A model generated the notes under the pieces. That model saw only the letters and a list, made by a program, of their open reading frames with translations, ran no database searches and was not told the origin of the DNA. Made by a program: the position numbers and the translations under genes. Positions 1-64,000 of a stretch of DNA of 64,000 nt are shown here, piece by piece. Location of the stretch: NCBI GenBank assembly GCA_002270565.1, contig NQMI01000146.1, positions 48,537 through 112,536 of the forward strand. The letters run 5' to 3'. Origin of the DNA: Stenocarpella maydis (taxonomy: Eukaryota > Ascomycota > Sordariomycetes > Diaporthales > Diaporthaceae). How positions within the stretch are numbered: position 1 is the stretch's first letter; the number at the start of each line of letters is the position of its first letter.

Positions 1-1641
1 TCGCTGGAGCTAAATGGACGAGGTAGCTGAAGGCGGTGTATCTGAGCTCTGAAGACATCACGGGATGTGCTGCTCCTAGCGCCTACAGTCACTCGGGTCC
101 TAGGAACATCCTCTGAATGTCGCGAGGCCCAGCGACTGTGGGGTTCGATACCTCGGGCCGAGTGCACTTGATGAATATATACACTAGTGTAGTGTAAAAT
201 TGACCACGATGTGGGAAGGGCCCCACGATCCTGTCACATCCACACACCCCACAAAGCCCAATGGCACTCGAGCCATGCTTAACCGGCCGACGGGGACCGG
301 CACCAAGCGTGCTTGTGGTAGCAGTGGCTCATTGTGGAACGAGATAGGCCACAACCCCTGGTGTCTCGTCGAACGGGATGCTCCATAAGCCGGACCGAAA
401 AAGTGGCATTCCCTTGGTATTTGCTTCTTGTCTGCAACCACAGCACCCCCAAGGGCGACGGTGTGTCCCCACGCTGGAGAGGGCGCTATCATAAAAAGGA
501 AGGGGTCGTATTGGGCCATCATGGCCCCGTGGGGGGACGGCGTTTTGGTTCGTTGGAGGAGGACGGCTGGTCATGTGCGGCAGTGTAATAAGCCGGCCAG
601 GCGCATATATGGAGCAAGGTAGGGAGAGTCCCGACCGCTTGGCTCATGTGTTGCTGAGGGGATCAGCCAGTGGTCCAGGAGTAGCTCCCTCTGCGGACAC
701 GATAGTAGGTAGTAACCCAAGGTGGAGCTGGACCACCCCCGCTTGAGGCCCTGCAACGAGGAAATGAAAGGAGACCCGCAAGGGTAGGAAAAGCACCTGC
801 ACCTGAAGCGTATGCCGATGGTGACCAGATGTTCCTGATAGACAGGTAGGCGGCGGGCAGGCCCCGTTGCCTGATGTTCAGAGTGATTCATGCCCTCGGC
901 GTTGCCGGATCCCCACGAGGTTCCGGGCTGGGAGAAGCTGAAAGGGCCGCTCCAGACAACCAGACGGGACAGGCCAGACGGGCAGGATGGGCAGGATGGG
1001 CCGGACGTGCGGGAGTGAGGGAGCGAGGGTACCGGGCGCACCTCGCTTAGGACTAGACGCACTTTTAACACAAGTAAGGTGTGAGATAGGCTACTAGGCT
1101 CACCGTATGTAGGCTAGACGTACGGACATGCAGCCCAGGCGTGGGACATGCCACAGCCTATCTGGCTGTACGGCACATCATGAAGAAGACATGGCGTCTC
1201 CACAAGAGGCATGGGATGCAAGCAGGTTGGGCCCGTTCCGCCGGTCCGCATGCGTGCCCAATAGGTCAAATCAACACTGGGCAATGGAGGCAGATGGCTT
1301 GCGCGGTCTGGCCACGGGGTGGTCGTAGCTGCGCATTGTTGTCAGTATGGAGATGGCTAAGATGGTGATTGGAGGGCGAGTGAGTTACGGGTTGCGAGGA
1401 TGAGGATTCTGGTACGGAGCAACACCAAGGACGGAGTACATACACACACATGGCAGGGTACAGAGGTACAGAGCATAGAGCGTGCTGAGCCGTGATTGGG
1501 CCAACCCCGTGCACGCCCCCACCACAACGGCCTCCACTTCAGGGTCGGGACTGCATGTGGACTGCATGTGGACTTGATTCTCTGATTCTGGAAGCTCATT
1601 CTTCTTTCTCGAGCTTGGGCGGCATCGCGTCATCGCCCGTC

Positions 1642-1687
1642 GGCCATCAGCCGTCAGCCGTCAGCCGTCAGCCATCAGCCATCAGCA
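1642..1687. repeat. Heptanucleotide tandem repeat
   Basis: About six head-to-tail copies of a 7-base unit close to CAGCCGT, the first and last copies reading CAGCCAT. No coding frame of interest crosses it. Confidence 0.8.
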
Positions 1688-1770
1688 CTGACCACTGCAG
1701 CAACAATCTCGACGCCCATCCTTTGATAGACTGACTGGTGTACTTTACTGTGCTGTTACTGTGCTGCTAC

Positions 1771-1821
1771 TGTGCTGTGCTGTGCTGTGCTGTGCTGTGC
1801 TGTGCTGTGCTGTGCTGTGCT
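1771..1821. repeat. Pentanucleotide microsatellite (TGTGC)n
   Basis: Roughly ten uninterrupted copies of the pentamer TGTGC, preceded by imperfect copies from about 1748. Typical of slippage-prone intergenic microsatellites. Confidence 0.85.
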
Positions 1822-2110
1822 TGTTCTGGCCACAAGGCCGTCATCGACTCGACTCGACTCGCGCAACATCTAACGGCACCGCACACAACACCCCCGCGAC
1901 CCTGAACTGGCAGACTGGCTCTGACGCACCCATCTCGAGTCAAGGACAGGCGCCAGATACCACTCGTCTTGACATTGGTGCAGTCCGGGGCCGCATCCAT
2001 CGCCCTCTCACACATTTCAAGCACCCACCCATCCACACGCACACACCAAACCCCCATGCTGCATCTGCTGCCTCGGAATCGCTAGCAACAGCACTTGAAT
2101 CAAGCCTATG

Positions 2111-2177
2111 CAGAGATACAGACAGACAGACAGAGATACAGACAGACAGACAGAGATACAGACAGACAGACAGAGAT

Positions 2178-2260
<83 letters not shown>

Positions 2261-2261
2261 C
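2111..2261. repeat. Nested (GACA)n microsatellite with a 20-bp higher-order unit
   Basis: Four exact copies of a 20-base unit (CAGAGATACA followed by GACAGACAGA) at 2111-2190 run into an uninterrupted GACA tetranucleotide tract to about 2261. Reading frames through it are pure repeat peptides and are not called as genes. Confidence 0.9.
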
Positions 2262-2849
2262 ACGGCACACCCACGACAAGCCACGAGTCCCTGGAACATC
2301 AGGAATCACCCGTCCGTGGGCATCTCCTGCAGCCGCCTCATCTTGACCCGGCCACTGGGCACTCTGGCCAGCCCTCGACCAACAAAACACAATCCGCAAC
2401 CCACAACTCATACCCTTACCCATAACCCAATTACCCACTTTGCTACTGCCGGCTCATTCCCGTGCTGTGCCTGGTGTGCCCCCCGAGCCTCCATCACAGG
2501 CTCCGACATCCTTGTACCGGCCGGCCTGCTTGAACCCCGGCACCCGAGCAATCTTAGCCATCCCCACGCTTGGCCGCCCATTTGACGCTTTCAGAATGTC
2601 GATAAAGTCAGTCCTCATCTCCTTCCTCCTGCCCTATCTCCTCCTCGGGCCTCTCACCTGCCTCCTCGCCTCATCCTCGCTTCTCAGATCTCTTCTCTCC
2701 TGTCACCCTCCCTCCTGCCCTCCTGCCCTCCTGCCTCCCCTGTCCCACATCCCCATAGAGGCCGGAATCATCTCCCCCCACCGCCGCCACCGCCGCCATA
2801 TAACAACCTGCCATTCTTATTCTTAACCTTGCCGGCCCACCCCGGCCCC

Positions 2850-3753
2850 ATGGATCTTTACCAGGGCACCCTTCAGCACCAGAGCATCACGGCCCTGAAC
2901 CAACCGCGAGACCCCTGCCTTCATGAGTGTGACATTAACCATAGGCGCAGCTGGGTTATGCTCAACCAGAAGGGCGAGATACAGCCTCTGGAAGATGAGC
3001 AGATACTCCTCAAGACGCCTGGCTATGTGACCCTGGAACTGTCCGTCCCAAAGTCCTTGCGAACCGCCAATCCCAACTTCAGCGTCAAGTGCGACTCCGG
3101 CGTTGCCTATGTCACAAACAGAAGGGTGCGCCTCCGTACCCTCCGCGTGGGACCCAGTGGCGGCGCATAGCTGACTTGTCATGTTGAAGATTATCTATCT
3201 GGCCGAACAGCCGACAGAGACTTTCCAGTCATTCTCGGCCTTTATCCTGGACACCTATGACCCGCAGCCGCGGGCAGGCGGCCTTCTTGGTTTCGGAGCC
3301 TGGCGATGGCGGGCCGAGGCCAAACCCAGGGCTGGCGGTGGGATCCCAGCCGATGTCCCTCGCATTGAGATACTACTCATCTTCAACCACGGTGGAGTAG
3401 AGGGCTTCCACTCCAAGTACAGTCTGATGTATGAGCGCCTCTCACATGCCCGAGACGTTGCCAGAGAGACGGGAACACGCATTACCGTCCATGACGACGA
3501 CTTGCCCCCATATTCTGCAACGGGATCCAGCGCTGCAACCGAGCAGCCGCAACCGGAGCAACCTGCTCAGGCGAGTTCTGCTACGGGCCAGGACCAGGCC
3601 CAGGCCCAGACCCAGACAGAGGCACGGACACAGACCCAGCAACCACAGCAAACCCCTAATGAGCCACCGCCTGGCTATGACGAGGCCCAGGCCCAGGCTG
3701 TGGAACAGCAATTCGAGGAGAGAGACCGTCAAGACGCCGAGAGAGATCAGTAG
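2850..3753 (+). CDS. WW-domain-binding (WBP2-like) GRAM-domain protein
   Basis: Two exons, 2850-3125 and 3190-3753, give about 279 residues. The 64-base intron (GTGCGC...TTGAAG) is needed to join the two halves of the PH-GRAM fold, ...VTNRR and IIYLAEQPTETFQSF. The N-terminal half is a GRAM domain of the WBP2/WBP2NL family (motifs SWVMLNQKGEI, LGFGAWRW, GGVEGFHSKYSLMYERL). The C-terminal third is a disordered Gln/Ala/Thr-rich tail with an LPPY motif and a PPGY motif, which in this family recruit WW-domain proteins such as Nedd4/Rsp5-type ubiquitin ligases. Membrane-adaptor function is inferred from the family. The start is uncertain: the first 35 residues or so from the 2850 ATG do not look like the family, and a different first exon is possible. 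Its mirror copy would lie outside the window. Confidence 0.8.
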
Positions 3754-4775
3754 GCACCATGTGCCGCTGTACTCTCCGTCTCGCCGACAAGCTTACAGGC
3801 CCTCGAGAGCTTTCCGAGGGACAGGGCTTCTCACGCACCCCTTTCGAGCCACCCGGACTTCTACTCAAAAAAGACACCACGATCGTTGATACCCTGGCGT
3901 TTGGCCAAATGCACATCACAGGAGCTTGCTTTGTTAATGATGATGAGAGCTTGGAGTTCAGGAGCGGTTCGAGTCGTATCTTGCTTTAGGTTTTTGGCAC
4001 CCAAGTATTTACAAGTAGAAGAAAGCCTCTAGTATCTCTTGTTTTAGCTTACCCAGTATATATACATATCTCTTTCATTCTTGAAGTCGCTCGGCGGGAG
4101 GACTGTGCAGATGTGCTACACTGCACGCTGCATCGGTTGTCTTTAGGGTTAGGGCTGTGACGTGACAAAAAAAACTGTGGACATCCAAAACCTCCCAGTT
4201 AAATAGTATGCTACGGTCTACAAGCTACTTCGTGTTTTCTCATTGTCTTGACACGGTTTCCTTCGCCTTGCTTGAGATTAGAGTTGCGTCTAAAATCGAC
4301 GGAATGTGGTCAAGGTGGTGTGGTATTGCACATGAAGCAGGGCCATTCCGTCGTGTATCTTACTGTGGGATTCCGGCCCGTAGAGAGAACATGCTGCTGG
4401 ATGGCCTCTTGGAGGACAGCCTAATGAGGGACAGGGTCTTATCAGGGGCTTTTCTGCAGAGTGTTCAAATGTTATATATAGCCAACTGTAGCTCGCTCTG
4501 GGTTTGCATTGCTACCGGATACATCAGTCAATTGATGTACCTGTCTCTGCACAGGATAAGGTCAGCCTGCTTTCCGTGGTGGGCCCACTAGACTCGGTGG
4601 TCGTCCAATCAGCGTGGCCCCATTAAGAAGTCCTCCCGGCTTCTTTTCTCACCATTAGAGCTTTGCCCCGGCAGCCCGTCAACAACAACCGCCATCACTC
4701 CACTCCACTTCACCGTCAACACTCAAGCCATTGACCCCGAACTCAGCCCGCCAGCGCCGGTTGACAAACGACACA
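3754..4775. other. Intergenic region upstream of QCR6
   Basis: Contains the 3' flank of the WBP2-like gene and the promoter of QCR6. A double telomere-type repeat at 4143-4154 is listed separately. Open frames here (for example 3759-3989 and 4208-4591) have no recognisable family and are not called. Confidence 0.6.
4143..4154 (+). promoter_or_regulatory. Telobox-like TTAGGGTTAGGG
   Basis: Two perfect TTAGGG units lie about 620 bases upstream of the QCR6 start. Such short interstitial telomere repeats are bound by Tbf1/TRF-like Myb proteins in fungi and occur in promoters of housekeeping genes. Function here is inferred; two units can also arise by chance. Confidence 0.35.
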
Positions 4776-5684
4776 ATGGGTTTCTGGGACACCATCGCCG
4801 ACCTGGCCGAGTCGGTCGCGCCATGGAGCGTCGCCGAGGCCGAGGCCCCTGCAGCAGAAGACTCCAAGGTGCGTCAATAACAGCAGGCAAGCTCGCCGCC
4901 CGCCCGCGGTGGCCCATCGCACGCCAATCCGGACCGTATCTGCCACATGTCACATCTACCATCCCCGCTGGCTGACATACTGAGCCCCCACGTCATAGGC
5001 AGAGGAGGCACCCGCCGAGGACAGCAAGGACGAGCCCAAGGACGTCAGCTCCGACGGCAAGTCTGAGGAGGCTGAGGAGGAGCCTGAGGCTGAGGCCGAG
5101 GAGGAGGGGGAGGAGGAGGAGGAGGAGGAGGAAGAGGACGACGAGCCCAAGGACCCCAAGGAGGAGCTGGAGGAAGGTGAGAAGACGGATACCCACACCC
5201 GAGATCGCCCGACAGGCGCCCGGCGACCGTCACCCCTACAAGCTACGAACTACGAAGCGCGGGCAGCGCAGGGCCTGCAGTCGCTGCGGGGCATCCACGA
5301 CGAGTGTCGACGCGGGCGAACGTATCTAGACGAACAGGACAGCCGCGACGATGCGCACAACAGAGGCTGACGTAATGACTCCCACAGAGTGCAAGCAGTC
5401 CAAGCAGTGCGCCCCGGCCAAGCACCACTATGATGAGTGTGTCGAGCGCGTCACCTCGCAAGAGGATCAAGGAGGTGCCAAGGAGGACTGTGTTGAGGAG
5501 TGTAAGTCCAACAGCCCCGGCCGACATGGCGAGGTTCTTGGAGAGTGGTGCACTCACTACCCTACCCGATGCGCCGCACCACCACCACGACGGATACTGA
5601 CAACACGCACAACATGAAGTCTTCCACCTCGTCCACTGCACGACGTCGTGCGCCGCCCCCAAGTTGTGGTCCAAGCTCCGATAA
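4776..5684 (+). CDS. QCR6: Cytochrome b-c1 complex subunit 6 (hinge protein)
   Basis: Four exons, 4776-4868, 4999-5176, 5388-5501 and 5620-5684, give 149 residues with all phases consistent (0, 1, 1). Exon 2 encodes the long Asp/Glu-rich stretch typical of the acidic hinge protein. Exons 3 and 4 carry the conserved core, ECKQSKQCAPAKHHYDEC then EDCVEEFFHLVHC and a C-terminal CAAPKLWSKLR, with the spaced cysteines that form disulfides in the intermembrane space. It is a peripheral subunit of respiratory complex III that helps cytochrome c1 dock cytochrome c. Length is in the family range. Intron 1 begins GTGCGT and intron 3 ends in AAG, both acceptable in fungi. Its mirror copy would lie outside the window. 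Confidence 0.93.
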
Positions 5685-8358
5685 ACCAGCCCCGCTGAAC
5701 CCAAGGCCGCCGGACCGGCGGGCAGCAGTCCTCAGCCAGCGTGCCCATTGCATGTTCCGTGCGCCCAGGAGACCGGGCACCGTCTCTTACAGTACTGAAA
5801 TGTTCATTTCTTAGAGGAACAAGCCCACCACCTATAGAAATGCCGGGCCTCGCTACGCGCCCAACACCTCTGGGGTGTAGAGCTGGGGGTCAGCTGTTGT
5901 CACCGGCCCGGCCCAAGCACCGGGAGTAGAGGCACACAAGAAAAAGGAACACAACAAAGGAAGATAAGATACGGCACGTTTTTGTCCCTGCACAAATGCG
6001 TGACGAGTGACGATGGTGGGTCGTGAGTGAGGAAGGCTTCGGTTCTTCCTGGGACGGTCGGTCTGCTTCAGTCACCTGTATCATATACACTCGAAAAACA
6101 AAAAGACTCTCCGAAACGAAGACGAATTTTTAGATTTACACTTGCTACCTCGCTACTCTTGGTTTGTGTCGCTTTACCCCCATGGCCCTGCCAGCACATC
6201 CCAGGATCCACAGACGGAAGGGCAGAAGCAGGTGGCTCTAGCTTCCTGCGGTGCTGCCTTGATGGCTGCCACCCGCTTCGGCGTCGGCTTAGACGGGCAG
6301 GCTTTGCTGTTCAGAATACGAGACTGACTGACTCTTGCGTGGAACCCAGGGACGGACTCGCGAGCGAACACTTTCAGTTTCCTCTCGACCCGGCCCATGC
6401 GGTCTCTCGCATGGGATACACCAAACCCAGGCAGCTGGGAGAAAGCTGAGACGACTGCACATGACCAATGGGACCCGATCAAGCTCACGGACGAGAAGGA
6501 CATGATCAGTGGGCCCCTCAAGAGGAGGGCGCGCCCTCCGGGTTTCGATTCGTGAGGCTATGATGCCATCCGGCCCAATAACGCCTACGCGCCCCCCCCC
6601 CCCCGGGAGGGGGCTGCGTGTTTTTCAGCTGTCGTCACGCGCTGAGACCTCGGACCTGCCTTCCTCTGTCGGGTGGCTGTTTTATGTTGAGGGAGCGCCG
6701 GGAACCACGCCTATGCGACGGCATCCCGCGGCCGCCTTCAGACATGCTGGGAGAAGCGGACGCGCTAAGCTCACCGTGCTGGTAGAGGAGTCGCTATATA
6801 GTAGCAGACACAATGGGAGCGGGGCCCCTCGGGACGTCTCCCTTGGCTCGCCAGGCGTTGAGCGTCTGGGGAATTAGAATAGCTGTGCTAGGCGATCCCT
6901 CAGGCGTTGGGTTGTTTACCTGTTCAGATAAGGCCGCCTGTTATTGAGGCCGTGAGTCAGTGGATACCCAAGGTACACATAAGCTCTTGTCTAGGTGTGA
7001 GACCTGAGGCTGGGTTCGTTGCGTGGCTGTGTATCCAGGGCGGTGGGTTCGTCCACAACTCGCCACAAGGCTCCTGACTAGGTAACGGGGACTTTAGTAT
7101 TGTTCGGTACATTAGGACTACGAAGGGGGGACGCCAGATATCCTGGCGCGTGTTTTCGGACTAGGAGGCTCCCCTGTCGCCATGCCCTCTGCCGCTGTGA
7201 TGCCTCTGCTATGACAACGCGCTGGCCCCCAGCTTAAGGATAGCCAGCTATCTGCATATCGGGAGGCGGGTCTGTGTAGTTGGTCGGGCTGGCTGTCCGC
7301 GGGCGCCGGCCGTGTGATGGATCCGGCCGGATCTGCATCTGTCAGGCGCATCTTGGCCACGCCGGGCTGGGGGTGGATACCTGCCGAGTCCGGGTCGGGA
7401 GCTTGTGAAAGATTGGGCCCCGTGTTTTATCCTGGGCGCCATTGCCAATCCATCGATCTGACACGGCGGCTGCCTTGGTTGTGGGTGTGGTTGTGGTTGT
7501 GGTGAGGTCCAGATGTTGGAATCCACAAGTTATGCATTTCATTCAGCCTTGAGCGGTTCAAATACATAGTAGCCACGCGCCTCGTAGACCCAGGGGGTCA
7601 CAGATGAGACAGACATGGAGAGATGGGGCAATTCCATGTTCATGCAGGCTAGTCTGGATTCTCTTGAAGAGCCCGAGAAGGGCTGCTAGCTAGTGTGGGT
7701 TTGGTAGCGTTTGCGGGGGGGGGGGCATCGAAGTGGCCACGACCAAGGGAAGCAAGCCCACAGCGGGAGGGCGGGTCACTTTTGGGAGAGAAGCGCGTGT
7801 GACAGGCACCAGAATGCAACCAACGTACGTCGAGGGTTCCCTGTTGCTTGGCTGCTCGAATAGGCGTAACCTCATGCACCTCATGCACCTTCATATAACG
7901 AGAACCACCGTCGCTTCTCATGTCAACCCCCCCCCAACCAGTTCCTGCCCGGGAGGGGGCTTTTCCGATTCCACTCCGCTCCCAGTTTAAGAAGAGACAT
8001 TTGCACATGCGTACACTCTGGTCTGGTCTTTGATCTTCCCCAGCCCGATGTGGCCCGGCCCCTTCTGCCCATGGCACGCCTGTCCCAGTAATGCCCAGTC
8101 ACACCAACACGTGAATGAGACCACCACGGTTCTACATAGTGTAACCGCACGACATCAGCTCACGTCCACCGCCATCACTGGTCCCTCTGCCTTGGGAGTG
8201 CGGGTTTTACGCCGACCCTTGACCCAGCCTGGCGACTTACGAACTGGTCCACTGCCGAATCCGCACACAGCACCGCTGGCGGCTCTATCACTTCCCTCGT
8301 GGGTGGGACTCGGCAACATTGAATACGCTCCCGCCACGTCCGGCGACATTATCTCAGG
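5685..8358. other. Gene-free stretch with C/G homopolymers
   Basis: No protein family or RNA gene was recognised in these 2.7 kb. It holds a 13-base C run at 6592-6604, an 11-base G run near 7715-7725 and a 9-base C run near 7927. The palindrome partner of 6594 onward begins the right edge of the window. It probably contains the promoter of the MFS gene at its right end. Confidence 0.6.
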
Positions 8359-10249
8359 ATGGGATCCGACGCCGTTGCTGGAGACTGGAAGGAAGGCCAC
8401 ATGCGCATAGAAAGCGATCCCGCGCTCGGCCGGGGCGTTGACTCCAAGAGCGACGATATTGAGCTGCCGGATCGTACCCGGCACAAGCCCGACAGAGGGC
8501 CTGGTGGCCGTCGGTTCCCACGCCTCGGCCTCGACGCCTTGTTCCACGAGTCGCGCGCGTCACAAGACCTCACCGGGGACGGCACCCTTGAGTTCTACAA
8601 GGTCTACAAGAGGAGGTGGTTCGGCCTGGTCCAGCTGACCCTTCTCAACATCGTTGTGAGCTGGGATGTAAGTTCCAAGCGCCCCAACACCTGTCAGTTC
8701 CCCTCCGTCTATAGCCCGTGGCCCCTGCGTGTGGCGAGATGGGGCATACATTGGTGTTGTGGCCTGGGAGGGCAGAGTCCTGCTCGATATGCCTCGATGA
8801 GGCTGACAAAGGAATACCACTCTTGTGCGCCCCCAACACGTGAGGCTTATGCAGTGTCGACGGCGGTGCACCGTACCTGCATCGAGCGACACGAGGCTGA
8901 CCTACCCTGCCCATCCTAGTGGTTGACCTTCTCGCCCGTCGTCTCCAGTGCCGCAGAGTTCTTCAGCACCACCGAGAGCACCATCAACTGGCTCTCCACC
9001 GCCTTCCTCTTGTCCTTTGTCGCCGTCTCCCCCTTGGTCATCTATGTCCTTCACTGGGGGCCCAAGCCATCCATAGTCACCTCCTCGGTGCTCACTCTGA
9101 TCGGCAACTGGATTCGATATGGCGGCACCCGGGCCTCACCTCCCAACTTCGGCGTCGTCATGTTTGGCCAGATACTCATCGCCTTCTCCCAGCCCTTTGT
9201 GCTGGCGGCCCCGACCAGGTACTCGGACCTGTGGTTTACCAATCGCGGCCGTGTGGCCGCCACAGCCCTCATGAGCTTGGCCAACCCCTTTGGTGCTGCA
9301 CTCGGGCAGCTGATCATACCTTTCTGGGTCTCCTCGGCAAGTGACGTGCCTGATGCCGTCTTATATGTGGCCATTATTGTATGCTTTCTTCACAATCCCC
9401 CCCTCCCACACACCCCATCTCATCCCTTGGAACTGCTCACTCACCTGTCATTCAAGGCCACCATCTGCGCAGTCCCCTCGTTCTTCATCCCGGCCAGACC
9501 GCCCACGCCGCCCGCACCCTCGGGCGAGGCCGAGAAGCTCTCCATTCCCGAATCGGCTCGCATCCTCAGCCGCTCCCCGGAGTTCTGGATGCTCTTCATC
9601 CCCTACGCCGTCTACGTCGGCTTCTTCAACTCCATCTCGTCCCTTTTGGAACCAGATGATGGAGCCCTACGGCTTCGATGACACAGAGAGTGGCGTCGCG
9701 GGTGCCGTGCTAATCGTGGTCGGCCTTGTCTCCGCGGCCATCGTCTCCCCCATCCTCGACCGTACCAAGGCCTTCATCCTGTGCGTCAAGGTGGCCATCC
9801 CCCTCACGGCACTGTCCTACCTGGTCTTTATCTGGATGCCGGCCACGCGCGACATTGCGGGCCCATACGTCGTGCTGGCAATCCTCGGCGCCTCGAGCTT
9901 CAGCCTGGTCCCCGTCGCCTCGGAGCTCCTGGTCGAGCTTACGCACCCCGTCAGCCCCGAGGTGACGAGCACCCTGGCCTGGACCGGGGGCCAGCTCCTG
10001 GGCGCAGTCTTCATCATCGTGTGTGACGCGCTCAAGGACGGGCCCGCTGCGGACCCCCCCTTCAACATGACGCGGGCGCTCATCTTCCAAGCCGTGGTCG
10101 CCCTTGCCATCATGCCCATCCCGTTGTGCCTGGGGCTGTTTGGTCGCGGCGACAAGGTTCGCCTGAGGCGGGTCGAGATTGACCGGGACCGGCTGGCTGC
10201 TGAGGAAGCCGCTGCTGCATCGGGTGCTGAGGATGGGCAGCAGACATGA
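8359..10249 (+). pseudogene. FLVCR-type MFS transporter, left copy, frameshifted
   Basis: Exons 8359-8667, 8920-9378 and 9457-10249. The mirrored right copy is open for 519 residues; here an extra G at 9648-9649 (TTTTGG for TTTTG) shifts the frame inside exon 3, so reading from the start stops at 9681. The protein is a multi-pass major-facilitator of the FLVCR/DIRC2 group, whose animal members export haem or carry choline. Signatures are KRRWFGLVQLTLLN at the first helix, WLSTAFLLSFVAVSPLVIY, and LAAPTRYSDLWFTNRGRV followed by ALMSLANPFGAALGQL. Substrate in fungi is not known to me. It converges on ERG27, whose stop lies 302 bases away. Because the other arm is intact and the lesion is a single base, a sequencing error is likelier than a true pseudogene. 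Confidence 0.85.
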
Positions 10250-10550
10250 AGGGGAAGGGGAAGGGAGGATGTTTGCCGTTTCAAAGCTGAGGTAGTACCG
10301 CCGCACAATCACACTCACCCGGGTGCGTTTGATAGATTAATGATGTTGCTCATGACCGCTACTGTGGTGCAAATATTATGATCACTGTATTTACTCATCT
10401 TGGGCTGGGAGGATAAACCCCATGTGCATGAAGCAGAAGTCCGTCCCTGTGATGCTATCGTCAACGGTCGGACTCGAGTCATGTCGCTGGCTGATCAAGC
10501 AACAATGTCTCACACCCGCGAGGGGCACTCGAAAGATGCCAATATCTCGG
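10250..10550. other. Convergent 3' flanks, MFS gene and ERG27
   Basis: These 301 bases separate two stop codons of genes facing each other. No gene or recognisable element is seen. Confidence 0.6.
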
Positions 10551-11103
10551 CTAGGCATGACCGTCCAAGCCCGCCTCTCTCATCCTCGCCTCCCACTCAC
10601 CCCTCAGCCTCTCCATCTCCCGCCAGCACAGCGCCCCCATCTCCTCAAACTCGGCCCTGCTCTCCTGGGTGACAAGCTTGGCCCCGCGCTTCCGGCCCTT
10701 GATCTTCCTCAGCACGCCGGCCGCCGCGCCCCCCTCGCCAGCAGCCTCGTCGAGCCCCTCCACCCTGCCCGACCACCCCCACCCGTCCACCTCGGTCCTC
10801 TTGACCATGGCGTTGCCGCGGAGGTCGCACGCGGACCCCCACTTGACGCTACCCGCGCCGCACGAGTCCAGCAGGCTCTGCGCCGCGAGCGCGAGCCACA
10901 CCATGGCCGCCGCGGCGTTGTACGACGTGTTGGTGTGCCAGGGGGACCCGAGCCACCGCGCCACGTAGGCCGCGAGGGTCCAGAGTTGCTGGAGGACCCA
11001 GGGGAGGGGGAGGATCGTTGTCACGACTATGCCGGGGTGGCACACGTAGACCTTTGGCGGCTGTGGCTGTGACACCTCGCTGCCGTCCCGCTCTGAGGCC
11101 GTA

Positions 11104-11134
<31 letters not shown>

Positions 11135-12142
11135 GTGCTGGTGCTGCTGCTGGCAGTCGCCAGTACGGTGCGCTGTACGCCCGCACGCCCGGCAGTCCCG
11201 CCGTCAGCACCAGAAGGTCCGTAAGCCGCTTGGTGCTCTCGTAGGGGGCGGCCGTGTCTACGGCCTGCAGGTCGCCCGGGCGCAAGTGCTCGCGCGACGC
11301 CTCGATGCTGCCCTCCCAGATCAGCCTCCCCGGGGGTATGTCCGCGTCCTGGCCCTGGCGCCTGCTGAGGAGGGGCAGGATGGCGTGGGCGAACATATAG
11401 TGCCCGAACACGTTGGCGCAGAAGACCTGGCCCACCACCGCCTGCTCCTCGCCGCCCTCGGTGCCGCTGGCGGCCCCGCGCTGCTGCTGCTGCTGCTTCT
11501 TATCCTTCCGCGGCAGCGGGTTGACTGTCGCGCCTGCCCTGCCGATCTTGAAGGTCGGCCACGTGGTGGCCTGGACCCAGCCGGCCGTCAGGAAGTTGCG
11601 CGCGGCGCCGAGCCAGTCGACGCCGGTCCAGCCGCCTACGCCGGCGTTGAAGATGACCGCGTCGAGCCGCGGGACGCGCACGCGGCCCCCCTGGCGGCCC
11701 CCCAGCGCGAGGGTCCCGCCCACGAGCCGCGACGCGGCCGCGTGCACGGTGGTGAGGTCGCACAGGTCGAGCTGCAGGGCGAGGAGGTGGACGCGGGCGG
11801 CGGCGGCGGCGGCGGGGTCGGCGCCCCTGGCCCTGAGCCTCGGCGAGGAGGCGGCGCGGGCGAGGTGCCTGCGCAGCTGGGCGGTGGTCTCGGCGGACTT
11901 GCGGGCGTCGCGGGTGGTGGGGATGAGGATGAGGTGGGAGGTCAGGGAGCGGGTGGCGAGGAACTCGTCGATGAGGCGCTGGCAGATGCCCAGGCCGACG
12001 CCGCTGTAGGTTGTCGGGCGTGAGCAGCTGTATGTGTCTGTGTGACCAGGTGTGCTTGTGCTTGTACGTACCTGTTTGCGCCTGTGACCAGCGCGAAGAA
12101 GGTGTCCTTGGCAGGGACGTCTGCCCACGGTGCGGTGGCCAT
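10551..12142 (-). CDS. ERG27: 3-ketosteroid reductase (ERG27-like SDR), intact left copy
   Basis: Two exons on the minus strand, 12142-12072 and 12003-10551, separated by a 68-base GT-AG intron, give 507 residues. It is a short-chain dehydrogenase: cofactor motif TGANSGVG at residues 20-27 (split by the intron), NAG at about 143-145 and catalytic YESTK at about 278-282. The C-terminal region (VKWGSACDLRGN, RTEVDGWGW) and a hydrophobic patch before it resemble fungal 3-keto-sterol reductases. These reduce the 3-keto group after each C4 demethylation in ergosterol synthesis, in the endoplasmic reticulum with ERG25, ERG26 and ERG28. Alanine-, glutamine- and serine-rich insertions (the serine run from an ATG/CAT repeat near 11105-11133) make it longer than the yeast enzyme. 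The right-arm copy is frameshifted, so this is the usable version. Confidence 0.85.
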
Positions 12143-13438
12143 TGGGCTAGACCCCTTTTTGTTGTGTTGGGCTGCAGCCCTTCAGACACTTGGACGACAG
12201 ACTCGGCGGCCTGACGGATGTCCTTGAGCACCCCCTATCTCGCTCCCTGCTTGGTCCTGGGGGTCCTCTGCGCTGTTGTGGCGGTCGTAAGCTTTCTGGG
12301 CGAGGCAGATCAGATACCAAGCGGCTGGCGGGCCCACAGGCTCAGCTCAGGCGAGAGAAGGTGGTGGTGGGGCGGGGATGGAATGGAAGACAGGGAACAC
12401 AAGGACAAGGTGGTTCGTGGGTGGATTGGCGACGGGAAACCGACATGCGTGGTGCGCTGCTGCCGGTGCTGTCCCTGGCGCCCGGCGCGTCCGACGACAA
12501 GCTCGCAGCCGTCGCGTCGATTGGGTGGGTCTCTTGGACGGCATCCGAAGCTGGTGATGCATGGCCATGGTCCACCCGCGAGTGTGTTCCGGGCTTGTGT
12601 CGGCTCGAGGCTCGCTCGGTTCCGTCTCTTACGCAACCTACCTGGCTGTGGTCTTGCCGTCCTTGGCCAGCATGTTGCGTGGCAAAGCTGCTGTCCTTCG
12701 GAATTTGACGATGCGGCGGCGGCAACTTGATTGCTATCGATTCTCCTGCCGGTCGCTTGTGCTCTATCTATCACGCTTATACCAAAACCTAGGTAGACCT
12801 CGTCGCCGCATAGTGGCTGAGCCTCATGAATCGCATTCCATAGGTTCTTGCAGTTCTCGGAGCGCTGGGGGTTGAGCCGCGTCCTCGGTGGGGACTGTGT
12901 CGCCCATTTTGTGGAAGTTGTCTAGCCTCAAGAAGAAAGTGCAGTAAAGATTGCGTAGTTTCCAGGACGACTCTTTCTGCTACTTGTTTACCGAGGTATT
13001 TAGCTGATTTCGTTTTCAATCCGGTTACAGTTCTCTTTATAAACAAAGGGGTGCGACAGTCCCTTCACGAGTCATTAACGCTCAAAGGCCCGTTTTAGAT
13101 AGTAAATACAATGCCAAGGTGTTTACATAGGAGGCGCGCGCCTAGAGCGTGTTGGTTGGTACTACTCCGTATGTAAAGGCGAAGGAGGGTGGTCGCCGTA
13201 CTCCTAACCCTGATCCATATTCACCACATTCACATGTGTGTTTGAGCACATCCGCATTCCCATCTGGACTTCGACATTCTTTTATCATCTGCAGCTTCAC
13301 AGTCGAAGATCATCTTACCGGCGGTCAAGATTTACCCGCGGCTGTGACTAAAATCCCTTGCCCCCCCCCCCCAGCTCATAAAACTTTGCCCGAGATTAGC
13401 AGTCATAAAATAAAATCAACCATGTGAGCGTAGTCGCC
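12143..13438. other. Divergent intergenic region, ERG27 and OB-fold gene
   Basis: Promoter region for two genes reading outward. A tiny 27-residue frame (12824-12907, minus strand) starts with ATG but has no recognisable continuation. A C run at 13361-13372 sits about 65 bases before the OB-fold gene; the right arm reads A in place of the first C. Confidence 0.55.
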
Positions 13439-14701
13439 ATGAAGAGGCTCACCATCGTCCTGGCCGGAGCCCCCGAGGCCGACCAGCTTGACTGGAGCAC
13501 CCCCGGCCTTCTCCAGGCCTTTCAGGACTCGATCGCAGCCTTCGCACTTCTCCCACAGCAGGCAAAACATGCTCTCCCATCCTGCACACCATCTCAGGAT
13601 AATTCGCTCCTGGACATGCCTGTGTGGCGCTCGCTCTCCCTCAGGCGCGCTCACGTCCACACCGGCTTCTCCCAGCAGCATGACCTCGACATCGTGAACC
13701 ACTTCCCCACCAGCGCCGACTTCCTCACCACCGCCGGCATATCCTCCGAGGCCTCTTCCCAGAGTCTGAGCCAGGAGGGCGCCTCTGGCATTGAGAGCAG
13801 GCTGCTTGACGAGTGGTACGAGCACTCGCTTGCCCTGCACGACGAGCTAGCGTCGTCGCAACTCGTCCCGCGCGACTCTCAGGACCACCACACCAGCCGC
13901 GGCGACGAAGGGACCGAGCCCTCCTCGGAAGGTGCTCCTGGCCACACAAGGTCTGTCTCTTTCTCTACCAGCGACGAGGGGGATACGACGACGATCCTCA
14001 CCGTCGACAACGATGCCACCATCGTCGTGACGACGCCACTGCAACCCGGCCGTCAGCGCACCGGCGCCGGCCCCTCAGACCACCTCTCGGACCTTCAAGA
14101 CATCCCGTCGGCCAGGTGCCTGGAGTCGATCCAGCCACAGACCATGACAGTGACGCTCATCGTGGGGATAATCAGCATCGCGGCTCCGCGCACGGTCGAG
14201 ACCCGCTTCGGCGCCACCAGGTCACTGGTCGAGGTCCTCATCGGCGACGAGACCAAGTCGGGCTTCTCGGTGACGTTCTGGCTGTCCGCGGCCGAGCTGG
14301 ACGGCTCAGGCCCACTGGCCGGGCTCGGGGCCCAGGACGTGGTGCTCATACGCAACGTCGCGCTCAACGTCTTCCGCGGCAGGGTCTACGGCGGCAGCCT
14401 GCCGAGGGGCAGGACGGGCGTGTACCTGCTGCACCGTGGGCGTAAGCTTGGGGCCGGGGACGACGGCGGCCACTACACGGCCGCCGACCTGGCCAAGGCT
14501 GGGAGGCGCGGCGCTCGGCGGATCCACCCCCAGCTGGAGAAGACACGGCGGGTGAGGGACTGGGTGCTGAAGTTTGTCGGCGGCGGCAGGCCCGCTGGCG
14601 GAAATGATATGGGCACTCGGAGGTCGCTGCGGACGAGGAAGGGGAAGCAGAGGGCCGCTCCTAGGGATTGGAACCAGCCTCCGCCGTTGGACTCGCAGTG
14701 A
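13439..14701 (+). CDS. Uncharacterised OB-fold nucleic-acid-binding protein, left copy
   Basis: A single exon of 420 residues. I chose the ATG at 13439; an upstream ATG at 13422 is followed at once by a stop. Residues 1-110 contain a conserved-looking block (LTIVLAGAPEADQLDW, WRSLSLRRAHVHTGF). Residues 110-235 are Ser/Asp/Thr-rich and probably disordered. Residues about 238-350 look like an OB fold: alternating hydrophobic strands TVTLIVGIISIAAP, SLVEVLIGDETKSGFSVTFWL, DVVLIRNVALNVF and GVYLLHRG. The tail is strongly basic (RRSLRTRKGKQR). This suggests a single-stranded DNA or RNA binding protein in the style of RPA- or shieldin-like factors, but I cannot name it and the function is inferred. 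The right-arm copy is identical in frame. Confidence 0.72.
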   Translation: MKRLTIVLAGAPEADQLDWSTPGLLQAFQDSIAAFALLPQQAKHALPSCTPSQDNSLLDMPVWRSLSLRRAHVHTGFSQQHDLDIVNHFPTSADFLTTAGISSEASSQSLSQEGASGIESRLLDEWYEHSLALHDELASSQLVPRDSQDHHTSRGDEGTEPSSEGAPGHTRSVSFSTSDEGDTTTILTVDNDATIVVTTPLQPGRQRTGAGPSDHLSDLQDIPSARCLESIQPQTMTVTLIVGIISIAAPRTVETRFGATRSLVEVLIGDETKSGFSVTFWLSAAELDGSGPLAGLGAQDVVLIRNVALNVFRGRVYGGSLPRGRTGVYLLHRGRKLGAGDDGGHYTAADLAKAGRRGARRIHPQLEKTRRVRDWVLKFVGGGRPAGGNDMGTRRSLRTRKGKQRAAPRDWNQPPPLDSQ

Positions 14702-17528
14702 TGGGGTTGCTCTGGGCTGGGACATTGTCCTTGCATATCTGGCGCAAATTTGGGAGCGGACATCCGCTCTTGGGCAGGATAGACTTGTTCCCGTGATACC
14801 CGGCTGCTTTTGAAATTTCCACAACTGAGTTCAGCATAGCCTCTAATTTTCCGCTCTTTTCCGTCCACGTCACTCATCTGAACAGAGTACTCCCACAACC
14901 GGGAAACGGAGAACACACGCCAGCTTAAGAGGCATTCCACATTGATAGACCCCATAGTATCTGTCAAACACACCAAAGGCATGATGATGGATATGCGGGA
15001 CATACGACCAGACCATCATGATCGAAACACTCAAATGCTAAATCTTTTGTGCCAGCATCACCTTCCGCATCAGGTTGCCCAGCCGCGTCCATCATGCCTT
15101 CGCCTCGGTGTCGATAGCGGGGATAGGACAGCTCACGAAATAAAATCGCGATGCTTTCTTGACTTGTCGTGACGGATACCTGATAGGCTTGGACAAAAGG
15201 TCCTGCAAGTAATATAAGCCAAGCTGACATTGAGTCATTCAATATTAAGAGCTGTGAGCGAGTTTTAGGTGCGTTTCCTGACGGATAAGCCCCTGAAGAA
15301 AACTATACCCAATTCTGAAGTACCTTCACACCGCTTCCTTTGTACCCCATCCATCATTCCGGCATTGTGAAACGGCACAACTCACAGCAGCCAGGCTGCT
15401 GGATACTACAGGTATCGACCCTTATATTATAAGCAACAATTTAAATTCCGTCGGGAGGAGGATACCAGGCCCGAGACCGATGTTAATAAGTGGCTGTGCC
15501 TGCTAGAAATTGGGTTCTGTCTGAATACTCTGCATCTCAACTCAATCTGGTTGAAGTCGGGGTGGTTCTATTATAGCCGTAACGATCGCCCCGTCAGCTT
15601 TGGAGTGTGGGTTGAACGGGGGAGAACACAAACTTGGGGGGAGAAGACGGAGTTATCGCCCGTTGTAAAACTCCTGTCCTAATCGAATTATAACAGCAGT
15701 TGAAAATCTCTCTTTCAACTACCAGTTAGTATAAGTAGAGTTTCGATTAAAAATCTGTCATAATGTCAACTCAGCGTCCATGAATTTGTTATCCTGATCC
15801 TCCTTATTTCCAGCTTTAGTTAGTCCTTCGAAGGACCTTGCGCAGGTACCAGGCCATAAGACGAACCAGCCACAAACTATAAGCCAACCAGTAAGTCAAC
15901 CTATGGCACAAAGCATTTCAATTCCTCCTTATAATATCAGCAAGGTGAGCATGGTTATAGTCTCCTGCTGTAGCAGTAAGATACCCCTGATATGCACATT
16001 CTATAGCCAGACTTGCCGCGCTAGTACAAGATAGGGCTATTGTAGCGAAGGCGATAATGGCGGTTTCGGGGTTTATTAGGGGACTGCCGGTCCACCATTG
16101 CCCAATGGCTAGCAAGAGTAAGATAATGATAGAGATTGCCAGAGTGACAAAGCCAAAGCTCTTTGCGTCGTTAAAGCAATCATTGCACATCGGAATATTG
16201 AATATGTGCAGCATGTTGACTCGAGAAGGCTTATTAAGGTGTCGTTTTGCTGTAACCTTAATCTCTCAGAAGCCGGCTTGTTGCGTACAAGATGGATCTC
16301 CGTGAGTCAGATGTTGACTAGGTATCACCTTGTTCCAGGTAACTTGGTTGTCGTGGACCTCCTGTGTGTGAGTTTCTCGAAAAGACCAGAGTTCTGTTTG
16401 GTTCAAAACGAGTTTGCGTTGGTGCAGTGTAGAAGTTGGGACGGGCAGTCCGAAAAGCACTGGATTCGATGCAAATACATTAGTAGGCCAGCGAAATCGC
16501 CGGGTTTCTACCTACCAGGGACTATCAGGCTGGCTAAACTAGCTACTGGTTTCTAAGAAGAAAGTCTAGTATTAATCTTGTACATATACTAATGCTAAAA
16601 GTCCATAGTGAAGAAGTAAAAGTTTTGGAACTAGGACATTCTAAGTTGGCAAATACGGGGGTTGTTTGTGTCCGCCTCAAATGTGTGGGTGAGTCTTGGT
16701 GGGCTTACGTTTCTCTTGAGGGTTTTTGATGTCATTTCATCGGTTCTCTTCTTCTCGCCATTCCCCTCTGCATCTGCATATCTGGCCCTAGTCAGGCCAT
16801 CATGCATAACTACCTAATCACTATCCGGCAGTTAGGAATGATACTAAACGGCTCGCCTACAGGTACCTCTCAGGACCTACAACGGCTGATATGGCCAATC
16901 ATAAAAGTAGCAGCGCGGACCGCATCGCAGGTATTACATGGTTTGTGTAATTGAACCTGCTATGCGAAAAAAGGCTAGAGGCGTACCGTATTTACCTCCC
17001 TTCCCCTGAGACAGACTGGAGGGCAGCGGGAAACGTCTTTATTCGCGTCTCCCGTTGGCCGTATTGCCTGCCCGCTGCCCTACAGAAATGCATGAAACTG
17101 CGCACTCGTTTCTCTGGGCTGCATGGCAACGCTTATGAGCTTGTGGTACTCCTGTATGCTTATGACATCTTTGCCGACCCCTAATCCATCGTCGTCTCCG
17201 GCCTCATGGCGCCCATGACCTCCAGGAAAGAGCAACTCAGTGTTGATATTTTGATTCAAACACTCCTGCCCGACCACCTTTAAATCCATCCGTCCCTCGG
17301 CTCTCGCGGCTAGTGCTATGTACCAACATAATGAAGAGTAGTGGTCGCAGAAAGGCTTCGAAATGTGTCGAACCCGTACTTCTAGACCCATACCCCAGAA
17401 GAACACTCGAATGTGAATGCTATAGAGCCAGATCTCGGAAATTGCCCTAATAAATGATACGCTCGTAGACGGTGGAAAATCAATCGCCTCGTGGAATGCG
17501 GTGTCGAAGAGTCGCAGCGGCCGCGACT
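14702..17528. other. AT-richer intergenic island
   Basis: The stretch between the convergent OB-fold gene and RXT2 is visibly richer in A and T than its flanks, especially 15240-15920 and 16560-17000. It contains a predicted small membrane protein at 15918-16214 (separate entry) and a weak 92-residue minus-strand frame at 14964-15242. The latter has a hydrophobic start but no family match, and is not called. Confidence 0.55.
15918..16214 (-). CDS. Predicted small two-helix membrane protein, left copy
   Basis: A 98-residue frame starting at the ATG at 16214. It begins with a cysteine pair (MCNDCFND, residues 9-16), then has two hydrophobic segments at about 20-40 (FVTLAISIIILLLLAIG) and 52-72 (AIIAFATIALSCTSAASLA), with a short polar tail. 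I recognise no family. Its support is internal: two well-formed transmembrane segments in an AT-richer region where long frames are less likely by chance. It could be a chance frame or an exon of a larger gene. It is preserved unchanged in the other arm, which adds nothing because the whole arm is. Confidence 0.35.
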   Translation of the reverse strand: MLHIFNIPMCNDCFNDAKSFGFVTLAISIIILLLLAIGQWWTGSPLINPETAIIAFATIALSCTSAASLAIECAYQGYLTATAGDYNHAHLADIIRRN

Positions 17529-19178
17529 TTACTTCCGATTTCTAGTCTTCTTCTGGGTCTGCGTCGTGTCCTCTTCTTCCTCATCCTGGCCCTTCTTCAG
17601 GTCTTCCGTGAGGCCCCACTCCTCTTTGTCGTACCAATCCTCGCCATCAGACATCTCTCCTACGTGCGCCTCAGCCTTCGACCACTCTAGTACGGTTTTT
17701 CGCATGCGATCCGCCTTGAGGAGGCCATGGTACAGCTTCTCAGTACCGCGGCATACCTCTTCTTGCTTTTGGACGTACAGCTGGAGTAGTCGCCGAACGT
17801 CCTCCGCCTCCTGTTCCGGGAGGCCTAGATCACGGTCGGGATGCGCTAGCTTTGGCGCAAGGAATATCGGGTGAATAAAATGGTCGTCGGCGGATGGCGC
17901 TGATGGGGATGCAGCTTGGCTGCCGTTTTGGTCTGCGATCTCGACAAAACCAGGCGCAGCGCTTGCATCCAACATAGCAACATCACTGTCTGCTGTGCCT
18001 TGTGTGGGACCAGGTTGCTTCCCTTTTTGTTTCGCCGAAGTGCCGTTGGCTGGATTCAACTCATGCTCATCCGGTTTTCCGTCACTGGTGGTGAGCGGCA
18101 CAACCCTTCCTGCTCCCTGCCCCTCATTGAAGGCTCCCTGACCGTCTTTGTCGTTTGCAGACCTGTCCGCCTTGCTGCCATCGCTGTTCGTCATAACCAC
18201 GTTTTTGTTTGATGTTTCCGGTTTCTCATGGGCCTGAGCCTCCTCGGTGGCGGCTCCATAGTGGTCCCCGTTCAGGGAAGGTCGAGCTGCGCTGCTGCCA
18301 TTGATATTTGTACTTGAAATACCTTCCAGCCCTTCTTCCTGTGACCTCTTGCGCTTCATCGTACGCAAGCCAAAACTATTTCTGAACATTTCTCGGTCAT
18401 TGGCGCCCAGCATCATCTCGGGAGTCACCCAGGTGTGGTCCCCGCTGAGTCTTGTGAGGAGTGGCCGCACTTTCCACAGTGCAATGTTCTCCTTGTGCAT
18501 GAGATCGCAAGCTTGGTTTGTCAATTCCTTCAGGGCAGTCGATTTGAAAGGTCTCGAGAGTGTGGGGTGGGCGGGCAGGTCCGTGACTGCAGTGAGGGGC
18601 GCGAGGAGTTCTAGAGGCAAGTCAGTGATGATTCAGAGAGGCCGTTCTCTGCGGCGTGCTGCGAATCCTGGCGTTACATACGCTCAATATGAATCGACGA
18701 GTAGGGATCAGTCTCGGCCGCAGCGACAATTGCGTCTTGGACCTGCTGATCATCGTCATCGCTGTCGATGCTGTAGCCGTCTTCGTCAAATAGGGGCGGG
18801 TTGCGACTTATGATGGATCGCTTATAACCTGCATGCTCGACCTCCTATGCATTGTAATTAGCGATTGTCCTAATGAGCCGCCACACTTGGTCGCGCCCTG
18901 GGCTTGGAACGTGCCTCCTTGTAGACTGCGGGCCCGGTGGGTGGTCCTAGTTTGCCCTGGCGGACAAACCGCGCCCTTTTCTTCAACTTGTTGCCGCGAT
19001 TGGTGGTCTGTTGGATCTCGGAGTCGGAGTCGGATTCTGGCAAAAGGGCTGGTGTCAGCAGCAAGATCCTTACCAGTGACGGGCACCGGAAGCTCTTACC
19101 GATGGCCTGTCTGGCCACGGTCTTTTTCATGGCCTTGGCGAGGTCGGCAAAGAGGATTTGTTCGCGTGTTAATGACAT
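17529..19178 (-). CDS. RXT2: Rpd3L histone deacetylase subunit RXT2, left copy
   Basis: Four exons on the minus strand, 19178-19100, 19036-18915, 18844-18682 and 18610-17529, encode 481 residues. The RXT2 N-terminal domain covers about residues 30-170: RGNKLKKRARFVRQG, LGPPTGPAVY, VEHAGYKRSIISRNPPLFDEDGY, an acidic Asp stretch, then LLAPLTAVTDLPAHPTLSRPF and DHTWVTPEMM. The middle is Ser/Asn/Gly-rich and disordered; the C-terminus has a charged helical stretch (EQEAEDVRRLLQLYVQKQEE). In yeast Rxt2 belongs to the large Rpd3 (Rpd3L) deacetylase complex, so a nuclear repressor role is expected. Intron 2 appears to use a GC-AG boundary (donor GCACGT after an AAG GAG exon end at 18915). It is divergent from the TRAPPC11-like gene. 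Confidence 0.85.
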
Positions 19179-20062
19179 GTTTACGGTGCGTGGAGGTTGC
19201 GTTGAGACGGTCTAGGTCGTGGCAGTCAAGAGTGTTTGCGCTGGAAGTGCCCAGTTGCGTTCGCGACGCGCAAGACTTCTGGGGGAGGACAAGGAGAATA
19301 GATTCGGCCTCCAAGACGAGGTGCCTGGGAGGGAATGTGGGAATTGTCGGTAGCGTTAATGGCGTCGCTCAAGCGGACCTGTTCACCAGCTCAAAGTGAA
19401 AATGGGGCGCTTTTGGCAGACATTGTAGAAGATATCAGGGAGAGGGTTGTATCGAGGAGGGTGTGTGGTGATCGGCGGTCCTGGGCGGAAGTGAACGTTG
19501 CTTCGACCCCGTCAAGGCAGGCAGAACCGGCCTCGGGAGACATTCTCCTGCCCATACATGACGCCAGACCGGCAGTATTGCTCACCGCCCGCAGCTCATC
19601 ACACTCGGGGAGCTGGGGTCAGCGGCTCTTGCTCGGCCGGCGGCTGAGTACACTAGAGCTATCCATCGCAACTGTCTCTCTCCTAACCCGCCTCGAGTGC
19701 TCTATGGCCCCTTTCCAAAGGCGCAAGCAGGGGAGCATACGATCTGGTGGACCATCTCTCTTCTTGTCTAGGATATCATAGATGCTGGTATAAAGATCGC
19801 AAATGCCCACTTTAAAGCAGGCTGTCCTCCCTTGTGAGTTCAAGGCTGCTACTACTATCTATACCCTGGGCCTGCTGCACCCCGCCAGGCGGGTAGGTCA
19901 AGGGTCTGGTGAGAGCTTCCACTGACAATGACTGCCAGTGTCTCCCGCCGTCAGCTGCCAATGATATCCCCACGAACAGACAGGCCTGAGCAGAAGGTCG
20001 CTATCTGAACGCCACAGCCAGCTCTGGTTATCCACCATCTGCAGTGGGTATCGTCGCCCAGC
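19179..20062. promoter_or_regulatory. Shared divergent promoter, RXT2 and TRAPPC11-like gene
   Basis: These 884 bases separate two start codons reading outward, so both promoters must lie here or overlap. I see no gene in it and no element I can name. Confidence 0.5.
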
Positions 20063-23000
20063 ATGGACGAGTATCCCCCTTGCAGCCTGGACCTTTGTTT
20101 GCCCTTGGCTGTTGTTCTTGGCCTGCCATCCAAATATGCCCAGGAGTCCTCTCTTGACGCCCAGTACAAGGACGGAGCCACACTCATTCGATCCGAGCCG
20201 CCGCCGGTGGAAGGAGACCAGGTCGGCGCCCTCATACAGCATATTCGGAACACGGATGCATCCGGGCTGCCCTGGAACGGGAGGGATACGAGCAACGTCA
20301 AGTACAAGTTCCGCTTCAGGACCACCGGCAGGGTACGTGGTCCGCTGATATCGGCGCTCAAGACCGCATCGGCGGTTATGTGGCGAGGACTCTGCTGACC
20401 ACCGCCAGACCTACCTGCTACCCCCGAAGCTTGCCCGTCTCCCTTACGACTTCGAGATACCACCCTCCCAGGCCGTATTACACTCGCCCTTCTCGCCTCT
20501 GAGCCCAACCGCGAACCTATATCCTGATGGTCTGATAGACCAGACATGGCTCAAGAAGCACCAAGAACTCGTACCGAGTGTTCTTGTGTGCCTATACAGC
20601 CTCACGGCGGATGCGACTTTAGCGACCCTCCATGACAACAAGATCAAGACGGATATTGGTGTTCTGAGGAACGCCCTGGCGCAGTCTGGCTGTAAGTCAA
20701 AATTGGCCGTCATAGTCCTCGTCGACAACAACCACGGAGTACAAGAGAGGTTAGAAAATATTCGCAGGGGCAGCGGACTCGACGCCAAGTCATTCTTTGC
20801 TGTACCAACTGATGCCTCACCGGATGAGCTCAGCCGCATCATGGACAATGCCCTCACGACGCTCTATGCACAGTCCATCGAGTACTATCGCGACCACGGC
20901 AGGCGGGTCAAGAAGAAAAGGGGTCGTGGTGCGGCACCCCAGCCCACTGTCCCGCCCACATCCGGCACTTCGCAGACGCTCTCGCTGCCGGGATGGCATA
21001 TCCGGTACGACTTCAAATCTGCAGTGTTTGCAGAGTACCGCCAGGAGATGGATGTCGCTTTGCGTTTCTTTGAACAGGCTTACGAAAACCTATTGAGCTC
21101 CGAGGTTATGGAGATTATACCGAGCTGGAACCCTAGGTGGAATCAGGCGAGGTTCCTAGCCGACGTCATCGCTGTGCGGTGCATAAGGAGTCTTATGTGG
21201 AACGATCAGCACACAGCGGCAGTCAGGCGTTGGGAAAGCCACAGGGAGAGGATGGCGGATTTCGTCGATCGGCTAGGTCATGGAACCAACAACTACGGCT
21301 GGGAAGCCTGGGAAGCCCGCTGGGCTGTGGTCATGGCGAACCTGATTGAGAAAGCCGATATCCCTGATTTCGACCATTCCGCCGTAAGCATCTATTTGCC
21401 ACCAGAGAAGTCTGCACAGGCAGATAGGATACAGCCGTGGGAAATGCTGCATCACCCCGGCTACTGGTACCGTCTGGCGGCACGACATACCTTTGCGCGT
21501 CGACGACTTGCCTTCAAAATGCCCGAAGACGACAGGAGGTCACCGAGCGAATCTCCAGCCTCCAAGCTGGCTTCAAAAGCCTTTAGATATGACAGCTACA
21601 TGTGTCCTGAGCCTTACGATGAGCTGCCTCTAGGTCGGTCAGGGATCAACCACACCAAAATAATCCTCGATCATCTTCTCTCTGCGCAGTCATATTTCAT
21701 GAAGAAGCAGCAGGAACGCCTCGCTGCTGAGGTTTCCCTCGAGTGCGCCAAGGAGCTGGCCGCGGTGAAGGACTGGGCAAATGTGGTGAAGATTTTACGT
21801 CCCTTCTGGGATGAATTGTCTTTTCGGCGAGATGGCTGGCCAGAGATTACCGAAGACATGTGCTGGTTGCTGAGAGCTTCAGCAGTTGATATCGCGCAGG
21901 CTGATCTGGTAGTATCTATTGATTGGGAGCTGCTGAACAATAGTAAGATCCCGCACACCGGTTCCAGGGGCATGACTATTGACATGATTGCATAGGATTC
22001 AAGAAGCATCCGAAGTGGCATTACGACTTGACGAGGTCTCTCGACGGTGTGAAGGCGCCCAGGCCGTCGATAAATCTGACCGATGAGTTGGGCACATCCT
22101 TTATTATGCCTTCATTCGTCTTTCGGCATGAGGAAGGAAAGGCGGGGCTTACATGTCAGGCCCAGCTGTCCATAACGTCGAATGCGGTTTTGGGATCCGC
22201 GCCAATCGCTCTGGAAAGCATCATCCTGAGGTTCGATGGCAGCATCAAGCCAATACTGTTAACTCACATTCAAGATGTGGATGCCGGGGAGACAAGACGG
22301 GGCCCTGTGTCTTTACATGTGGTCTCGCTGGTCGAGGCCACGACGGAGGCCGAGCAGGACACTCAGACTTCTGGAGAACTCAACGGTCAATTGCACTTGA
22401 GTGGCACGAGTAACCTGACAATGATCCCCGGGCGCACGTCTGTTTACGAGATGAACATTCCGTTGAGGGAGCCTGGCGATGCAAGTGCTTCGTCGCTGAA
22501 GTTCACTGTCAACTACGATGCATTTGGCTTGACGTATACTACAAACGTACAGAAGGCAGGCAGTGGGCACGTATGGCACACTGTACGATCGAGCAGACGG
22601 ATCGCGCGCACTCATCCCCAGTCCATCCGGGTTCTACCCAGACCCCCGAAGATGGAGATCAGAGAAGTGGAGTTTCTCGAGCAGTACTACACGAACGAGG
22701 TTATTGAGCTTCTCTTCGACATCATCAACGAGGAAGATGTCGATGCAACCGTCAAACTCGATGTCACAGTGCTCAGCGAGGATCCACCAAACTTCAAGCT
22801 GAAATTCGGCGACGGTGAAGAAAAGCGGGCCCTAGCAGACGGCGAGGAGTGCACACTGCTTGGGGCGCCTCTGGGGTTGATCAAGAGTTCGGAGTCATCG
22901 CGCGTCGCCCTAGTCCTGACAGGCGCAGAACGGACAGCGGCGTATACACTAACATTAAAGGCATCTTACAGCCTCGTCACCGACGCGGCGACCTCGATCA

Positions 23001-23863
23001 TACAGTCTGCTTCTTTCCGCATCAATGTAGCCAGCCCGTTCGAGGCAAATTACGAACTCCTCCCTCGCCTTCATCCGGACCCCTGGCCAAGTTTGTTCGA
23101 CCATGAAGGGGTCTTGAACCCCTCAGCAGAAACACCTGGACCGAGCATCGGCCTTGCGCAGACTTGGTGTCTCGTGACTCGATACGCTTCGTTTGCATCT
23201 GAGAATTTGACGGTCCTGGACCTCGACATCGAGGTCCAACCTGCGCATGGTATACAGTGCCAGACGTCGAAACGAAAGACCCTACCACCTGACGGTCTAC
23301 AGGTGAGCCCGAAGACAATCGAGGAGACGCAATTTGACGTCGCTGTCAAGAGGGCAAGCTTGGATGATCGGAATCCGACGGGTCTCGACCTGTCATTCGT
23401 CATCAGATGGGCCCGACCAGGGGCTGAAGCCGGCACGTCAAACAGGACTCTCCTCGCGGTTCCTCGACTTCCGGTCTTCACCACAGAGCCCAGGGTCCTT
23501 GCGTCCGTCTCGTACGCCAAGCAGGGTGGTCAGGTGGAACAGACCTTGCTGCTCGACATCACAATCGAGAACGCGTCGAACCACTTCCTCACTTTCGGCC
23601 TGACCATGGATCCCAGCGATGAGTTTGCTTTCTCCGGAGCCAAGCAGACAACCATCAACCTGCTACCTATCACCAGGAGGACGACGTCGTACCGGCTTAT
23701 ACCTTTGGTCAAGGGTGGCAGCTGGATCAGGCCGACTCTGATAGTCAAGGATAAGTACTTCCAGAAGGTATTGCGGATTATCCCCACAGACAACACGAAG
23801 GCTGATAAGGATGGTGTCTTGATCTGGGTCCCGCCGGCTACTGAGGAGGGAGACGAAAACTAG
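20063..23863 (+). CDS. TRAPP complex subunit TRAPPC11-like (foie-gras/gryzun), left copy
   Basis: Three exons, 20063-20332, 20409-21942 and 21996-23863, with phases 0 and 1, give 1223 residues. The N-terminal third contains CLYSLTADATLATLHDNKIK and a nucleotide-like VIVLVDNNHG stretch. The foie-gras domain follows at about residues 220-490, with the hallmark HIRYDFKSAVFAEYRQEMDV and FFEQAYENL helices. The C-terminal half is beta-rich (ESIILRFDG, VEFLEQYYTNEVIELLFDI, WIRPTLIVKDKYF) and matches the gryzun region. TRAPPC11 is part of TRAPPIII, which activates Rab1/Ypt1 in ER-to-Golgi traffic and autophagy. Budding yeast lacks a clear TRAPPC11, while many filamentous fungi have one. The 53-base second intron is short but canonical. 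Confidence 0.87.
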
Positions 23864-25586
23864 GCCTCGCGAATCAGCGGGTATCTAGGCCGAAGAATTT
23901 ATTTTCCGGTTGCCATAGGCCGCTGGCAAATATACGAGACGTCTTGTCTCAGTGCATTGCGTCATGAGACATGACTGCTTCTGAGGACGCGTGTCTCTCG
24001 GCTCGCAGTATTTGCCCAATTCTCGAGCATCGAAGTGATATTCTGATGCGAGCAGGCTTTTATTCTGCACATGAGCTGGCATGAGTTTTGTGTTGAGTAC
24101 GGTAGCTGGGTAAACCAAAGCGGCAAGGAGGCCTGATTGCAATGTTTCCCTGCCAGCGCCGTCGTGATTGAGTATAAGCCCCGGAGAGATTTGATATGAA
24201 GAGGGTGTTTCTTCAACCTCATCTACAACACACTGCCTGATAAGACTCTCGAGTTGATGATTTCAAAAATTCAACTCAGTTGTAGACCACCGCGGCCTGC
24301 GTTGAGATACTTAGGCCATCACCATCTCTTGGTTCGGAAATGTCCGTTTTCTTCTTGTCCTCTCGAACTTAGTTAGATTACTTCTGAACGATGCTGACCA
24401 TGACGATGGCAGAATTGGATTTGCATCTTTTTCTGGACCTCAGGTCCACAAACAGTGTGGTCCGCGTCCGGCTGTATACATGCATGTGCCTGCAGTTGGA
24501 TGGGGGCTGTGTGCGACTGCAACCCCCCGCGTCTGTTGGTGAGGCTGTGAGGCCGGGGGTGGCTTCCACTCAGACCAGGCTCCACTGCCCTCCTGTTCTC
24601 GGTGCCAGCATGCGCTGTCCAGCCGCTATTGGTCAATTTACAGGCCTCTCCAGTCCAGCCTTATTAGAGTTGTTTTTACATATCTGCAGAATCTGGATTT
24701 TGCACCCCCAGATGCCGCCTCCCATTCATTTGCCGCTCTACTGGTTCGCGCGCACACAAACGGCCAGCCAGGCATCCATCCCAGAGCGGTGGCGGCATGC
24801 ATGGCTTACTAGGCAAGCCAGCAGCTCGGGGAGCACCTGCAAAGGGAGGCAGCCAGAGGTCACAAGCTGACGCACATATGCAGCCAAGCGGGTGAGTTCC
24901 CATCACAGCATGAAGCCTGTGCTGTGCAAATGGTTGCGTGCCCCCGGCGATGTGACTCTTACGCTGCGAGGGCCACAAACTAGGGACGGCTAGGCAGCGC
25001 GAGCCTTGCCGTTGCCTCCTCGCCGGGCGGCCAGGGACAGGTGCTGTTCGCTTCGGTGCTGACCGGGCCTCTCTGAGGCCAAGGGCTATTATAGCTCGAC
25101 AATAGATATCCGCCCCGGGCGCTGCTGGCAAATCAACTGCGGGCAAGATCCTCGCGGGGCTCTCACAGCCACGAGGCCAAACCACGTCACCGCTTGCTCT
25201 ACACGAACGGCTGTACTAACCAACTCCCTGCTGCCTGACGCATCACCGGGGGCTTTCTCATTCGGCGCAAGGCATGGGAGGAAAACTGATGTGGGGCTCT
25301 TGCGAACCACGTCTAATAAGTCCTACGGCACCCGGGATGACGACCTTCCCAGCGTATATAAGTATGTTTGCCTTGACCCAGGAATTAAAGCTCACTCTTG
25401 CTACAACTGCCTCTTTTCCTTTAACTTGTGTTTGTATCGCTTGGGCCTGGCTTTCCATCTCAGCCGTTACGCACTCGACAAACGGCTGTGGTGCGTTGAG
25501 TGCCTGCAGCACACTGCTCGGCACATCTCTCGCCATACCTCCACGTCTATTATCCCCTTTCATATAAACCCCTCGTCAGCGGGAAT
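23864..25586. other. Intergenic region upstream of the BCS1-like gene
   Basis: No gene recognised. It presumably contains the 3' flank of the TRAPPC11-like gene and the promoter of the BCS1-like gene. Left and right arms differ by one A in an A run at 25566-25568, about 20 bases before the ATG. Confidence 0.55.
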
Positions 25587-27761
25587 ATGGCCTCCCTCAG
25601 CAGTTGCTCAGCCTCGGGCATGCCTTCCTGTTCATGTCCTTCGTCCACCCTGCCATCCATGAGCGAGACCCCCTCGGCGGGGTTTCCAGCCCCCGCTCCT
25701 CAATTCGCCCTTCTCGAAATGTTCTTCCCTGGCTTCTCGGTATTCTCCAGTGCATTTGAGAGGTACTTCAAGGTCGATCTAAACTATTACATCCCCCTCG
25801 TCATATTTCTCGGCAGCTTCACCTTCACGTGGCGTTACTTTTCCGAGTACCTCTGGGAGAAGGTGGAAGCCTATTTCATGAGCACGGTGGACATCCGGAC
25901 CGACGATGAGATATACAACATGCTCATGGCCTGGGTGGCTCAGCAGCAGTTCTCCAAGGGCGCGCGGCGCTTCGTTGTCAACACGAACCTGAACTCTAGG
26001 GCATGGTACCTCTGGCGGTGGGACGACGACGACGGCGACGACGGGCCAGAGGAGGGCAACGACAGCCCTGCGTCCTATGGGAAGAAGAAGAAGGCACTCG
26101 CGTACACGCCCACCTTTGGAAGCCACTTCTTCTGGTACAAGGGCCGGATCTGCATCTTCCGCCGGGACAAGGGTCGCGACGCGCAGGCGGGCTACATGCT
26201 CGTGAGCGAGCGCGAGGAGATCTCCATCTCGTGCTTCGGCCGCGACCCCTGGCTCCTGAAGGAGCTCCTGATGGAGGCGCGCGCCCAGTTTACGGAGCGC
26301 GACGAGCACAAGACGCTCATCTACCGTGGTACCATCCCTGCAGGCACGACGACTCCAGCCTGGCAGAGGTGCCTGGCGCGAGCCAGCAGGCCCTTCTCGA
26401 CCGTCATTCTCAACGAGAAGGTCAAGCAAGACCTCATCGATGACGTGCAGGACTACCTGAACCCGGCGACCCGGCGCTGGTACTCGAACCGCGGTATTCC
26501 GTATCGCCGTGGCTATCTGCTGTATGGGCCCCCCGGAACCGGCAAGAGCTCACTCTCATTGGCACTGGCTGGGTTCTTCAAGATGCGCATCTACATCGTC
26601 AGCCTGAGCAGCGTCGCCTCAAACGAGGAGAATCTCTCGGCGCTGTTTGCAGAGCTGCCGCGGCGATGTGTGGTCCTGCTGGAGGATATTGACACGGCAG
26701 GCCTGACACACACTCGTGAGGACCAGCAAAGCAACACCAGCACCAACAACAAGGACGACGATATGGAGCCAGGGCAGCTGACCAAGGGCTACGGGCCTAC
26801 GAATAACAACAACAACAACAACAACAACGGCCGCCTCTCTCTCTCCGGCCTCCTCAACATCCTGGACGGCGTGGCCTCCCAGGAGGGCAGAGTCCTGATA
26901 ATGACGACCAACCACGTCGACAAGCTGGACAAGGCTCTCATCCGGCCTGGGCGGGTCGACATGATCGTGAAGTTCGACCTCGCCGACACGGGCATGATCA
27001 GCTCCATCTTCCGCGCCATCTTCGCGCCCCTCGAGGACGACGACAAGCGGCCCTCGAGCGCCGAGGCCGAGGCCGAGGCCCTGCGGGACCCGGAGGGGAC
27101 CAAGCAGCGCGCGGCGGCCGACAGGGTCCGGCGCGACGAGGTGACGGCCGAGATCGAGGAGCTCGCGGAGGAGTTCGCGGTGAGGATCCCCGCGCACGAG
27201 TTCAGCCCGGCCGAGCTGCAGGGGTACCTGCTTAAGAACAAGCGGGACGCCAGGGGGGCGGTCCGGGGCGCTGAGGCGTGGGTCGTTGAGGCGAGGAAGG
27301 AGAAGGCTGCGAAGCAGCTCAAAGATGCCGAGGAGAAGAGGAAGAAGGAGGAGGAGGAGAAGAAGGCCAAGGAGGAGGAGGAAGAGAAGAAGGCCAAGAA
27401 AGAGGAGAGGAAGAAGAAGAAGAGTGAGAAGGGCGGCAAGTCAAAGAAGAAGGAGAAAAAGAGCAAGAAGGAGTCGTCATCGGCATCCTCCTCCAGTGGA
27501 TCCGATTCGGACTCATTGGGTGACTCGTCCAGCGACTCCGGGTCGGAGGCCGAGGCGTGCGAGGACAAGCGGCACAAGAGCAAGGGCAAGACCGACGTCA
27601 AGATCAAAACCGACGTTGTTCAAGAAAAAGAGCAGGCTACAAAGCCTCCAGCCTCAGCAGCGACGGACAAGTCGGACGGGTTCATTGATGTTGACAGGGA
27701 GTGCCCCGACCACGACGACCGGCCGAGAAGCGCAGACTCGGGTTATGACACACCGCCGTGA
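25587..27761 (+). CDS. BCS1-like AAA ATPase with long charged tail, left copy
   Basis: A single exon of 724 residues from the ATG at 25587. The start was chosen because the mirrored copy opens at the same codon while the frame further upstream depends on an arm-specific indel. A hydrophobic segment (YYIPLVIFLGSFTF, about 68-85) precedes a BCS1_N region. The AAA module has Walker A GPPGTGKSS (about 314-322), Walker B VVLLEDIDTA (about 358-367) and the arginine-finger region RPGRVDMIVKFDL. A poly-Asn insertion interrupts the module after Walker B. Beyond about residue 560 comes a Lys/Glu coiled stretch and a Ser/Asp-rich tail absent from yeast Bcs1 (456 residues). True Bcs1 inserts the Rieske protein into complex III in the mitochondrial inner membrane; this expanded fungal subfamily may do something else. 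No frame difference between arms. Confidence 0.87.
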   Translation: MASLSSCSASGMPSCSCPSSTLPSMSETPSAGFPAPAPQFALLEMFFPGFSVFSSAFERYFKVDLNYYIPLVIFLGSFTFTWRYFSEYLWEKVEAYFMSTVDIRTDDEIYNMLMAWVAQQQFSKGARRFVVNTNLNSRAWYLWRWDDDDGDDGPEEGNDSPASYGKKKKALAYTPTFGSHFFWYKGRICIFRRDKGRDAQAGYMLVSEREEISISCFGRDPWLLKELLMEARAQFTERDEHKTLIYRGTIPAGTTTPAWQRCLARASRPFSTVILNEKVKQDLIDDVQDYLNPATRRWYSNRGIPYRRGYLLYGPPGTGKSSLSLALAGFFKMRIYIVSLSSVASNEENLSALFAELPRRCVVLLEDIDTAGLTHTREDQQSNTSTNNKDDDMEPGQLTKGYGPTNNNNNNNNNGRLSLSGLLNILDGVASQEGRVLIMTTNHVDKLDKALIRPGRVDMIVKFDLADTGMISSIFRAIFAPLEDDDKRPSSAEAEAEALRDPEGTKQRAAADRVRRDEVTAEIEELAEEFAVRIPAHEFSPAELQGYLLKNKRDARGAVRGAEAWVVEARKEKAAKQLKDAEEKRKKEEEEKKAKEEEEEKKAKKEERKKKKSEKGGKSKKKEKKSKKESSSASSSSGSDSDSLGDSSSDSGSEAEACEDKRHKSKGKTDVKIKTDVVQEKEQATKPPASAATDKSDGFIDVDRECPDHDDRPRSADSGYDTPP

Positions 27762-30270
27762 TGGACCGCGGGTGCGGATTGTGCGCTGCTTATCGTTTTG
27801 CAACCTTTCTGGGGAAATTCTGCGGGATTTGGCGCATGTTGTACTCTACTAGTCTTGGTCAGTCAGTGATACTGCGGCACGTTGCCATCAAATCGCGGGG
27901 CCGGCGATGCACTAGTTAGAACTGCTTAGAAGAAGACGCTTATTCCCGCTCCTCCATTGCGTTTTCCCAACACTTGCCAAAAACTGAGGCCAAACACCGA
28001 GCAGGCTAGAATCTGCTACCGCGCATTATCGACATGTTGTAGAAGCCACGCGGCGGCTCCATCAAGCACCAGCCCTACGCTACTAGGCGACTAATGATGC
28101 TCGCTCACTTCAAAACCAGACAGGAAGAAAAATAAAATAGAATAAGAACAACGCTGCGCAAAGTAATGATGTTTCAATCCCACTTGATCAAAATCAAAGT
28201 AAACATGCAAAGCAAACCAACACCACGCTATACGATCCAACTCTTAACTCTGGGTACACTCGCACACCAAACACACAGACTCATGTCACCGCCAGACGCC
28301 CCAGTCTGCACGACGTTATTCACCTACACCATCGTGGTCTTCTTCCTCGCCGGGCAGGATCGGGGGCTTTGGGCACGTAATATCCCCAGATCCGGGCAAA
28401 TTTGGAGACCAAAAAAACAAACAAAGGATGCCACCAGCCCTGCGGAGCGCTGCAATGCAGGGGTATTCGGACCTTGGTCGAATGTCGTCTTGATCGGGCC
28501 TAACCGCAGACTCAGTGTTTCCTTGAGGATAACACTCCACTGAACAGCGAGGTCTGACCCCGTGGGACTGCACCACTTGAAGCGAGGCACAGCGTTGGGC
28601 TCGACCACCAAGCGAAACTCGGAGGGTTGAGAGGGTCAATGACCAGGAGGGAAAAGATGTTAAGCCCACGTCGCGCGAACACTCAATGGTGACACCAAGG
28701 GCGGAATTGGTAGCTACTAGCTACCTAGGCAGGGATGACTTGGATTTTGGTTGAGAAGGAGCAGGGAGAGTTACGAAATACAGCCCCCCCCTTCCTTGTG
28801 GTGGAAAAGAGGAATTGCTGCAAGCAATGGCGTGGGTGACTTTGAATGTTGCCAGATGTGATTTCCCTTGCTTCTGCTCAGGGCCCGCTTGGGGTTGAGC
28901 CTCAGCCCAGCCCGGGGTAGACCTTTCCATGAAACGAAATGGAGGATTGAGGCTGAGGATGTCCAGCTCTCTGTGGTGGCAGATTGGCTGGCCTGTTCCG
29001 GCAAGCCAAGGGTGGTCCGAAACGGAGGCCATCGGATGAGTGCCGTCGCCGTGTGCAACCCCGGGGTTTCCGGAAAGATGTTTTCCTTCCTGCGTATACT
29101 TGGAGAGGAATCGGGAGGTTTCGTCGGGTCTCCTGACACTGATGGCTCGTCTCTCTTTGACACCCCCCTCCCCTCCCCTCAGAAAAAAAAACTTGTCGAC
29201 GGGAAGCAGTGCCGACCCTGCGGCACAAAGCAAGCTCTAGCGCGCGTCGTGGGCCTCTTTCTAAATGGCCCACTGATTTGATGCAGGTTGATGAGATTGA
29301 TTAGATTGGTGTTGACCGAATTCGATAATTCCGATGCTTGTTGTTGGGGTCCGAGGACGGGTCTGGGTAGAGGTATTTCTTCTCCGAATCAGGCAACTAT
29401 TGCCTGGCTGCACATCACTGGTGCACACAGATGAGACAAGGCACGAGGCCAAAGCTCCCAGAGATGTCCGCAGCTGTGCCTCGGGTGCCACGGGTGACGG
29501 GCGCTACAGTGAGCTCAGCCACCGGGTGTAGACTACACCACCTCGCTCCGTGCTGCCGTTGATGCGTGCCACACATGCCTCCCAGCTGTCACTCCCGCCT
29601 TGGGCTGCCTGGGAGGGAGCTACTGCAGCGGGTAGCTTTAGCCAGCGTTCCTAGGCTGGTGTGGGGCACAAGGGGATGCTTCAGCGGCAGCCTGCATGCG
29701 CTGAGTGGTTGCAGCACCTGGCCACGACCTTGTTTCTTTTCAAGTGGTGGTGCGCGGAGGATCGACAAGGGAAGAAGAAGCTCGACGCGTTGACATGTTC
29801 AGAGGCGAGGGAGATTGCGAATGCTTGGGTGGCGTGGATATAATCTCAAGCTGGCACTGCCTAGGTACCTAGGTACCTAGATACCATGTACACTACTGTA
29901 GAGAAGCGGGTTGGTACGTGCCTCGAGGATGAGAAGCAGGGGCCTTGCTGGATGTTGATAAGCGTGGCTCTTATCACCATCGTACCACCTGGCCCCCGCC
30001 CGCATGCACCCTCGACTAAGACAACAACAGGCTGGCTTGTCCATGTACTTGCTCCGAGCTCGGTACAGCTCGAGTAGGAAGATTGCAGCAAGGACTAGCG
30101 GTCCTTAGCGTCTTCCCGCCTCTGCCATGTCGCAAATTTCCTACCATGCTAAAGAGTCGACAGAGTCGGCCGAATCGACCAAGCCGACCGGTTCCTGTTT
30201 CTGGCGTGGACCGTGGCGATCCTGTGCTCCGATTCGCAAACATGGTCGGGATTCGGTCGTCCTAGACGGG

Positions 30271-30540
30271 CAGCCGGGCAGGCCCATTTCGGTAGCATCC
30301 AGGCATAGCTAAAGTGGGATCCTCCCCCATTAGGCCTATTTAGGTGTATACCTGCACCGCTAAATATTTATAGCCCAGAAAGTATCATTAACCCCTTCCT
30401 TATTTAATTTTAAGCAGGTTTATTATTAGATAATGCTATATCTTCCGTAGTTATGGTGTAAACTATGGTTGAAGCTGAAGTATTATGGTGGTGTTGACAG
30501 CTGTGTACGGTTACTACTGAAATGGGCCTGCCGGGTCGGA
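30271..30540. mobile_element. MITE-like element with imperfect terminal inverted repeats, left copy
   Basis: Ends of about 39 bases are inverted repeats of each other, matching at roughly 28 positions, with the exact core GGCAGGCCCATTTC (30279-30292) and its complement (30519-30532). The inside is markedly AT-rich (for example 30350-30460), unlike the flanks, and encodes nothing. Size, ends and composition fit a degenerate non-autonomous DNA transposon. I could not see a clear target-site duplication. Confidence 0.4.
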
Positions 30541-31374
30541 GTGTCCGAGTGTCTGCCTGCAATGTTTACTACCAAAGGTGCGCACGGAGTTGGGTACACC
30601 ACAATCAAGCCGAAATGTTGACCAGACCACAAGGCCGATGCCACACCCGCGGGGGAAGAGATGTTTCGGATCAGTCTGTCAGGCCGACAAGATGGTGTGC
30701 AGGTGTAATCAACTTCATAATCAATGTGCAAAGTCAGTCAAGATTGAATCAGTCTCAGTGCCCACTTTGGCAGGGCTCCACTAGGCAGGTAGTCTCGTTC
30801 GCACCGTCCTGGGATCCCCTCGACTCGCACGCCCATGGCCAGAAGGGCCAGGACAGCCAGTCCCCAAGATGACAATCAGACGGACGAACATCTTGATTCC
30901 CCAAAGACGGACGTCCGGTTCTCCTCTTGTGGATTGTCCCCAGCCGGTGGACCGCCTGTATCAGAGACTACCAGAGCACATCGTGCTCTTGGACAGCAAG
31001 GTTCGTTGGGTTGCTGGCTTGACCGACTGGGGATATGGATACTGGCTGGGTGGCCAAAGACGACGACGACGACGACGAGACTTCCCGACAGCCTGGTCGA
31101 GGGAGGGGTGGCGAACGAGCCTGGGACAAGAATCCTAAGAAGGGGCGGTGTACCTGTGCCGAATCATGCCAATCCCGTCCGGCATCTGGTGTTGGTGTTA
31201 GTGAGAAATAATAATGTGAGGTTGAGGCGGCAAGGAAGGGGAGAAGGGTTTGTCCCCCTCCAAGGGTCCCAACAAGCTGTGTTCCCCGATTCGCCTTAAT
31301 GCAGGGCACCAGGGGCTGACGGACGACCTGGACCACACCCAAGACCAAAGACCCCTCCCTCGTCTGCGCCCATT

Positions 31375-31415
31375 CTAGTGTACCCGATACCTACACTAGG
31401 TATGGTAGTGTAGGT
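31375..31415. promoter_or_regulatory. Overlapping inverted repeats in ERG13 promoter, left copy
   Basis: Two perfect dyads overlap: CTAGTGTA (31375-31382) with TACACTAG (31392-31399), and ACCTACACTA (31389-31398) with TAGTGTAGGT (31406-31415). The central arm can pair with either neighbour. They lie about 240-280 bases before the ERG13 ATG and could be a binding site for a dimeric transcription factor. No factor is assigned. Confidence 0.4.
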
Positions 31416-31651
31416 AAGGTACGTACCGTCCGCTCACCCACACGCACACGCGCTTGCATTTGACACTATCAGTCAGAGCCCACTCCAACATGGCAATTTC
31501 TGCCAACCATACAACTACTCCCTCCCCCCAGGAACGCCCTCCTTGCCAATCCTTATTTACCTTGCCCTTCTCTTCCTCACCTCTCTCCCAAAGACACGAC
31601 ACCCTCCCCAACTCCTCCTCTCACACCAGCCCCAATCCCTGAGCTCTCAAC

Positions 31652-33328
31652 ATGGCTTCTCGCCCCCAAAACATTGGCATCAAGGCCATCGAGGTCTACT
31701 TCCCCAGCCAGGTACGTGCTCGCCGCAGCCCTACCGCCCTCCCCGAGGCCGCAATGCCTTTCTGTTCTGCCTCCTCACCCCACCGCCAATTGCTTGCCAT
31801 GTCTTGAGAGTCTGCTCTCGTACTGACACTCTCTCGGGGGAAAACAGTATGTCGAGCAGTCTGAGCTTGAGCAGTTCGACGGCGTCAGTGCCGGAAAGTA
31901 CACAATTGGCCTGGGCCAGACAAGGATGAGCTTCTGTGACGACCGCGAAGGTGAGATGTTCTTTTCCCGACTTGATTTTTTACTGTTGCGCCGCCGCATC
32001 AACGACCGATCCGATCTCGGACCACCCTGCTGACAGCACCGCTCCCAGACATCTACTCCTTCGCCCTGACCGCCGTCTCCAACCTGCTCAAGAAGTACGA
32101 GATCGACACAAACTCCATTGGCCGTCTCGAGGTCGGCACAGAGACCATCCTGGACAAGTCCAAGTCGGTCAAGTCCGTTCTGATGCAGCTGTTTGGCGAC
32201 AACACCGACCTGGAGGGTGTCGACAACGTCAACGCCTGCTACGGAGGCACCAACGCCCTGTTCAACGCTGTGAACTGGGTCGAGTCCTCTGCGTGGGACG
32301 GTCGGGACGCCATCGTGGTTGCTGGCGACATCGCCCTGTACGCCAAGGGTAACGCCCGTCCCTCAGGCGGTGCTGGCTGTGTTGCCATGCTGGTCGGCCC
32401 CGACGCTCCCATTGTCGCAGAGCCCCTGCGTGGTTCCTACATGCAGCACGTCTACGACTTCTACAAGCCCGACCTCACCAGCGAGTACCCTTACGTTGAT
32501 GGTCACTACTCCATCAACTGCTACACCGAGGCTCTGGACGCCGCCTATCGGTCTTACTGCGCAAAGGAGAAGAAGCTGCAGGACCGCACCGCCAACGGCC
32601 ATGCCAACGGCAACGGAGTCGCCGACGGCCCTGTCAAGACCCCACTGGACCGCTTCGACTACATTGCTTTCCACGCTCCTACCTGCAAGCTGGTCCAGAA
32701 GTCCTATGCTCGTCTCCTGTACCATGACTTCCTCGCCGACCCTGACAGCCCTGCTTTCGACGAGGTGCCCAAGGAGATCAGGGATATGGACTACAAGAAG
32801 TCCCTGACTGACAAGGTCGTGGAGAAGACATTTATGACTCTCTCCAAGAAGAGGTTCCAGGAGCGTGTAAGCCCCGCCATCCAGGTCGCCACCATGTGCG
32901 GCAACATGTACTGCGGCAGTGTTTGGGGCGGGCTTGCCAGTCTCCTCTCTCATGTCCCCGCCTCCAGCCTAGAGGGCAAGCGCGTCGGGCTATTCAGCTA
33001 CGGCTCCGGCCTGGCTGCTAGTTTCACCTCCTTCAAGGTCGTGGGTAACACGGATAAGATCTCCAAGGTTCTGGACCTCCCTGCCCGCCTGGAGTCCAGG
33101 AGGAAGGTCCCTCCGGAGACGTACGATGCTGTAAGTTGCACCCAATGCCGAATTAGAGACGTGTCTTGGTGCTAATTCAGCCCGCTAGATGTGTGACTCT
33201 GCGCAAGAAGGGCGCATCTGCAGAAGAACTTCAAGCCTCAAGGCGACGCGTCGACCATCACCTCGGGCACGTACTACCTCGAGGAGGTTAACGACATGTT
33301 CCAGCGGTCCTACTCTGTTAAGGCTTAA
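31652..33328 (+). pseudogene. ERG13: HMG-CoA synthase, left copy, frameshifted in last exon
   Basis: Exons 31652-31711, 31848-31950, 32049-33130 and 33181-33328. The enzyme condenses acetyl-CoA with acetoacetyl-CoA to HMG-CoA in the cytosolic mevalonate pathway. Visible signatures are [13 protein letters not shown] at the start, the catalytic cysteine in [29 protein letters not shown], the FHAPTCK histidine motif and a C-terminal [11 protein letters not shown] with [10 protein letters not shown]. In this arm an extra G at 33210-33212 shifts the frame in exon 4, so the last 37 residues or so are lost; a further difference at 33197 changes ATT to ACT. The right arm reads through. Intron 3 (33131-33180) uses the TTCAG acceptor; the later TAG at 33188 would put exon 4 out of frame. 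The lesion is probably a sequence error. Confidence 0.9.
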
Positions 33329-34105
33329 ACGGCTTTCACTCTGTTGGTACCCAGACGGTGTACTCCAGTATACATAGAATGGGTGGCGTCTACTTTGGGA
33401 TGGGGTCGCGACCCGAAAGAAAAGACGTGCCCCGGCGCAAAAAAAGTGTTCAGACTACTGCTTTGGGTGAACAACGACGCGCAACGAAGCACAGGCCAGC
33501 TGCCTCCATTAATTAATAACGTCTCATGAAGGCCAGTTGACGACATATATGGCCGGCATGTATATATGACGGGGCTATCCGATGTCTCTTGGGGGGGCAT
33601 TCTACATTAGAACATAGATGTTGGCTGGGTTACGTATATGTATACGATGGGGTTGTTGGGTTGTATTGGTTGATTTGCTGCTATTTAGGAAGTGTTGGTG
33701 TTGTGGGCGTAGCTAGCACAATACCTGGGCACTATGTACTGGTCTATGCTGACTAAGCTGGTGCTGAGTTAGACGTGCAGGTGTTAGCCCCTACCGGCTA
33801 CTCGGCGCAAGACACGGGGCCACCAACCCCGTTCCCACGCTTGCAGTTGCACACTGCTATTGCTACAATGGAACTGTTGTGGGAGAACTGGGACTTTTTA
33901 AGCACCCGGTAACTAAACCACTTTTTAATCCCACCCCCCCATATGACGTATCCCTTTTTTGGTGAATTGCTTCTAGCCACTTGACCCACGCTGAGAGTTT
34001 TGTGGCCCTGTCTAAATCTATCTGGTCATGAAGCAACAATGTATACATTCCATAGATAATGGGTCCGTCCAAGGACATGGGCCAGTCTCTAGCCTTGGCC
34101 CAGTC
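33329..34105. other. Convergent 3' flanks, ERG13 and DHCR24-like gene
   Basis: ERG13 and the DHCR24-like gene face each other across 777 bases. No gene or named element is recognisable. Confidence 0.6.
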
Positions 34106-35297
34106 TCACTCGTCCCCCTTCCACTTCCAAGTGGCGTTTCTGTGCAGCATATAATCCTTACTCTGGATGCTCTTGTAGATGCCGTAGAGACCCCCAAACG
34201 GCCACACGCCCTTGAGCCCGGCGCCACCCGCCGCCTTGCCCGTGTCCGTGTCGACCTTGACCTTGACCTTGTCGTAGACGGAGGGCAGCCCGGCCTCGTC
34301 GGCCTTGTACTTTGCGCGCAGCGAGTCGTACCACTCGCGGCCGCCGTACATGTCCCAGAATTCGGGCTCGTCGTAGTACGTGTGCGCGTACAGCCACTTC
34401 ATGCCGCCCAGCTCGCGGACTTTTTTCTCGAGCGCGCGGTTCGCCGCCACGAACTCACCGCGGTCCGAGGGCCCCCAGCCCCAGACGCCGACGTTGAGCA
34501 TCATGTCGTCTTCTTCTTCTTCTTCTTCTTCTTCTTCTTCCTCCTCGTGCTGCTGCTGCTGATCCGCCGCCGCCTCGGATCCCGGCGGCGCTGTCCTCGT
34601 CGTGGTGGTGAAAGGGTGGAACGTGGGCGGAGACCGCCGCCTCGAAGGGGCACAGCCACAGCGGCCAGATGCCCAGCTCGCCCGCGGTGTAGTCGACGAG
34701 GGCTGGCGCCGTGGCGAATGGCACGGCGATGTCCTGCACGACGAAGCGCGCGCTCTCGCCCGAACCATGGAGCGCTCGGTACAGCATGCGCGTATGCATG
34801 AAATCGTCGAGGAGCCAGCGCGTCAGCCTGTTGAAGGGCACCATCTTGAAGTAAGTCCAGCCTGCCCGCCCGACCCAGAACCCGGCCCTGTCGTAGCGGA
34901 AGAGGTACTCGGCCAGGGGGATGTACTCGTCCTGGTCTGCCGCCGCCGCCGTGGATGGTGATGCCGTCCGCTCCTGCACGTGCATGTAGAACCACGGGTC
35001 CCGCGCGCGCGAGAAGGTCCGGACGGGCGCGGCCGCCGGCTTGTCGTCGGTCATGTGGCCCGTGATGACGACGCCGTGGTCCCTCGAGAAGAGTATGCCG
35101 TCGACGTAGTCGTTCTCGGGGCGGGCCGTCTCCTCCCGGACGGCGGCGACGGCCTCGGCCACGCTGGCGGTGCGGCGGTAGCGCACGCGCACGAACCTCT
35201 TGGCCTGGACGAGGTTCAGCTCCAGCAGCGTCGTCACGCCCAGGGTCCCGACGGCGCCGGCCGCGGCGCGGAAGAGGTCGGTGTGCTCCTCGCCGGC
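34106..35297 (-). pseudogene. Delta(24)-sterol-reductase-like (DHCR24) FAD protein, left copy, 5'-truncated
   Basis: Coding sequence enters from the palindrome centre and ends at the stop at 34106-34108, giving about 397 codons. The first coded residues (EHTDLF, GTLGVTTLLELNL) fall in the FAD-binding domain, so by comparison with human DHCR24 (516 residues) roughly 190 N-terminal residues are missing. Later motifs are strong: FKMVPFNRLTRWL, LGIWPLWLCP, LNVGVWGWGP, MKWLYAHTYYDEPEFWDMYGG and PSVYDKVKVK. The family reduces the 24(25) double bond of sterols; the substrate in fungi is uncertain. Just after LWLCP the frame jumps at about 34632, so the two ends read in different frames. The right copy has extra bases at the corresponding two places. 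A GAA/TTC run (34506-34540) encodes a Glu stretch. Confidence 0.85.
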
Positions 35298-36491
35298 GCC
35301 GGCGAGGAGCACACCGACCTCTTCCGCGCCGCGGCCGGCGCCGTCGGGACCCTGGGCGTGACGACGCTGCTGGAGCTGAACCTCGTCCAGGCCAAGAGGT
35401 TCGTGCGCGTGCGCTACCGCCGCACCGCCAGCGTGGCCGAGGCCGTCGCCGCCGTCCGGGAGGAGACGGCCCGCCCCGAGAACGACTACGTCGACGGCAT
35501 ACTCTTCTCGAGGGACCACGGCGTCGTCATCACGGGCCACATGACCGACGACAAGCCGGCGGCCGCGCCCGTCCGGACCTTCTCGCGCGCGCGGGACCCG
35601 TGGTTCTACATGCACGTGCAGGAGCGGACGGCATCACCATCCACGGCGGCGGCGGCAGACCAGGACGAGTACATCCCCCTGGCCGAGTACCTCTTCCGCT
35701 ACGACAGGGCCGGGTTCTGGGTCGGGCGGGCAGGCTGGACTTACTTCAAGATGGTGCCCTTCAACAGGCTGACGCGCTGGCTCCTCGACGATTTCATGCA
35801 TACGCGCATGCTGTACCGAGCGCTCCATGGTTCGGGCGAGAGCGCGCGCTTCGTCGTGCAGGACATCGCCGTGCCATTCGCCACGGCGCCAGCCCTCGTC
35901 GACTACACCGCGGGCGAGCTGGGCATCTGGCCGCTGTGGCTGTGCCCCTTGGAGGCGGCGGTCGTCCGCCCACGTTCCACCCTTTCACCACCACGACGAG
36001 GACAGCGCCGCCGGGAGTCCGAGGCGGCGGCGGATCAGCAGCAGCAGCACGAGGAGGAAGAAGAAGAAGAAGAAGAAGAAGAAGAAGACGACATGATGCT
36101 CAACGTCGGCGTCTGGGGCTGGGGGCCCTCGGACCGCGGTGAGTTCGTGGCGGCGAACCGCGCGCTCGAGAAAAAAGTCCGCGAGCTGGGCGGCATGAAG
36201 TGGCTGTACGCGCACACGTACTACGACGAGCCCGAATTCTGGGACATGTACGGCGGCCGCGAGTGGTACGACTCGCTGCGCGCAAAGTACAAGGCCGACG
36301 AGGCCGGGCTGCCCTCCGTCTACGACAAGGTCAAGGTCAAGGTCGACACGGACACGGGCAAGGCGGCGGGTGGCGCCGGGCTCAAGGGCGTGTGGCCGTT
36401 TGGGGGTCTCTACGGCATCTACAAGAGCATCCAGAGTAAGGATTATATGCTGCACAGAAACGCCACTTGGAAGTGGAAGGGGGACGAGTGA
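35298..36491 (+). pseudogene. Delta(24)-sterol-reductase-like (DHCR24) FAD protein, right copy, 5'-truncated
   Basis: Mirror of 34106-35297. This copy is open from the centre to the stop at 36489-36491, but only because two one-base differences cancel. Between about 35962 and 36016 it reads a proline/arginine-rich stretch unlike the family, where the middle frame of the left copy gives the family-like PTFHPFTTTT. So it is probably not correct either. The frame also continues backwards across the joint into antisense sequence, which is an artefact of palindromy. The N-terminal third is absent in both arms. Confidence 0.83.
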
Positions 36492-37268
36492 GACTGGGCC
36501 AAGGCTAGAGACTGGCCCATGTCCTTGGACGGACCCATTATCTATGGAATGTATACATTGTTGCTTCATGACCAGATAGATTTAGACAGGGCCACAAAAC
36601 TCTCAGCGTGGGTCAAGTGGCTAGAAGCAATTCACCAAAAAAGGGATACGTCATATGGGGGGGTGGGATTAAAAAGTGGTTTAGTTACCGGGTGCTTAAA
36701 AAGTCCCAGTTCTCCCACAACAGTTCCATTGTAGCAATAGCAGTGTGCAACTGCAAGCGTGGGAACGGGGTTGGTGGCCCCGTGTCTTGCGCCGAGTAGC
36801 CGGTAGGGGCTAACACCTGCACGTCTAACTCAGCACCAGCTTAGTCAGCATAGACCAGTACATAGTGCCCAGGTATTGTGCTAGCTACGCCCACAACACC
36901 AACACTTCCTAAATAGCAGCAAATCAACCAATACAACCCAACAACCCCATCGTATACATATACGTAACCCAGCCAACATCTATGTTCTAATGTAGAATGC
37001 CCCCCCAAGAGACATCGGATAGCCCCGTCATATATACATGCCGGCCATATATGTCGTCAACTGGCCTTCATGAGACGTTATTAATTAATGGAGGCAGCTG
37101 GCCTGTGCTTCGTTGCGCGTCGTTGTTCACCCAAAGCAGTAGTCTGAACACTTTTTTTGCGCCGGGGCACGTCTTTTCTTTCGGGTCGCGACCCCATCCC
37201 AAAGTAGACGCCACCCATTCTATGTATACTGGAGTACACCGTCTGGGTACCAACAGAGTGAAAGCCGT
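36492..37268. other. Mirror of the ERG13/DHCR24-like 3' flanks
   Basis: Reverse complement of 33329-34105. No gene recognised. Confidence 0.6.
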
Positions 37269-38944
37269 TTAAGCCTTAACAGAGTAGGACCGCTGGAACA
37301 TGTCGTTAACCTCCTCGAGGTAGTACGTGCCCGAGGTGATGGTCGACGCGTCGCCTTGAGGCTTGAAGTTCTTCTGCAGATGCGCCTTCTTGCGCAGAAT
37401 CACACATCTAGCGGGCTGAATTAGCACCAAGACACGTCTCTAATTCGGCATTGGGTGCAACTTACAGCATCGTACGTCTCCGGAGGGACCTTCCTCCTGG
37501 ACTCCAGGCGGGCAGGGAGGTCCAGAACCTTGGAGATCTTATCCGTGTTACCCACGACCTTGAAGGAGGTGAAACTAGCAGCCAGGCCGGAGCCGTAGCT
37601 GAATAGCCCGACGCGCTTGCCCTCTAGGCTGGAGGCGGGGACATGAGAGAGGAGACTGGCAAGCCCGCCCCAAACACTGCCGCAGTACATGTTGCCGCAC
37701 ATGGTGGCGACCTGGATGGCGGGGCTTACACGCTCCTGGAACCTCTTCTTGGAGAGAGTCATAAATGTCTTCTCCACGACCTTGTCAGTCAGGGACTTCT
37801 TGTAGTCCATATCCCTGATCTCCTTGGGCACCTCGTCGAAAGCAGGGCTGTCAGGGTCGGCGAGGAAGTCATGGTACAGGAGACGAGCATAGGACTTCTG
37901 GACCAGCTTGCAGGTAGGAGCGTGGAAAGCAATGTAGTCGAAGCGGTCCAGTGGGGTCTTGACAGGGCCGTCGGCGACTCCGTTGCCGTTGGCATGGCCG
38001 TTGGCGGTGCGGTCCTGCAGCTTCTTCTCCTTTGCGCAGTAAGACCGATAGGCGGCGTCCAGAGCCTCGGTGTAGCAGTTGATGGAGTAGTGACCATCAA
38101 CGTAAGGGTACTCGCTGGTGAGGTCGGGCTTGTAGAAGTCGTAGACGTGCTGCATGTAGGAACCACGCAGGGGCTCTGCGACAATGGGAGCGTCGGGGCC
38201 GACCAGCATGGCAACACAGCCAGCACCGCCTGAGGGACGGGCGTTACCCTTGGCGTACAGGGCGATGTCGCCAGCAACCACGATGGCGTCCCGACCGTCC
38301 CACGCAGAGGACTCGACCCAGTTCACAGCGTTGAACAGGGCGTTGGTGCCTCCGTAGCAGGCGTTGACGTTGTCGACACCCTCCAGGTCGGTGTTGTCGC
38401 CAAACAGCTGCATCAGAACGGACTTGACCGACTTGGACTTGTCCAGGATGGTCTCTGTGCCGACCTCGAGACGGCCAATGGAGTTTGTGTCGATCTCGTA
38501 CTTCTTGAGCAGGTTGGAGACGGCGGTCAGGGCGAAGGAGTAGATGTCTGGGAGCGGTGCTGTCAGCAGGGTGGTCCGAGATCGGATCGGTCGTTGATGC
38601 GGCGGCGCAACAGTAAAAAATCAAGTCGGGAAAAGAACATCTCACCTTCGCGGTCGTCACAGAAGCTCATCCTTGTCTGGCCCAGGCCAATTGTGTACTT
38701 TCCGGCACTGACGCCGTCGAACTGCTCAAGCTCAGACTGCTCGACATACTGTTTTCCCCCGAGAGAGTGTCAGTACGAGAGCAGACTCTCAAGACATGGC
38801 AAGCAATTGGCGGTGGGGTGAGGAGGCAGAACAGAAAGGCATTGCGGCCTCGGGGAGGGCGGTAGGGCTGCGGCGAGCACGTACCTGGCTGGGGAAGTAG
38901 ACCTCGATGGCCTTGATGCCAATGTTTTGGGGGCGAGAAGCCAT
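37269..38944 (-). CDS. ERG13: HMG-CoA synthase, right copy, intact
   Basis: Exons on the minus strand are 38944-38885, 38748-38646, 38547-37466 and 37415-37269. All phases agree and the product is 463 residues, the usual fungal length. Exon 4 reads [18 protein letters not shown] through [12 protein letters not shown] to the stop, which the left copy cannot do because of its extra G. The catalytic motifs are as in the left copy (NACYGG cysteine, FHAPTCK histidine). This should be used as the reference reading of ERG13. Its product feeds the mevalonate pathway and hence ergosterol, linking it functionally to ERG27 and the DHCR24-like gene in the same arm. Confidence 0.93.
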
Positions 38945-39180
38945 GTTGAGAGCTCAGGGATTGGGGCTGGTGTGAGAGGAGGAGTTGGGGAGGGTGTCGT
39001 GTCTTTGGGAGAGAGGTGAGGAAGAGAAGGGCAAGGTAAATAAGGATTGGCAAGGAGGGCGTTCCTGGGGGGAGGGAGTAGTTGTATGGTTGGCAGAAAT
39101 TGCCATGTTGGAGTGGGCTCTGACTGATAGTGTCAAATGCAAGCGCGTGTGCGTGTGGGTGAGCGGACGGTACGTACCTT

Positions 39181-39221
39181 ACCTACACTACCATACCTAG
39201 TGTAGGTATCGGGTACACTAG
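39181..39221. promoter_or_regulatory. Overlapping inverted repeats in ERG13 promoter, right copy
   Basis: Same two overlapping dyads as at 31375-31415, here upstream of the intact ERG13 copy (ATG at 38944). No base differs. Confidence 0.4.
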
Positions 39222-40055
39222 AATGGGCGCAGACGAGGGAGGGGTCTTTGGTCTTGGGTGTGGTCCAGGTCGTCCGTCAGCCCCTGGTGCCCTGCATTAA
39301 GGCGAATCGGGGAACACAGCTTGTTGGGACCCTTGGAGGGGGACAAACCCTTCTCCCCTTCCTTGCCGCCTCAACCTCACATTATTATTTCTCACTAACA
39401 CCAACACCAGATGCCGGACGGGATTGGCATGATTCGGCACAGGTACACCGCCCCTTCTTAGGATTCTTGTCCCAGGCTCGTTCGCCACCCCTCCCTCGAC
39501 CAGGCTGTCGGGAAGTCTCGTCGTCGTCGTCGTCGTCTTTGGCCACCCAGCCAGTATCCATATCCCCAGTCGGTCAAGCCAGCAACCCAACGAACCTTGC
39601 TGTCCAAGAGCACGATGTGCTCTGGTAGTCTCTGATACAGGCGGTCCACCGGCTGGGGACAATCCACAAGAGGAGAACCGGACGTCCGTCTTTGGGGAAT
39701 CAAGATGTTCGTCCGTCTGATTGTCATCTTGGGGACTGGCTGTCCTGGCCCTTCTGGCCATGGGCGTGCGAGTCGAGGGGATCCCAGGACGGTGCGAACG
39801 AGACTACCTGCCTAGTGGAGCCCTGCCAAAGTGGGCACTGAGACTGATTCAATCTTGACTGACTTTGCACATTGATTATGAAGTTGATTACACCTGCACA
39901 CCATCTTGTCGGCCTGACAGACTGATCCGAAACATCTCTTCCCCCGCGGGTGTGGCATCGGCCTTGTGGTCTGGTCAACATTTCGGCTTGATTGTGGTGT
40001 ACCCAACTCCGTGCGCACCTTTGGTAGTAAACATTGCAGGCAGACACTCGGACAC

Positions 40056-40324
40056 TCCGACCCGGCAGGCCCATTTCAGTAGTAACCGTACACAGCTGTC
40101 AACACCACCATAATACTTCAGCTTCAACCATAGTTTACACCATAACTACGGAAGATATAGCATTATCTAATAATAAACCTGCTTAAAATTAAATAAGGAA
40201 GGGGTTAATGATACTTTCTGGGCTATAAATATTTAGCGGTGCAGGTATACACCTAAATAGGCCTAATGGGGAGGATCCCACTTTAGCTATGCCTGGATGC
40301 TACCGAAATGGGCCTGCCCGGCTG
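40056..40324. mobile_element. MITE-like element, right copy
   Basis: Mirror of 30271-30540 with the same terminal inverted repeats and AT-rich core; differs by one base in a G run at 40268-40271. Confidence 0.4.
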
Positions 40325-42833
40325 CCCGTCTAGGACGACCGAATCCCGACCATGTTTGCGAATCGGAGCACAGGATCGCCACGGTCCACGCCAGAAACAG
40401 GAACCGGTCGGCTTGGTCGATTCGGCCGACTCTGTCGACTCTTTAGCATGGTAGGAAATTTGCGACATGGCAGAGGCGGGAAGACGCTAAGGACCGCTAG
40501 TCCTTGCTGCAATCTTCCTACTCGAGCTGTACCGAGCTCGGAGCAAGTACATGGACAAGCCAGCCTGTTGTTGTCTTAGTCGAGGGTGCATGCGGGCGGG
40601 GGCCAGGTGGTACGATGGTGATAAGAGCCACGCTTATCAACATCCAGCAAGGCCCCTGCTTCTCATCCTCGAGGCACGTACCAACCCGCTTCTCTACAGT
40701 AGTGTACATGGTATCTAGGTACCTAGGTACCTAGGCAGTGCCAGCTTGAGATTATATCCACGCCACCCAAGCATTCGCAATCTCCCTCGCCTCTGAACAT
40801 GTCAACGCGTCGAGCTTCTTCTTCCCTTGTCGATCCTCCGCGCACCACCACTTGAAAAGAAACAAGGTCGTGGCCAGGTGCTGCAACCACTCAGCGCATG
40901 CAGGCTGCCGCTGAAGCATCCCCTTGTGCCCCACACCAGCCTAGGAACGCTGGCTAAAGCTACCCGCTGCAGTAGCTCCCTCCCAGGCAGCCCAAGGCGG
41001 GAGTGACAGCTGGGAGGCATGTGTGGCACGCATCAACGGCAGCACGGAGCGAGGTGGTGTAGTCTACACCCGGTGGCTGAGCTCACTGTAGCGCCCGTCA
41101 CCCGTGGCACCCGAGGCACAGCTGCGGACATCTCTGGGAGCTTTGGCCTCGTGCCTTGTCTCATCTGTGTGCACCAGTGATGTGCAGCCAGGCAATAGTT
41201 GCCTGATTCGGAGAAGAAATACCTCTACCCAGACCCGTCCTCGGACCCCAACAACAAGCATCGGAATTATCGAATTCGGTCAACACCAATCTAATCAATC
41301 TCATCAACCTGCATCAAATCAGTGGGCCATTTAGAAAGAGGCCCACGACGCGCGCTAGAGCTTGCTTTGTGCCGCAGGGTCGGCACTGCTTCCCGTCGAC
41401 AAGTTTTTTTTTCTGAGGGGAGGGGAGGGGGGTGTCAAAGAGAGACGAGCCATCAGTGTCAGGAGACCCGACGAAACCTCCCGATTCCTCTCCAAGTATA
41501 CGCAGGAAGGAAAACATCTTTCCGGAAACCCCGGGGTTGCACACGGCGACGGCACTCATCCGATGGCCTCCGTTTCGGACCACCCTTGGCTTGCCGGAAC
41601 AGGCCAGCCAATCTGCCACCACAGAGAGCTGGACATCCTCAGCCTCAATCCTCCATTTCGTTTCATGGAAAGGTCTACCCCGGGCTGGGCTGAGGCTCAA
41701 CCCCAAGCGGGCCCTGAGCAGAAGCAAGGGAAATCACATCTGGCAACATTCAAAGTCACCCACGCCATTGCTTGCAGCAATTCCTCTTTTCCACCACAAG
41801 GAAGGGGGGGGCTGTATTTCGTAACTCTCCCTGCTCCTTCTCAACCAAAATCCAAGTCATCCCTGCCTAGGTAGCTAGTAGCTACCAATTCCGCCCTTGG
41901 TGTCACCATTGAGTGTTCGCGCGACGTGGGCTTAACATCTTTTCCCTCCTGGTCATTGACCCTCTCAACCCTCCGAGTTTCGCTTGGTGGTCGAGCCCAA
42001 CGCTGTGCCTCGCTTCAAGTGGTGCAGTCCCACGGGGTCAGACCTCGCTGTTCAGTGGAGTGTTATCCTCAAGGAAACACTGAGTCTGCGGTTAGGCCCG
42101 ATCAAGACGACATTCGACCAAGGTCCGAATACCCCTGCATTGCAGCGCTCCGCAGGGCTGGTGGCATCCTTTGTTTGTTTTTTTGGTCTCCAAATTTGCC
42201 CGGATCTGGGGATATTACGTGCCCAAAGCCCCCGATCCTGCCCGGCGAGGAAGAAGACCACGATGGTGTAGGTGAATAACGTCGTGCAGACTGGGGCGTC
42301 TGGCGGTGACATGAGTCTGTGTGTTTGGTGTGCGAGTGTACCCAGAGTTAAGAGTTGGATCGTATAGCGTGGTGTTGGTTTGCTTTGCATGTTTACTTTG
42401 ATTTTGATCAAGTGGGATTGAAACATCATTACTTTGCGCAGCGTTGTTCTTATTCTATTTTATTTTTCTTCCTGTCTGGTTTTGAAGTGAGCGAGCATCA
42501 TTAGTCGCCTAGTAGCGTAGGGCTGGTGCTTGATGGAGCCGCCGCGTGGCTTCTACAACATGTCGATAATGCGCGGTAGCAGATTCTAGCCTGCTCGGTG
42601 TTTGGCCTCAGTTTTTGGCAAGTGTTGGGAAAACGCAATGGAGGAGCGGGAATAAGCGTCTTCTTCTAAGCAGTTCTAACTAGTGCATCGCCGGCCCCGC
42701 GATTTGATGGCAACGTGCCGCAGTATCACTGACTGACCAAGACTAGTAGAGTACAACATGCGCCAAATCCCGCAGAATTTCCCCAGAAAGGTTGCAAAAC
42801 GATAAGCAGCGCACAATCCGCACCCGCGGTCCA

Positions 42834-45008
42834 TCACGGCGGTGTGTCATAACCCGAGTCTGCGCTTCTCGGCCGGTCGTCGTGGTCGGGGCACTCCCTG
42901 TCAACATCAATGAACCCGTCCGACTTGTCCGTCGCTGCTGAGGCTGGAGGCTTTGTAGCCTGCTCTTTTTCTTGAACAACGTCGGTTTTGATCTTGACGT
43001 CGGTCTTGCCCTTGCTCTTGTGCCGCTTGTCCTCGCACGCCTCGGCCTCCGACCCGGAGTCGCTGGACGAGTCACCCAATGAGTCCGAATCGGATCCACT
43101 GGAGGAGGATGCCGATGACGACTCCTTCTTGCTCTTTTTCTCCTTCTTCTTTGACTTGCCGCCCTTCTCACTCTTCTTCTTCTTCCTCTCCTCTTTCTTG
43201 GCCTTCTTCTCTTCCTCCTCCTCCTTGGCCTTCTTCTCCTCCTCCTCCTTCTTCCTCTTCTCCTCGGCATCTTTGAGCTGCTTCGCAGCCTTCTCCTTCC
43301 TCGCCTCAACGACCCACGCCTCAGCGCCCCGGACCGCCCCCCTGGCGTCCCGCTTGTTCTTAAGCAGGTACCCCTGCAGCTCGGCCGGGCTGAACTCGTG
43401 CGCGGGGATCCTCACCGCGAACTCCTCCGCGAGCTCCTCGATCTCGGCCGTCACCTCGTCGCGCCGGACCCTGTCGGCCGCCGCGCGCTGCTTGGTCCCC
43501 TCCGGGTCCCGCAGGGCCTCGGCCTCGGCCTCGGCGCTCGAGGGCCGCTTGTCGTCGTCCTCGAGGGGCGCGAAGATGGCGCGGAAGATGGAGCTGATCA
43601 TGCCCGTGTCGGCGAGGTCGAACTTCACGATCATGTCGACCCGCCCAGGCCGGATGAGAGCCTTGTCCAGCTTGTCGACGTGGTTGGTCGTCATTATCAG
43701 GACTCTGCCCTCCTGGGAGGCCACGCCGTCCAGGATGTTGAGGAGGCCGGAGAGAGAGAGGCGGCCGTTGTTGTTGTTGTTGTTGTTGTTATTCGTAGGC
43801 CCGTAGCCCTTGGTCAGCTGCCCTGGCTCCATATCGTCGTCCTTGTTGTTGGTGCTGGTGTTGCTTTGCTGGTCCTCACGAGTGTGTGTCAGGCCTGCCG
43901 TGTCAATATCCTCCAGCAGGACCACACATCGCCGCGGCAGCTCTGCAAACAGCGCCGAGAGATTCTCCTCGTTTGAGGCGACGCTGCTCAGGCTGACGAT
44001 GTAGATGCGCATCTTGAAGAACCCAGCCAGTGCCAATGAGAGTGAGCTCTTGCCGGTTCCGGGGGGCCCATACAGCAGATAGCCACGGCGATACGGAATA
44101 CCGCGGTTCGAGTACCAGCGCCGGGTCGCCGGGTTCAGGTAGTCCTGCACGTCATCGATGAGGTCTTGCTTGACCTTCTCGTTGAGAATGACGGTCGAGA
44201 AGGGCCTGCTGGCTCGCGCCAGGCACCTCTGCCAGGCTGGAGTCGTCGTGCCTGCAGGGATGGTACCACGGTAGATGAGCGTCTTGTGCTCGTCGCGCTC
44301 CGTAAACTGGGCGCGCGCCTCCATCAGGAGCTCCTTCAGGAGCCAGGGGTCGCGGCCGAAGCACGAGATGGAGATCTCCTCGCGCTCGCTCACGAGCATG
44401 TAGCCCGCCTGCGCGTCGCGACCCTTGTCCCGGCGGAAGATGCAGATCCGGCCCTTGTACCAGAAGAAGTGGCTTCCAAAGGTGGGCGTGTACGCGAGTG
44501 CCTTCTTCTTCTTCCCATAGGACGCAGGGCTGTCGTTGCCCTCCTCTGGCCCGTCGTCGCCGTCGTCGTCGTCCCACCGCCAGAGGTACCATGCCCTAGA
44601 GTTCAGGTTCGTGTTGACAACGAAGCGCCGCGCGCCCTTGGAGAACTGCTGCTGAGCCACCCAGGCCATGAGCATGTTGTATATCTCATCGTCGGTCCGG
44701 ATGTCCACCGTGCTCATGAAATAGGCTTCCACCTTCTCCCAGAGGTACTCGGAAAAGTAACGCCACGTGAAGGTGAAGCTGCCGAGAAATATGACGAGGG
44801 GGATGTAATAGTTTAGATCGACCTTGAAGTACCTCTCAAATGCACTGGAGAATACCGAGAAGCCAGGGAAGAACATTTCGAGAAGGGCGAATTGAGGAGC
44901 GGGGGCTGGAAACCCCGCCGAGGGGGTCTCGCTCATGGATGGCAGGGTGGACGAAGGACATGAACAGGAAGGCATGCCCGAGGCTGAGCAACTGCTGAGG
45001 GAGGCCAT
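42834..45008 (-). CDS. BCS1-like AAA ATPase, right copy
   Basis: Mirror of 25587-27761, 724 residues, with identical Walker A and B motifs, poly-Asn insert and charged tail. No coding difference between arms. The ATG at 45008 is the first in frame here because the upstream A run is one base shorter, which supports this start over the longer frame that is open on the left. Confidence 0.87.
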   Translation of the reverse strand: MASLSSCSASGMPSCSCPSSTLPSMSETPSAGFPAPAPQFALLEMFFPGFSVFSSAFERYFKVDLNYYIPLVIFLGSFTFTWRYFSEYLWEKVEAYFMSTVDIRTDDEIYNMLMAWVAQQQFSKGARRFVVNTNLNSRAWYLWRWDDDDGDDGPEEGNDSPASYGKKKKALAYTPTFGSHFFWYKGRICIFRRDKGRDAQAGYMLVSEREEISISCFGRDPWLLKELLMEARAQFTERDEHKTLIYRGTIPAGTTTPAWQRCLARASRPFSTVILNEKVKQDLIDDVQDYLNPATRRWYSNRGIPYRRGYLLYGPPGTGKSSLSLALAGFFKMRIYIVSLSSVASNEENLSALFAELPRRCVVLLEDIDTAGLTHTREDQQSNTSTNNKDDDMEPGQLTKGYGPTNNNNNNNNNGRLSLSGLLNILDGVASQEGRVLIMTTNHVDKLDKALIRPGRVDMIVKFDLADTGMISSIFRAIFAPLEDDDKRPSSAEAEAEALRDPEGTKQRAAADRVRRDEVTAEIEELAEEFAVRIPAHEFSPAELQGYLLKNKRDARGAVRGAEAWVVEARKEKAAKQLKDAEEKRKKEEEEKKAKEEEEEKKAKKEERKKKKSEKGGKSKKKEKKSKKESSSASSSSGSDSDSLGDSSSDSGSEAEACEDKRHKSKGKTDVKIKTDVVQEKEQATKPPASAATDKSDGFIDVDRECPDHDDRPRSADSGYDTPP

Positions 45009-46730
45009 ATTCCCGCTGACGAGGGGTTATATGAAAGGGGATAATAGACGTGGAGGTATGGCGAGAGATGTGCCGAGCAGTGTGCTGCAGGCACTCAACG
45101 CACCACAGCCGTTTGTCGAGTGCGTAACGGCTGAGATGGAAAGCCAGGCCCAAGCGATACAAACACAAGTTAAAGGAAAAGAGGCAGTTGTAGCAAGAGT
45201 GAGCTTTAATTCCTGGGTCAAGGCAAACATACTTATATACGCTGGGAAGGTCGTCATCCCGGGTGCCGTAGGACTTATTAGACGTGGTTCGCAAGAGCCC
45301 CACATCAGTTTTCCTCCCATGCCTTGCGCCGAATGAGAAAGCCCCCGGTGATGCGTCAGGCAGCAGGGAGTTGGTTAGTACAGCCGTTCGTGTAGAGCAA
45401 GCGGTGACGTGGTTTGGCCTCGTGGCTGTGAGAGCCCCGCGAGGATCTTGCCCGCAGTTGATTTGCCAGCAGCGCCCGGGGCGGATATCTATTGTCGAGC
45501 TATAATAGCCCTTGGCCTCAGAGAGGCCCGGTCAGCACCGAAGCGAACAGCACCTGTCCCTGGCCGCCCGGCGAGGAGGCAACGGCAAGGCTCGCGCTGC
45601 CTAGCCGTCCCTAGTTTGTGGCCCTCGCAGCGTAAGAGTCACATCGCCGGGGGCACGCAACCATTTGCACAGCACAGGCTTCATGCTGTGATGGGAACTC
45701 ACCCGCTTGGCTGCATATGTGCGTCAGCTTGTGACCTCTGGCTGCCTCCCTTTGCAGGTGCTCCCCGAGCTGCTGGCTTGCCTAGTAAGCCATGCATGCC
45801 GCCACCGCTCTGGGATGGATGCCTGGCTGGCCGTTTGTGTGCGCGCGAACCAGTAGAGCGGCAAATGAATGGGAGGCGGCATCTGGGGGTGCAAAATCCA
45901 GATTCTGCAGATATGTAAAAACAACTCTAATAAGGCTGGACTGGAGAGGCCTGTAAATTGACCAATAGCGGCTGGACAGCGCATGCTGGCACCGAGAACA
46001 GGAGGGCAGTGGAGCCTGGTCTGAGTGGAAGCCACCCCCGGCCTCACAGCCTCACCAACAGACGCGGGGGGTTGCAGTCGCACACAGCCCCCATCCAACT
46101 GCAGGCACATGCATGTATACAGCCGGACGCGGACCACACTGTTTGTGGACCTGAGGTCCAGAAAAAGATGCAAATCCAATTCTGCCATCGTCATGGTCAG
46201 CATCGTTCAGAAGTAATCTAACTAAGTTCGAGAGGACAAGAAGAAAACGGACATTTCCGAACCAAGAGATGGTGATGGCCTAAGTATCTCAACGCAGGCC
46301 GCGGTGGTCTACAACTGAGTTGAATTTTTGAAATCATCAACTCGAGAGTCTTATCAGGCAGTGTGTTGTAGATGAGGTTGAAGAAACACCCTCTTCATAT
46401 CAAATCTCTCCGGGGCTTATACTCAATCACGACGGCGCTGGCAGGGAAACATTGCAATCAGGCCTCCTTGCCGCTTTGGTTTACCCAGCTACCGTACTCA
46501 ACACAAAACTCATGCCAGCTCATGTGCAGAATAAAAGCCTGCTCGCATCAGAATATCACTTCGATGCTCGAGAATTGGGCAAATACTGCGAGCCGAGAGA
46601 CACGCGTCCTCAGAAGCAGTCATGTCTCATGACGCAATGCACTGAGACAAGACGTCTCGTATATTTGCCAGCGGCCTATGGCAACCGGAAAATAAATTCT
46701 TCGGCCTAGATACCCGCTGATTCGCGAGGC
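45009..46730. other. Mirror of the region upstream of the BCS1-like gene
   Basis: Reverse complement of 23864-25586. No gene recognised. Confidence 0.55.
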
Positions 46731-49700
46731 CTAGTTTTCGTCTCCCTCCTCAGTAGCCGGCGGGACCCAGATCAAGACACCATCCTTATCAGCCTTCGTG
46801 TTGTCTGTGGGGATAATCCGCAATACCTTCTGGAAGTACTTATCCTTGACTATCAGAGTCGGCCTGATCCAGCTGCCACCCTTGACCAAAGGTATAAGCC
46901 GGTACGACGTCGTCCTCCTGGTGATAGGTAGCAGGTTGATGGTTGTCTGCTTGGCTCCGGAGAAAGCAAACTCATCGCTGGGATCCATGGTCAGGCCGAA
47001 AGTGAGGAAGTGGTTCGACGCGTTCTCGATTGTGATGTCGAGCAGCAAGGTCTGTTCCACCTGACCACCCTGCTTGGCGTACGAGACGGACGCAAGGACC
47101 CTGGGCTCTGTGGTGAAGACCGGAAGTCGAGGAACCGCGAGGAGAGTCCTGTTTGACGTGCCGGCTTCAGCCCCTGGTCGGGCCCATCTGATGACGAATG
47201 ACAGGTCGAGACCCGTCGGATTCCGATCATCCAAGCTTGCCCTCTTGACAGCGACGTCAAATTGCGTCTCCTCGATTGTCTTCGGGCTCACCTGTAGACC
47301 GTCAGGTGGTAGGGTCTTTCGTTTCGACGTCTGGCACTGTATACCATGCGCAGGTTGGACCTCGATGTCGAGGTCCAGGACCGTCAAATTCTCAGATGCA
47401 AACGAAGCGTATCGAGTCACGAGACACCAAGTCTGCGCAAGGCCGATGCTCGGTCCAGGTGTTTCTGCTGAGGGGTTCAAGACCCCTTCATGGTCGAACA
47501 AACTTGGCCAGGGGTCCGGATGAAGGCGAGGGAGGAGTTCGTAATTTGCCTCGAACGGGCTGGCTACATTGATGCGGAAAGAAGCAGACTGTATGATCGA
47601 GGTCGCCGCGTCGGTGACGAGGCTGTAAGATGCCTTTAATGTTAGTGTATACGCCGCTGTCCGTTCTGCGCCTGTCAGGACTAGGGCGACGCGCGATGAC
47701 TCCGAACTCTTGATCAACCCCAGAGGCGCCCCAAGCAGTGTGCACTCCTCGCCGTCTGCTAGGGCCCGCTTTTCTTCACCGTCGCCGAATTTCAGCTTGA
47801 AGTTTGGTGGATCCTCGCTGAGCACTGTGACATCGAGTTTGACGGTTGCATCGACATCTTCCTCGTTGATGATGTCGAAGAGAAGCTCAATAACCTCGTT
47901 CGTGTAGTACTGCTCGAGAAACTCCACTTCTCTGATCTCCATCTTCGGGGGTCTGGGTAGAACCCGGATGGACTGGGGATGAGTGCGCGCGATCCGTCTG
48001 CTCGATCGTACAGTGTGCCATACGTGCCCACTGCCTGCCTTCTGTACGTTTGTAGTATACGTCAAGCCAAATGCATCGTAGTTGACAGTGAACTTCAGCG
48101 ACGAAGCACTTGCATCGCCAGGCTCCCTCAACGGAATGTTCATCTCGTAAACAGACGTGCGCCCGGGGATCATTGTCAGGTTACTCGTGCCACTCAAGTG
48201 CAATTGACCGTTGAGTTCTCCAGAAGTCTGAGTGTCCTGCTCGGCCTCCGTCGTGGCCTCGACCAGCGAGACCACATGTAAAGACACAGGGCCCCGTCTT
48301 GTCTCCCCGGCATCCACATCTTGAATGTGAGTTAACAGTATTGGCTTGATGCTGCCATCGAACCTCAGGATGATGCTTTCCAGAGCGATTGGCGCGGATC
48401 CCAAAACCGCATTCGACGTTATGGACAGCTGGGCCTGACATGTAAGCCCCGCCTTTCCTTCCTCATGCCGAAAGACGAATGAAGGCATAATAAAGGATGT
48501 GCCCAACTCATCGGTCAGATTTATCGACGGCCTGGGCGCCTTCACACCGTCGAGAGACCTCGTCAAGTCGTAATGCCACTTCGGATGCTTCTTGAATCCT
48601 ATGCAATCATGTCAATAGTCATGCCCCTGGAACCGGTGTGCGGGATCTTACTATTGTTCAGCAGCTCCCAATCAATAGATACTACCAGATCAGCCTGCGC
48701 GATATCAACTGCTGAAGCTCTCAGCAACCAGCACATGTCTTCGGTAATCTCTGGCCAGCCATCTCGCCGAAAAGACAATTCATCCCAGAAGGGACGTAAA
48801 ATCTTCACCACATTTGCCCAGTCCTTCACCGCGGCCAGCTCCTTGGCGCACTCGAGGGAAACCTCAGCAGCGAGGCGTTCCTGCTGCTTCTTCATGAAAT
48901 ATGACTGCGCAGAGAGAAGATGATCGAGGATTATTTTGGTGTGGTTGATCCCTGACCGACCTAGAGGCAGCTCATCGTAAGGCTCAGGACACATGTAGCT
49001 GTCATATCTAAAGGCTTTTGAAGCCAGCTTGGAGGCTGGAGATTCGCTCGGTGACCTCCTGTCGTCTTCGGGCATTTTGAAGGCAAGTCGTCGACGCGCA
49101 AAGGTATGTCGTGCCGCCAGACGGTACCAGTAGCCGGGGTGATGCAGCATTTCCCACGGCTGTATCCTATCTGCCTGTGCAGACTTCTCTGGTGGCAAAT
49201 AGATGCTTACGGCGGAATGGTCGAAATCAGGGATATCGGCTTTCTCAATCAGGTTCGCCATGACCACAGCCCAGCGGGCTTCCCAGGCTTCCCAGCCGTA
49301 GTTGTTGGTTCCATGACCTAGCCGATCGACGAAATCCGCCATCCTCTCCCTGTGGCTTTCCCAACGCCTGACTGCCGCTGTGTGCTGATCGTTCCACATA
49401 AGACTCCTTATGCACCGCACAGCGATGACGTCGGCTAGGAACCTCGCCTGATTCCACCTAGGGTTCCAGCTCGGTATAATCTCCATAACCTCGGAGCTCA
49501 ATAGGTTTTCGTAAGCCTGTTCAAAGAAACGCAAAGCGACATCCATCTCCTGGCGGTACTCTGCAAACACTGCAGATTTGAAGTCGTACCGGATATGCCA
49601 TCCCGGCAGCGAGAGCGTCTGCGAAGTGCCGGATGTGGGCGGGACAGTGGGCTGGGGTGCCGCACCACGACCCCTTTTCTTCTTGACCCGCCTGCCGTGG

Positions 49701-50531
49701 TCGCGATAGTACTCGATGGACTGTGCATAGAGCGTCGTGAGGGCATTGTCCATGATGCGGCTGAGCTCATCCGGTGAGGCATCAGTTGGTACAGCAAAGA
49801 ATGACTTGGCGTCGAGTCCGCTGCCCCTGCGAATATTTTCTAACCTCTCTTGTACTCCGTGGTTGTTGTCGACGAGGACTATGACGGCCAATTTTGACTT
49901 ACAGCCAGACTGCGCCAGGGCGTTCCTCAGAACACCAATATCCGTCTTGATCTTGTTGTCATGGAGGGTCGCTAAAGTCGCATCCGCCGTGAGGCTGTAT
50001 AGGCACACAAGAACACTCGGTACGAGTTCTTGGTGCTTCTTGAGCCATGTCTGGTCTATCAGACCATCAGGATATAGGTTCGCGGTTGGGCTCAGAGGCG
50101 AGAAGGGCGAGTGTAATACGGCCTGGGAGGGTGGTATCTCGAAGTCGTAAGGGAGACGGGCAAGCTTCGGGGGTAGCAGGTAGGTCTGGCGGTGGTCAGC
50201 AGAGTCCTCGCCACATAACCGCCGATGCGGTCTTGAGCGCCGATATCAGCGGACCACGTACCCTGCCGGTGGTCCTGAAGCGGAACTTGTACTTGACGTT
50301 GCTCGTATCCCTCCCGTTCCAGGGCAGCCCGGATGCATCCGTGTTCCGAATATGCTGTATGAGGGCGCCGACCTGGTCTCCTTCCACCGGCGGCGGCTCG
50401 GATCGAATGAGTGTGGCTCCGTCCTTGTACTGGGCGTCAAGAGAGGACTCCTGGGCATATTTGGATGGCAGGCCAAGAACAACAGCCAAGGGCAAACAAA
50501 GGTCCAGGCTGCAAGGGGGATACTCGTCCAT
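46731..50531 (-). CDS. TRAPP complex subunit TRAPPC11-like, right copy
   Basis: Mirror of 20063-23863 with no coding difference. Exons on the minus strand are 50531-50262, 50185-48652 and 48598-46731, giving 1223 residues with foie-gras and gryzun regions. Same role and same divergent arrangement with RXT2 as in the left arm. Confidence 0.87.
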
Positions 50532-51415
50532 GCTGGGCGACGATACCCACTGCAGATGGTGGATAACCAGAGCTGGCTGTGGCGTTCAGATAGCGACCTT
50601 CTGCTCAGGCCTGTCTGTTCGTGGGGATATCATTGGCAGCTGACGGCGGGAGACACTGGCAGTCATTGTCAGTGGAAGCTCTCACCAGACCCTTGACCTA
50701 CCCGCCTGGCGGGGTGCAGCAGGCCCAGGGTATAGATAGTAGTAGCAGCCTTGAACTCACAAGGGAGGACAGCCTGCTTTAAAGTGGGCATTTGCGATCT
50801 TTATACCAGCATCTATGATATCCTAGACAAGAAGAGAGATGGTCCACCAGATCGTATGCTCCCCTGCTTGCGCCTTTGGAAAGGGGCCATAGAGCACTCG
50901 AGGCGGGTTAGGAGAGAGACAGTTGCGATGGATAGCTCTAGTGTACTCAGCCGCCGGCCGAGCAAGAGCCGCTGACCCCAGCTCCCCGAGTGTGATGAGC
51001 TGCGGGCGGTGAGCAATACTGCCGGTCTGGCGTCATGTATGGGCAGGAGAATGTCTCCCGAGGCCGGTTCTGCCTGCCTTGACGGGGTCGAAGCAACGTT
51101 CACTTCCGCCCAGGACCGCCGATCACCACACACCCTCCTCGATACAACCCTCTCCCTGATATCTTCTACAATGTCTGCCAAAAGCGCCCCATTTTCACTT
51201 TGAGCTGGTGAACAGGTCCGCTTGAGCGACGCCATTAACGCTACCGACAATTCCCACATTCCCTCCCAGGCACCTCGTCTTGGAGGCCGAATCTATTCTC
51301 CTTGTCCTCCCCCAGAAGTCTTGCGCGTCGCGAACGCAACTGGGCACTTCCAGCGCAAACACTCTTGACTGCCACGACCTAGACCGTCTCAACGCAACCT
51401 CCACGCACCGTAAAC
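50532..51415. promoter_or_regulatory. Mirror of the RXT2/TRAPPC11-like divergent promoter
   Basis: Reverse complement of 19179-20062; contains the start-proximal regions of both genes and no gene of its own. Confidence 0.5.
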
Positions 51416-53065
51416 ATGTCATTAACACGCGAACAAATCCTCTTTGCCGACCTCGCCAAGGCCATGAAAAAGACCGTGGCCAGACAGGCCATCGGTAAGA
51501 GCTTCCGGTGCCCGTCACTGGTAAGGATCTTGCTGCTGACACCAGCCCTTTTGCCAGAATCCGACTCCGACTCCGAGATCCAACAGACCACCAATCGCGG
51601 CAACAAGTTGAAGAAAAGGGCGCGGTTTGTCCGCCAGGGCAAACTAGGACCACCCACCGGGCCCGCAGTCTACAAGGAGGCACGTTCCAAGCCCAGGGCG
51701 CGACCAAGTGTGGCGGCTCATTAGGACAATCGCTAATTACAATGCATAGGAGGTCGAGCATGCAGGTTATAAGCGATCCATCATAAGTCGCAACCCGCCC
51801 CTATTTGACGAAGACGGCTACAGCATCGACAGCGATGACGATGATCAGCAGGTCCAAGACGCAATTGTCGCTGCGGCCGAGACTGATCCCTACTCGTCGA
51901 TTCATATTGAGCGTATGTAACGCCAGGATTCGCAGCACGCCGCAGAGAACGGCCTCTCTGAATCATCACTGACTTGCCTCTAGAACTCCTCGCGCCCCTC
52001 ACTGCAGTCACGGACCTGCCCGCCCACCCCACACTCTCGAGACCTTTCAAATCGACTGCCCTGAAGGAATTGACAAACCAAGCTTGCGATCTCATGCACA
52101 AGGAGAACATTGCACTGTGGAAAGTGCGGCCACTCCTCACAAGACTCAGCGGGGACCACACCTGGGTGACTCCCGAGATGATGCTGGGCGCCAATGACCG
52201 AGAAATGTTCAGAAATAGTTTTGGCTTGCGTACGATGAAGCGCAAGAGGTCACAGGAAGAAGGGCTGGAAGGTATTTCAAGTACAAATATCAATGGCAGC
52301 AGCGCAGCTCGACCTTCCCTGAACGGGGACCACTATGGAGCCGCCACCGAGGAGGCTCAGGCCCATGAGAAACCGGAAACATCAAACAAAAACGTGGTTA
52401 TGACGAACAGCGATGGCAGCAAGGCGGACAGGTCTGCAAACGACAAAGACGGTCAGGGAGCCTTCAATGAGGGGCAGGGAGCAGGAAGGGTTGTGCCGCT
52501 CACCACCAGTGACGGAAAACCGGATGAGCATGAGTTGAATCCAGCCAACGGCACTTCGGCGAAACAAAAAGGGAAGCAACCTGGTCCCACACAAGGCACA
52601 GCAGACAGTGATGTTGCTATGTTGGATGCAAGCGCTGCGCCTGGTTTTGTCGAGATCGCAGACCAAAACGGCAGCCAAGCTGCATCCCCATCAGCGCCAT
52701 CCGCCGACGACCATTTTATTCACCCGATATTCCTTGCGCCAAAGCTAGCGCATCCCGACCGTGATCTAGGCCTCCCGGAACAGGAGGCGGAGGACGTTCG
52801 GCGACTACTCCAGCTGTACGTCCAAAAGCAAGAAGAGGTATGCCGCGGTACTGAGAAGCTGTACCATGGCCTCCTCAAGGCGGATCGCATGCGAAAAACC
52901 GTACTAGAGTGGTCGAAGGCTGAGGCGCACGTAGGAGAGATGTCTGATGGCGAGGATTGGTACGACAAAGAGGAGTGGGGCCTCACGGAAGACCTGAAGA
53001 AGGGCCAGGATGAGGAAGAAGAGGACACGACGCAGACCCAGAAGAAGACTAGAAATCGGAAGTAA
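51416..53065 (+). CDS. RXT2: Rpd3L histone deacetylase subunit RXT2, right copy
   Basis: Exons 51416-51494, 51558-51679, 51750-51912 and 51984-53065, 481 residues, identical to the left copy. Exon 2 to exon 3 joins AVYKE to EVEHAGY only if the intron runs from GC at 51680 to AG at 51749. The alternative GT sites nearby give the wrong phase or a stop. The exon end AAGGAG is acceptable for a GC donor. The acceptor could also be three bases later (GAG at 51752), removing one Glu. Confidence 0.85.
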
Positions 53066-55892
53066 AGTCGCGGCCGCTGCGACTCTTCGACACCGCATTC
53101 CACGAGGCGATTGATTTTCCACCGTCTACGAGCGTATCATTTATTAGGGCAATTTCCGAGATCTGGCTCTATAGCATTCACATTCGAGTGTTCTTCTGGG
53201 GTATGGGTCTAGAAGTACGGGTTCGACACATTTCGAAGCCTTTCTGCGACCACTACTCTTCATTATGTTGGTACATAGCACTAGCCGCGAGAGCCGAGGG
53301 ACGGATGGATTTAAAGGTGGTCGGGCAGGAGTGTTTGAATCAAAATATCAACACTGAGTTGCTCTTTCCTGGAGGTCATGGGCGCCATGAGGCCGGAGAC
53401 GACGATGGATTAGGGGTCGGCAAAGATGTCATAAGCATACAGGAGTACCACAAGCTCATAAGCGTTGCCATGCAGCCCAGAGAAACGAGTGCGCAGTTTC
53501 ATGCATTTCTGTAGGGCAGCGGGCAGGCAATACGGCCAACGGGAGACGCGAATAAAGACGTTTCCCGCTGCCCTCCAGTCTGTCTCAGGGGAAGGGAGGT
53601 AAATACGGTACGCCTCTAGCCTTTTTTCGCATAGCAGGTTCAATTACACAAACCATGTAATACCTGCGATGCGGTCCGCGCTGCTACTTTTATGATTGGC
53701 CATATCAGCCGTTGTAGGTCCTGAGAGGTACCTGTAGGCGAGCCGTTTAGTATCATTCCTAACTGCCGGATAGTGATTAGGTAGTTATGCATGATGGCCT
53801 GACTAGGGCCAGATATGCAGATGCAGAGGGGAATGGCGAGAAGAAGAGAACCGATGAAATGACATCAAAAACCCTCAAGAGAAACGTAAGCCCACCAAGA
53901 CTCACCCACACATTTGAGGCGGACACAAACAACCCCCGTATTTGCCAACTTAGAATGTCCTAGTTCCAAAACTTTTACTTCTTCACTATGGACTTTTAGC
54001 ATTAGTATATGTACAAGATTAATACTAGACTTTCTTCTTAGAAACCAGTAGCTAGTTTAGCCAGCCTGATAGTCCCTGGTAGGTAGAAACCCGGCGATTT
54101 CGCTGGCCTACTAATGTATTTGCATCGAATCCAGTGCTTTTCGGACTGCCCGTCCCAACTTCTACACTGCACCAACGCAAACTCGTTTTGAACCAAACAG
54201 AACTCTGGTCTTTTCGAGAAACTCACACACAGGAGGTCCACGACAACCAAGTTACCTGGAACAAGGTGATACCTAGTCAACATCTGACTCACGGAGATCC
54301 ATCTTGTACGCAACAAGCCGGCTTCTGAGAGATTAAGGTTACAGCAAAACGACACCTTAATAAGCCTTCTCGAGTCAACATGCTGCACATATTCAATATT
54401 CCGATGTGCAATGATTGCTTTAACGACGCAAAGAGCTTTGGCTTTGTCACTCTGGCAATCTCTATCATTATCTTACTCTTGCTAGCCATTGGGCAATGGT
54501 GGACCGGCAGTCCCCTAATAAACCCCGAAACCGCCATTATCGCCTTCGCTACAATAGCCCTATCTTGTACTAGCGCGGCAAGTCTGGCTATAGAATGTGC
54601 ATATCAGGGGTATCTTACTGCTACAGCAGGAGACTATAACCATGCTCACCTTGCTGATATTATAAGGAGGAATTGAAATGCTTTGTGCCATAGGTTGACT
54701 TACTGGTTGGCTTATAGTTTGTGGCTGGTTCGTCTTATGGCCTGGTACCTGCGCAAGGTCCTTCGAAGGACTAACTAAAGCTGGAAATAAGGAGGATCAG
54801 GATAACAAATTCATGGACGCTGAGTTGACATTATGACAGATTTTTAATCGAAACTCTACTTATACTAACTGGTAGTTGAAAGAGAGATTTTCAACTGCTG
54901 TTATAATTCGATTAGGACAGGAGTTTTACAACGGGCGATAACTCCGTCTTCTCCCCCCAAGTTTGTGTTCTCCCCCGTTCAACCCACACTCCAAAGCTGA
55001 CGGGGCGATCGTTACGGCTATAATAGAACCACCCCGACTTCAACCAGATTGAGTTGAGATGCAGAGTATTCAGACAGAACCCAATTTCTAGCAGGCACAG
55101 CCACTTATTAACATCGGTCTCGGGCCTGGTATCCTCCTCCCGACGGAATTTAAATTGTTGCTTATAATATAAGGGTCGATACCTGTAGTATCCAGCAGCC
55201 TGGCTGCTGTGAGTTGTGCCGTTTCACAATGCCGGAATGATGGATGGGGTACAAAGGAAGCGGTGTGAAGGTACTTCAGAATTGGGTATAGTTTTCTTCA
55301 GGGGCTTATCCGTCAGGAAACGCACCTAAAACTCGCTCACAGCTCTTAATATTGAATGACTCAATGTCAGCTTGGCTTATATTACTTGCAGGACCTTTTG
55401 TCCAAGCCTATCAGGTATCCGTCACGACAAGTCAAGAAAGCATCGCGATTTTATTTCGTGAGCTGTCCTATCCCCGCTATCGACACCGAGGCGAAGGCAT
55501 GATGGACGCGGCTGGGCAACCTGATGCGGAAGGTGATGCTGGCACAAAAGATTTAGCATTTGAGTGTTTCGATCATGATGGTCTGGTCGTATGTCCCGCA
55601 TATCCATCATCATGCCTTTGGTGTGTTTGACAGATACTATGGGGTCTATCAATGTGGAATGCCTCTTAAGCTGGCGTGTGTTCTCCGTTTCCCGGTTGTG
55701 GGAGTACTCTGTTCAGATGAGTGACGTGGACGGAAAAGAGCGGAAAATTAGAGGCTATGCTGAACTCAGTTGTGGAAATTTCAAAAGCAGCCGGGTATCA
55801 CGGGAACAAGTCTATCCTGCCCAAGAGCGGATGTCCGCTCCCAAATTTGCGCCAGATATGCAAGGACAATGTCCCAGCCCAGAGCAACCCCA
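53066..55892. other. Mirror of the AT-richer island
   Basis: Reverse complement of 14702-17528. Contains the small membrane-protein frame and otherwise nothing recognisable. Confidence 0.55.
54380..54676 (+). CDS. Predicted small two-helix membrane protein, right copy
   Basis: Mirror of 15918-16214, identical 98-residue product with two hydrophobic helices and an N-terminal CNDC motif. Function unknown; may be a chance frame. Confidence 0.35.
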   Translation: MLHIFNIPMCNDCFNDAKSFGFVTLAISIIILLLLAIGQWWTGSPLINPETAIIAFATIALSCTSAASLAIECAYQGYLTATAGDYNHAHLADIIRRN

Positions 55893-57155
55893 TCACTGCG
55901 AGTCCAACGGCGGAGGCTGGTTCCAATCCCTAGGAGCGGCCCTCTGCTTCCCCTTCCTCGTCCGCAGCGACCTCCGAGTGCCCATATCATTTCCGCCAGC
56001 GGGCCTGCCGCCGCCGACAAACTTCAGCACCCAGTCCCTCACCCGCCGTGTCTTCTCCAGCTGGGGGTGGATCCGCCGAGCGCCGCGCCTCCCAGCCTTG
56101 GCCAGGTCGGCGGCCGTGTAGTGGCCGCCGTCGTCCCCGGCCCCAAGCTTACGCCCACGGTGCAGCAGGTACACGCCCGTCCTGCCCCTCGGCAGGCTGC
56201 CGCCGTAGACCCTGCCGCGGAAGACGTTGAGCGCGACGTTGCGTATGAGCACCACGTCCTGGGCCCCGAGCCCGGCCAGTGGGCCTGAGCCGTCCAGCTC
56301 GGCCGCGGACAGCCAGAACGTCACCGAGAAGCCCGACTTGGTCTCGTCGCCGATGAGGACCTCGACCAGTGACCTGGTGGCGCCGAAGCGGGTCTCGACC
56401 GTGCGCGGAGCCGCGATGCTGATTATCCCCACGATGAGCGTCACTGTCATGGTCTGTGGCTGGATCGACTCCAGGCACCTGGCCGACGGGATGTCTTGAA
56501 GGTCCGAGAGGTGGTCTGAGGGGCCGGCGCCGGTGCGCTGACGGCCGGGTTGCAGTGGCGTCGTCACGACGATGGTGGCATCGTTGTCGACGGTGAGGAT
56601 CGTCGTCGTATCCCCCTCGTCGCTGGTAGAGAAAGAGACAGACCTTGTGTGGCCAGGAGCACCTTCCGAGGAGGGCTCGGTCCCTTCGTCGCCGCGGCTG
56701 GTGTGGTGGTCCTGAGAGTCGCGCGGGACGAGTTGCGACGACGCTAGCTCGTCGTGCAGGGCAAGCGAGTGCTCGTACCACTCGTCAAGCAGCCTGCTCT
56801 CAATGCCAGAGGCGCCCTCCTGGCTCAGACTCTGGGAAGAGGCCTCGGAGGATATGCCGGCGGTGGTGAGGAAGTCGGCGCTGGTGGGGAAGTGGTTCAC
56901 GATGTCGAGGTCATGCTGCTGGGAGAAGCCGGTGTGGACGTGAGCGCGCCTGAGGGAGAGCGAGCGCCACACAGGCATGTCCAGGAGCGAATTATCCTGA
57001 GATGGTGTGCAGGATGGGAGAGCATGTTTTGCCTGCTGTGGGAGAAGTGCGAAGGCTGCGATCGAGTCCTGAAAGGCCTGGAGAAGGCCGGGGGTGCTCC
57101 AGTCAAGCTGGTCGGCCTCGGGGGCTCCGGCCAGGACGATGGTGAGCCTCTTCAT
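55893..57155 (-). CDS. Uncharacterised OB-fold protein, right copy
   Basis: Mirror of 13439-14701, 420 residues from the ATG at 57155, with the same OB-like region and basic tail. No coding difference was seen between the arms. Confidence 0.72.
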   Translation of the reverse strand: MKRLTIVLAGAPEADQLDWSTPGLLQAFQDSIAAFALLPQQAKHALPSCTPSQDNSLLDMPVWRSLSLRRAHVHTGFSQQHDLDIVNHFPTSADFLTTAGISSEASSQSLSQEGASGIESRLLDEWYEHSLALHDELASSQLVPRDSQDHHTSRGDEGTEPSSEGAPGHTRSVSFSTSDEGDTTTILTVDNDATIVVTTPLQPGRQRTGAGPSDHLSDLQDIPSARCLESIQPQTMTVTLIVGIISIAAPRTVETRFGATRSLVEVLIGDETKSGFSVTFWLSAAELDGSGPLAGLGAQDVVLIRNVALNVFRGRVYGGSLPRGRTGVYLLHRGRKLGAGDDGGHYTAADLAKAGRRGARRIHPQLEKTRRVRDWVLKFVGGGRPAGGNDMGTRRSLRTRKGKQRAAPRDWNQPPPLDSQ

Positions 57156-58451
57156 GGCGACTACGCTCACATGGTTGATTTTATTTTATGACTGCTAATC
57201 TCGGGCAAAGTTTTATGAGCTGGGGGGGGGGGTCAAGGGATTTTAGTCACAGCCGCGGGTAAATCTTGACCGCCGGTAAGATGATCTTCGACTGTGAAGC
57301 TGCAGATGATAAAAGAATGTCGAAGTCCAGATGGGAATGCGGATGTGCTCAAACACACATGTGAATGTGGTGAATATGGATCAGGGTTAGGAGTACGGCG
57401 ACCACCCTCCTTCGCCTTTACATACGGAGTAGTACCAACCAACACGCTCTAGGCGCGCGCCTCCTATGTAAACACCTTGGCATTGTATTTACTATCTAAA
57501 ACGGGCCTTTGAGCGTTAATGACTCGTGAAGGGACTGTCGCACCCCTTTGTTTATAAAGAGAACTGTAACCGGATTGAAAACGAAATCAGCTAAATACCT
57601 CGGTAAACAAGTAGCAGAAAGAGTCGTCCTGGAAACTACGCAATCTTTACTGCACTTTCTTCTTGAGGCTAGACAACTTCCACAAAATGGGCGACACAGT
57701 CCCCACCGAGGACGCGGCTCAACCCCCAGCGCTCCGAGAACTGCAAGAACCTATGGAATGCGATTCATGAGGCTCAGCCACTATGCGGCGACGAGGTCTA
57801 CCTAGGTTTTGGTATAAGCGTGATAGATAGAGCACAAGCGACCGGCAGGAGAATCGATAGCAATCAAGTTGCCGCCGCCGCATCGTCAAATTCCGAAGGA
57901 CAGCAGCTTTGCCACGCAACATGCTGGCCAAGGACGGCAAGACCACAGCCAGGTAGGTTGCGTAAGAGACGGAACCGAGCGAGCCTCGAGCCGACACAAG
58001 CCCGGAACACACTCGCGGGTGGACCATGGCCATGCATCACCAGCTTCGGATGCCGTCCAAGAGACCCACCCAATCGACGCGACGGCTGCGAGCTTGTCGT
58101 CGGACGCGCCGGGCGCCAGGGACAGCACCGGCAGCAGCGCACCACGCATGTCGGTTTCCCGTCGCCAATCCACCCACGAACCACCTTGTCCTTGTGTTCC
58201 CTGTCTTCCATTCCATCCCCGCCCCACCACCACCTTCTCTCGCCTGAGCTGAGCCTGTGGGCCCGCCAGCCGCTTGGTATCTGATCTGCCTCGCCCAGAA
58301 AGCTTACGACCGCCACAACAGCGCAGAGGACCCCCAGGACCAAGCAGGGAGCGAGATAGGGGGTGCTCAAGGACATCCGTCAGGCCGCCGAGTCTGTCGT
58401 CCAAGTGTCTGAAGGGCTGCAGCCCAACACAACAAAAAGGGGTCTAGCCCA
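57156..58451. other. Mirror of the ERG27/OB-fold divergent region
   Basis: Reverse complement of 12143-13438. The homopolymer near 57222-57232 is eleven G followed by T where the left arm has twelve C. No gene recognised beyond the 27-residue frame at 57687-57770. Confidence 0.55.
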
Positions 58452-59460
58452 ATGGCCACCGCACCGTGGGCAGACGTCCCTGCCAAGGACACCTTCTTCG
58501 CGCTGGTCACAGGCGCAAACAGGTACGTACAAGCACAAGCACACCTGGTCACACAGACACATACAGCTGCTCACGCCCGACAACCTACAGCGGCGTCGGC
58601 CTGGGCATCTGCCAGCGCCTCATCGACGAGTTCCTCGCCACCCGCTCCCTGACCTCCCACCTCATCCTCATCCCCACCACCCGCGACGCCCGCAAGTCCG
58701 CCGAGACCACCGCCCAGCTGCGCAGGCACCTCGCCCGCGCCGCCTCCTCGCCGAGGCTCAGGGCCAGGGGCGCCGACCCCGCCGCCGCCGCCGCCGCCCG
58801 CGTCCACCTCCTCGCCCTGCAGCTCGACCTGTGCGACCTCACCACCGTGCACGCGGCCGCGTTCGCGGCTCGTGGGCGGGACCCTCGCGCTGGGGGGCCG
58901 CCAGGGGGGCCGCGTGCGCGTCCCGCGGCTCGACGCGGTCATCTTCAACGCCGGCGTAGGCGGCTGGACCGGCGTCGACTGGCTCGGCGCCGCGCGCAAC
59001 TTCCTGACGGCCGGCTGGGTCCAGGCCACCACGTGGCCGACCTTCAAGATCGGCAGGGCAGGCGCGACAGTCAACCCGCTGCCGCGGAAGGATAAGAAGC
59101 AGCAGCAGCAGCAGCGCGGGGCCGCCAGCGGCACCGAGGGCGGCGAGGAGCAGGCGGTGGTGGGCCAGGTCTTCTGCGCCAACGTGTTCGGGCACTATAT
59201 GTTCGCCCACGCCATCCTGCCCCTCCTCAGCAGGCGCCAGGGCCAGGACGCGGACATACCCCCGGGGAGGCTGATCTGGGAGGGCAGCATCGAGGCGTCG
59301 CGCGAGCACTTGCGCCCGGGCGACCTGCAGGCCGTAGACACGGCCGCCCCCTACGAGAGCACCAAGCGGCTTACGGACCTTCTGGTGCTGACGGCGGGAC
59401 TGCCGGGCGTGCGGGCGTACAGCGCACCGTACTGGCGACTGCCAGCAGCAGCACCAGCAC

Positions 59461-59491
<31 letters not shown>

Positions 59492-60044
59492 TACGGCCTC
59501 AGAGCGGGACGGCAGCGAGGTGTCACAGCCACAGCCGCCAAAGGTCTACGTGTGCCACCCCGGCATAGTCGTGACAACGATCCTCCCCCTCCCCTGGGTC
59601 CTCCAGCAACTCTGGACCCTCGCGGCCTACGTGGCGCGGTGGCTCGGGTCCCCCTGGCACACCAACACGTCGTACAACGCCGCGGCGGCCATGGTGTGGC
59701 TCGCGCTCGCGGCGCAGAGCCTGCTGGACTCGTGCGGCGCGGGTAGCGTCAAGTGGGGGTCCGCGTGCGACCTCCGCGGCAACGCCATGGTCAAGAGGAC
59801 CGAGGTGGACGGGTGGGGGTGGTCGGGCAGGGTGGAGGGGCTCGACGAGGCTGCTGGCGAGGGGGGCGCGGCGGCCGGCGTGCTGAGGAAGATCAAGGGC
59901 CGGAAGCGCGGGGCCAAGCTTGTCACCCAGGAGAGCAGGGCCGAGTTTGAGGAGATGGGGGCGCTGTGCTGGCGGGAGATGGAGAGGCTGAGGGGTGAGT
60001 GGGAGGCGAGGATGAGAGAGGCGGGCTTGGACGGTCATGCCTAG
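58452..60044 (+). pseudogene. ERG27: 3-ketosteroid reductase (ERG27-like), right copy, frameshifted
   Basis: Exons 58452-58522 and 58591-60044. An extra T at 58862-58863 (GCGTTCGCGG against GCGTCGCGG on the left) breaks the frame after about residue 113 (HAA), before the NAG and YxxxK motifs. As written, this copy would make only the cofactor-binding half of the enzyme. The left copy is open throughout, so the difference is more likely a sequence error than real decay. ATG, intron and all other motifs match the left copy. Confidence 0.85.
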
Positions 60045-60345
60045 CCGAGATATTGGCATCTTTCGAGTGCCCCTCGCGGGTGTGAGACATTGTTGCTTGA
60101 TCAGCCAGCGACATGACTCGAGTCCGACCGTTGACGATAGCATCACAGGGACGGACTTCTGCTTCATGCACATGGGGTTTATCCTCCCAGCCCAAGATGA
60201 GTAAATACAGTGATCATAATATTTGCACCACAGTAGCGGTCATGAGCAACATCATTAATCTATCAAACGCACCCGGGTGAGTGTGATTGTGCGGCGGTAC
60301 TACCTCAGCTTTGAAACGGCAAACATCCTCCCTTCCCCTTCCCCT
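60045..60345. other. Mirror of the MFS/ERG27 3' flanks
   Basis: Reverse complement of 10250-10550; nothing recognisable. Confidence 0.6.
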
Positions 60346-62235
60346 TCATGTCTGCTGCCCATCCTCAGCACCCGATGCAGCAGCGGCTTCCTCAGCAGCC
60401 AGCCGGTCCCGGTCAATCTCGACCCGCCTCAGGCGAACCTTGTCGCCGCGACCAAACAGCCCCAGGCACAACGGGATGGGCATGATGGCAAGGGCGACCA
60501 CGGCTTGGAAGATGAGCGCCCGCGTCATGTTGAAGGGGGGGTCCGCAGCGGGCCCGTCCTTGAGCGCGTCACACACGATGATGAAGACTGCGCCCAGGAG
60601 CTGGCCCCCGGTCCAGGCCAGGGTGCTCGTCACCTCGGGGCTGACGGGGTGCGTAAGCTCGACCAGGAGCTCCGAGGCGACGGGGACCAGGCTGAAGCTC
60701 GAGGCGCCGAGGATTGCCAGCACGACGTATGGGCCCGCAATGTCGCGCGTGGCCGGCATCCAGATAAAGACCAGGTAGGACAGTGCCGTGAGGGGGATGG
60801 CCACCTTGACGCACAGGATGAAGGCCTTGGTACGGTCGAGGATGGGGGAGACGATGGCCGCGGAGACAAGGCCGACCACGATTAGCACGGCACCCGCGAC
60901 GCCACTCTCTGTGTCATCGAAGCCGTAGGGCTCCATCATCTGGTTCAAAAGGGACGAGATGGAGTTGAAGAAGCCGACGTAGACGGCGTAGGGGATGAAG
61001 AGCATCCAGAACTCCGGGGAGCGGCTGAGGATGCGAGCCGATTCGGGAATGGAGAGCTTCTCGGCCTCGCCCGAGGGTGCGGGCGGCGTGGGCGGTCTGG
61101 CCGGGATGAAGAACGAGGGGACTGCGCAGATGGTGGCCTTGAATGACAGGTGAGTGAGCAGTTCCAAGGGATGAGATGGGGTGTGTGGGAGGGGGGGATT
61201 GTGAAGAAAGCATACAATAATGGCCACATATAAGACGGCATCAGGCACGTCACTTGCCGAGGAGACCCAGAAAGGTATGATCAGCTGCCCGAGTGCAGCA
61301 CCAAAGGGGTTGGCCAAGCTCATGAGGGCTGTGGCGGCCACACGGCCGCGATTGGTAAACCACAGGTCCGAGTACCTGGTCGGGGCCGCCAGCACAAAGG
61401 GCTGGGAGAAGGCGATGAGTATCTGGCCAAACATGACGACGCCGAAGTTGGGAGGTGAGGCCCGGGTGCCGCCATATCGAATCCAGTTGCCGATCAGAGT
61501 GAGCACCGAGGAGGTGACTATGGATGGCTTGGGCCCCCAGTGAAGGACATAGATGACCAAGGGGGAGACGGCGACAAAGGACAAGAGGAAGGCGGTGGAG
61601 AGCCAGTTGATGGTGCTCTCGGTGGTGCTGAAGAACTCTGCGGCACTGGAGACGACGGGCGAGAAGGTCAACCACTAGGATGGGCAGGGTAGGTCAGCCT
61701 CGTGTCGCTCGATGCAGGTACGGTGCACCGCCGTCGACACTGCATAAGCCTCACGTGTTGGGGGCGCACAAGAGTGGTATTCCTTTGTCAGCCTCATCGA
61801 GGCATATCGAGCAGGACTCTGCCCTCCCAGGCCACAACACCAATGTATGCCCCATCTCGCCACACGCAGGGGCCACGGGCTATAGACGGAGGGGAACTGA
61901 CAGGTGTTGGGGCGCTTGGAACTTACATCCCAGCTCACAACGATGTTGAGAAGGGTCAGCTGGACCAGGCCGAACCACCTCCTCTTGTAGACCTTGTAGA
62001 ACTCAAGGGTGCCGTCCCCGGTGAGGTCTTGTGACGCGCGCGACTCGTGGAACAAGGCGTCGAGGCCGAGGCGTGGGAACCGACGGCCACCAGGCCCTCT
62101 GTCGGGCTTGTGCCGGGTACGATCCGGCAGCTCAATATCGTCGCTCTTGGAGTCAACGCCCCGGCCGAGCGCGGGATCGCTTTCTATGCGCATGTGGCCT
62201 TCCTTCCAGTCTCCAGCAACGGCGTCGGATCCCAT
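60346..62235 (-). CDS. FLVCR-type MFS transporter, right copy, intact
   Basis: Exons on the minus strand are 62235-61927, 61674-61216 and 61137-60346, giving 519 residues. The frame runs through [15 protein letters not shown], where the left copy has an extra G. About 100 cytosolic N-terminal residues precede the first helix. The remaining hydrophobic segments fit a 12-helix MFS, including [33 protein letters not shown] and [22 protein letters not shown]. Substrate is not predictable beyond the FLVCR/DIRC2 group (haem, choline or other cargo). Plasma or organelle membrane is expected. This copy should be preferred over the left one. Confidence 0.88.
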
Positions 62236-64000
62236 CCTGAGATAATGTCGCCGGACGTGGCGGGAGCGTATTCAATGTTGCCGAGTCCCACCCACGAGGG
62301 AAGTGATAGAGCCGCCAGCGGTGCTGTGTGCGGATTCGGCAGTGGACCAGTTCGTAAGTCGCCAGGCTGGGTCAAGGGTCGGCGTAAAACCCGCACTCCC
62401 AAGGCAGAGGGACCAGTGATGGCGGTGGACGTGAGCTGATGTCGTGCGGTTACACTATGTAGAACCGTGGTGGTCTCATTCACGTGTTGGTGTGACTGGG
62501 CATTACTGGGACAGGCGTGCCATGGGCAGAAGGGGCCGGGCCACATCGGGCTGGGGAAGATCAAAGACCAGACCAGAGTGTACGCATGTGCAAATGTCTC
62601 TTCTTAAACTGGGAGCGGAGTGGAATCGGAAAAGCCCCCTCCCGGGCAGGAACTGGTTGGGGGGGGGTTGACATGAGAAGCGACGGTGGTTCTCGTTATA
62701 TGAAGGTGCATGAGGTGCATGAGGTTACGCCTATTCGAGCAGCCAAGCAACAGGGAACCCTCGACGTACGTTGGTTGCATTCTGGTGCCTGTCACACGCG
62801 CTTCTCTCCCAAAAGTGACCCGCCCTCCCGCTGTGGGCTTGCTTCCCTTGGTCGTGGCCACTTCGATGCCCCCCCCCCCGCAAACGCTACCAAACCCACA
62901 CTAGCTAGCAGCCCTTCTCGGGCTCTTCAAGAGAATCCAGACTAGCCTGCATGAACATGGAATTGCCCCATCTCTCCATGTCTGTCTCATCTGTGACCCC
63001 CTGGGTCTACGAGGCGCGTGGCTACTATGTATTTGAACCGCTCAAGGCTGAATGAAATGCATAACTTGTGGATTCCAACATCTGGACCTCACCACAACCA
63101 CAACCACACCCACAACCAAGGCAGCCGCCGTGTCAGATCGATGGATTGGCAATGGCGCCCAGGATAAAACACGGGGCCCAATCTTTCACAAGCTCCCGAC
63201 CCGGACTCGGCAGGTATCCACCCCCAGCCCGGCGTGGCCAAGATGCGCCTGACAGATGCAGATCCGGCCGGATCCATCACACGGCCGGCGCCCGCGGACA
63301 GCCAGCCCGACCAACTACACAGACCCGCCTCCCGATATGCAGATAGCTGGCTATCCTTAAGCTGGGGGCCAGCGCGTTGTCATAGCAGAGGCATCACAGC
63401 GGCAGAGGGCATGGCGACAGGGGAGCCTCCTAGTCCGAAAACACGCGCCAGGATATCTGGCGTCCCCCCTTCGTAGTCCTAATGTACCGAACAATACTAA
63501 AGTCCCCGTTACCTAGTCAGGAGCCTTGTGGCGAGTTGTGGACGAACCCACCGCCCTGGATACACAGCCACGCAACGAACCCAGCCTCAGGTCTCACACC
63601 TAGACAAGAGCTTATGTGTACCTTGGGTATCCACTGACTCACGGCCTCAATAACAGGCGGCCTTATCTGAACAGGTAAACAACCCAACGCCTGAGGGATC
63701 GCCTAGCACAGCTATTCTAATTCCCCAGACGCTCAACGCCTGGCGAGCCAAGGGAGACGTCCCGAGGGGCCCCGCTCCCATTGTGTCTGCTACTATATAG
63801 CGACTCCTCTACCAGCACGGTGAGCTTAGCGCGTCCGCTTCTCCCAGCATGTCTGAAGGCGGCCGCGGGATGCCGTCGCATAGGCGTGGTTCCCGGCGCT
63901 CCCTCAACATAAAACAGCCACCCGACAGAGGAAGGCAGGTCCGAGGTCTCAGCGCGTGACGACAGCTGAAAAACACGCAGCCCCCTCCCGGGGGGGGGGG
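62236..64000. other. Mirror of part of the 5.7-8.4 kb gene-free stretch
   Basis: Reverse complement of about 6594-8358. It ends inside an 11-base G run at the window edge. No gene recognised. Confidence 0.6.

Follow-up and report, generated by a model that had tools for sequence, protein, structure and literature searches.

A 57-kb palindrome at the end of a contig

Is a 57-kb inverted duplication with nearly identical arms part of the chromosome of a filamentous ascomycete, or was it produced on the way to the assembly? The locus in question lies in a window (i.e., the whole stretch of DNA analysed here, 64,000 nucleotides, corresponding to C52:48537-112536) at the end of contig C52 (112,536 bp), within an assembly of 53,543,916 bases in 312 contigs, which we searched. 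Self-BLAST of the window returned a single reverse-strand match, 6594-64000 against 64000-6594, at 99.965% identity. Aligned to each other, the arms measure 28,704 and 28,703 bp, meet at 35297/35298 with a spacer of zero, and differ at ten places, comprising three substitutions and seven one-base indels. These values bear out the sequence-only reading, which had described a near-perfect palindrome of at least 57 kb at 6594..64000, with arms of about 28.7 kb that are more than 99.9% identical and abut without a spacer, and which had arrived at an identical count of substitutions and indels. The exact zero-spacer arm at 35297 extends over 653 bp, the longest within the window, compared with 7-8 bp in five base shuffles of the window and 9 bp in C52:1-55129; chance is therefore excluded as its source. 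The two arms and their outer boundary are as follows.

6594..35297, plus strand: left arm, read as genuine chromosome and continuous with the unique flank at 1-6593
35298..64000, minus strand: right arm, an inverted copy of the left arm up to the end of C52
6592..6604, plus strand: C13 tract marking the palindrome's outer boundary, mirrored by the G11 tract that terminates the contig

The right arm makes up the final 28.7 kb of C52 and reaches its last base, such that palindrome and contig stop together and no sequence follows the folded copy on this contig, in agreement with a long-read fold-back artefact. TTAGGGTTAGGG occurs once on C52, in the left flank, and the contig stops inside the arm. 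To ask how often the arm is represented in the assembly, we relied on three queries. A 2-kb probe from within the arm (20400-22400) gave exactly two matches, both of them C52 arms (both candidates scored). Two longer queries, 6000-25900 (19.9 kb) and 25800-35297 (9.5 kb), found only C82 and short family matches among the matches listed, with 19 of 21 and 23 of 24 candidates scored, respectively, and C52 itself unlisted, so that these two queries leave room for a further copy.

The unfolded junction on contig C82

A second contig, C82 (89,925 bases), repeats the left arm over its first 3,507 bases and then runs past the fold into different DNA. Two features of the left arm are needed to follow this junction.

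31881..35297, plus strand: left-arm stretch duplicated on C82 (C82:1-3507, 94% identical), where C82 runs past the fold
34106..35297, minus strand: Delta24-sterol reductase-like gene, 3' portion only; the fold truncates the gene, and C82 carries the 5' portion at about 3508-3939

Used as a query, C82:3200-10000 recovered itself and both C52 arms, the latter through its initial 315 bases, and nothing else; the 6.5 kb tested beyond the fold on C82 is single-copy. In total, 86 kb of DNA distal to the fold is retained on C82, with no terminal deletion (a mosaic culture would look alike). The C82 junction and the continuity of the gene across it show that the normal, unfolded sequence coexists with the folded form in the same assembly.

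The reductase-like gene, on the minus strand, crosses this junction. A single blastx frame at C82:3939-3433, which matches residues 1-169 of the homologues, extends across the fold at C82:3507, and a left-arm query ending at the fold matches homologues from residue 145-149 onward. Across eight aligned homologues, invariant residues occur on both sides of the join between C52 and C82, and the fold falls at residue 235 of the C82 frame. The C82 frame shifts between C82:3433 and 3424, which is on the arm side of the join, and the remaining protein is encoded from C82:3424 on. Two frames meant to test the join had no Pfam match. These alignments show that the 5' part of the gene, missing from C52, sits on C82, ordered and in frame across the fold. 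The true order is most likely the left part of C52 followed by C82, and the right arm is most likely absent from the chromosome.

The presence of both an unfolded continuation and the missing gene part on C82 makes the palindrome most likely an artefact. We put the probability that it is no chromosomal feature but a fold-back molecule that was built into the end of a contig at about 0.93. The earlier judgement from sequence that an artefact was likelier than a recent rearrangement is thus supported by the unfolded junction, by the in-frame gene and by the 6.5 kb of single-copy DNA past the fold. A palindrome of this kind can be exposed from the assembly alone, by asking whether some other contig begins with the unfolded continuation and carries the missing gene part there.

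The fold point

The centre of the palindrome coincides with a short symmetry that is native to the chromosome.

35291..35304, no strand: fold point, a native perfect 14-bp palindrome with 7-bp arms and no spacer

C82 has the same 14 bases at the fold and a different sequence after them. Across 83,833 bp of C52, there are 12 palindromes of 14 bp (about 1.4 × 10−4 per base), and given this rarity it is unlikely that the fold landed on one by accident. A fold at such a site is what a fragment end that snapped back would be expected to give, its own two strands becoming joined there. The position of the fold points to a physical fold-back molecule over a purely computational join, and is compatible with an origin of that molecule in vitro as well as in vivo.

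Differences between the two arms

The ten differences between the arms bear on whether the copies have had time to diverge. Five of them fall in assigned coding frames, at three places.

9648, no strand: one-base indel; the MFS transporter frame is broken in the left arm and open in the right
11732, no strand: one-base indel; ORF 10551-12146 (531 aa) is split in the right arm and open in the left
34580..34644, no strand: three arm differences; the reductase-like frame breaks in the left arm and is open for 397 codons in the right

Frame breaks thus occur on both arms, at two places in the left and one in the right, and these three places hold 5 of the 10 differences; the frame effect covers these five, the other five having no assigned coding frame. 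The open right-arm frame of the reductase-like gene includes a short stretch that deviates from the homologues, and neither arm agrees fully with C82. By position, 5 of the 10 differences are less than 2.1 kb from the fold (binomial P = 4 × 10−4, for a cut-off set post hoc). Errors distributed over both arms are what residual consensus error would give if the two copies shared reads, and they give no sign of real divergence. That the differences are residual consensus errors, and not the outcome of evolution, is supported for the five in coding frames and inferred for the rest.

Could the fold have formed in the cell?

The best surviving alternative is a true inverted duplication formed in vivo and present as a mosaic, with folded nuclei alongside normal ones, which would represent a hairpin-derived dicentric palindrome in a filamentous fungus. 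It would have begun with a break beside the 14-bp palindrome, followed by resection, intrastrand annealing and fill-in; the resulting hairpin-capped chromosome would then have been replicated into a dicentric palindrome. The near identity of the arms is in line with such an origin, and so is the centre on a short native inverted repeat. In the part of the yeast literature available to us, inverted duplications are centred on natural inverted repeats of 3-15 bp and are accompanied by a terminal deletion (PMC10622511), and the 7-bp-arm inverted repeat on C52 is within the range given there for fold-back priming in S. cerevisiae lacking Sae2/Mre11 nuclease activity. The central repeat therefore fits in vivo fold-back priming as well as it fits an artefact, a point that counts against the latter as far as that source goes (PMC10622511).

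Unlike the S. cerevisiae inverted duplications described in the available text of that study (PMC10622511), the locus studied here retains its distal DNA as well as an unfolded junction, both of which would have been lost had the event become fixed. Furthermore, a dicentric is unstable, nothing comes after the right arm where the contig merely stops, and the arm differences break reading frames in a manner that resembles consensus error. The distal DNA fits an artefact or a mosaic, and the centre fits an artefact and an in vivo event alike. Overall, we consider an in vivo origin improbable. If the mosaic reading were true, with the palindrome in a minority of nuclei, the assembly would have sampled both folded and normal junctions, and the locus would be a naturally occurring fold-back inverted duplication.

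Sequence quality of C82 near the join

The artefact reading leans on C82, the start of which is only 94% identical to the arm. Over the 3.4-kb overlap, C82 differs from the arm by 87 insertions, 38 deletions and 16 substitutions, which are clustered and leave difference-free stretches of up to several hundred bases each between them. Among the one-base insertions in C82, 36 of 55 extend an adjacent identical base. Within the HMG-CoA synthase exon, where 43 of the events fall, C82 stays free of stops for at most 69, 235 and 183 codons in its three frames, versus 399 codons in the left arm. Judged by this pattern, the C82 overlap is partly corrected long-read sequence, in which read error rather than a diverged paralogue accounts for the differences. 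The insertion-rich error suggests PacBio-type reads. The C82 copy of the reductase-like gene has frame errors on either side of the join, and its residues 1-169 are 56-57% identical to the homologues, compared with 79-84% for the arm part. The clustered C82 errors and the arm differences near the fold indicate that the region adjacent to the fold was poorly covered or polished. This low quality near the join weighs against an artefact, and C82 may rest on few reads here.

It could be proposed that the start of C82 is itself a chimera or a diverged duplicate and that the palindrome is the true chromosome. The 94% identity of C82:1-3507 to the arm, the poor quality of this contig end and the frame errors flanking the join would agree with such a proposal. 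However, clustered, insertion-dominated differences separated by several hundred identical bases are unlike the divergence of a duplicate, and a random chimera would not yield the missing 5' part of a gene directly at the join, ordered and in frame. We consider this scenario highly improbable. Its variant in which C82 is a diverged paralogue beside a real palindrome was rejected on the error pattern and the gene continuity.

How a fold-back artefact could have formed

In the artefact reading that we favour, a fragment end near the GC-rich 14-bp palindrome in the reductase-like gene would have snapped back, and the hairpin would have joined both strands, taking the place of an adapter. A long read would then have travelled out along one strand and returned along the other, and the assembler would have accepted this fold-back read as the end of C52. 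The chromosome would proceed from window position 35297 into C82, as the assembly shows, and the ten arm differences would be leftover consensus errors. Left uncorrected, such an artefact would make 28.7 kb with at least five genes look duplicated, leave the reductase-like gene truncated and hide the C52-C82 join.

Fold-back reads are a well-established artefact. According to the accessible part of one survey, fold-back reads amount to about 0.55-0.6% of ONT genomic reads, are suspected to originate in library preparation and can tangle assembly graphs (PMC12870357). Another source, also available in part, puts inverted-repeat reads at 0.18-7.33% when nanopore libraries are prepared by ligation (PMC13141652). 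As these two sources describe them in their available text, the second half of a fold-back read is the first on the opposite strand, often with no sequence between, as on C52, and adapters are not necessarily found at the joint (PMC12870357, PMC13141652). Unlike the fold-back reads described there, the C52 case is known solely from the assembly, as a contig end of 57 kb, and its arms are 99.97% identical.

The sequencing platform introduces a further consideration. The portion of the survey that is accessible reports fold-backs as virtually absent in PacBio HiFi and Mas-Seq data, with none systemic in three PacBio samples (PMC12870357). The fold-backs it describes are mainly from ONT and virtually not from PacBio HiFi, yet the C82 error suggests PacBio-type reads, and this mismatch argues against an artefact to the extent of that text (PMC12870357). 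Another parallel is offered by the palindromic PacBio reads addressed by Pacasus, which, in the available part of that report, stem from missed or missing SMRTbell adapters or from whole-genome amplification; in a non-amplified PacBio control, 0.5% of reads were flagged, partly as false positives (PMC6218980). As on C52, those inverted duplications are carried into assemblies, and the insertion-dominated error of C82 suggests the same type of reads. In contrast to missed-adapter reads as presented there (PMC6218980), the joint on C52 coincides with a native palindrome, something that a missed adapter by itself would not predict. Arms of 28.7 kb are also long for one fold-back read, which counts against an artefact, except if the assembler used reads of the reverse strand to walk back.

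Other suspect joins and contig ends

Other contigs of the assembly show signs of false joins, which favours the artefact reading. Near position 438287 of C100, a telomere array faces a 6-N gap with other sequence beyond it, and the 2.2 kb running inward from the array is 99.96% identical to its counterpart on C56 (array at about 2250-2480, with N before it). The junction in C100 is likely a scaffolding misjoin. C106:6367-7366 and C160:1-1000 share 1,000 identical bases, which represent either an unmerged overlap or a repeat. The end of C40 (C40:127403-127462) is a 60-bp self-palindrome with 30-bp arms, one mismatch and no loop; this end is probably another fold-back, centred like the C52 one on a GC-rich core (GGC/GCC).

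We compared terminal fold-backs of at least 12 bp between contig ends and internal sequence. The set comprised 103 ends, 10 of them mostly N, with the C52 tail and the N-filled C56 start outside it, and arms longer than about 200 bp were undetectable by design; four contigs supplied the 300 control draws, mostly-N draws being skipped. Fold-backs were present at 3 of the 93 usable ends versus 1 of the 300 internal draws (Fisher P = 0.043; 0.14 if the weakest is dropped). The three ends are those of C40 (30 bp, no loop), the C71 start (26 bp, AT-rich, with an 18-base loop) and the C80 start (12 bp, with a 16-base loop). The enrichment at contig ends is weak and does not establish that such artefacts are common in this assembly.

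Five control tails (the last 2 kb of each contig) had no long fold-back listed. C40 showed the 60-bp one, the last 75 bp of C51 were found at one other place, and the tails of C20, C53 and C83 are dispersed repeats (best 40 of 59, 847 and 918 candidates scored, respectively). Unlike these five, C52 ends in a copy of its own interior, and it starts with dispersed elements in its first ~185 bp. On C1, C20, C51, C53 and C250, the initial 1000 bases read as N throughout, representing either gaps or withheld sequence.

A join made purely in silico would dispense with a fold-back molecule: at the 14-bp palindrome, the assembler would have crossed over from the left arm to the opposite strand of that arm. 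Such a join would agree with a fold on a short palindrome and with the other suspect joins, but it is extremely unlikely, since 14 bp of overlap falls far below what a long-read assembler accepts unless some read bridges the joint.

Gene content of the arms

The sequence-only reading had listed nine gene models per arm, a count that we did not reproduce. Pfam names five genes in each arm, i.e., an MFS transporter, an RXT2-like gene, a TRAPPC11-like gene (in two ORFs), a BCS1-like AAA ATPase and an HMG-CoA synthase, and the Delta24-sterol reductase-like gene cut at the fold was identified via its homologues. Two further long ORFs in the arm had no Pfam match, and no tRNA or Rfam RNA was found within the window. 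The closest named homologues of the reductase-like gene are from Diaporthe and other Diaporthales, and Diaporthe proteins are 74-81% identical across its left-arm part. For the TRAPPC11-like gene, the best species-named match is from Fusarium (57%), with higher matches at 78-82%.

The HMG-CoA synthase gene (31976-33175) adjoins the reductase-like gene (34106-35297), and the long ORF at 10551-12146 in the same arm, which has no Pfam match, is short-chain-dehydrogenase-like by eye. These three may constitute a loosely grouped set of genes for sterol metabolism. The interval from the HMG-CoA synthase gene to the reductase-like gene contains a dispersed short element (33619-33772), which is 73-96% identical at no fewer than about 20 places in the genome. 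At 2118-2260 of the window, there is an ACAG tetranucleotide array of about 36 units.
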